Shown piece by piece: positions 1-28,958 of a stretch of DNA of 28,958 nt. Below the pieces are notes generated by a model. The model saw nothing but the letters and a program-made list of their open reading frames with translations. It was not told the origin of the DNA and searched no databases. Every line of letters begins with the position of its first letter. The stretch's first letter is position 1. Location: IMG/VR virus record IMGVR_UViG_3300035188_000624, positions 1 to 28,958 of that record; one strand, given 5' to 3'. The DNA comes from a virus. A program made the position numbers and the translations under genes.

Positions 1-788
1 ACATCGACGACGTAGGGCAGCGGACCGCCGCTGCTCTCGTCGGACTCCGCGCGACCCTGCGCGAGCGGCTGCTTGAGCTGCTCGACCAGGCCGGTGACGG
101 CGATTGGCGCGCGGGCATCATCGCGGTCCAACTCGACGAGGTCGCGGCGGCAGTCGCCGAGCTCACGGGCGAGGTGCAGGACGCGTGGCTCGACGGCCTC
201 GAAGCGGTCGAGCGCGCGACCCCTGCGCATCTTCGCTCCCTTGGCCTCGACCCTAGCGAGGTCATCGACGTCGAGGCGCTCACGTCCGTCATCGACGCGG
301 CGAAGCGCGACGCGCGCGACGCATTCCGCGGCTCGACGCTCGCGGTCGCGACGGACCTCATGCCGCTGCTCCGCGAGGGCTACCGGCTGGAGTCGCTGAC
401 CGAGCTGTCGGAGCGCATCGCCAAGCGCCTCGAAATCAGCACGGAGAAGGCCGCGACCGAGGCGCGCACACAGACCGCGGTCTACGCGCGGGCCGTGGCG
501 GGGGCCTACGCCGACGAGCTGCCGGGCATCCTCGGGTATGCCTACGGAGGCCCGGAGGACGGCCTGACGCGCCCGTTCTGCGCCGCGCTCGTGGGGCTGT
601 GGGTGAGCCGCGAACTGGCCCCGAAGCTCGACAACGGCGTCAACGGCCTGCCGCATCCGCTCGACTCGGGCGGCGGCTACAACTGCCGGCACTCGTGGCT
701 TGCGGTGCCGCTCTCGACGGCGCTGCGATGGGGCTACCGCGAGGCGACTGAGGCCGACGTCACGGCAGCGAATCGCGCGGCGGTGTAG
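1..788 (+). CDS. Mu F-like minor head protein, C-terminal part (5' truncated)
   Basis: The reading frame is open from base 3 of the window, so the true start lies upstream; 261 residues are visible. The last third carries the Mu F/SPP1 gp7 minor head protein pattern: a TRPFC motif, a conserved glycine/asparagine stretch (LDNGVNGLPHP) and the GGGYNCRHSW segment close to the C-terminus. The N-terminal visible part is charged and helical. Family members sit on the inside of the portal/capsid and take part in head assembly or are ejected with DNA. The gene ends 39 bases before the connector-like gene at 828, which has its own promoter. The call rests on the C-terminal motifs and on its place at the head end of the map. 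Confidence 0.75.
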   Translation, partial: IDDVGQRTAAALVGLRATLRERLLELLDQAGDGDWRAGIIAVQLDEVAAAVAELTGEVQDAWLDGLEAVERATPAHLRSLGLDPSEVIDVEALTSVIDAAKRDARDAFRGSTLAVATDLMPLLREGYRLESLTELSERIAKRLEISTEKAATEARTQTAVYARAVAGAYADELPGILGYAYGGPEDGLTRPFCAALVGLWVSRELAPKLDNGVNGLPHPLDSGGGYNCRHSWLAVPLSTALRWGYREATEADVTAANRAAV

Positions 789-792
789 GGCG

Positions 793-821
793 TCGACCTC
801 GCGCGCGGTGTGTGGTAGGCT
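793..821 (+). promoter_or_regulatory. Extended -10 promoter for a leaderless transcript of the connector/tail operon
   Basis: TCGACC (793-798, 4 of 6 to TTGACA), a 17-bp spacer, then TGG-TAGGCT (813-821), an extended -10 of the form TGn-TAnnnT. Only 6 nt (822-827) separate the -10 hexamer from ATG 828, so transcription would begin at or next to the start codon. There is no Shine-Dalgarno sequence in the gap. The same geometry occurs before 8652 and 24192. Confidence 0.6.
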
Positions 822-827
822 CGCACC

Positions 828-1865
828 ATGGCCGCGCGCAAACTCAACACGGGGCAGGCGCATCGGTTCCGGTGGTGGCCGCCGGATGGCGTCATCGCGT
901 CATCGCCGACTCTCACGGTTACGTGGCCCACAGGCGCATCGACGTACACGCTCGCGCTTGCTCGAGAGCCTGACACCGTCTCCTCCATCTCGACTGACCG
1001 GCGCACTCTGACCGTGACGTGGGGCGCATCCGGCGCTCCCGTGACCCTCGCATCCCCAGATTCCCCGGCGTCTGCGATGCTCTACGGCATCGGCACCGTC
1101 GAGGCGGCTGTGCGCGTCGTGCGGCAGGTCACAACCGGCGCGCTCGCGGGCACGGTCGAGCTTGCCGAGCCGCTGCCGCATCCGGTGACCGTCTCGGCCT
1201 CGACGCTGACGCTGCACTGGCACGAGCGCTCGGTGGTCATCGCGTCCGGCGACGTGGGCACGACCCCGACCCGCAACGTGCGGTGGTCCGTCGACTACAC
1301 GGCGGCCACGCAGGGCATCACGACCGACTACCGACGCGACCGCGACGTCCTGCACATCGTGGCGATGGCGTTCTCGACGGGCCTCTCCGACGCTGACGTG
1401 CTCGCGGCGTTCCCTGACCTGCGCAGTCGCCCGATGGGTCAGGGCTCGTGGCGGGCGCAGCGTGACGCAGCGCTCGATGACCTGGTCCTCCTCGTGCGGT
1501 CTCGCATCGCGCCCCGGGTCGAGGACGTGCTCCCGGGCTCGCAGTTCTCGCGCGCACACGCCTACCTCACGGCGGCCGCCATCGTCGATGGCACCTCGAG
1601 CGCCGGGGCTGACCGCTCCGACCTCGCAGCGTACTACCGAGCGCGCGCGGTCGAGAGCATCGACCAGGTGCTCGCGCTGGTCGATTGGGCCGACCTCGAT
1701 GGGGACGGCGTGGTGGACACGGGCGAGACCGCCATCGGGGCCGCAACGGGGCGCGCAACGGCCGGCATCGGGTCGACGCTCACTGACCTCTCGGTCGTGC
1801 GGTACGAGGCCGACCCGTCCGCGCCCTACGAGGTCACGCGGACTCGCGTCACGGACGACCGCTGA
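828..1865 (+). CDS. Putative head-tail connector protein with beta-rich N-terminal domain
   Basis: 345 residues. Residues 1 to about 170 are Thr/Val/Ser-rich alternating strands resembling an Ig-like or other beta-sandwich domain. From about 170 on it turns helical, with a LSDADVLAAFPDLRS stretch reminiscent of phage head-tail adaptor (gp6-like) proteins. Near residue 287 is DLDGDGVVDTGE, which has the spacing of an EF-hand/dockerin-type calcium loop. It sits between the minor head protein and neck-type genes and shares a TGATG overlap with the next gene, so a structural role at the head-tail joint is likely. The start is fixed by the promoter 6 nt upstream. I do not recognise a named family over the full length; a capsid decoration or capsid-related role is the alternative. 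Confidence 0.5.
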   Translation: MAARKLNTGQAHRFRWWPPDGVIASSPTLTVTWPTGASTYTLALAREPDTVSSISTDRRTLTVTWGASGAPVTLASPDSPASAMLYGIGTVEAAVRVVRQVTTGALAGTVELAEPLPHPVTVSASTLTLHWHERSVVIASGDVGTTPTRNVRWSVDYTAATQGITTDYRRDRDVLHIVAMAFSTGLSDADVLAAFPDLRSRPMGQGSWRAQRDAALDDLVLLVRSRIAPRVEDVLPGSQFSRAHAYLTAAAIVDGTSSAGADRSDLAAYYRARAVESIDQVLALVDWADLDGDGVVDTGETAIGAATGRATAGIGSTLTDLSVVRYEADPSAPYEVTRTRVTDDR

Positions 1866-2443
1866 TGGCAGTCGGGGCAAAGGTCGACCTTTCGAAGTGG
1901 CCCACGCGCGTCGTCACGACCGAGGCCATGCGCGCCATCGGGCAGGCGGTCGCGACGCAGATGGCGCAGCGCACGTTCCGCGAGGGGCGCGGGCTGAATG
2001 ACCGGGCCCATGCGGCCTACTCGACGGACCGCGTGGTGGTCTACTTCCGCAGCGAGATTGCGAAGCGCCTCAAGCCCAAGGGCGGCGCCCCGTGGCATGC
2101 TCGACGAGGTCCGCAGCGCGGGGTCGACGGGCGGCGCGGTGCCATCATCGGCAGGCTCTACGAGGGCGGGTACGCCGAGTACAAGCGCGCGTCCCGGAAG
2201 GGCGTCGGCTCGGGCGGCGTGCTCGTCGACCTGACGGCATCGGGACAACTCGCGCGGTCGCTCGACGTCACTGCGGTTCTGCGCACTCGATGCGTCGTCA
2301 CGGTGCGCGGCGCTGCGGTGACTTACGCCGAGGGCGTCAACGCCAAGCGCCCGTGGTTCGGCTTGTCCCCGAAGGACCGCGGGCAGGTCGACCAGACCAT
2401 CGGCGAGTTGCTGACTGCCGTGCTCGAGGAGCAGCGCAAGTGA
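1865..2443 (+). CDS. Putative neck/head-tail joining protein (HK97 gp10-like position)
   Basis: 192 residues, starting in a TGATG overlap with the upstream gene. The protein is basic, with repeated Arg/Lys segments (KRLKPKGGAPWHARRG), a central EGGYAEYKRASRKG segment and a C-terminal NAKRPWFGLSPKDR segment. 'Rxx-F-GLS..D' endings after a glycine-rich middle are common in phage virion morphogenesis/HK97 gp10-type tail completion proteins. Its size and position between connector and tail terminator agree. The assignment is by position and general character rather than a diagnostic motif. Confidence 0.45.
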   Translation: MAVGAKVDLSKWPTRVVTTEAMRAIGQAVATQMAQRTFREGRGLNDRAHAAYSTDRVVVYFRSEIAKRLKPKGGAPWHARRGPQRGVDGRRGAIIGRLYEGGYAEYKRASRKGVGSGGVLVDLTASGQLARSLDVTAVLRTRCVVTVRGAAVTYAEGVNAKRPWFGLSPKDRGQVDQTIGELLTAVLEEQRK

Positions 2444-2913
2444 GCATCACGACCCTGCGCGATGCGCTCTACGCGACCATTGCGGGCCTCACGCCGACCG
2501 GCGTGCAGTCATGCCCGTGGACGCGCGCGCGTGGCATCCGCTCGGAGCAGGACATCGCGCTCGAATTCCCCGGCCTGCCGACGCGCTCGGTGTGGCTCGA
2601 TATCGGACCGCCCATCGACACGGGGCTCCTTATCTCCTCGACGCTCGACGAGGTGCGGCACGACATCACGCTGCACGTCGTCTACCGCGACTCCGACCTC
2701 GCGTGGTCTGACGACGGCGACCTGGCCCGGCTCGTGACCTACGAGGACGCGGTGCAGCTCGTCGAGGCGTTGAGACCGGCGTCGGTGTGGGGCGCCGACG
2801 CGAACATCCTCGAGGTCTATCCAGATACCGCCATCGTCGAGCTCGACGATGGCGACGGGCGAATCATCGGGCGCGTGCTGCGCGTCCGCATCACGGCAGA
2901 GGTGACAGCATGA
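2440..2913 (+). CDS. Putative tail terminator protein
   Basis: 157 residues from a GTG start in a GTGA overlap with the previous stop. It is acidic, opening with SITTLRDALYATIAGL, then a beta-rich body ending in a GRVLRVRITAEV strand. Short alpha/beta proteins of this size directly before the tail tube gene are usually tail terminators (lambda U/HK97 gp10-13 region), which cap the tail tube at the head end. The evidence is size, fold tendency and order only. The next gene starts in an ATGA overlap, indicating translational coupling. Confidence 0.4.
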   Translation: MSITTLRDALYATIAGLTPTGVQSCPWTRARGIRSEQDIALEFPGLPTRSVWLDIGPPIDTGLLISSTLDEVRHDITLHVVYRDSDLAWSDDGDLARLVTYEDAVQLVEALRPASVWGADANILEVYPDTAIVELDDGDGRIIGRVLRVRITAEVTA

Positions 2914-4217
2914 GCGCAGGGCTTTTGGCGGGGCAGGAGCTGGCCCTCGCTGTCGAGTCGACCTTCGGGTCGCCGTCCACGACGGACTACACCACGGTCG
3001 ACGTGAGCGGCCTGTCGTACAGCCGCATCAACTGCATCCGCGCGCCCATCGCCGAGTTGGTCGGGCAGGGCGCGGTGCCTCTCTACGAGGAGCCGCTGGT
3101 CTCGACGTCGGGCGCGGGTCAGCCTCCCGAGGTGGACGCGCCCTACTCCCCGAGCGACTCGCTCCCGGTCGGCATCTCGCGCGGCGACCTGCCGGTGTCG
3201 GTGCCCTTCCGGCTGCCGGGCTCGACGGCGTTTGCCTCGACCGCCATGGGGCAGATGGTCGCCAGCTCGCTCGGCCTGCTCGGGACCGCGGTGGGCACGT
3301 ATCAGACGGTCACGGGCGCGGTCTCGACGACGGTCTACGGGGTCGGCGCCGGCGAAATCGGCGAAGTCAATCCCGGCGACGTCGTCGCGTGGAGCAACGC
3401 TGTCGGGGCGATGGAGTTCGCCTGCGTGACATCGGTCAACACGGGGACGAATCGCGTGACCGTGCACCCGGCATTCAGCGCGACCCCGCAGGTCAACGAC
3501 CTCGTGCGCAAGTGCTCGGTCGCCTATCCGGTCATCGGGGCCCGGGGCGCGACCTCGCTCTCGTGGCGGTATCGGGACGCGGCGCGCGGCATCGTCGTCA
3601 CCGGGTCTCGACTGCGCGAGCTCGCCATCGGATTCGGCGGCGCGTCCAACTCCACGGCCGAGGCGCGGATGCGGTTCTCCGGCCCGTTCCGGGGCGACAT
3701 CTCGGGCGCGACCCCGAGCGCGGGCTCGGCAGTCGGCGGTGGCGTCACGGCGCGGCGGTACGGCTCGGTCATCTCGGGCGCTCTGAGCGGCTCGGCGCCC
3801 GAGGCCGGCGCGCGCACCGTGTTCGGGGTCCAGAGTTGGGAGGCGACCATCACCGTGGACACTGAGCCGGTCGGCTCGGCGACGACGTCGGTGCTCCAGC
3901 GGACCGATGAGGAAATCACGCGCGTGCTCGTCGAGGCCCGCATCACGTTCGCCGACACGCAGCGCAGCGCCCTCATGGCCCGACTGCGCGGGCAGACGCG
4001 GTCGACCTGGGTGCTCCCGCTGCAAGGCACGGCGGCCACGGGCGCGGCCCTCATCATCCCGGGCGGCTACCTCGCCGACCTCGACCCGGACACCATCGAG
4101 GAGTCGCGCAGCTTCAGCACGGTCACCATCCGCGGTGGCTCGGCCGACATCGCCGACACCACGGGGACGCCGACCGCGGCCAAAGGCGCATGGTGCTTTT
4201 TGGCCGTGGTGTCGTGA
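2910..4217 (+). CDS. Putative major tail (tube) protein
   Basis: 435 residues, ATGA overlap with the previous gene. It opens with SAGLLAGQELALAVESTFG, a style seen in many siphophage tail tube proteins ('..G..L.ig.EstfGt'), followed by long Ser/Thr/Gly-rich beta stretches. It directly precedes the tail assembly chaperone pair, the normal place of the tube protein. It is longer than minimal tube proteins (about 200-250 residues), so it may carry an additional surface domain. There is no catalytic motif. Confidence 0.55.
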   Translation: MSAGLLAGQELALAVESTFGSPSTTDYTTVDVSGLSYSRINCIRAPIAELVGQGAVPLYEEPLVSTSGAGQPPEVDAPYSPSDSLPVGISRGDLPVSVPFRLPGSTAFASTAMGQMVASSLGLLGTAVGTYQTVTGAVSTTVYGVGAGEIGEVNPGDVVAWSNAVGAMEFACVTSVNTGTNRVTVHPAFSATPQVNDLVRKCSVAYPVIGARGATSLSWRYRDAARGIVVTGSRLRELAIGFGGASNSTAEARMRFSGPFRGDISGATPSAGSAVGGGVTARRYGSVISGALSGSAPEAGARTVFGVQSWEATITVDTEPVGSATTSVLQRTDEEITRVLVEARITFADTQRSALMARLRGQTRSTWVLPLQGTAATGAALIIPGGYLADLDPDTIEESRSFSTVTIRGGSADIADTTGTPTAAKGAWCFLAVVS

Positions 4218-4771
4218 TGGCCCTCGCCGTCTCGACCTCGGCGCTCGTCTCGACGCGGTTTGTGCTCGCCACGGACCCGGCGTTGTCGGGCCTGCCGCTC
4301 GCCGACCTGCGCCACTACTACGCGACCCGCGACCCTGCCGGGCTCGACATCCCGAGCGATGCCTCGTGGGTCACGGCAAGGCCGATGGACCGGCGGACCG
4401 TCGCGCTCATCGAAGGCCGCACCGGGGCGCACACGGCGCAGGGCGAGGACCGTGAGCTCATGCACGCCGAGGCCATCATCGCGGCCTGCGTCGAGAGCAT
4501 CAGCGACCTGCCGCACCTCGTGCGCGGTCCGGACGGATACCCCGTCGCGGCGCTGTGGGAGGCCCTCGCGGCGCATGCCTCGGCGGGGCTCATTGTCCGC
4601 GAGATTGCGTGGCACATCGAGGCGGTGAGCAGCCTCCCAAAAGCGCCCGCGCAGTACTCGCCCTCGCAGCGTGGCGAGGCTCCTGCCAGCGCCAAGGCCG
4701 CAGCCACCACGCCTGCGACGGATGCGACGGCACCGGCGGCGAGTGGGACCGCGACGAGCGGGACGGGCTGA
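4217..4771 (+). CDS. Tail assembly chaperone, zero-frame product (G-like)
   Basis: 184 residues. ATG 4217 in a TGATG overlap with the tube gene is preferred to an in-frame ATG at 4190, which would overlap the tube gene deeply. The N-terminal about 140 residues are helical and acidic (DRELMHAEAIIAACVESISD, LWEALAAHASAGLIVREIAW); the last 40 residues are Ala/Thr/Pro-rich. It lies between tube and tape measure genes, where siphophages keep the lambda G/GT chaperone pair. A perfect slippery heptamer in its reading frame at 4636-4642 allows a -1 shift into the overlapping frame that runs to 5028. The pair would coat the tape measure before tube polymerisation. Confidence 0.7.
   Translation: MALAVSTSALVSTRFVLATDPALSGLPLADLRHYYATRDPAGLDIPSDASWVTARPMDRRTVALIEGRTGAHTAQGEDRELMHAEAIIAACVESISDLPHLVRGPDGYPVAALWEALAAHASAGLIVREIAWHIEAVSSLPKAPAQYSPSQRGEAPASAKAAATTPATDATAPAASGTATSGTG
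4636..4642 (+). promoter_or_regulatory. Programmed -1 ribosomal frameshift site (C CCA AAA)
   Basis: CCCAAAA fits the X XXY YYZ rule exactly in the zero frame of the 4217 gene: CCA in the P site and AAA in the A site can both re-pair after a -1 slip. Reading then continues from AGC at 4642 in the frame that stays open to 5028. The element is in the expected gene (tail assembly chaperone) and the expected direction (-1). Confidence 0.8.
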
Positions 4772-5028
4772 CGTGGCTCGTCGAGCCCATCATCCAGCGA
4801 GACGACCTCGCGTGCCTGGTGTGCCCGACGTGCGAGGCCGGGGCACAGTGGGCGCGCGTCATCATCGACGCGTACCAGTGGCTCAAGATGGGCGGGCGCA
4901 TCGAGGACGTTGCTCCGGAACCGACCTGCGCGGTCGTGGACGGCGTGCTCGTGCTGATGCGCGAAGTGCAGGCGGCCGAGGCGTGGGAGACCGACGCAGT
5001 GCGGCAGGACGCGGCGGCAAGGCGGTGA
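4642..5028 (+). CDS. Tail assembly chaperone, frameshift extension (T-like), cysteine-rich
   Basis: This is the -1 frame segment read after the slip at CCCAAAA. It adds 128 residues to the first 142 residues of the 4217 product, giving a fusion of about 270 residues. No convincing independent start or Shine-Dalgarno sequence lies near its beginning. The extension has two cysteine clusters, CDGCDGTGG and CLVCPTC, the first of which has the CxxCxGxG spacing known from DnaJ zinc centres, so zinc binding is plausible. The rest is acidic and helical. The tape measure gene starts 5 bases after its stop. The extension would be made in small amounts and is expected to contact the tube subunit (known role of lambda GT). 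Confidence 0.7.
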   Translation, partial: SARAVLALAAWRGSCQRQGRSHHACDGCDGTGGEWDRDERDGLTWLVEPIIQRDDLACLVCPTCEAGAQWARVIIDAYQWLKMGGRIEDVAPEPTCAVVDGVLVLMREVQAAEAWETDAVRQDAAARR

Positions 5029-5032
5029 CCTG

Positions 5033-6751
5033 ATGGCGCTCGCATTCCCGGTCACGGTCACCGGCGCAGAGGTCGCAGAGCGTGCTCTCGGGCGCGTGGG
5101 TGCGGCGGCAGCGGCGGCCGAGAAAAAGACGCAGGCCGCGGGCAAGGCGGGCGTGTCCTTCGCGGCGGGCATGGAGCGGCTCGACGGCGCAGTGGACGCA
5201 GTCGAGAAGCCGATGCGCGCGCTCAATGGCGCCCTTGACATCGCATCGGTGGCGCTCGGCGTAGGGCTCGCTGGCCCGCTCGGCGTGGTCATCGGGCAGT
5301 TCGGAGACTTCGCGCAGGCCATCGGGACGGCCATCTCTCAATCCGACCTGATGACCACGTCCTACGACCGGCTTGGCGTCAAGATTCGGGCGGTCGGCGA
5401 CGCTGCGCGCGTGTCGCGTCCGCTCATCGACGAGCTGTCAAAGGCGTCCGCGGCTGCTGCCGGGGGCAACCTCACAGCGGCGAATCGGGTCGCAGCGGTG
5501 CGCGCAGGCGTGGCGGTCGGCGGCATCGAGGGCGAGATTGAGACCCTGCGGCGCGACCTCGAGCGGCTCGTGGCGCAGGAGGCGGCGGCGCAGTCAGAGA
5601 TTGAGGCGGCGCGGTCTCGCGCGGTCACGACACAAGGCGCGCTCCGGGCTCGGCTCGGCGGCGCAGGCGACGGCAGCGTGAGGGACGCAGCGCTCGCGGC
5701 GCAGTTCGCGCGGCGCGACATCAGCAACGCCGAGGGGCAACTCCTCGAGGTGCGCAAGCTCATCGAGGCCACGACAAGCACGCTCGAGCGGCGAGAGGTC
5801 GCGCTGACCCGCGCTCGCGAGCAGGGCCGTCGCGAGGTCGGACTGACGACCGAGGTCACGCTAGACGTCATCAACCTGGGCACGCGCGCAGCGGCCGCAT
5901 CGACGGCACGCGCAGCGGCGACCCGCGACGAAACATCCTCGCTCGAGGGGTTGCGCAAAGCGCTCACGGCCATTGACCCGCTCGTCAAGCGTGCAGGCGA
6001 GGACACCCGCACGGCGCGTCTCGTCGCGGGCGTGGAGTCGGGCCGCGTGCCGGTGACGGACGGCCTATTCCCGTCGTCGCGCTCGACATCTGACGTGCTC
6101 TCGCAGGGCGCGGATGCGTTCGGGCCTGAGCCCGTGGCGCAGATGGTCGCCGCGCTCGGCGAGATACCGCCGCAGGCGACCGCGGCCGAGGCGTCGCTGC
6201 TCTCGCTCTCCGCTGCGTCCGCTGACCTTGGCTCGCTCGGCGTGGCCGGGCTCCAGCAGTTCAGCGCGGCGGCCGGTCAGGCGCTCGGCTCGCTCATCAT
6301 CGGCGGCGAGGGCACGAGCAAGAGCCTCAAACGCATCGCGGGCGAGGTCACCTCATCGCTCGCCATCTCCGCGCTGTCCTACGCGACTTTCCTGACCGGC
6401 CTCGGCATCGCGGCGAGCCTCTCCGGGGGTGTGCTCGGATTCTTCGCCCCAGCGATGTTCACGGCCGCCAAGACCATGGCCGTGACGGGCGTCGCCCTCG
6501 GCCTGACGGCTCGCGCTCTCGGCGCAGGTTCTTCGCCCGGGGGAGGTGGCGCGCGCCCGTCCTCGGGTGGTGCGTCGGGTGGTGGCGGTGACCGCGTCGG
6601 CTCGCTCTCCTCGGGTCGCCCCGGGGGCGCGCAGCCGGTCATGGTGACCGTGGTCCTCGGCGTCGAGCAGGTGACATCGGTCCTCGTCGATGGTGCACGG
6701 CGCGAGGCTCGCGCGGGTGGTCTCTCTGGCGGTCGATTGGCGGTGGCGTAA
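5033..6751 (+). CDS. Tail tape measure protein (short)
   Basis: 572 residues. It has an Ala-rich helical N-terminus, a long charged coiled-coil-like stretch at about residues 170-290 (GEIETLRRDLERLVAQEA and similar), hydrophobic segments near residues 70-95 and 440-495 (for example SALSYATFLTGLGIAASLSG) and a Gly/Ser-rich low-complexity stretch before the C-terminus. This layout, and the place right after the chaperone pair, is typical of tape measure proteins, which fix tail length and help DNA entry. At about 0.15 nm per helical residue it would set a tail shorter than about 90 nm. It starts 5 bases after the previous stop and ends in a TAATG overlap. Confidence 0.7.
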   Translation: MALAFPVTVTGAEVAERALGRVGAAAAAAEKKTQAAGKAGVSFAAGMERLDGAVDAVEKPMRALNGALDIASVALGVGLAGPLGVVIGQFGDFAQAIGTAISQSDLMTTSYDRLGVKIRAVGDAARVSRPLIDELSKASAAAAGGNLTAANRVAAVRAGVAVGGIEGEIETLRRDLERLVAQEAAAQSEIEAARSRAVTTQGALRARLGGAGDGSVRDAALAAQFARRDISNAEGQLLEVRKLIEATTSTLERREVALTRAREQGRREVGLTTEVTLDVINLGTRAAAASTARAAATRDETSSLEGLRKALTAIDPLVKRAGEDTRTARLVAGVESGRVPVTDGLFPSSRSTSDVLSQGADAFGPEPVAQMVAALGEIPPQATAAEASLLSLSAASADLGSLGVAGLQQFSAAAGQALGSLIIGGEGTSKSLKRIAGEVTSSLAISALSYATFLTGLGIAASLSGGVLGFFAPAMFTAAKTMAVTGVALGLTARALGAGSSPGGGGARPSSGGASGGGGDRVGSLSSGRPGGAQPVMVTVVLGVEQVTSVLVDGARREARAGGLSGGRLAVA

Positions 6752-7995
6752 TGGCCAGGTATCCCGCACTCCTCGCAGGCTGCGACGTCGCTGCGCTCGC
6801 GGGCGCCATCGTGTACACGCGAGGCGCGACGAACATCACGCTCCCCGCTGCGGCCTCGATGTACGACGGCGGGCGATACCCGGACGTCGTCGCGTGGCTC
6901 ACCGGCTACGGGTCGCAGGCCGGGCGGCATCTCGCCGGCGACATCATCACGGCGTGGGCAGCGGCGGGCGGCGGCACTCTCGCGTGGGAGGCCGACATCA
7001 CGACTGACGACCGCGTCAGGATTCGCGTGCCGAATGCGAGCCTCGGGGCGTGGTCGCTCGTCGCCACGGCGGGCAACGCCTACGGCATGCCCACGGGCAC
7101 CACGGCGGCGTCTCTCGTCTCGGGATACCGGCAGGTGGTCGGCACGCTCCCATGGACGCGAGGCAATTACGACGCGGGCGCATCGCCGCACTCGCTGACC
7201 ATCACGGACGGCATCGACACCATCGGCGTCTCGACCATCACGGCGCGCGTGCACTCGGTGCCGACGATGCTCCGCGCCTCGACCACGACCGACGAGGGCG
7301 TCTCGCCGCTCACGAGCCTCGAGGACGCGGACAACGACGCGGTCGACAACGCAGACCGGCGCGTCCGGTGGGGCCTCGACGAGACGGGGCACGTGTGGAC
7401 CTCGTACCCGTCGCCGACCATCGACCCCATCGGGTGGCTCTCGACGACGGCGGGGTTGGCCTTTCGCCGGCTGATGGGATTCACCGGCAGCGAGTCGCCG
7501 GTGGTCACGGGCGGGCGCGCGCTGCTCACGGCGACATACGTCTGCCCGCTGGTCCTCCCGCTCTCGCGCGGCATGACCCGCTACTCGCAGACCCTGCGCA
7601 CGTCGGCTGGGCTCGTCGAGCTCTCCAGCGGCCGCGCTCGGGGTCGACACATCGGGCACTGCCGGCAGCACGGCGTCGGGTACACCCTGCGCGGGCCGAC
7701 GCACACGACCTCCGACGAGGGGCAGGCCCTCGCCGCGTGCTGGCCTCTCCTCGGGCGCGGGCAGCGCGTCGCCATCTCACACGACCTCGGCGACCCTCGC
7801 CGCTCTCGACTCCTCGCCGACCTCTACGACGGGACGGCGGTCGCGGCGCACTCGACGGCCTACACGACCGAGCATCTCCGCGGGCGCGTGCCTGGTCGCG
7901 TCGCAGGGGGCAGCGCTGCGGATGTGGCGTTCGGCCTTGCCGACGCGCGGGTCCGCTCTGACGAGGTCACGCTGCTCGTCGACGAGGACGCGTAG
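6751..7995 (+). CDS. Putative distal tail/baseplate protein
   Basis: 414 residues, TAATG overlap with the tape measure gene. The protein is beta-rich with Thr/Gly/Val repeats and several Trp residues, and has no recognisable enzyme motif. The gene after the tape measure is usually the distal tail (Dit) or a first tail-tip protein, and this is the only basis for the call. It is followed by a 59-base gap holding a hairpin-type ribosome binding site for the DruA-like gene, so the tail operon is interrupted here. Confidence 0.4.
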   Translation: MARYPALLAGCDVAALAGAIVYTRGATNITLPAAASMYDGGRYPDVVAWLTGYGSQAGRHLAGDIITAWAAAGGGTLAWEADITTDDRVRIRVPNASLGAWSLVATAGNAYGMPTGTTAASLVSGYRQVVGTLPWTRGNYDAGASPHSLTITDGIDTIGVSTITARVHSVPTMLRASTTTDEGVSPLTSLEDADNDAVDNADRRVRWGLDETGHVWTSYPSPTIDPIGWLSTTAGLAFRRLMGFTGSESPVVTGGRALLTATYVCPLVLPLSRGMTRYSQTLRTSAGLVELSSGRARGRHIGHCRQHGVGYTLRGPTHTTSDEGQALAACWPLLGRGQRVAISHDLGDPRRSRLLADLYDGTAVAAHSTAYTTEHLRGRVPGRVAGGSAADVAFGLADARVRSDEVTLLVDEDA

Positions 7996-8027
7996 ACACG
8001 AGCGCGGCGACGTGCTCATCATGCGCA

Positions 8028-8049
8028 GCGCTCGAGGGAGCGCAGGAGG
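8028..8049 (+). promoter_or_regulatory. GAGG-tetraloop hairpin plus Shine-Dalgarno (copy 1)
   Basis: GCGCTC (8028-8033), loop GAGG, GAGCGC (8038-8043), directly followed by AGGAGG (8044-8049) and, after 5 nt, ATG 8055. These 22 bases are identical to copy 6 at 20541-20562, 12.5 kb away before an unrelated gene. Confidence 0.75.
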
Positions 8050-8054
8050 GCAGC

Positions 8055-8639
8055 ATGAGCGACGCGGCATTCCTGCCGGTGTCGACATGGGACGCAGGTC
8101 TCGTGCAGGCATACGCGGACCACTACACCGGTAGCCGCGGGGCGCCGCCGGGAAAGAAACTCGCGTGGCGCATCTTCACTGCCGGGCGCGCGCGCGGGTG
8201 GATTGTCCTCGGTGAGCCTTCATTCAAACTCGCGGCGAGGCGTTCGCTTGGCCTGATGGACGCTCGACCGCTGGCCTCGACCGTGTGCTGCGCGCTTTAC
8301 CGGGTCGACGCGCGACTGCCGGGCGAGCCATCGGCCGGTGACATCCTGCGCACGTGGCACGGCGTGGCAGCGGCAGAGTGGGCGGCGCGGTACGGGTGGA
8401 CGCCGTTGCACTGGGAGACGATGGTGGACCCGGCGGCGGTCTCGTCTGTGGTGCCCGGGGCATGCTTCAGGCGTGCCGGATATCGCGTCCTCGGGAACAC
8501 GACAGGGTGGGGCGCATCGAGGCCGGCAGGCAGCACGCGAGGCCCGCGAATCTGGACCAGCGGCAAGAGCCTGAAACTTGTGATGTATCGTGGGCCGCTC
8601 GCGCGGGTCGAGGTCACTGACGCACTGCGCGGCGTGTGA
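8055..8639 (+). CDS. DUF4338/DruA-like protein (Mom/GNAT-related type), moron in the tail module
   Basis: 194 residues. Family features in order: HYTG near residue 23, PGKKLAWRIF near 33, SFKLAARRSLG near 57, then ARYGWTPLHWETMVDP near 112 and CFRRAGYRVLGNTTGWG near 137. This order (HYLG - G..LRY - KLA.RD - YG..P...ETFVD - G.CYRAANW..LG.T.GRG) is what I recall of DUF4338, the family of DruA from the Druantia defence system, which also resembles phage DNA-modification acetyltransferase-like (Mom-type) proteins. Biochemical function in phages is not settled; DNA modification or counter-defence are options. It is flanked by tail genes but carries the hairpin ribosome binding site of the early genes, and the next gene has its own promoter, so it behaves as an inserted cassette. 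Confidence 0.6.
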   Translation: MSDAAFLPVSTWDAGLVQAYADHYTGSRGAPPGKKLAWRIFTAGRARGWIVLGEPSFKLAARRSLGLMDARPLASTVCCALYRVDARLPGEPSAGDILRTWHGVAAAEWAARYGWTPLHWETMVDPAAVSSVVPGACFRRAGYRVLGNTTGWGASRPAGSTRGPRIWTSGKSLKLVMYRGPLARVEVTDALRGV

Positions 8640-8645
8640 TACTCT
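8617..8645 (+). promoter_or_regulatory. Extended -10 promoter for a leaderless transcript of the distal tail genes
   Basis: CTGACG (8617-8622, 4 of 6 to TTGACA), 17-bp spacer, TGA-TACTCT (8637-8645). The TGA of the extended element is also the stop codon of the DruA-like gene. Six bases (8646-8651) separate the hexamer from GTG 8652, the same geometry as at 828 and 24192. Confidence 0.6.
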
Positions 8646-8651
8646 CGCCGC

Positions 8652-9713
8652 GTGGCGCGCACCATCCCCGGCTCCTACACCGCGGTCGACCCGCAGGCCC
8701 TGCTCACGGGCGAGGCGCTCAAGGCGTCGACCGTCACGCCGCTCGGGAGCGCTGTCAACTACCTCATGTCACAGGTCGCGCGGTGCACGGTCATCTCGCA
8801 GTCGTGGGCGCAGACGGGCGGCGCGTCGGTGTGTCGGCGCACAGCGGGCACGCTCGCCGAGTGCGCGCGGTGGGAGATTCCGCAGCTCGCCGGCGCGACT
8901 GCCGTCACCGTGACGCTCATCGCGCGCGTGGCTGCCGGGCCGGTGACCACACACGCGGTCGAGATACGCAGCGCCACGGGCGCGGCCACGCTCGCCATCG
9001 ACGCCGCAGACGGGCTCTCCACGTCCCTCGCGGTCTACTCGGGCAGCCTCGCGGTCGGGTTCGCAGGCGGGTACGAGAACATCACGATGCACCTGCTCGG
9101 CGACGGCGCAACGCCCGTCGAGGTGGTCGCGCTCCTCGTGCGGTATCCGGTGCTCTCCAGCCTCCCGACCGGGCGTCTCGCAGACGGGCGCATCGCGGTC
9201 GATGACGACGACATCGAGCCCGACAACCCGCTCTCGGCGCGCCTCGGGCACGACCTGCGCGGGTGCATGGCTGGGCTCGCGGCGCTGCCGCGCGTCCACG
9301 CCAACGTGAGCGACCTGCGCAACGTCGACACCGCGAGTCAAAACGAACTCGCCCCGTATCGGCACAGCTTCCCGGGCCCGCGCCTGCCCGACGTCGATGA
9401 CCGCGCGCTCGACCTCACGGTGCGCATCCGCACCACGTCGGCGGCAGACGGGCGCATCGTCCTGCGGCACTCTGGCGACGGCGAGCGCGGGCCTGTGGTT
9501 GAGGTGCAGGTCGGCGCCGGGGCTGCGCGCTCGATGAGCACGGCGACCATCCGCCAGCGCCCGGGGCAGGGCATCTCGCCGGCCTCGCTCGGCATCGATT
9601 GGCAGGCGGTCGGCATCGTGCCGCAGCATGACCCGGCGTTCGTCGACCGGCTCCAGGCCGACACGAGCACGGTGGACCAGGTGCACGGCGTCCTCGTGTG
9701 GGGGTGGACTTGA
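8652..9713 (+). CDS. Tail protein of unknown function
   Basis: 353 residues from a GTG start placed 6 bases after an extended -10 box, without a Shine-Dalgarno sequence. The N-terminal 170 residues are Ala/Thr/Val-rich beta (a possible receptor- or tail-surface fold), followed by an acidic linker (DDDDIEPDN) and a second beta-rich half with an HSGDGERGPVVEVQVG segment. No enzyme motif is visible. Position between Dit candidate and baseplate genes, and overlap with the next gene, make a virion role likely. I cannot name a family. Confidence 0.4.
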   Translation: MARTIPGSYTAVDPQALLTGEALKASTVTPLGSAVNYLMSQVARCTVISQSWAQTGGASVCRRTAGTLAECARWEIPQLAGATAVTVTLIARVAAGPVTTHAVEIRSATGAATLAIDAADGLSTSLAVYSGSLAVGFAGGYENITMHLLGDGATPVEVVALLVRYPVLSSLPTGRLADGRIAVDDDDIEPDNPLSARLGHDLRGCMAGLAALPRVHANVSDLRNVDTASQNELAPYRHSFPGPRLPDVDDRALDLTVRIRTTSAADGRIVLRHSGDGERGPVVEVQVGAGAARSMSTATIRQRPGQGISPASLGIDWQAVGIVPQHDPAFVDRLQADTSTVDQVHGVLVWGWT

Positions 9714-10363
9714 GCATCCCCTTCACCGCGCGTCTCATCCTCCCCGCTGCGGCCGAGATGCGCACCGCGCGCACCGTCACGGGTGCCACGCTCGCCGGCC
9801 TCGCCGGCGGGGCCAACACGCTCGCCGGGGTCTACGCGCGGCATTGGCAGGTCGTGCACGGCACGCAGGTCGTAGAGACCACGGCGGCGCGGCGGCATGG
9901 GTACGTGCACTCGGCCGACGGGGTCAACCAAGCCCTCGACGCGCTCCTCACCATCGGGCCTCTCGACTCCGCGCTCCAAGTCGCAGTGCTCACGGCAGCG
10001 CAGGAGGCCGGCGGCTCGTCGTCGCCGGTCGTGACGGTGCGGCTCGACTCCATCACCTCGACCGTCATCGACATCGGCGTGACCTGGTCGCGCGCGCTCG
10101 GGACTCTCGCGTGTCGCGAGCTGCCCGAGATACGCATCGCGGCGGCGTCCGGGCAGCGGCGCATCGTGCCCACGTGGCAGGTATCGGGCGACGTTCGCCG
10201 GCCTGACCTCGCGACGGCAGGCAGCGCGAGCGGGCCTCGGGCCCTCGAGGCGAACACGACGGCGGGTGACGTGCGCGGGTCGGTCGCCGTGCTGCGCGTG
10301 ACGTCGACCTCGTGCCGCATCCTCGCGGTGGCCGTGCTCCCGGTGTGGGGGACGGCGCTATGA
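9710..10363 (+). CDS. Putative tail-tip/baseplate protein
   Basis: 217 residues if read from TTG 9710, which overlaps the previous stop (TTGA) and gives the start LSIPFTARL, in line with neighbouring overlap starts; GTG 9698 or 9704 are in-frame alternatives. The protein is Ala/Thr/Val-rich and beta-like without known motifs. It shares an ATGA overlap with the large 10360 gene and is probably a minor tail or baseplate subunit; this is inferred from context only. Confidence 0.4.
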   Translation: MSIPFTARLILPAAAEMRTARTVTGATLAGLAGGANTLAGVYARHWQVVHGTQVVETTAARRHGYVHSADGVNQALDALLTIGPLDSALQVAVLTAAQEAGGSSSPVVTVRLDSITSTVIDIGVTWSRALGTLACRELPEIRIAAASGQRRIVPTWQVSGDVRRPDLATAGSASGPRALEANTTAGDVRGSVAVLRVTSTSCRILAVAVLPVWGTAL

Positions 10364-13300
10364 CCGTCGCCGCGCTCGACGTTCTCCGGGGTCGGCAGTG
10401 GGCGGTCGTGGTCACGGTCGCCGGGCTCACCGACCGCTACTACTCCGGCCCGCATCCCGACTCGCAGAACATCCCGGGCACGGGCGGCGCGCTGACCTAC
10501 CGCGACATCGAGGCCGTGCTGTCGCTCGGTCCCGAGTCGTGCAGCGTCGATGAGGTCGACGCCACGGTCGAGCAGTCGCCGGTGTCGGTTCGGCTCCTCG
10601 CTCGGGGCGCTGCGCTCTCGCCGCTCCACGCCACGACCACGGCGCGCACCGTCGACCCGCTCTCGACCCTGCGGCGCATCGGACCCCGGGGCGCGACGTC
10701 GAGGACCACGCTCGGCGCCACGCTCATCAGCGAGGCCGGGCCGTCCGTCATCACGTGCACGTCGGACATCAGCGCATGGACCGGGCTCATCCATTGCGGT
10801 CTCGAGGCGCTCCACGTCGCGGGCGCAGGCACCGGCTCTGCGCTCGACCTCGACGTGGCGCGCGGCGTGGCCTACACGCGCATCGCTCGGCACGTGTGGC
10901 AGCCGTCGCGCGGGTATCAGCCTGCGGTGACTCGCGAGGTCACGGCGTGGCGCGGGCGCGTCTGCATCGTGCAGGCGGCGCCGGTCGCGAACGGGGTGCG
11001 CGTCGGGTCGTACGCCGAGGTCTGGCGCGGCGTGCTCGACCGCGAGCCATCCCTCGCCGCTGACGGGCTCACGCTCGAGCTGCGTATCGCCCCGCTGTCG
11101 GCGCTCCTGCGGCAGCGGCTGTCCTCGGGCGCGACGAGCACGACCCTCGTGCGGGGCTGGCACTACATCGTGCCGGGGCAGGGCTCGCGCGTCACGCATG
11201 ACCAGATTTTTGAGCGTTCGGAGGCGTATCAGAGCCAGTACAAGGTCCACGGCGGGACCGATGCTGAGGTCGACATCCGGTGCTACCGCGCGCACGAGCG
11301 GCTTACCGACATCACTCTCGACCCGGACCATCCCCGCGGCGGGCAGATCGAGGTGGACACGGGCGGGGTGTCGACCACGCACGCGGTCACTGCGCGCGCA
11401 CTGGGCGGCGGCGGCGGCCGGCTGACCACGGACCCATCACCGGCAGCGCCTGCGGGCGGTGCGCCGTTCGGCCTCGTCGTCTCGCCCTATGTCGAGGAGC
11501 CGTGCACGCTCGAACTCGTCGACCCGACCGGCACGGGCGAGCTCGTGCGCTGGCCCGAGAGGGCGTTGCAGGTCATCGCAGGAACCTACGCGAGCGCCGT
11601 GACATGGAACGATACGCGGCACGACTGCGACCGATGGCGCATCGCTACGACGCAGGGGCGCCTCGGCCGATGGGCGCGGGTCGAGCTGGCGGGGGACGGG
11701 GCCGGGTGGCTCTGGCGCGCCGGGCTCATCGTCGGCGGAGCTGCGCGCGCGCCGCTCTCGCTGCGCTGGACCCCGGGCCTCGACGTGTGCGTCGGGGTCG
11801 ACTTCCGCGCCCCGGACGATGCGCGCAAGCTCTACGACCTCGAGGCGCAGAGCATCGCCATCCGCCGCGAGCGCGTCTCGGCCGACGCAGACCTCCGCGC
11901 GCTGGCCCGCATCCCGTGCCGAGGCCCTGCGCTCGCGTGGTACCAGGGTTCGGAGCGCCGGCTGCTCGTGGCGGATGACGTCTACTCCGGTGCGGGACAG
12001 CCGCAGATGATGCGCCTGAGCGGCGGCGACGAGAGCAACGACGCACGCGGGCACGTCGACGTCATCGTGACGGCCAGCTCCGCGGTCAACGACCCGGACA
12101 CGGGCGACCTCGTCGGCTACCTCCTGACCGTCTCGTGGGTCGACGATGACCGGCGGTACATCCTCGACCGCGGCACGCCCATCACGGTCACGCCGCAGGC
12201 CCGGTCACAGGGCGTCGACCCGGGCATCCTGCTTCTGCGCCTACTCCAGTCGGGCGGGGGCGGGCAGGTCCACGGGGCCTACGACGTCCTGCCCTACGGC
12301 GCGGGCCTCGACGATGACGACATGCTCGAGGACTCATTCTCTGCGCTCCCGATGCCCGAGCCCCTGCGCGGCGTCTCGGCTGACGTGTCGGGCTCCTCGA
12401 CCGTCGCTGACGTCATGGGCGGCGTGCTGACGCTCATCGGCGCAGCGGTCGTGCAGCGGTGGGCAGACGGGCGGCAACGCCTCGTGTGTACGCCCATCGG
12501 GCCGGCGCCATCGGCCGACGCGGTCATGGTCATCACGGACGCCGACATCCTCGCGGACGGTCAGTGCGTCTCGACGGTCGACGGGCGGGTTGTGCGCTCG
12601 TATCGCATCGAGAGCGACCACGACGCAGCCGGTGAGCCCGGGCGCGTGACGACCTACGTAGACAGCGATGCGGTCGACGCGACCGGGGGCGACGCGGGCG
12701 AGCAGATGACGCTCGACCTGCGGCACATCCGCCTCGACGGCGGGGGCGCAGATGCGGCGGTGCTGTTGCTCCCGGTCATCCAGCACCTGCGACGTCGCGC
12801 CGGCGTGCCTCGCGTGCGGTACCAGGTCGCGGTCAGTGCGGACCACGTGGGAGCGCTCGAGGTCGGGGTCGGCGACACGGTCACGCTGACCTGCTCGTCT
12901 GCGGTCGGCATCGACGGGACGCTCGGCCTGACCTCGGAACCGTGCCGCGTGCTCGGCGTCGAGCGGGACTGGCTGGGGAATCGCGTGCAGCTGACCCTCG
13001 GCGCAGCAGGCCTCCGACCCTCGGGGTGGGCACCGTCGCTGCGGGTCGCGTCGGTCAGCTCGCCGACCGTCGTGGTGGTCAGCGCGAATCAGTACACGAG
13101 CGCTGTCTGCCCGCGCACGGGCGAGGCGCAGACCGACATTGGGCGCACGTCCCTCGCCTACTTCGCGGTCGGCGACAAGGTGCGGTGCATCCCTGCGGGC
13201 GCGTGGGCGAGCGGTGGCGAGGTCACCATCACCGTCATTGCGGGCAACACCGTGACGTTCGGCGCGGCTCACGGCCTCGCGGCGGGCGACGACATCGACC

Positions 13301-13407
13301 ACGCAGACTACGACGATGCGAGCGCGGCAGCGCGGGTCTATGCCTACCTGAGCGATGCCGCGCACACGCTCGGGACTGCGGCGGCACGGGGTCGCGACGT
13401 AGGCTAG
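10360..13407 (+). CDS. Large tail-tip/baseplate hub-like protein
   Basis: 1015 residues, the largest product in the window, ATGA overlap start. It is beta-rich throughout. Residues from about 640 on contain DVMGGVLTLIGAAVVQRWADG and later strand-rich repeats typical of tail-tip proteins that build the central hub and contact the host (analogous place to lambda J or siphophage Tal). A Gly-rich linker (ALGGGGGRL) lies near residue 350. It is the last gene of the structural run before a regulatory region, so it probably ends the late operon here. Function as receptor-binding platform is inferred from size and place. Confidence 0.5.
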   Translation: MTVAALDVLRGRQWAVVVTVAGLTDRYYSGPHPDSQNIPGTGGALTYRDIEAVLSLGPESCSVDEVDATVEQSPVSVRLLARGAALSPLHATTTARTVDPLSTLRRIGPRGATSRTTLGATLISEAGPSVITCTSDISAWTGLIHCGLEALHVAGAGTGSALDLDVARGVAYTRIARHVWQPSRGYQPAVTREVTAWRGRVCIVQAAPVANGVRVGSYAEVWRGVLDREPSLAADGLTLELRIAPLSALLRQRLSSGATSTTLVRGWHYIVPGQGSRVTHDQIFERSEAYQSQYKVHGGTDAEVDIRCYRAHERLTDITLDPDHPRGGQIEVDTGGVSTTHAVTARALGGGGGRLTTDPSPAAPAGGAPFGLVVSPYVEEPCTLELVDPTGTGELVRWPERALQVIAGTYASAVTWNDTRHDCDRWRIATTQGRLGRWARVELAGDGAGWLWRAGLIVGGAARAPLSLRWTPGLDVCVGVDFRAPDDARKLYDLEAQSIAIRRERVSADADLRALARIPCRGPALAWYQGSERRLLVADDVYSGAGQPQMMRLSGGDESNDARGHVDVIVTASSAVNDPDTGDLVGYLLTVSWVDDDRRYILDRGTPITVTPQARSQGVDPGILLLRLLQSGGGGQVHGAYDVLPYGAGLDDDDMLEDSFSALPMPEPLRGVSADVSGSSTVADVMGGVLTLIGAAVVQRWADGRQRLVCTPIGPAPSADAVMVITDADILADGQCVSTVDGRVVRSYRIESDHDAAGEPGRVTTYVDSDAVDATGGDAGEQMTLDLRHIRLDGGGADAAVLLLPVIQHLRRRAGVPRVRYQVAVSADHVGALEVGVGDTVTLTCSSAVGIDGTLGLTSEPCRVLGVERDWLGNRVQLTLGAAGLRPSGWAPSLRVASVSSPTVVVVSANQYTSAVCPRTGEAQTDIGRTSLAYFAVGDKVRCIPAGAWASGGEVTITVIAGNTVTFGAAHGLAAGDDIDHADYDDASAAARVYAYLSDAAHTLGTAAARGRDVG

Positions 13408-13410
13408 GGT

Positions 13411-13497
13411 CGTTGCGGCGCAACGGTCTGGGAAGAAAGTGTCAAAAAGCGCAAGTGGGCTATTGACCGGCGCAATGGGCTGTGCGATGGTCTGTTC
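13411..13497 (+). promoter_or_regulatory. Early operator-promoter region, copy A
   Basis: Perfect inverted repeat CGTTGC-GGC-GCAACG (13411-13425); then a 38-base block (13436-13473) matching copy B at 17254-17291 with one mismatch. Inside it GTCAA...TTGAC arms form an imperfect palindrome covering the -35 box TTGACC (13463-13468); a 17-bp spacer leads to TGC-GATGGT (13483-13491). Predicted transcription start about 13498, giving a 5' leader of about 64 nt that includes hairpin copy 2. Confidence 0.65.
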
Positions 13498-13532
13498 ACC
13501 GAGGCGATGTGCCACGGTGCAAAACAGCAGAG

Positions 13533-13554
13533 GCGGCCGAGGGGCCGCGAGGAG
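13533..13554 (+). promoter_or_regulatory. GAGG-tetraloop hairpin plus Shine-Dalgarno (copy 2)
   Basis: GCGGCC, loop GAGG, GGCCGC (13533-13548), then GAGGAG (13549-13554); ATG 13562 follows after 7 nt. Same stem as copy 5 at 17343. Confidence 0.75.
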
Positions 13555-13561
13555 AGACAGC

Positions 13562-13723
13562 ATGGACAATAAGAAGTCAAGGCCAGGTCGCCGAGTGTCT
13601 GAGGAGGAGAATGCGCGCCAGATTCAGCGAATGCGCGACGCGCTCGTCAGGCTGCGGGCCGCTTCTCTCGTCAGGGCAGCGGCACGGGCGGCCAGGGATG
13701 GCTCCATCGGGTACGACGCCTGA
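13562..13723 (+). CDS. Small basic protein of unknown function, first gene of early operon A
   Basis: 53 residues, strongly basic and helical (EEENARQIQRMRDALVRLRA, then SLVRAAARAARDG). Start set by the hairpin-associated GAGGAG 7 nt upstream. As the promoter-proximal gene of an early operon it could be a small regulator or host-directed protein, but nothing in the sequence names it. The 122 bases after it contain a CGCCC-TCCG-GGGCG hairpin (13730-13743) without a T-run. Confidence 0.5.
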   Translation: MDNKKSRPGRRVSEEENARQIQRMRDALVRLRAASLVRAAARAARDGSIGYDA

Positions 13724-13818
13724 CCGCCGCGCCCTCCGGGGCGTCTCGATGGGTCGCACGCCGTCAGCCTGCACGCTGGCGCGACCTGCACGCCATGGTG
13801 GCGACTGATGACGGCACG

Positions 13819-13840
13819 GCGCCCAGGGGCGCGAAGGAGG
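13819..13840 (+). promoter_or_regulatory. CAGG-loop variant of the hairpin plus Shine-Dalgarno (copy 3)
   Basis: GCGCC, loop CAGG, GGCGC (13819-13832), one extra G, then AAGGAGG (13834-13840) and ATG 13846 after 5 nt. Shorter stem and first loop base changed relative to the other copies. Confidence 0.6.
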
Positions 13841-13845
13841 ATGAG

Positions 13846-14088
13846 ATGGTACAGGCTACAATGTCGCCTGCGATGGAGATGTCCCAGAGTCAGGCGCTCG
13901 ACTTCGCGGCGGAGTTGGCCGCTCGACCGAGCCGGTATGCGTGGTCGGTCACCGTGCGCGGGCAGCAGGGCGGCAATGTGACGGTCGACTGCATCGGCGT
14001 CGAGGAGGACCGCGTGGTGCTGACGTGCACGCTCAAAGAGTGGGCGCGCGCCTGCCTGAGCGCGGCGAACGCGGCGGTGCTCGGGTGA
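13846..14088 (+). CDS. Hypothetical early protein
   Basis: 80 residues from ATG 13846, chosen for the AAGGAGG at the right distance; an in-frame ATG at 13795 would add 17 residues and include the hairpin in the coding region. It has a Met-rich start, a helical segment (QALDFAAELAARPSRYAW) and a beta-rich end (NVTVDCIGVEEDRVVLTCTL). The NVTVD segment recalls the 17372 product, also first after an early promoter. Function unknown. It overlaps the following HTH gene by GTGA. Confidence 0.5.
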   Translation: MVQATMSPAMEMSQSQALDFAAELAARPSRYAWSVTVRGQQGGNVTVDCIGVEEDRVVLTCTLKEWARACLSAANAAVLG

Positions 14089-14324
14089 TTTCCCTCGACA
14101 CCATCGAGCCGGGCGCGGTCCCGGCCTACGTCACAATCGAAGCCTGCGGCTCCTGCGGCGGGGGCGCGCAACTCGCGGCCGTGCTCGGGGTCCGCGCTGC
14201 CACCGTGTCGCGGTGGGCGAACGGGCACGCGCGGCCCAACGTGCGCCACATGCGGACCCTCTGCGCGCTCGCCGGGGTCGAGATTGTCGAAGCGCGGCGA
14301 CGCTGGAAGGAGGCGCGGCAATGA
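14085..14324 (+). CDS. Cro/CI-type helix-turn-helix protein
   Basis: 79 residues from GTG in a GTGA overlap. The helix-turn-helix is clear at about residues 32-65: AQLAAVLGVRAATVSRWANG followed by a third/fourth helix VRHMRTLCALAG. Proteins of this size with only an XRE-like HTH are usually Cro-like repressors or small regulators. It is inside early operon A downstream of the duplicated operator, so it may bind those operators; that link is inference. The next gene starts in an ATGA overlap. Confidence 0.65.
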   Translation: MISLDTIEPGAVPAYVTIEACGSCGGGAQLAAVLGVRAATVSRWANGHARPNVRHMRTLCALAGVEIVEARRRWKEARQ

Positions 14325-15121
14325 GCATCGTAGACACCGTCGCAGCAGCCGACCCGCTCGGCCCGACCGCCATCGTCATCGCCTCGTCATCGCTCGCCCC
14401 GGAGGCGCTGCGCGGCAAGCCGCAGGACGCGCTCCTGGTCCTGATGACCGGCCGCGAACTCGGTATCGGTCCCATGCAGGCGCTGCGCATGGTCACCGTC
14501 ATTCGCGGCCGCGTCACCCTCTCGGCGGACGCCACCATTGCCCTTGTTCGCCGCTCTGACCAGTGCGTCGAGTGGCGCATGGTGGAGTCGACCGCAGAGC
14601 GCGCGACCTACTCCACGACCCGGCGCGGCGACGCCTCGCCGACCGTGCTCACGTGGACCATGGAGCAGGCGCGCGTCGCCGGCCTCGTGCGCGGCGGCGG
14701 GCAGTGGCAGACCTACCCCGAGGCGATGCTCCGGGCGCGGTGCGCCGCAGCTCTCGCGCGCATCGTGTATCCCGACCTGGTCGCAGGGGTGTACGACCCG
14801 GACGAGCTCGCCGGCACCGACGCGCCCGTGGCGACCTCGCGACCTGCGCCGGCCGCAGTCCCTGCGCCCGAGTCTGCCGACGAGCGCCGCGACGCCACGG
14901 CGCGCATTCTCGCGCACGGCGACGACGCGGCGGAGTACATCGAGGAGATGCTTCAGCGCGACGGCCTCGACCTCGGCACGGCGCCGCTCGGGCGCGTCAA
15001 CGGTGCAGCGTCCTACCTCGACACGCAGCGCGGGGCCGACGCGCTCGAGGCGTGGCGGGCGCGGCGAGAGGCTGCGCTGTCGGCGCCGGTCGAGTATCCG
15101 GGGGAGGGCGACCATGAGTGA
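14321..15121 (+). CDS. RecT-family-like single-strand annealing protein
   Basis: 266 residues. It shows the pattern of phage RecT-like proteins: TGRELGIGPMQALRMVTVIR near residue 44, then GRVTLSADATIALVRRS, a beta core (RATYSTTRRGDASPTVLTWT), AGLVRGGGQWQTYPEAMLRA near 127 and ALARIVYPDLVAGVYDPDEL near 145. The C-terminal third is acidic and low complexity. RecT proteins anneal complementary strands during phage recombination. No partner 5'-3' exonuclease is recognisable in the window; SSB (16459) and a RecU-like resolvase (21890) are nearby partners in recombination. Overlaps the next gene by 8 bases. Confidence 0.6.
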   Translation: MSIVDTVAAADPLGPTAIVIASSSLAPEALRGKPQDALLVLMTGRELGIGPMQALRMVTVIRGRVTLSADATIALVRRSDQCVEWRMVESTAERATYSTTRRGDASPTVLTWTMEQARVAGLVRGGGQWQTYPEAMLRARCAAALARIVYPDLVAGVYDPDELAGTDAPVATSRPAPAAVPAPESADERRDATARILAHGDDAAEYIEEMLQRDGLDLGTAPLGRVNGAASYLDTQRGADALEAWRARREAALSAPVEYPGEGDHE

Positions 15122-15467
15122 CCGATGGGACCTGGTGTCCCTCATTATCGGCGCCGCGCTGGGGGCCGTCGCAGTCGGCGCACTCGCGCTGCGCTCGGGG
15201 GAGTCGATGGCGCAGGAGTCGGCGCGCATCGTGGCAGCGTGCGCTGCGCAGTGCGAGGCCGCAGACCTCGACGCGCGGGCCGAGTGCACGGCGGCGCATG
15301 ACGCCACGGAGGCCGCGACGATGGCGCACGCGGCGGCGCTGGCGGAACTCGCCGCGCGGTGCGTTCTTTCGCTCCCGGCGTCGGAGCGGCTGCGGAGTGC
15401 GAAGGTGCGGCGCGAGCCGGTCATCGACGTGTGGCACGAGGGCGACGAGGACGGCGGCCATGAGTGA
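15114..15467 (+). CDS. Small membrane-anchored protein of unknown function
   Basis: 117 residues. A single hydrophobic helix (LVSLIIGAALGAVAVGALAL) at about residues 7-27 follows a short charged N-terminus, then an Ala-rich helical region with four Cys residues (AACAAQCEAADLDARAEC) and an acidic C-terminal tail. It lies inside the recombination genes with overlaps on both sides (8 bases each). A membrane-anchored helical protein in an early operon could act on the host envelope or be an exclusion protein, but there is no family match I can name. Confidence 0.5.
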   Translation: MSDRWDLVSLIIGAALGAVAVGALALRSGESMAQESARIVAACAAQCEAADLDARAECTAAHDATEAATMAHAAALAELAARCVLSLPASERLRSAKVRREPVIDVWHEGDEDGGHE

Positions 15468-15678
15468 CGAGGTGCACTTGGCCCGCGCGCTCGTGCGGGC
15501 GATACAGGCCGAGAGGCTGGAGCGGGCAGAGATGGAGGTCGAGCGGCTGCGCGCAGAGGTGCGGCGGCTGCTCGAGGAGAGAGACGAGGCGCGGCAGTCC
15601 GTGGTGGACCTGACCGCGCACATCAGCGAGACGATGCGCCGAGGGGCGCGAGGAGATGACGATGCAGATGAAGTCTGA
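15460..15678 (+). CDS. Small coiled-coil protein
   Basis: 72 residues, almost entirely heptad-like charged helix (AERLERAEMEVERLRAEVRR) with an acidic C-terminus. Start ATG overlaps the previous gene by 8 bases. Its last 40 bases contain hairpin copy 4 and the ribosome binding site of the ParB-like gene, whose start overlaps it. Function unknown. Confidence 0.5.
   Translation: MSDEVHLARALVRAIQAERLERAEMEVERLRAEVRRLLEERDEARQSVVDLTAHISETMRRGARGDDDADEV
15636..15655 (+). promoter_or_regulatory. GAGG-tetraloop hairpin plus Shine-Dalgarno (copy 4)
   Basis: GCGCC, loop GAGG, GGCGC (15636-15649), then GAGGAG (15650-15655) and ATG 15662 after 6 nt. It lies inside the end of the upstream coding region. 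ATG 15656 directly abuts the Shine-Dalgarno and is too close, which decides the start of the next gene. Confidence 0.7.
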
Positions 15679-16456
15679 GGTGGTGCTGGTCGACCCTGTG
15701 CTCGCGGCGCTGTGGCTGGCGAAGAACTACGCGAGCAATCGGCCGATGCGCCCGGGGACGGTGAAGAGTTACGCGGAGCTGATGAAGGCCGGAGAGTGGC
15801 AGTTGACGCACCAGGGGGTCGCGTTCGACGCGGCAGGCGTGCTCATCGACGGGCAACACCGGCTCGCTGCGGTGGTCGAGGCAGGCGCAACGGTGCCGAT
15901 GATGGTCACAGTCGGCGTTCCAGTGGCTGCGTTCGCCGCAACAGATTGCGGCGTGCGCCGCAGCGTCGGCGACCGTCTGGTGCTTTCGCGCCGTCTCGTG
16001 GCCGTCCTGACCGCAGCCGATGCTGTCGCGAACGGGCGCAAACGTATCGCTCGGCCGACCCAGATTCGCGCAATCGCAGACTCACAATTCGGCCGGACCG
16101 CTGCTGCTCTGCTCGAGACGAACGGCACGCAGAAGCGCGCGATGTCGAGCAGCTGGGTTGGGCTCGCGGCAACCGTCGCGGTCCTCGAAGGGCAGGATTT
16201 TGAATGGGTCGCAGAACAGCGGCGCGTCCTCGTCTGTCAAGACGAAGACTGCGAGACGCCTGTTGCGCGGTGCTTTCGCCGTCGCTTCCAGAACTTCCAT
16301 TGCAGCGCGGACCCGTACCCAAACATGGAAATTCTCGCGGCTGCGCTGCTGGTATTCGACCGCTTCGAAATCAGCACCAAGTTGATCAAGCTGTTGGGCG
16401 AATGGCGTGAAGACACTCGCGTGCGCGTCAGCACGGCACTGAACGAAGGGACGTGA
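15662..16456 (+). CDS. ParB/sulfiredoxin-fold-like phage protein
   Basis: 264 residues. Residues 20-75 show the common phage ParB-like N-terminal pattern: [20 protein letters not shown], then [15 protein letters not shown] and a following beta strand (VPMMVTVGV). In ParB-type proteins the xxGxHRxxA segment binds nucleotide or acts in a nuclease-like fold; for phage versions the substrate is mostly unknown. The C-terminal half has [18 protein letters not shown] and less biased codons (more GAA, AAT, TTT, CAA) than its neighbours, suggesting a different history for that half. There is no partner ATPase (ParA), so a partition role is unlikely. Confidence 0.55.
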
Positions 16457-16458
16457 GC

Positions 16459-16941
16459 ATGGCATCGGTCAACAAGGTGATTCTGGTCGGCAACCTCGGG
16501 GCTGACCCGGAGGTGCGGTACACGCAGGGCGGTGAGCCTGTGTGCGAGCTGCGCCTCGCGACGTCGGAGCAGTGGACCGACAAGGCCGGCGCGAAGCAGG
16601 AGCGCACCGAGTGGCACACCATCAGCGTGTGGGGCAAGACCGCGGAGCTGTGCGGGCAGTACCTGGCGAAAGGCCGGTCGGTCTACGTCGAGGGCTCGCT
16701 CCGGACCCGTGAGTACACCGACAAGGAGGGCGTCAACCGGAAGGCGTGGGAGGTGCGCGCTGACAAGGTCACCTTCCTCGGCGGCGGCGAGGAGCGACCG
16801 CAGCGGGGCAACGCGTCGGGCGGCACGGGTGCGGGTGGCGGCGGATGGCGCGGCGGGCAGACGCAGGGCGGCAGCGGGCAGGGGGGAGGCTTCGGCGGGT
16901 CGCAGGGGGGAGGCTTCGGCGATGACCCCATCCCCTTCTGA
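16459..16941 (+). CDS. ssb: Single-stranded DNA-binding protein
   Basis: 160 residues. OB-fold of bacterial SSB at residues 1-110: [18 protein letters not shown], then [13 protein letters not shown] and [21 protein letters not shown] Gly/Gln-rich linker follows and the protein ends with DDPIPF, the acidic tip that recruits replication and repair proteins. ATG 16459 is preferred over GTG 16453 because GAAGGGA lies at a suitable distance. The linker DNA holds a 20-base direct repeat (16878-16897 and 16902-16921), whose second copy supplies the ribosome binding site of the next gene. It probably coats single strands during replication and RecT-driven annealing. Confidence 0.92.
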
Positions 16942-17227
16942 CGCCCGCGTCTGGTCCGTCCTCGACGCCGTGCACATCGACGGACCCCGCACGCTCGTCA
17001 CCCTCGAGCGGCCGCAGCGCCCCGGCGAGGAGCGCGTCCTCTCGCGTGGGGCGTGGCACATGACCCTCACCCACGGCGAGGGGCTCGGCCTCGACGCCTA
17101 CGCCGGGCAGGTGCGCATCGTGCGCTCGGGCCCGCTCGATGGGCACGAGGTCGCGCTCGTCGAGGTGCCGGGCATGGTCGACGTGCGGCGTAGCGATTCG
17201 TTGCGGGTCGCTTTCGCGCGGCTGTAA
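16922..17227 (+). CDS. Hypothetical protein, end of early operon A
   Basis: 101 residues, overlapping the ssb end by 20 bases. GGGGGGAGG in the ssb linker lies 8 nt before ATG 16922. The product is beta-rich with charged loops ([20 protein letters not shown]) and no known motif. It is the last gene before operator-promoter copy B. Confidence 0.5.
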
Positions 17228-17228
17228 G

Positions 17229-17315
17229 CGTTGCGGCACAACGACTTCGGAACAAAGTGTCAAAAAGCGCAAGTGCGCTATTGACCGGCGCGTCGGGGCG
17301 TGAGAGTGTCTGTTC
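17229..17315 (+). promoter_or_regulatory. Early operator-promoter region, copy B
   Basis: CGTTG-CGGCA-CAACG (17229-17243) matches the palindrome of copy A; block 17254-17291 matches copy A with one mismatch. Here the arms GTCAA-AA-AGCGC and GCGCT-A-TTGAC pair better than in copy A. The -35 box TTGACC is 17281-17286, spacer 17, then TGA-GAGTGT (17301-17309). Predicted start about 17316; leader about 56 nt with hairpin copy 5. Confidence 0.65.
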
Positions 17316-17342
17316 ACCGGGCCGCAGTGGCGCGGTGATGAG

Positions 17343-17364
17343 GCGGCCGAGGGGCCGCGAGGAG
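17343..17364 (+). promoter_or_regulatory. GAGG-tetraloop hairpin plus Shine-Dalgarno (copy 5)
   Basis: GCGGCC, loop GAGG, GGCCGC (17343-17358), GAGGAG (17359-17364), ATG 17372 after 7 nt. An out-of-frame ATG at 17367 sits in the spacer. Confidence 0.75.
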
Positions 17365-17371
17365 ACATGCC

Positions 17372-17608
17372 ATGGAAATCCGCATCGAGTCGTGTAAGGG
17401 CAACGTGACGGTCGACAGCTTCGGTCTCGCCGGTGAGTGGCTCGAGGAGATGCAGCCGAGCATCATCGAGGTGACCGTCGACGGGCTCGACATTGGCTGC
17501 GGCGAGGCCGTCATGTCGCCGTGTGACGAGGATGGCGTGTATGACGCTGCGCTCGCGCGCCGCGCTCTGCGTCTCGCCTACCATGCTGCGCAGGCGGCTG
17601 CCGTATGA
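17372..17608 (+). CDS. Small acidic protein, first gene of early operon B
   Basis: 78 residues. Alternating strands and helices (NVTVDSFGLAGEWLEEMQP; IIEVTVDGLDIGCGEAV; AALARRALRLAYHAAQAA). NVTVD is shared with the first half of the 13846 product, otherwise no similarity is obvious. It lies directly downstream of a strong operator-promoter and hairpin element, so it is likely among the earliest proteins made. Function unknown. ATGA overlap with the next gene. Confidence 0.5.
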   Translation: MEIRIESCKGNVTVDSFGLAGEWLEEMQPSIIEVTVDGLDIGCGEAVMSPCDEDGVYDAALARRALRLAYHAAQAAAV

Positions 17609-17991
17609 TTCCCGCGTCCATCACTCCCGATTGGGTCGGCCTCGTGCTGGCCCACGCCACGCCCGAGGTCCGCGAGCGGTTCGCCGCGTGCGGGCTATCG
17701 ATGGCACACATGCAGTCGGCGCACTGGACGCATGTCCGGTTCCGATGGCTGTCCGGCCTGCACATCGCGCTCGGGCCGAGCCCGACGCCCGTATCTGCCA
17801 TCATCGCGGGCTCGTACTGGTCCGCCATGCACGACGAGCGGGTCATCAGCATACTGATGGGCGCGTGCTCCGAGCATGTCGGGTCCGGCATCGCGCAGGC
17901 CGTCGCCGAGCGACTCGTGGCGACCATCGAGGTCGAGTCGCTCGCGGCGTCGACGCATGACCGCATCGTTGCCATGGGGTCCCGCCGATGA
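17605..17991 (+). CDS. Hypothetical early protein
   Basis: 128 residues, ATGA overlap on both sides. Mixed helical protein with several Trp and His residues (SMAHMQSAHWTHVRFRWLSG) and an Ala/Val-rich C-terminal helix (IAQAVAERLVATIEVESL). No transmembrane segment or known motif. Part of early operon B. Confidence 0.45.
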   Translation: MIPASITPDWVGLVLAHATPEVRERFAACGLSMAHMQSAHWTHVRFRWLSGLHIALGPSPTPVSAIIAGSYWSAMHDERVISILMGACSEHVGSGIAQAVAERLVATIEVESLAASTHDRIVAMGSRR

Positions 17992-18530
17992 GCACCACGA
18001 GCGACAACGAGCGCCCAGAGCGCCGCGCGGAGTATGCCTACGAGCACGGGCCGGAGTGGGTCGCGTTCGAGGCCGAGCTCGCCGCGTGGCGCCGGGGCGG
18101 CATGGTCGGCGACCCGCCTGCGATGCCTGACCCGTTGACCGCGGGGCGCTCGACGCAGGGCGGGGTCACGAGGCCGTGCCAAGTCAGGGCGCGGGGTGTC
18201 GACGTGCGCGGAGCAGTGCTCGCGGCGCCGCTGATGACGCCGCTGTCGCAGCTCGGGGCCGTGCACTGGCGCCACCTGGGCGCGACCGTCACGACCGGGG
18301 ATTCCGGGTTCGGCGTCGCCGCTGACGCCGACATCCTCGCCGGCCGCATGCTCGACGCGCTCTGGCGCGCGCTCGGTCTGCCGATGGGCGTCGCCGGCCG
18401 CGCGCAACTCCGGGGCGCCGAGGCGGAGCGGCTCATGCTTGCCATCGCGCCGGCCATCGAGGACGCAGCGGCCGCAATCATGCCCGCGCTCATGACCGCC
18501 GACATGGCGGCTATCGAGCGGGGCGAGTAG
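17988..18530 (+). CDS. Hypothetical early protein
   Basis: 180 residues, ATGA overlap start. Charged N-terminus (DNERPERRAEYAYEHGPEWV), Gly/Ala-rich middle, and a helical Ala/Met-rich C-terminus. I see no motif that names it. Last gene of operon B before the HNH endonuclease gene. Confidence 0.45.
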   Translation: MSTTSDNERPERRAEYAYEHGPEWVAFEAELAAWRRGGMVGDPPAMPDPLTAGRSTQGGVTRPCQVRARGVDVRGAVLAAPLMTPLSQLGAVHWRHLGATVTTGDSGFGVAADADILAGRMLDALWRALGLPMGVAGRAQLRGAEAERLMLAIAPAIEDAAAAIMPALMTADMAAIERGE

Positions 18531-18537
18531 GTGCCGG

Positions 18538-18966
18538 ATGCAATCCTGTTGGGAGTGCGACGCCGCTCCTCCCCTGCATGACCATCACGTGGTCCCGCGC
18601 AGCAGGGGGGGCACAAGGACTGTCCCGCTCTGCGAGCCCTGCCACGGTAAGGTGCACGACAAGGATATGGCCATCTCGGCCATGATTCGCGAGGCTCACG
18701 CGCGCATCAGGAAGCATGGAGGCGTGCCGCCTGGCCACCCTCCACTTGGCTATAGCAAAACTTCTGGCGCGTTGACCATCGACCCAACAGAGCGCGCCTT
18801 GTTGTTCCGGATGCATCAGCTTCGCGCATCTGGCCTGAGCATCAGAAAGATCGCTGCGGCGCTGAGTGGTGAGGGCTTTCGGTCGCGCACCGGCGGGCCG
18901 ATTCAATCGACGACCGTCGCTCGTGCGCTGCGAGCCGAGCCAGAGCAACTGATCATCCCGCTCTGA
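18538..18966 (+). CDS. HNH endonuclease fused to a serine-recombinase-like DNA-binding domain
   Basis: 142 residues. HNH/McrA-type nuclease at residues 4-40: CxxC (4, 7), DHHVVPRSRGG (15-25) and LCEPCHGKVH (31-40), which gives the zinc-binding cysteines and catalytic His. The second half from about residue 62 (PPLGYSKTSGALTIDPTE, then ASGLSIRKIAAALSGEGF, RSRTGG, TVARAL) follows the pattern of the 'recombinase' domain behind the catalytic core of large serine integrases/resolvases, without the catalytic core itself. This suggests a free-standing homing-type endonuclease that uses the domain for target binding. Its ribosome binding site is weak and its codons are less GC-biased than neighbours, in line with an inserted gene. 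Confidence 0.7.
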   Translation: MQSCWECDAAPPLHDHHVVPRSRGGTRTVPLCEPCHGKVHDKDMAISAMIREAHARIRKHGGVPPGHPPLGYSKTSGALTIDPTERALLFRMHQLRASGLSIRKIAAALSGEGFRSRTGGPIQSTTVARALRAEPEQLIIPL

Positions 18967-18972
18967 CGCTGG

Positions 18973-19056
18973 TTGCATCTTGCGTTGCAACTTGCATCCG
19001 ACCTTGCACCGCAAGTCGTGGCGCGTCATTCGCGCGCACGACACTTGCGCCCGCAA
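18973..19056 (+). promoter_or_regulatory. Cluster of TTGC/GCAA half-sites (operator or origin-related)
   Basis: TTGC occurs at 18973, 18980, 18985, 18992 and 19004, with GCAA at 18987 and 19011. GTTGCAAC (18984-18991) is a perfect palindrome and TTGCG-CC-CGCAA (19045-19056) another. The half-site resembles the CGTTGC/GCAACG palindromes of the early operators at 13411 and 17229. The region is non-coding and lies just before an HTH gene. No convincing promoter could be fixed; TATCAC at 19076 is a weak -10 candidate. Confidence 0.5.
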
Positions 19057-19081
19057 ACAAAATGTGCGCACTGTGTATCAC

Positions 19082-19097
19082 GCGCTGAGGAGGGCGC
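19082..19097 (+). promoter_or_regulatory. Possible divergent hairpin with the Shine-Dalgarno inside the loop
   Basis: GCGCT, loop GAGGAG, GGCGC (19082-19097) would place the Shine-Dalgarno GAGGAGG in the loop and stem rather than after it; ATG 19103 follows. It may be a degenerate member of the GAGG hairpin family or a chance pairing. Confidence 0.3.
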
Positions 19098-19102
19098 AGA
19101 CG

Positions 19103-19306
19103 ATGCTCGACCTTGAACGGTTCCACGGCGACCACATGACCATCGCAGACCTCGCGCACATCGCGCGTGTGGATTTCTCGACCGCGTGGCGGTGGGTCGC
19201 ACGCGGCGCGCGGCCCTCGTCGGCCGATGCACGGCGGCGGCTTAAGCGTCGCGGCCTGTGGCGCGAGGCTGCACCGACCTCGACACCTGGCACGGTCGCG
19301 CCGTGA
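19103..19306 (+). CDS. Small helix-turn-helix DNA-binding protein
   Basis: 67 residues. HTH at about residues 12-32 (MTIADLAHIARVDFSTAWRW) followed by VARGARPSSADARRRLKRRG, a basic helix. GAGGAGG lies 9 nt before ATG 19103. It is directly downstream of the TTGC/GCAA half-site cluster, which suggests autoregulation, and directly upstream of the replication initiator (GTGA overlap). It could act as a Cro-like or CII-like switch for replication genes; this role is inferred. Confidence 0.6.
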   Translation: MLDLERFHGDHMTIADLAHIARVDFSTAWRWVARGARPSSADARRRLKRRGLWREAAPTSTPGTVAP

Positions 19307-20181
19307 GCTGGGTCCGCATAGACTGCGATGTACCGATGGACGGGCGTCTCTGCGCGTCCGGTCACGCGTGGGCGTGGCCTGCTGTCGTCGCTCGAGCGAA
19401 GGCCGGCGACGGGCGAGTCAAGATGCGGGAGTGCACCGCGCGAATTATGGCCTACCTGTGGGGACCGTCGCCGGAGGCGTGGCAGGCGGCGCTCGACCAT
19501 CTGCTCGAGGTCGGCCTGCTCATCGTCGATGGCGACGCGTACCTCGTGGCGGGCTGGGACGAGTACCAGCGGGACAACACCGGCGCCGAGAGGCAGCGGC
19601 GTCACCGAGCGTCACGGCGTAACGGTGACGTAACGGACGGTCACGCGACGTCACGTGACATAACGGCGAGTAACGGTGACGTAACGTTACGTCACGTGAC
19701 GTCGCGTGACGGTCACGCCTACAGTACAGGACATACAGTACACACAGGACAGGACATACAGGTCGCTGCTGACGCAGCTCCCACGCGCACGCAGGGGCGC
19801 GCGCACGAGGCAGCGGCGGCGACGGCTCCAGCACCGGAAGGGCTCTCGGGCTGCCTCGAGGCGTGGCGTCTGGCGCTGCGCAGTGCACGAGGCTCGGCAC
19901 CGATGATGGTCGGGGCGCTCGACGCGGACGCCATCCAGCGCCACGTCGAGGCCAAGGGAGCGCCGCACGTCCTCGCCTGCATCCAGCGGGCGGCAGAGGT
20001 CGCAGGCGGCAGCGGGCCGTCGCTGGCTCTCCTAGGCCGCATCGTGGCCGAGGGCATACACGACAGCACCCGACCCGTCCGCGCGCCTTCTGGGGGGCGC
20101 CAAGGCCCGGCAGGGCGCAAGTCCGTCAATGCCGCGTGGGCGACCGTGCAGGAATCGGCAGAGGAGGGTGAGAGATGGTAA
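19303..20181 (+). CDS. Phage replication initiator/replisome organizer candidate (lambda O-like arrangement)
   Basis: 292 residues from GTG in a GTGA overlap. The N-terminus has a winged-helix-like replisome organizer style: SWVRIDCDVPMDGRL, then ARIMAYLWGPSPEAWQAALD, HLLEVGLLIVDGDAYLVAGW and DEYQRDN. Residues 100-155 are low complexity, encoded by a dense repeat array. The C-terminal half is helical (AIQRHVEAKGAPHVLACIQR). A DnaC-type loader follows at 20568, so initiator plus loader with repeats inside the initiator gene copies the lambda O/P/ori plan. The call is by context, N-terminal style and the array; I see no enzyme motif. Confidence 0.55.
   Translation: MSWVRIDCDVPMDGRLCASGHAWAWPAVVARAKAGDGRVKMRECTARIMAYLWGPSPEAWQAALDHLLEVGLLIVDGDAYLVAGWDEYQRDNTGAERQRRHRASRRNGDVTDGHATSRDITASNGDVTLRHVTSRDGHAYSTGHTVHTGQDIQVAADAAPTRTQGRAHEAAAATAPAPEGLSGCLEAWRLALRSARGSAPMMVGALDADAIQRHVEAKGAPHVLACIQRAAEVAGGSGPSLALLGRIVAEGIHDSTRPVRAPSGGRQGPAGRKSVNAAWATVQESAEEGERW
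19601..19762 (+). other. Candidate replication origin: iteron-like array plus AT-richer repeats inside the initiator gene
   Basis: 19601-19718 is packed with GTnAC/CGTnAC elements. GTAACGGTGACGTAACG occurs exactly at 19619-19635 and 19670-19686; palindrome GTCACGTGAC occurs at 19650-19659 and 19691-19700. Directly after it, 19721-19762 has much lower GC than its surroundings and repeats ACAGGACATACAG (19726-19738 and 19749-19761). Iterons followed by an easily melted region is the lambda-type origin plan. Confidence 0.6.
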
Positions 20182-20414
20182 GCATTGACCCGGGACATCT
20201 CGACGCGCTGCTCTCAATTCTCGTGGCGCCTGATTCGCGCGCAATCCTCACGAACCGCCCGACTCGCGACCGCGACGAGGGGTGTGCTCGGCGGCGAGCT
20301 CGTGACGCGCTGCTCGACCTCATCGCGGGGCGGAATCTGACCGAGGGCGAGCGGCTCGACGCGATTCGCAGGGCGTGCGGACGGTTGACAGCCGCACCGG
20401 GGCGTGCGACATGA
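20175..20414 (+). CDS. Small charged protein in the replication operon
   Basis: 79 residues, overlapping the initiator gene by 7 bases, with GAGGAGGG 6 nt or so before ATG 20175. Helical and charged (TRDRDEGCARRRARDALLDL; TEGERLDAIRRACGRLTA). No known motif. Placed between initiator and helicase loader, so a replication accessory role is possible. Confidence 0.5.
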   Translation: MVSIDPGHLDALLSILVAPDSRAILTNRPTRDRDEGCARRRARDALLDLIAGRNLTEGERLDAIRRACGRLTAAPGRAT

Positions 20415-20584
20415 GCACAGCGACCGAGGGGTCGCGAGGTGCTACGCAGCGCAGCCGGCAGGCCGCTCCTCCCGCTAACGCGGTGGTCGGTCGGTCCCTA
20501 CACCGACGCCCCGGCGGTGGCGATACCGGGGCACTTTTGCGCGCTCGAGGGAGCGCAGGAGGTCGACATGGATTCACTTGCTGA
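20411..20584 (+). CDS. Short doubtful ORF between replication genes
   Basis: 57 residues from ATG 20411 in an ATGA overlap. Composition is Arg/Gly-rich and unstructured, and the end overlaps the helicase loader start by 17 bases. It contains the orphan hairpin copy at 20420. The overlap start fits the operon style, but the sequence may only be a remnant of a gene that once followed the orphan hairpin. Confidence 0.3.
   Translation: MSTATEGSRGATQRSRQAAPPANAVVGRSLHRRPGGGDTGALLRARGSAGGRHGFTC
20420..20439 (+). promoter_or_regulatory. Orphan GAGG-tetraloop hairpin (copy without gene)
   Basis: GCGACC, loop GAGG, GGTCGC (20420-20435), followed by GAGG (20436-20439). No ATG, GTG or TTG lies at a usable distance: GTG 20439 overlaps the GAGG itself. 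The stem uses an A-U pair where other copies have C-G, G-C or U-G. Confidence 0.55.
20541..20562 (+). promoter_or_regulatory. GAGG-tetraloop hairpin plus Shine-Dalgarno (copy 6)
   Basis: GCGCTC, loop GAGG, GAGCGC (20541-20556), AGGAGG (20557-20562), ATG 20568 after 5 nt. Identical over 22 bases to copy 1 at 8028. It decides the start of the helicase loader. Confidence 0.75.
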
Positions 20585-21311
20585 CCTGCTCGGCGACTTC
20601 GGCGGGGGCGGTGGCGACGACACACCGCGCCCTCCGCTGGCCTGGTCCGACGTCGTGCAGGTCGAGCGTGACGGAGCGTGCGCGTGGGATGCGCCGCGCT
20701 GCGGCGTCTGCGCCGGGGTCGAGGCCGTCGACGGTGTGCGGTGCCCGTGCGCGGGGATTGTGGCCCGCGCTCGACGTCTCACGCTGGCCCGCATCCCGTG
20801 GACGTACCGCGCTGCGACGCTCGACCCGGGCGGCCCTGCTGCGGCGTGGGTCGAGGCGTGGACCTCGAGGTCGATGGGCCTGCGCCTCGTCGGCCCGACC
20901 GGCACCGGCAAGACGCATCGGTCATGCGCTCTGGTCCGCGCGCTCTGCGACCGTCGAGTGTCGGCGAGATATGTGCTCTGGTCGGAGTGGGTGCGGCGGT
21001 ACCGAGACGCCATCGGGCGCGAAGTCGACCAACACGGTATGCGGGCGCGGGTGCTGACGCCCGACGTGGTCGTGCTCGACGACATCGGGCGCGAGCGGGT
21101 GACGGAGTACGCGGCGGAACTGCTCGACGAGGTGCTCGGCGGCAGGCTCGACGACGGCAAGACGACGGTCATCGCGAGCAACCTCGACGACGCGGGGCTG
21201 GCGGAGCACATCGGCGACCGGTTGTGGTCGAGGTTGCGCGGGGCGACGAGGCGAGCGGAGATGGTGGGTCCAGACAGGCGCGTCCGAGGGGGCGCAGGAG
21301 GTCGAGTATGA
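20568..21311 (+). CDS. DnaC-type helicase loader (AAA+ ATPase)
   Basis: 247 residues from ATG 20568, chosen for the hairpin/Shine-Dalgarno element; a longer in-frame reading from GTG 20439 exists but lacks a good ribosome site. A cysteine cluster in the N-terminal domain (CGVCAGVEAVDGVRCPC, about residues 45-61) resembles the zinc-binding region of DnaC/phage loaders. Walker A GPTGTGKTH is near 108, Walker B VVVLDDIGRE near 167, a sensor-1-like TTVIASNL near 203 and an Arg-rich C-terminus (RLWSRLRGATRRAE) with a probable sensor-2/Arg finger. It should load the host replicative helicase at the origin bound by the 19303 product. Confidence 0.85.
   Translation: MDSLADLLGDFGGGGGDDTPRPPLAWSDVVQVERDGACAWDAPRCGVCAGVEAVDGVRCPCAGIVARARRLTLARIPWTYRAATLDPGGPAAAWVEAWTSRSMGLRLVGPTGTGKTHRSCALVRALCDRRVSARYVLWSEWVRRYRDAIGREVDQHGMRARVLTPDVVVLDDIGRERVTEYAAELLDEVLGGRLDDGKTTVIASNLDDAGLAEHIGDRLWSRLRGATRRAEMVGPDRRVRGGAGGRV
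21280..21301 (+). promoter_or_regulatory. GAGG-tetraloop hairpin plus Shine-Dalgarno (copy 7)
   Basis: GCGTCC, loop GAGG, GGGCGC (21280-21295) pairing through one G-U, then AGGAGG (21296-21301) and ATG 21308 after 6 nt. Located inside the 3' end of the helicase loader gene. Confidence 0.7.
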
Positions 21312-21646
21312 GTACGGCAATCAAGGCTCGCGACGTGGTCTATCAGGCCGAGTACGACCCGGACACGGGGTATGCCGGAGTTCGGTTCACGGCGATGACG
21401 GTGTGTGACGTGCGCGGGGACGACGGAGACGTCGACGAAGCGCTCTGCGAGACGGCAGACGGCCGGCGCAGGTGGCTGACGTGCCACGGCGTGCGCCCTC
21501 CGCGTCTGGCGAGGCGCGACGCGGTGGCGGACCTGTTGGAGTTGTGGCGCCGGGATGTGCGTGACACCGAAAGCAGGCTCGAGGAACTGCGCGAGGACGT
21601 CGAGGCGCTCGAGGCTGCGCTTGAGGAGGAATCGAACAATGGGTGA
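21308..21646 (+). CDS. Hypothetical protein with C-terminal coiled coil
   Basis: 112 residues, ATGA overlap with the loader gene. Beta-rich N-terminal half (YQAEYDPDTGYAGVRFTAMT) followed by a long charged helix from about residue 75 (LLELWRRDVRDTESRLEELR, then EDVEALEAALEEE). No named family. The dedicated hairpin ribosome site suggests separately controlled translation. Confidence 0.5.
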   Translation: MSTAIKARDVVYQAEYDPDTGYAGVRFTAMTVCDVRGDDGDVDEALCETADGRRRWLTCHGVRPPRLARRDAVADLLELWRRDVRDTESRLEELREDVEALEAALEEESNNG

Positions 21647-21893
21647 CATCCTCGGGCGCGCGCTGCGGCGTATCGCCCTCGAGTGGCAGCGTCGCGAGGT
21701 GAGCGCGGCACGGCGTGCGCTCGCGGAGTCGGCGCAGGAGGCCCGCGATGCGGAGGCACAGGCCGATGAGTCGGCGCGTCTGGCACGGGTCGACGCGATG
21801 CGGGTCCGCGTGGCGCGGGCGATGGAGTCGCACTGCGCGTCGATGCTGCGCGAGGCAGAGGCAGACCTCGACGCGATGCGGAGGGACGTATGA
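21639..21893 (+). CDS. Small all-helical protein
   Basis: 84 residues, almost all charged helix (ALRRIALEWQRREVSAARRA and ARLARVDAMRVRVARAMES). GAGGAGGA lies 9 nt or so before ATG 21639, and the gene overlaps both neighbours. Function unknown; it precedes the resolvase candidate. Confidence 0.5.
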   Translation: MGDILGRALRRIALEWQRREVSAARRALAESAQEARDAEAQADESARLARVDAMRVRVARAMESHCASMLREAEADLDAMRRDV

Positions 21894-22450
21894 CCGAGAC
21901 CAAGTCCTCGACCGGGCGCACGTCTCGCGCCCTCGGCCTCGCGTGGCAGGCGCGGCTCGATGCGTATCACGCGCACCTCCGCGTCACGCGGGCCGGGCTT
22001 ATGGTCCAGGTGCCGACCGAGGCGCTCGTGATGGGTCCGACGCGGCAGGACGCGCGGGGGCGCACCACGTTTCCCGCGGCGTGGGCTGCGCGGGCCAGCG
22101 TCGACTACGTGGGCAGCATCGTGCGGGGCGGGCCGCCCGAGGCCGTGTACCTCGAGGCCAAGACCTGCGTCACCGAGCGGTGGGACTTCGCATCCGCGCT
22201 CGGCGCTCGACCGCCGCACGGGCCGCAGTGGTCGACGCTCGCAGCGGCTGACGCGATGGACGCGCACGCGCTCGTGGCGCTGTGGTGGATGCCTCCGGGG
22301 CAGTCGCCGTGGGGGTCGCTGTGGGAGTGGTCGACGCTGCACGCGCTGCGTGACCGAGGCGTCGCGAGCGTGGGGCATGACGAGTGCGCCGCATGGGCGC
22401 GGATGATGGACGGGGCGGCGTGGGTGCCGTCGATGGGGGGTGTGGCATGA
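21890..22450 (+). CDS. RecU-like Holliday junction resolvase
   Basis: 186 residues, ATGA overlap. It matches the RecU/phage resolvase pattern: an N-terminal helix, RTTFPAAWAARASVDYVGSI with the acidic D of VDYVG near residue 76, then EAVYLEAKTC near 91 carrying the E-x-K catalytic motif, WDFASAL, and a His/Gln-containing helix (PPHGPQWSTLAAADAMDAHA) followed by a strand (LVALWWM). RecU-type nucleases resolve four-way junctions formed in recombination. Together with the RecT-like protein and SSB it forms a phage recombination set. The catalytic residues are visible but the family is diverse, so moderate certainty. Confidence 0.6.
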   Translation: MTETKSSTGRTSRALGLAWQARLDAYHAHLRVTRAGLMVQVPTEALVMGPTRQDARGRTTFPAAWAARASVDYVGSIVRGGPPEAVYLEAKTCVTERWDFASALGARPPHGPQWSTLAAADAMDAHALVALWWMPPGQSPWGSLWEWSTLHALRDRGVASVGHDECAAWARMMDGAAWVPSMGGVA

Positions 22451-23139
22451 GGGGCGACGGTCTCGACGTGCGGGTCATCTACCGACCCACGATGCTCCAG
22501 CGCGACTGGATAGCCGACCGGCAGGAGTCGACGGCGTCGCGGCGTCGCGGCGTGCGCATGTGGAGCGGCGCGCAGGTCGTGCGCGAGGAGGTCGCCGAGG
22601 CGCTGCGTGCGCTCGGGTATATCGTTCCGCATCTTCGCGCGCACCGTCATTCAGTCGTAACGCTGCTGCGGAGCATGGATGTGGCACAGACTCGGTTCAG
22701 CCGAGTGCACGAGCCTGCCGGGCGTCTTGACCTGCACGTCACACACGCGATGGGGTTGGCGTTGACCGCGGCGAACCTGCGCGACGACGAGTGCACGATG
22801 CAGGCGACCCTCTCCGCGCTCCTCGACTCGCGGCGAGACGCGCCCATCGCGGCGTCTCTCGCGGAGGCTGACGGCGTCGCGCACAGCGCCTCATCGACTG
22901 AGCCGAAGCATCTACGCAAGCGCACGGCCGACCCGGTGGATTACGTCGCGCGACACCTGACGCTCTGCCGCGAGCGTGCCGCCCGTGACGCGTGGCTGAT
23001 GCGCGGCGGGCCAGGCAAGGCGCCTCCGTCCACGGTCGATGACCACCTCGGGCGCGCGGTGCACCGGGGCGATGCGAGGCTCATCGCGCTCGACCAGGTG
23101 CGCGTGGAGCGGGCAGAGACGGCGCGGGGCGGTGTGTGA
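22447..23139 (+). CDS. Hypothetical protein beside the methyltransferase
   Basis: 230 residues, ATGA overlap start, GTGTGA overlap with the methyltransferase. Mostly helical and Arg-rich (QRDWIADRQESTASRRRGV; EEVAEALRALGYIVPHLRAH; CRERAARDAWLMRGGPG). I recognise no motif. Context between resolvase and methyltransferase suggests a DNA-related role only weakly. Confidence 0.45.
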   Translation: MRGDGLDVRVIYRPTMLQRDWIADRQESTASRRRGVRMWSGAQVVREEVAEALRALGYIVPHLRAHRHSVVTLLRSMDVAQTRFSRVHEPAGRLDLHVTHAMGLALTAANLRDDECTMQATLSALLDSRRDAPIAASLAEADGVAHSASSTEPKHLRKRTADPVDYVARHLTLCRERAARDAWLMRGGPGKAPPSTVDDHLGRAVHRGDARLIALDQVRVERAETARGGV

Positions 23140-24140
23140 ATGAGCTGGCACTTTTCGCGGGCGCTGGGGGCGGCATTCTCGGCGGCCTTGAGCTCGGATG
23201 GCGAACCGTCTGCGCCGTTGAACTCGACCGATACGCCCGCGCCGTGCTCATGGCCCGACAGGACGACGCGAGCCTTGAGCCCTTCCCCGTGTGGGATGAC
23301 GTGTCAACCTTCGACGGGAGACCGTGGGCTGGACTCGTGGATGTCGTCTCTGGCGGCTTCCCGTGTCAGGACATCAGCGTCGCAGGCTCCGGCGCCGGCA
23401 TCGACGGCGCGCGCTCGGGACTCTGGCGAGAGATGGCCCGCATCATTGGCGAGGTTCGACCACGCTACGTCTTCGTGGAAAACTCTCCAGCTCTCGTTAC
23501 TCGAGGACTCGGCACCGTGCTCGGTGACCTGGCCGCGCTCGGGTACGATGCAGAGTGGGGCGTGCTCGGAGCGTCCGATGTTGGCGCCCCGCACAGGCGA
23601 CAGCGAATCTGGATATTGGCTCAACTGCCCGACGCCGACGGTCAAAGGCAACTACAACAAGGCCGGGCTGTCCGACAAAAGCGGGGACGGGCTCGCGACA
23701 TGGGCCGCGCAGTTTCCGACGCCGACCTCGACACCCTACGGCACACGCAACAACGGGCACCGGCCCGACGGGTCGACGTATCGGACGGCGGGCGCCCCGA
23801 GTCTCGACACGATGGCGCGGCGGGCAATGTGGCCCACGCCGCTGGCAACGGACGGCAGTCACGGCGGCCCGAATCAGGCGGGCGGGAAGGGCGACCTGCG
23901 GCTCTCGTCGGCGGTGGCGCGGTCGATGCTACCTACGCCGACGGCGAACAACGCGAGCAACAACGGCAGTCCTTCGCAACACAGGCGCAACGCGCTCCCG
24001 CTGGATGCGGTAGCTGGTGGGCCGCTGAACCCGACGTGGGTCGAGTGGCTCATGGGGTGCCTCTCGGGTGGACCGCCTGCGATGCCTCGGCAATGGGCAA
24101 GTACCTGCCTGCGCGGCGGAAGCGTGGCGGCAACTCCTGA
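23136..24140 (+). CDS. dcm: DNA (cytosine-5-)-methyltransferase with altered C-terminus
   Basis: 334 residues from GTG 23136. C5-methyltransferase motifs in order: motif I LALFAGAGGG (4-13), motif IV GGFPCQDIS (about 73-81, catalytic Cys near 77), motif VI FVENSPAL (about 112-119), motif VIII RRQRIWI (about 154-160), then a repetitive target-recognition region with DADG-like units, and motif IX GRVAHGVP just before the end. Motif X should follow in the same frame, but RVDRLRCLGNGQVP is found in the -1 frame from 24065 to the stop at 24160. A single missing base near 24060 explains this. As read, the enzyme lacks motif X, which helps form the AdoMet site, so activity is uncertain. It probably protected phage DNA from host restriction. 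Confidence 0.75.
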   Translation: MNELALFAGAGGGILGGLELGWRTVCAVELDRYARAVLMARQDDASLEPFPVWDDVSTFDGRPWAGLVDVVSGGFPCQDISVAGSGAGIDGARSGLWREMARIIGEVRPRYVFVENSPALVTRGLGTVLGDLAALGYDAEWGVLGASDVGAPHRRQRIWILAQLPDADGQRQLQQGRAVRQKRGRARDMGRAVSDADLDTLRHTQQRAPARRVDVSDGGRPESRHDGAAGNVAHAAGNGRQSRRPESGGREGRPAALVGGGAVDATYADGEQREQQRQSFATQAQRAPAGCGSWWAAEPDVGRVAHGVPLGWTACDASAMGKYLPARRKRGGNS

Positions 24141-24195
24141 CCCGGGCGCGGGGCGGGTGATTCCGGCATCGCCGTGTGGTACGATGCCCACATGA
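23140..24195 (+). CDS. Overlapping +1-frame protein spanning the whole dcm gene
   Basis: 351 residues from ATG 23140, four bases after the dcm start. It resembles, from memory, a family of uncharacterised phage proteins: MSWHFSRAL start, GDRGLDSWMSSLAASRVRTS, SSWKTLQLSLLEDS, TWPRSGTMQSG, repeated PTPT units (CPTPTV, FPTPTS, WPTPLA, LPTPTA) and LNPTWVEWLMG. Those proteins normally continue FP.GWT after WLMG; here that continuation (PLGWTACDAS) is in the dcm frame because of the same 1-nt lesion that removed motif X. It may be a true overprinted gene, or a conserved-looking shadow of dcm; codon-level comparison is needed to tell. Confidence 0.4.
   Translation: MSWHFSRALGAAFSAALSSDGEPSAPLNSTDTPAPCSWPDRTTRALSPSPCGMTCQPSTGDRGLDSWMSSLAASRVRTSASQAPAPASTARARDSGERWPASLARFDHATSSWKTLQLSLLEDSAPCSVTWPRSGTMQSGACSERPMLAPRTGDSESGYWLNCPTPTVKGNYNKAGLSDKSGDGLATWAAQFPTPTSTPYGTRNNGHRPDGSTYRTAGAPSLDTMARRAMWPTPLATDGSHGGPNQAGGKGDLRLSSAVARSMLPTPTANNASNNGSPSQHRRNALPLDAVAGGPLNPTWVEWLMGCLSGGPPAMPRQWASTCLRGGSVAATPDPGAGRVIPASPCGTMPT
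24057..24065 (+). other. Predicted single-base deletion site affecting both dcm-locus frames
   Basis: GTGCCTCTC at 24057-24065. Adding one base (for example one C at 24060-24061) restores GVPSRVDRLRCLGNGQVP in the dcm frame up to a stop at 24160, and at the same time WLMGCPLGWTACDAS in the +1 frame up to 24140. No X XXY YYZ slippery heptamer is present, so programmed frameshifting is not supported. Confidence 0.6.
24157..24185 (+). promoter_or_regulatory. Extended -10 promoter for a leaderless lysis transcript
   Basis: GTGATT (24157-24162, 3 of 6 to TTGACA), 17-bp spacer, TGG-TACGAT (24177-24185), then 6 nt (24186-24191) to ATG 24192. Same geometry as the promoters at 793 and 8617. The -35 element overlaps the stop codon of the restored dcm frame. 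Confidence 0.6.
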
Positions 24196-24716
24196 GCGAC
24201 GCGACGGAACGCTTGTCCATGAACTATGCGGCGTGGGAACTGATGGACCGTCGCAGCGGTCCCGGGCTCCACGGTCGCCGATGGCTGCGCGCCGGGTCTC
24301 GGGCGCGGTATCAGCGCCTCGTCACCGGCACCGTGCAGCGCATCCGCGACGAGGTCGGGGGCGCGGTGCGCATCGTCTCGGGCGAGCGCGCGCACTCGAG
24401 GACCGCGAAGTCGAGCCGGCACGTACCGCCCGAGGACCGGGCCGACCCGCGCGAGCGTGGCGACGACGCAGCGGCCGACCTCGCCACGGCGTTCATGTCG
24501 GCGCTCGAGCTGGGCATCCTCGCGCTGCGGCTGATGGGGCAGGGCGTCATCCCGGCGGGCGGCGTCGGGGTCTACCCGGATTTCGCCCACGTGGACAATC
24601 GAGGCCGGGTCGCCACGTGGCGCGGGCCGGGCGTCTCGGATGCAGATTACGCGCGGGTCACCGCTGCGGCGCAGGTCGCCCGGCAGGCAATCCGCACAAG
24701 GATGGAGGTCGGCTGA
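24192..24716 (+). CDS. Peptidase M15A-like endolysin
   Basis: 174 residues; ATG 24192 lies 6 nt after an extended -10 box. M15A features: VRIVSGERAHSRTAKSSRHV (about residues 56-75) with the zinc-ligand His of SSRH, acidic residues after it (DRADP, DDAAADL), and the C-terminal GGVGVYPDFAHVDNRGRVATW with the second catalytic/ligand H-x-D pattern FAHVD. The usual spacing from SRH to the zinc-binding Asp (H-x6-D) is not exact: the nearest Asp residues are at +5 and +8. It should cut peptide crosslinks in host cell wall. It opens a run of envelope-directed genes and has no signal peptide, so a holin would be needed for release. Confidence 0.75.
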   Translation: MSDATERLSMNYAAWELMDRRSGPGLHGRRWLRAGSRARYQRLVTGTVQRIRDEVGGAVRIVSGERAHSRTAKSSRHVPPEDRADPRERGDDAAADLATAFMSALELGILALRLMGQGVIPAGGVGVYPDFAHVDNRGRVATWRGPGVSDADYARVTAAAQVARQAIRTRMEVG

Positions 24717-25171
24717 TGCGAGCGTTTCTCTGGTGGGTCATCGCGTTCATCGCGTGCAATGGCGGGCTGATGAGCCGCGCGCAGGCGCAGGATTCGCAGG
24801 GCGTCTACGGCACTCGATACGGGTGCGTCGTCGTCGCCGCTGCGACGGGGTCATGGGGCGAGCTCACGAGTGACGACCTCTACGACCCGGCCACGGGCAC
24901 CGCGCTCGCGGCGGGGCTGTATCTTCAGGAGGTGTCGGTGGTGTCGCGCGAGACCGCGGGCACCGGCGACAATGCGGTCCTGTGCATGGGCGCCTCGGCA
25001 GGCTGCGGCGCGACGACTCACGCGCCCCGCATCGTGGCGGGTGGCGCTCGGGTGTGGTCGACGCGTGGCCTGGTCGCGGGCGGTGTGACGGCGCAGGCCG
25101 TGTCACTGCGCTCGGTCGGGAGCGGGACGGCTGACCTCGAGGTGTGCGGCACGTATCGGACGCAGCCGTGA
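24716..25171 (+). CDS. Secreted protein of unknown function
   Basis: 151 residues in a TGATG overlap with the endolysin gene. A Sec signal peptide is clear: MRAFLWWVIAFIACNGGLM followed by SRAQAQ, with AQA as a likely signal peptidase I site near residue 25. The mature part is Gly/Ala/Thr-rich and beta-like, with cysteine pairs (GCVVV, LCMGASAGCG, EVCG) that could form disulfides outside the cytoplasm. No family recognised. A secreted product is unusual for a structural protein and points to action in the periplasm or at the cell surface. Confidence 0.55.
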   Translation: MRAFLWWVIAFIACNGGLMSRAQAQDSQGVYGTRYGCVVVAAATGSWGELTSDDLYDPATGTALAAGLYLQEVSVVSRETAGTGDNAVLCMGASAGCGATTHAPRIVAGGARVWSTRGLVAGGVTAQAVSLRSVGSGTADLEVCGTYRTQP

Positions 25172-26004
25172 GCGGCGCGCGCCTGCTACTCCTCGGGGTC
25201 TGCATCACGCTCGGCATCGCGGGCATCGGGACGTATGCCGTCGGCGCAGGGTCGAGCATCACGCTGCCGAGCAGCGGGGGCAGCGGGGCGGATACCACGC
25301 TGAGCAACCTGAGCGACGCTGCGGCCGCGCGAACGAACCTCGGGCTCGGGACTGCGGCAGTCGCCGCGTCGACCGACTTCCTGGCGGGGTTCGCCGCCGA
25401 CTCGTGGACCTACGAGTGGGCGAACCCGAGCGGCGCGCTGCCCTCGGGATGGTCTCTCACGCAGTCGCCGAACGCGGCGACCGTGACCTATCCGACGGTC
25501 GGCACGGGCACGTCCATTCGCATCGTCACCGGCACGTCGTCGACCGGCTACTTGTCGCGCACGCTCTCGGAACTGACGACGGAGACGGAGTGGGAGGCGC
25601 GCGTCGAGATGCTGGCGAGCACCTTGGGCGCGAACGGGAACAACTACATCGTCATCCGCGACGGGACGAAGCGCATCGGGGTGTATCCCAGTTCGTCGGG
25701 GCACGTCATCGAGACGACGACGGCATCGATGGCACGCCCCATCGCCACGGGCGCGTATTACATCCTCACGATTCAGCGCACGGCCGGGTATGTGAGGTTC
25801 TGGTGCAACGGCGACCTCATCGACACGAAGGTCTATTCGACGATGACCGCCGACACGAATAACCCCGGCGAAATCCGTATCGGCACGGCGACCGCCGTGA
25901 CCGGCATCGTGAGCGAGATTCGGTCGTTCAAAATCAAGTTCGGCGCAATCAACGACGCGCCGCCAAGTCACACACTCGAGGGCATCCTGCGGGGGTCACC
26001 ATGA
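25168..26004 (+). CDS. Exported tail-fibre-like protein with lectin-like C-terminus
   Basis: 278 residues from GTG in a GTGA overlap. N-terminal hydrophobic segment (ARLLLLGVCITLGIAGIGTY) acts as signal peptide or anchor. Residues 45-72 (DTTLSNLSDAAAARTNLGLG) match the repeat style common in phage tail fibres. The rest (about 80-265) is a beta-rich domain with WTYEWANPSG, WEARVEML, NNYIVIRDGTKRIGVY, YYILTIQRTAGYVRFWCNGD and IVSEIRSFKIKFG, the layout of a LamG/concanavalin-like lectin. A fibre-like protein with an export signal, set among lysis genes, could coat the cell surface or periplasm; a plain virion fibre is the alternative. Confidence 0.5.
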   Translation: MSGARLLLLGVCITLGIAGIGTYAVGAGSSITLPSSGGSGADTTLSNLSDAAAARTNLGLGTAAVAASTDFLAGFAADSWTYEWANPSGALPSGWSLTQSPNAATVTYPTVGTGTSIRIVTGTSSTGYLSRTLSELTTETEWEARVEMLASTLGANGNNYIVIRDGTKRIGVYPSSSGHVIETTTASMARPIATGAYYILTIQRTAGYVRFWCNGDLIDTKVYSTMTADTNNPGEIRIGTATAVTGIVSEIRSFKIKFGAINDAPPSHTLEGILRGSP

Positions 26005-26327
26005 CGCGCATCATCGGTCTCTGCGCGGCTCTCGCGCTCCTCATCTCCTGCGGCTCGGCGACCGTGCCGAGCATCGAGCGCGACGTGTGGGTCTGCTCCA
26101 CGCCGGTCGCGTCGGTCCCGGTCGCGGTGCCGTCGCTGACGGGCCTGCCGGTGCGGCTCGTGGCACTGCGCGCGACCCTCGAGGCTGACGGCCTGCGGGT
26201 CGACGTGGGGTGCTCGCGGCAGGTCGCCGAGACGCCCGATGCAGCGCTCCCGGTCGTGGCTGCGAGCTCGGCACCGGACGCGGTACTGCCGGCCGCCGAG
26301 GACGCGCCCCCGGGGCTCGCGCCGTGA
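26001..26327 (+). CDS. Small lipoprotein, possible outer spanin
   Basis: 108 residues, ATGA overlap. MTRIIGLCAALALLISCGS has a lipobox (LISC, Cys near residue 17), so the product should be lipidated. The mature part is Pro/Val/Ala-rich with two further Cys. Lipoproteins in lysis cassettes are often outer-membrane spanin subunits (Rz1-like) that pair with an inner-membrane coiled-coil subunit; 26678 fits that partner. The protein is somewhat long for Rz1. Confidence 0.55.
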   Translation: MTRIIGLCAALALLISCGSATVPSIERDVWVCSTPVASVPVAVPSLTGLPVRLVALRATLEADGLRVDVGCSRQVAETPDAALPVVAASSAPDAVLPAAEDAPPGLAP

Positions 26328-26506
26328 ACCTCGGCCTGCGGGGATACCGCACGCTACTCGCGGGCGTCGTGGGTATGGGCCTCATCGCCGCACTCGCCAT
26401 CCATGCAGGCGGGTCGGTAGAGGGCGCCATCGCACAGATTGCCGGCATCGTCGCCATCCTCGCGGGGCGGTCGATGTCGCAGCGTGACAGCGGGCCGGGC
26501 GCCTGA
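26324..26506 (+). CDS. Small membrane protein, candidate holin
   Basis: 60 residues from GTG in a GTGA overlap. One clear hydrophobic helix (LLAGVVGMGLIAALAIHAGG) and a second weaker one (AIAQIAGIVAILAGRS) are separated by a short turn, and the C-terminus is charged (MSQRDSG). Two-helix proteins of this size beside an endolysin are usually class II holins, which form the membrane lesions that release the endolysin. Confidence 0.5.
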   Translation: MNLGLRGYRTLLAGVVGMGLIAALAIHAGGSVEGAIAQIAGIVAILAGRSMSQRDSGPGA

Positions 26507-26685
26507 TGCCGCTGGTGCCTCGACGCCGACGCAGGCCGACACGCATCGAGCGCGCGGGCTGGTTCGGCGCGTGCGCCGTGCTGCCTCCGCAGACGCACGG
26601 GTGGGCATGGGCGGCGCAGTGCATTGAGCGCCCGCGCGCCCCGGTCTGCTCACCCGTGTTCGGGCCGGAGTGCGCCCGTGGATAG
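26506..26685 (+). CDS. Very small basic protein in the lysis cassette
   Basis: 59 residues, starting ATG 26506 in a TGATG overlap with the holin candidate and overlapping the next gene by 8 bases, exactly the spacing style of the operon. Arg-rich N-terminus (PLVPRRRRRPTRIERAG), then Trp/Cys-containing middle (WFGACAVLPPQTHGWAWAAQ) and a Pro/Cys-rich end. It fills what would otherwise be the only unexplained gap in the operon. Function unknown. Confidence 0.45.
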   Translation: MPLVPRRRRRPTRIERAGWFGACAVLPPQTHGWAWAAQCIERPRAPVCSPVFGPECARG

Positions 26686-26974
26686 CGCCCCGGCCGTCGC
26701 TGTGGTGCTCGGCATCGTCGGCGCGACCGTCACGCTCGGCGGCATCCTGTGGCGCATGGCCTCGGCGATGGAGAGGACCAGGTTGATGGTCGAGCGTCTC
26801 GTGGTCGACTTCCAGCGCAGTGAGTCCGACATCAAGCGAATCGACGGCGAGCGGGTGAGCCAGCGGGTATGCTCGGAGCGTATGCACGGACTTCGGCGCG
26901 ACCTGACGCAGCAGTCGATGATCCATCACCTGGGGGGCATACCGCCCGCCCCGGGGACACAGGGAGACGGATGA
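26678..26974 (+). CDS. Membrane-anchored coiled-coil protein, possible inner spanin
   Basis: 98 residues from GTG 26678. One N-terminal transmembrane helix (AVAVVLGIVGATVTLGGILW, about residues 5-24) followed by a charged helical part (RLVVDFQRSESDIKRIDGER). N-in topology with a periplasmic coiled coil is the form of inner-membrane spanin subunits; XhlA-like hemolysin accessory proteins are an alternative. Overlaps the next gene by ATGA. Confidence 0.45.
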   Translation: MDSAPAVAVVLGIVGATVTLGGILWRMASAMERTRLMVERLVVDFQRSESDIKRIDGERVSQRVCSERMHGLRRDLTQQSMIHHLGGIPPAPGTQGDG

Positions 26975-27402
26975 CCATGCCGATGACCGTCGTCATCTAC
27001 GGCGAGACCGAGGCGCCCCGTGCGCTGCTCATCGCGGCGGCGCGGGCGCTCGGCGCCAACGTCACCATCGCGCTCTCGAGCACGCTCGACGTGCTGCGGC
27101 TCCTCGACGTGCAGCCGCCCCCGACGCTGCTCCTCGTCGCCGAAGACACTGGCGAGGGCATGAGCATCGCAGAGGATGACCCGACGCGACTGCTCCACGA
27201 CCACGTGCTGCGAGCTGCGCGAGACCGGGGCGTTCCGGCTGTGATGCTCGGGCGGTGGACGCGGACGGGTCCGGTCGGTGGGGCGCCGGTGGTCTACGAT
27301 TGGGGCGCAGCGCAGCGGGCGAGCGTCATCCTCGAGGTGGCGCGGGTCGCACGGGAGCAGATGGCGGCGTGGCCCGCGGGTCCGCAGCGGATGGCAGTGT
27401 GA
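26971..27402 (+). CDS. Hypothetical alpha/beta protein before the terminase
   Basis: 143 residues. Alternating strands and helices (MTVVIYGETEAPRALLIAAA, TLLLVAEDTGEGM, VPAVMLGRW) give a Rossmann- or receiver-like look, but conserved receiver residues are not all present. GGGAG before ATG 26971 supports this start; ATG 26977 and 26983 are alternatives. GTGTGA overlap with the small terminase gene. Function unknown. Confidence 0.45.
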   Translation: MTMPMTVVIYGETEAPRALLIAAARALGANVTIALSSTLDVLRLLDVQPPPTLLLVAEDTGEGMSIAEDDPTRLLHDHVLRAARDRGVPAVMLGRWTRTGPVGGAPVVYDWGAAQRASVILEVARVAREQMAAWPAGPQRMAV

Positions 27403-27863
27403 GCGCGCCCCGGGCCAAGAAGGGCGCGCGGCGTCCTCCGCCTACGCATGAGCAGGGGGCGCCCACAAAGTGCACGCCCGAGGTCATGGACCGACTCTGC
27501 GCCGAAATGGAGACGCTCGGATTCGTGGGCGCTGCGTGCGCTCGGGCCGGCGTCGTCAAGAGCACGGTGCAAGATTGGGTCGCCCGGGGTGAGCGGGGCG
27601 AGGAGCCTTTCGCGACTTTCGCGGCCCGATGGGCACAGGCGCGCGCGCGCGCGAATGCCGTGCTCCTCGACCACGTGCGAGGCGCATCCGCGAGCGGCGA
27701 CTGGAAGGCTGCCGCGTGGCTCCTCGAGCGCGCGTCCCCGGATGAGTACCCGCGCGAGCCCTCGGTCACCGTCACGACTCACGTGCACCAAGGCGTCGAG
27801 ACAGCGCCGCTCCTCGAGCGCATCGCAGCACGTACCGCCCCGGAGCGCTCGGGCTCGGCATGA
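27399..27863 (+). CDS. Terminase small subunit
   Basis: 154 residues from GTG 27399. After a basic N-terminus it has the small-terminase HTH region: FVGAACARAGVVKSTVQDWV (about residues 42-61), then FATFAARWAQARARANAVLL, and the characteristic GDWKAAAWLLERASPDEYP near residue 105. The C-terminal tail is likely the segment that contacts the large subunit. It recognises the packaging site and starts DNA cutting. It overlaps the large terminase by ATGA. Confidence 0.8.
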   Translation: MSAPRAKKGARRPPPTHEQGAPTKCTPEVMDRLCAEMETLGFVGAACARAGVVKSTVQDWVARGERGEEPFATFAARWAQARARANAVLLDHVRGASASGDWKAAAWLLERASPDEYPREPSVTVTTHVHQGVETAPLLERIAARTAPERSGSA

Positions 27864-28958
27864 CCACGCCGCGCATCGCGGACCTCGACCCGCTGCCGTG
27901 GCAGGCCGACATGCTCGCCGCTGGCCTCTCGGGTCACTGGCCCGGCGACATCGCGGCAATCCGCGGCGGGCTCGGGAGCGGTAAGAGCCTCGCACTCTGC
28001 GCGCTCGCGTGCCTCATCGCCGAACATCGACCCGGCGCAACCGTGGTCGTGGGCATGGATACGCATCGGCGCCTCCGTGACGTGCACCTCCCGCATCTCC
28101 ACGGGCTGCTCTCGGGCTCGACGGTGGCCCACCAAATCAGCGAGCAGGCGTTCGCGTGGCCTTCGGGGTCGCGCCTCATCCTCGCGCACCTCGACACGCC
28201 CGCAGGCGCGGGCCTCGGGCAGAGCCCCATTGAGGGCGTCAATGCACACGCGGTGCTCATCGACGAGTGCCAGACGCTACGGCCCGACGTGCTCGACGTG
28301 GCGCGCTCCCGAGCTCGCGTGCCGATGACGCAGGGCGGACACATCCGCGCGCCCATCGTGCTCACGTGCGGCATCCCCGTGGAGCCTGCGTGGTGGGTCG
28401 AGCGGACGCGCGAGGTCGGCGGGGCGGTGTACCTGCCGGTGAGCGCCGACAACGTGGCGCACCTCGGGCCGGGTTGGCTCGACCGGATGCGCGAGACGCT
28501 CGGCGAGCGGGACTTTTCGGCGCTCGCGGAGAACCGACCGCTCCCGCCATCGGGGTCCGTGTTTCGGTCGTGGCAACCGGAGCGCTGCGTCGTCGACCTG
28601 GTGCCGGATTGGGGCACGATGCGGTGCCTCCTCGCGATGGACTTCGGCCTCCGTCACCCCGCGGTCCTCGCCCTCGCAGAGACCGGGCGTAACCGCTGGT
28701 GCGTCGTGCGGGAGTGGGCACCCGACGACGAGGCGCTCCCCGACCTGCTCGCGCGCCTCGCAGCCGACTGCGTGCCTCGGCGCCACTGGACCCCGGGCGA
28801 CCGGCGCATCCCGCTCGACATGGTCGTGGTCGACCCGGCAGGCGCTGCGCGGTCGGCGCAGACCGGGGCGTCTGACCTCGACCTGGTGCGCGCGGCGCAT
28901 CCGCAGGGGCTCGGCATGGTGCCCATTATCGAGCGCGACCCGGCGCGGCGTGACATTG
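27860..28958 (+). CDS. Terminase large subunit, N-terminal part (3' truncated by window end)
   Basis: 366 residues visible, no stop before the window edge. Adenine-binding Q-motif-like PLPWQ (11-15), Walker A GGLGSGKS (36-43), Walker B AVLIDECQ near residue 131-138, a coupling-motif-like IVLTCGIP near 166, and the start of the RNase H-like nuclease domain with LAMDFGLRHPAVLAL near 257 and MVVVDPAG near 320, whose Asp residues bind metal. It pumps DNA into the prohead and cuts it. The C-terminal end with the last nuclease acidic residue is outside the window. Confidence 0.88.
   Translation, partial: MTTPRIADLDPLPWQADMLAAGLSGHWPGDIAAIRGGLGSGKSLALCALACLIAEHRPGATVVVGMDTHRRLRDVHLPHLHGLLSGSTVAHQISEQAFAWPSGSRLILAHLDTPAGAGLGQSPIEGVNAHAVLIDECQTLRPDVLDVARSRARVPMTQGGHIRAPIVLTCGIPVEPAWWVERTREVGGAVYLPVSADNVAHLGPGWLDRMRETLGERDFSALAENRPLPPSGSVFRSWQPERCVVDLVPDWGTMRCLLAMDFGLRHPAVLALAETGRNRWCVVREWAPDDEALPDLLARLAADCVPRRHWTPGDRRIPLDMVVVDPAGAARSAQTGASDLDLVRAAHPQGLGMVPIIERDPARRDI

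Follow-up and report, generated by a model that had tools for sequence, protein, structure and literature searches.

Covarying hairpins fused to Shine-Dalgarno sequences in an uncultivated phage clade, most likely a portable element for control of translation initiation

Why does a phage carry the same small hairpin directly ahead of the ribosome-binding sites of some of its genes and not of others? The question is raised by a viral stretch of 28,958 nucleotides (IMG/VR record IMGVR_UViG_3300035188_000624; hereafter the window), in which the presence of a repeated hairpin-Shine-Dalgarno (SD) module was confirmed. All eight copies were found where a sequence-only reading had placed them, with the layout that it described, hairpin, SD and then start codon; seven genes bear the hairpin, and the remaining copy is an orphan (Table 1). 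The loop of the seven gene-linked copies is GAGG, or once CAGG, as had been claimed. Stems have 6 bp in six copies and 5 bp in two (13819 and 15636), and an A-U pair at the variable stem position occurs in the window in the orphan only. The SD (AGGAGG, GAGGAG or AAGGAGG) lies 0 to 2 nt 3' of the hairpin in the window, and the distance from SD to ATG is 5 to 7 nt there and 4 to 8 nt in relatives. Many other genes of the window have an SD and no hairpin, and positions 1 to 7724 are free of hairpins.

Table 1. Hairpin modules and neighboring features in the window
Feature	Positions	Module to	Strand	Gene or context
Hairpin GCGCTC-GAGG-GAGCGC, SD AGGAGG	8028-8043	8054	+	gene 8055-8639
Hairpin GCGGCC-GAGG-GGCCGC, SD GAGGAG	13533-13548	13561	+	gene 13562-13723, 53 aa
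5-bp hairpin GCGCC-CAGG-GGCGC, SD AAGGAGG	13819-13832	13845	+	gene 13846-14088
5-bp hairpin GCGCC-GAGG-GGCGC, SD GAGGAG	15636-15649	15661	+	gene 15662-16456; inside 3' end of gene 15118-15678
Hairpin GCGGCC-GAGG-GGCCGC, SD GAGGAG	17343-17358	17371	+	gene 17372-17608
Orphan hairpin GCGACC-GAGG-GGTCGC	20420-20435		+	
Hairpin GCGCTC-GAGG-GAGCGC, SD AGGAGG	20541-20556	20567	+	DnaC-like gene 20568-21311
Hairpin GCGTCC-GAGG-GGGCGC (one U.G wobble), SD AGGAGG	21280-21295	21307	+	gene 21308-21646; inside 3' end of DnaC-like gene
Promoter-like TTGACA-N17-GACATG, read by eye	20385..20413		+	5' of orphan hairpin
Conserved leader RNA candidate	20436..20540		+	between orphan hairpin and hairpin of DnaC-like gene
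Upstream repeat, copy 1	13411..13532		+	ahead of hairpin 13533
Upstream repeat, copy 2	17229..17342		+	ahead of hairpin 17343

Copies were counted as a [GC]AGG loop on a stem of at least 5 bp, with an SD at most 3 nt away and a start codon behind. By this rule the window holds seven copies on the + strand and none on the − strand, and 500 dinucleotide shuffles of the window gave a mean of 0.006 and a maximum of 1. Accepting any tetraloop gave 8 observed copies and a shuffle mean of 0.82 (maximum, 5); most of the excess thus comes from the GAGG family. A looser count, which took GCGNNGAGGNNCGC by itself and tolerated one mismatch, was less striking (44 versus 28.1 expected). Known identities were rejected: the hairpins have no T-run behind them and a terminator scan of 13000-22500, a range that leaves 8028 outside, was empty, which speaks against intrinsic terminators; Rfam returned no match at gathering score in the window, and a tRNA reading was likewise rejected. 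CsrA/RsmA sites and lambdoid boxB are short hairpins with purine-rich loops, and CsrA targets often pair the loop motif with another in the SD. As generally understood, CsrA requires GGA in the loop, and a CsrA-type site was rejected on this ground, the loop being without GGA. boxB is a pentaloop and part of an antitermination site.

A check set beforehand was whether relatives hold further copies, and the same hairpin family is indeed present in many copies in close uncultivated relatives (the window's own phage is represented in the relative set by G001 and G003). For covariation, 30 RNA-structure sites selected by pairing were pooled, 22 of them distinct, and pairing was kept in all 124 scored cells. 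Across the 22 distinct sites, stem position 4 shows five pair types (CG, GC, AU, GU and UG) and position 5 shows three (CG, UA and UG), both always paired; the outer three pairs, GCG/CGC, are invariant, and the loop differs once. The stem behaves as if structure were needed in its middle and letters at both ends. The covariation score was reached by none of 500 shuffles, and compensatory changes went beyond both the shuffle and the slid-partner controls, for sites that had been selected by pairing; two of the five measures were not striking.

Scans made without a pairing requirement, in which the window itself was included, are in line with the covariation, apart from one mismatched copy (L055 8080). 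At places in the clade reading GAGG, 4 to 9 nt, SD and start, a stem of at least 5 bp was present in 22 of 27 distinct cases, versus 0 of 14 in sister loci (one strand in both). Among the skeleton matches listed, both variable positions were paired in 27/27 rows inside the clade, redundant contigs included, and in 3/20 rows outside it. Separation of the clade from the sister loci by a covariance model was not quite clean. No family site was found among 40 partial loci of the sister group, and the RecT relatives outside the clade (L228-L232) have no such hairpin at an SD. Together these results favor an RNA structure rather than a site in DNA or the mere reuse of a sequence.

The same pattern is seen at homologous slots. 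At 13533, GC, AU and GU occur at one pair in different phages; at 20541, the arms are GCGGCC/GGCCGC in G004 and GCGGTC/GGCCGC in G006; and at 17343, G006 has one base fewer in each arm, giving a 5-bp stem with pairing intact. The orphan's A-U pair is G-C in G006, both sides having changed. Slot 8028 in G005 is the window version, and slot 13819 has the loop GAGG in G004 and G005 where the window has CAGG; GAGC and GAGGG loops also occur in relatives. Slot 21280 reads GCGCTC/GGGCGC in G004; in G006, which lacks the following gene, it contains a single A.C mismatch. Covariation between copies and between relatives thus upholds the earlier claim of selection on RNA structure. The earlier interpretation as a whole is borne out in part, namely in this point and in how the module resembles and departs from the start-associated sequences (SAS) discussed below; the roles that it named, standby site, decoy and regulator site, all stay candidates at the sequence level. 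The link to swapped genes and the leader opened by the orphan, both described below, go beyond that reading.

Outside the clade, cultured phage records searched by DNA, by a 1031-aa protein and by a terminase-like protein gave no match. A RecT search found 364 records, all below 60% identity, and the terminase-like protein, scanned twice against GTDB genomes, brought up no relative. Two contigs of the clade, L236 and L237, correspond mainly to window positions 1-7724, a hairpin-free part of the window, and are therefore uninformative here. No description of this hairpin-SD family was recognized in the excerpts of the open PMC literature that were covered, PMC2864571 included.

The module is associated with genes that differ between relatives, and, new in this analysis, homology between relatives breaks off right behind the hairpins. 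Right-hand homology block ends fell directly behind a hairpin in 9 of 19 cases, where 1.1% of positions would qualify. In the tests on variable genes, four G004 comparisons at contig ends were left out. The same slot is followed by different genes in different relatives: behind slot 13533, each of four phages encodes a protein unlike the other three, and G006 has a different gene behind slot 17343. In relative E, slot 8028 holds another perfect 6-bp hairpin with loop GGGG before another gene. In G004 the gene of slot 15636 is absent and GCGCAC-GAGGG-GTGCGC with AGGAGG precedes the SSB gene; G004 also has an additional hairpin-SD-gene unit (site L050:8610), between window positions 784 and 800.

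Repetition, position and covariation of the module are observed directly, and we infer that it acts in mRNA at initiation, most likely as a portable translation-initiation control element. It would be a cis-acting RNA module in which a short hairpin borders a strong SD, repeated at roughly a dozen genes in one uncultivated phage clade. A phage or host RNA-binding factor may recognize the loop GAGG together with the pair that closes it and the lower GCG/CGC pairs of the stem; bound next to the SD, it would either increase or prevent ribosome binding and so control all module-bearing genes jointly. A new gene could enter the set if it brought a module with it or was placed behind an existing one. 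This operator is the reading that we tentatively prefer, on account of the invariant ends with a covarying middle, the preserved layout, the link to swapped genes and a precedent in phage T4. The T4 gp43 operator comprises an upstream hairpin and a segment that overlaps the ribosome site, and loop letters are common to the T4 and RB69 operators (PMC3014915, in part). Operators of the gp43 type are bound by a protein that lowers translation. The present module likewise has a conserved hairpin and a site overlapping the ribosome-binding site; it differs in that about a dozen genes carry it, the hairpin abuts the SD and the binder is putative.

Several observations weaken the operator. Scans with Pfam, PHROGs and NCBIfam, which covered some of the genes, turned up no RNA-binding regulator, and the GGGG loop in relative E, with the GAGC and GAGGG loops elsewhere, disfavors a strict loop reader. 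The mismatched pair of L055 8080, the two unstriking covariation measures and uneven hairpin folding also count against it: in 115-nt folds the hairpin probability was at least 0.90 in 8 of 15 cases and at most 0.02 in 4 of 15. The constant GCG and loop could, moreover, reflect recent spread. A wider form of the operator, in which a plug-in RNA module creates a phage-wide translational regulon and the hairpin is both regulatory address and docking point for gene cassettes, is speculative and rather unlikely; the same doubt attaches to its joint claim that any gene landing behind a GAGG-hairpin-SD would come under one common translational control.

A real possibility, which we rate below the operator, is a self-contained, insulated ribosome-loading site that needs no dedicated protein. 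The hairpin would shield the SD from variable GC-rich neighbors, the SD-like loop may add a further, weak contact with the anti-SD (standby), and a foreign gene would be translated regardless of context. It is consistent with this that the module marks variable genes, that at some slots the layout survives a change of stem and loop, and that the SDs of hairpin genes fold more accessibly (mean unpaired, 0.58, n=15) than those of seven window genes with an SD but no hairpin (0.28). However, holding the 5' arm single-stranded in the folds hardly alters SD accessibility (0.58 to 0.54), which weakens a pure SD insulator, and insulation leaves the constant outer GCG/CGC pairs and the near-constant GAGG loop unexplained.

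An element for mRNA processing or stability, whose hairpin caps 5' ends started or cut just upstream and slows decay, is improbable. The orphan lies 6 nt behind a promoter-like sequence, as such an element might, but copies 15636 and 21280 lie within the coding 3' end of the preceding gene, and stability does not require a fixed SD fusion. Still less probable is a role at the DNA level only, as a palindromic protein-binding site or a short-homology linker for cassette recombination. The homology block edges behind hairpins and the RecT-like annealing protein encoded by the phage would suit it, and cluster K repeats are possible recombination targets according to Pope et al. (PMC3203893, in part). 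Against it stand full pairing despite varying letters, the wobble pairs, and the 5-bp and 6-bp versions, which shift half-sites; a recombination linker would be expected to have identical letters, whereas compensating ones are observed. A linker role may be a by-product. Coincidence of GC-rich sequence around SDs can practically be dismissed: short hairpins are common at ~71% GC and 0.82 any-tetraloop hairpins stand by an SD per shuffled window, but the GAGG form is expected at only 0.006 and relatives conserve it with covariation.

In position the module resembles the SAS, described in actinobacteriophages in 2011 and with a role still called unclear in 2020 (relevant parts of PMC3203893 and PMC7302621). 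Both the likeness and the difference claimed earlier agree with these sources. In the mycobacteriophages of cluster K and the Microbacterium phages of cluster EF, SAS likewise recur within a phage group; they are asymmetric, almost all point the same way, and they mark the ribosome-binding sites of some genes, often genes of different families (same parts of PMC3203893 and PMC7302621). The hairpin module, too, is repeated at ribosome-binding sites of a gene subset in one orientation. However, SAS are 13-bp conserved sequences, GGGATAGGAGCCC and GGGAAAGGACCCC, with the SD-like part inside (PMC3203893, PMC7302621, in part), whereas the module has its SD outside, 3' of a 14- to 16-nt hairpin with a covarying stem, and its sites read GCG..GAGG..CGC rather than either consensus. 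For the inverted repeats of extended SAS (17 bp, imperfect, upstream), whose departures do not support pairing, the authors find little support for an mRNA hairpin and prefer DNA-binding sites (PMC3203893, in part); in the module, changes compensate. Cluster O and cluster EG repeats of actinobacteriophages are likewise repeated palindromes, with dyads of 17 to 18 bp (PMC4351075, PMC7302621, in part). The EG repeats lie 14 to 22 bp upstream of starts and are not fused to an SD (PMC7302621, in part), and the O repeats have arms invariant in 34 copies, with starts not closely linked (PMC4351075, in part). The module is SAS-like in position, yet not an SAS. It forms a separate family in which covariation speaks positively for an RNA structure joined to the SD, and it lies where gene swaps have their seam. 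A single set of constructs could address both the mode of action of such elements and the way in which newly acquired phage genes come to be controlled.

The orphan appears to open a conserved leader before the DnaC-like gene. The promoter-like sequence ahead of it was not returned by the scan of 13000-22500 mentioned above. In the leader, GAGGUGC may pair with GCACUU, closing the domain; in the window, the reading frame of the DnaC-like gene also stays open across the leader (ORF 20439-21311). Orphan and leader would then be the first of two copies before this gene, a doubled operator. Hairpins 13533 and 17343 are each preceded by a copy of a longer repeat (77.6% over 156 nt), which contains CGTTGCGGCRCAACG as an inverted repeat and, ahead of the hairpin, a promoter-like box TTGACC, the boxes having been read by eye.

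In seven genes of the window, the Shine-Dalgarno sequence (SD) is abutted by a hairpin whose outer pairs are GCG/CGC and whose loop reads GAGG (CAGG in one); one further copy, the orphan at 20420, lacks an associated gene start. This layout, claimed by the sequence-only reading, was borne out by a hairpin-SD scan of the window, which returned seven matches on the plus strand and none on the minus strand, against an average of 0.006 in 500 dinucleotide shuffles.

The window (28,958 bases, an IMG/VR virus record, GC about 71%) encodes a RecT-like annealing protein, an SSB, a DnaC-like loader and a DNA methyltransferase. The protein encoded at the right end had no match in family scans; we take it, from its motifs, to be a large terminase. 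The phage collection held no match to the window, either by DNA (16 kb searched) or by two of its proteins. The terminase-like protein occurs in 49 IMG/VR loci, made up of the phage clade and a sister group of 40 loci in which it is 68-72% identical; the virion-region proteins tested gave almost no family matches, and no relatives in the phage collection or in GTDB scans.

Close relatives were obtained by pattern and protein scans of IMG/VR. Two of these uncultivated phages, G001 and G003, are in essence the phage of the window itself across long stretches (100%) and are not independent. Most long blocks shared between the window and G004, G005 and G006 have about 83-97% DNA identity, and one block near the DnaC-like gene has 74%. 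A search of the relatives for further copies, whose absence had been named as evidence against the family, revealed several slots in the close clade: besides the eight in the window, three lie outside it (see table) and one unit is found in G004 only. The 40 sister loci (partial contigs, 413 kb in all, many covering a few kb around the terminase) yielded no GAGG hairpin next to an SD, in one scan of both strands and one of a single strand. A covariance model of the family gave 40 matches of at least 25 bits, all in the close clade, in a partly circular test, since most of these matches had built the model. Separation was imperfect: the CAGG copy scored 20.7, the mismatched copy at L055 8080 scored 18.0, and the best sister match, L077, which is not located at an SD hairpin of the GAGG-family kind, scored 21.0.

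Features of the window and its relatives
Feature	Location	Description
Slot outside the window, close clade		before the small gene adjoining the terminase
Slot outside the window, close clade		before the next small gene along
Slot outside the window, close clade		GAGC loop, before the prohead protease (phrog_53)
Clade place without full stem	window 15438	ordinary sequence
Clade place without full stem	L054 875	ordinary sequence
Clade places without full stem	L046 2853, L051 10416	look-alike before gene 21639
Clade place without full stem	L055 8080	family copy with one mismatch
Look-alike before gene 21639	window 21600-21639; G004 too	degenerate: AGGCGC, 8-nt loop TCGAGGCT, GCGCTT, then GAGGAGG
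142-aa protein	window 18538-18966	HNH motif; part of a serine-recombinase domain matched weakly
Leader of the orphan	window 20436-20540	CCGC..GCGG hairpin with loop TAAC, TCAC or TTCG across three phages; anti-SD-like run CTCCTCCC
156-nt repeat	window 13411-13566 and 17229-17376	77.6% identical; ahead of two hairpins
GC-rich hairpin before the SD of a gene of about 131-134 aa, both clades	L067:14960-15000, L077:14694-14729, L073:9626-9661	stems and loops unrelated

Covariation was assessed with 30 sites, 22 of them distinct, taken from the window plus four other contigs. Every one of the 124 cells scored was paired, with two-sided changes in 15 cells; stem position 4 is occupied by CG (10), GC (8), AU (2), GU (1) and UG (1), and position 5 by CG (16), UA (4) and UG (2). 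The covariation score was 0.333 versus 0.117 in shuffles (as high in 0 of 500) and 0.091 in the best slid register, a comparison inflated by kinship among sites that had themselves been chosen by pairing. Two other measures were unremarkable, namely the number of pairs with two-sided change (2, equalled in 386 of 500 shuffles) and of further pair types (6, equalled in 35 of 500). Because of the choice by pairing and the kinship, a second scan dispensed with the pairing rule. In the clade, 22 of the 27 distinct places with the pattern GAGG-N4-9-SD-start had stems of at least 5; in the sister loci, 0 of 14 distinct places had one. Among the sequence-skeleton matches listed, both variable positions were paired in 27 of 27 rows inside the clade, redundant contigs included, and in 3 of 20 rows outside it in IMG/VR.

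The same behavior is seen at homologous slots. Across phages the DnaC-like gene has the stems GCGCTC/GAGCGC, GCGGCC/GGCCGC and GCGGTC/GGCCGC, and the orphan changes from GCGACC/GGTCGC to GCGGCC/GGCCGC. At slot 17343, G006 aligns to the window and G004 with one base fewer per arm, which leaves a perfect 5-bp stem. The stem letters thus change while pairing is kept, in agreement with the covariation for RNA structure proposed from the sequence. At slot 8028 of relative E, near-identical upstream DNA is followed by a different perfect 6-bp hairpin (GGGG loop), AGGAGG and a different gene, with which the hairpin may have arrived.

The genes behind the hairpins are variable. In comparisons of the window with G004, G005 and G006, leaving out matches of 120 nt or less and short cross-matches of the 156-nt repeat, 9 of 19 right-hand homology-block ends fell between -5 and +35 from a hairpin 3' end, a zone that makes up 1.1% of the window; these nine lie at six slots and are not independent. 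None of the 19 left-hand ends was near a hairpin. Taking identity times coverage of at least 70% as kept, the downstream gene was kept in 3 of 16 hairpin-gene comparisons versus 69 of 77 for other genes (Fisher p 3e-8), or in 4 of 16 if a borderline case is taken as kept (p 4e-7), the comparisons not being independent. At slot 13562, four phages carry four proteins of unconvincing similarity (best E 0.026, 19 residues). G004 has an additional hairpin-SD-gene unit between window 784 and 800 that is absent from the window, G005 and G006, and G006 lacks gene 8055 and its hairpin together. The module therefore stays in place under gene change and also comes or goes with genes.

The fusion to the SD, the covariation at the RNA level and the position before single genes point, on sequence grounds, to a role in translation initiation. 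We tentatively favor, at a little short of even confidence, an operator: an RNA-binding factor would recognize the hairpin, which would account for the constancy of the outer pairs and loop. The alternative, an insulated ribosome site that is self-contained, is somewhat less likely; it accounts for the association with variable genes and is compatible with the GGGG, GAGGG and GAGC loop versions. The SDs of hairpin genes are also predicted to be more accessible (0.58 for 15 sites in the window and G004, versus 0.28 for seven other genes); however, forbidding the hairpin in the folds hardly altered the predicted accessibility (0.54 versus 0.58).

The nearest mechanism is that of the T4/RB69 gp43 operator (PMC3014915). 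The nearest kind of element, found in cluster K and EF actinobacteriophages, is the start-associated sequence, which is alike in position and habit but has another sequence with the SD inside, whereas the GAGG hairpin has it outside; there the authors find mRNA hairpins little supported for the extended versions and regard short repeats as possible recombination targets (PMC3203893, PMC7302621). Our literature search returned nothing recognized as a GAGG-hairpin-SD family.

The orphan precedes a conserved leader. By hand count over about 95 positions, the window's leader differs from that of G004 at 3 and from that of G006 at 5, below the 13-15% of the blocks around it (by a simple binomial, p 0.0007 and 0.002). 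In the predicted consensus fold, from three distinct sequences, GAGGUGC pairs with GCACUU and encloses the whole domain. Three of its five variable columns fall in one tetraloop, a fourth preserves a predicted pair and the fifth disrupts one in some rows; a two-sided change occurs just once, within the orphan hairpin. Single-sequence energies were not clearly lower than those of shuffles (z -1.16 and -0.11). The leader may be a protein extension of the DnaC-like gene, with which it is also open in frame in the window; in G006 this frame ends in a stop, by reading. A promoter-like TTGACA-N17-GACATG was noted by eye 6 nt ahead of the orphan hairpin, where a promoter scan returned none.

The gene of about 131-134 aa behind a GC-rich hairpin is, at a guess from gene order, the same in both clades. 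The 156-nt repeat contains a TTGACC promoter-like box as well as the inverted repeat CGTTGCGGCRCAACG; it may be the operator of a Cro-like HTH gene (PF01381), since in G006 such a gene lies behind the hairpin adjoining slot 13562.
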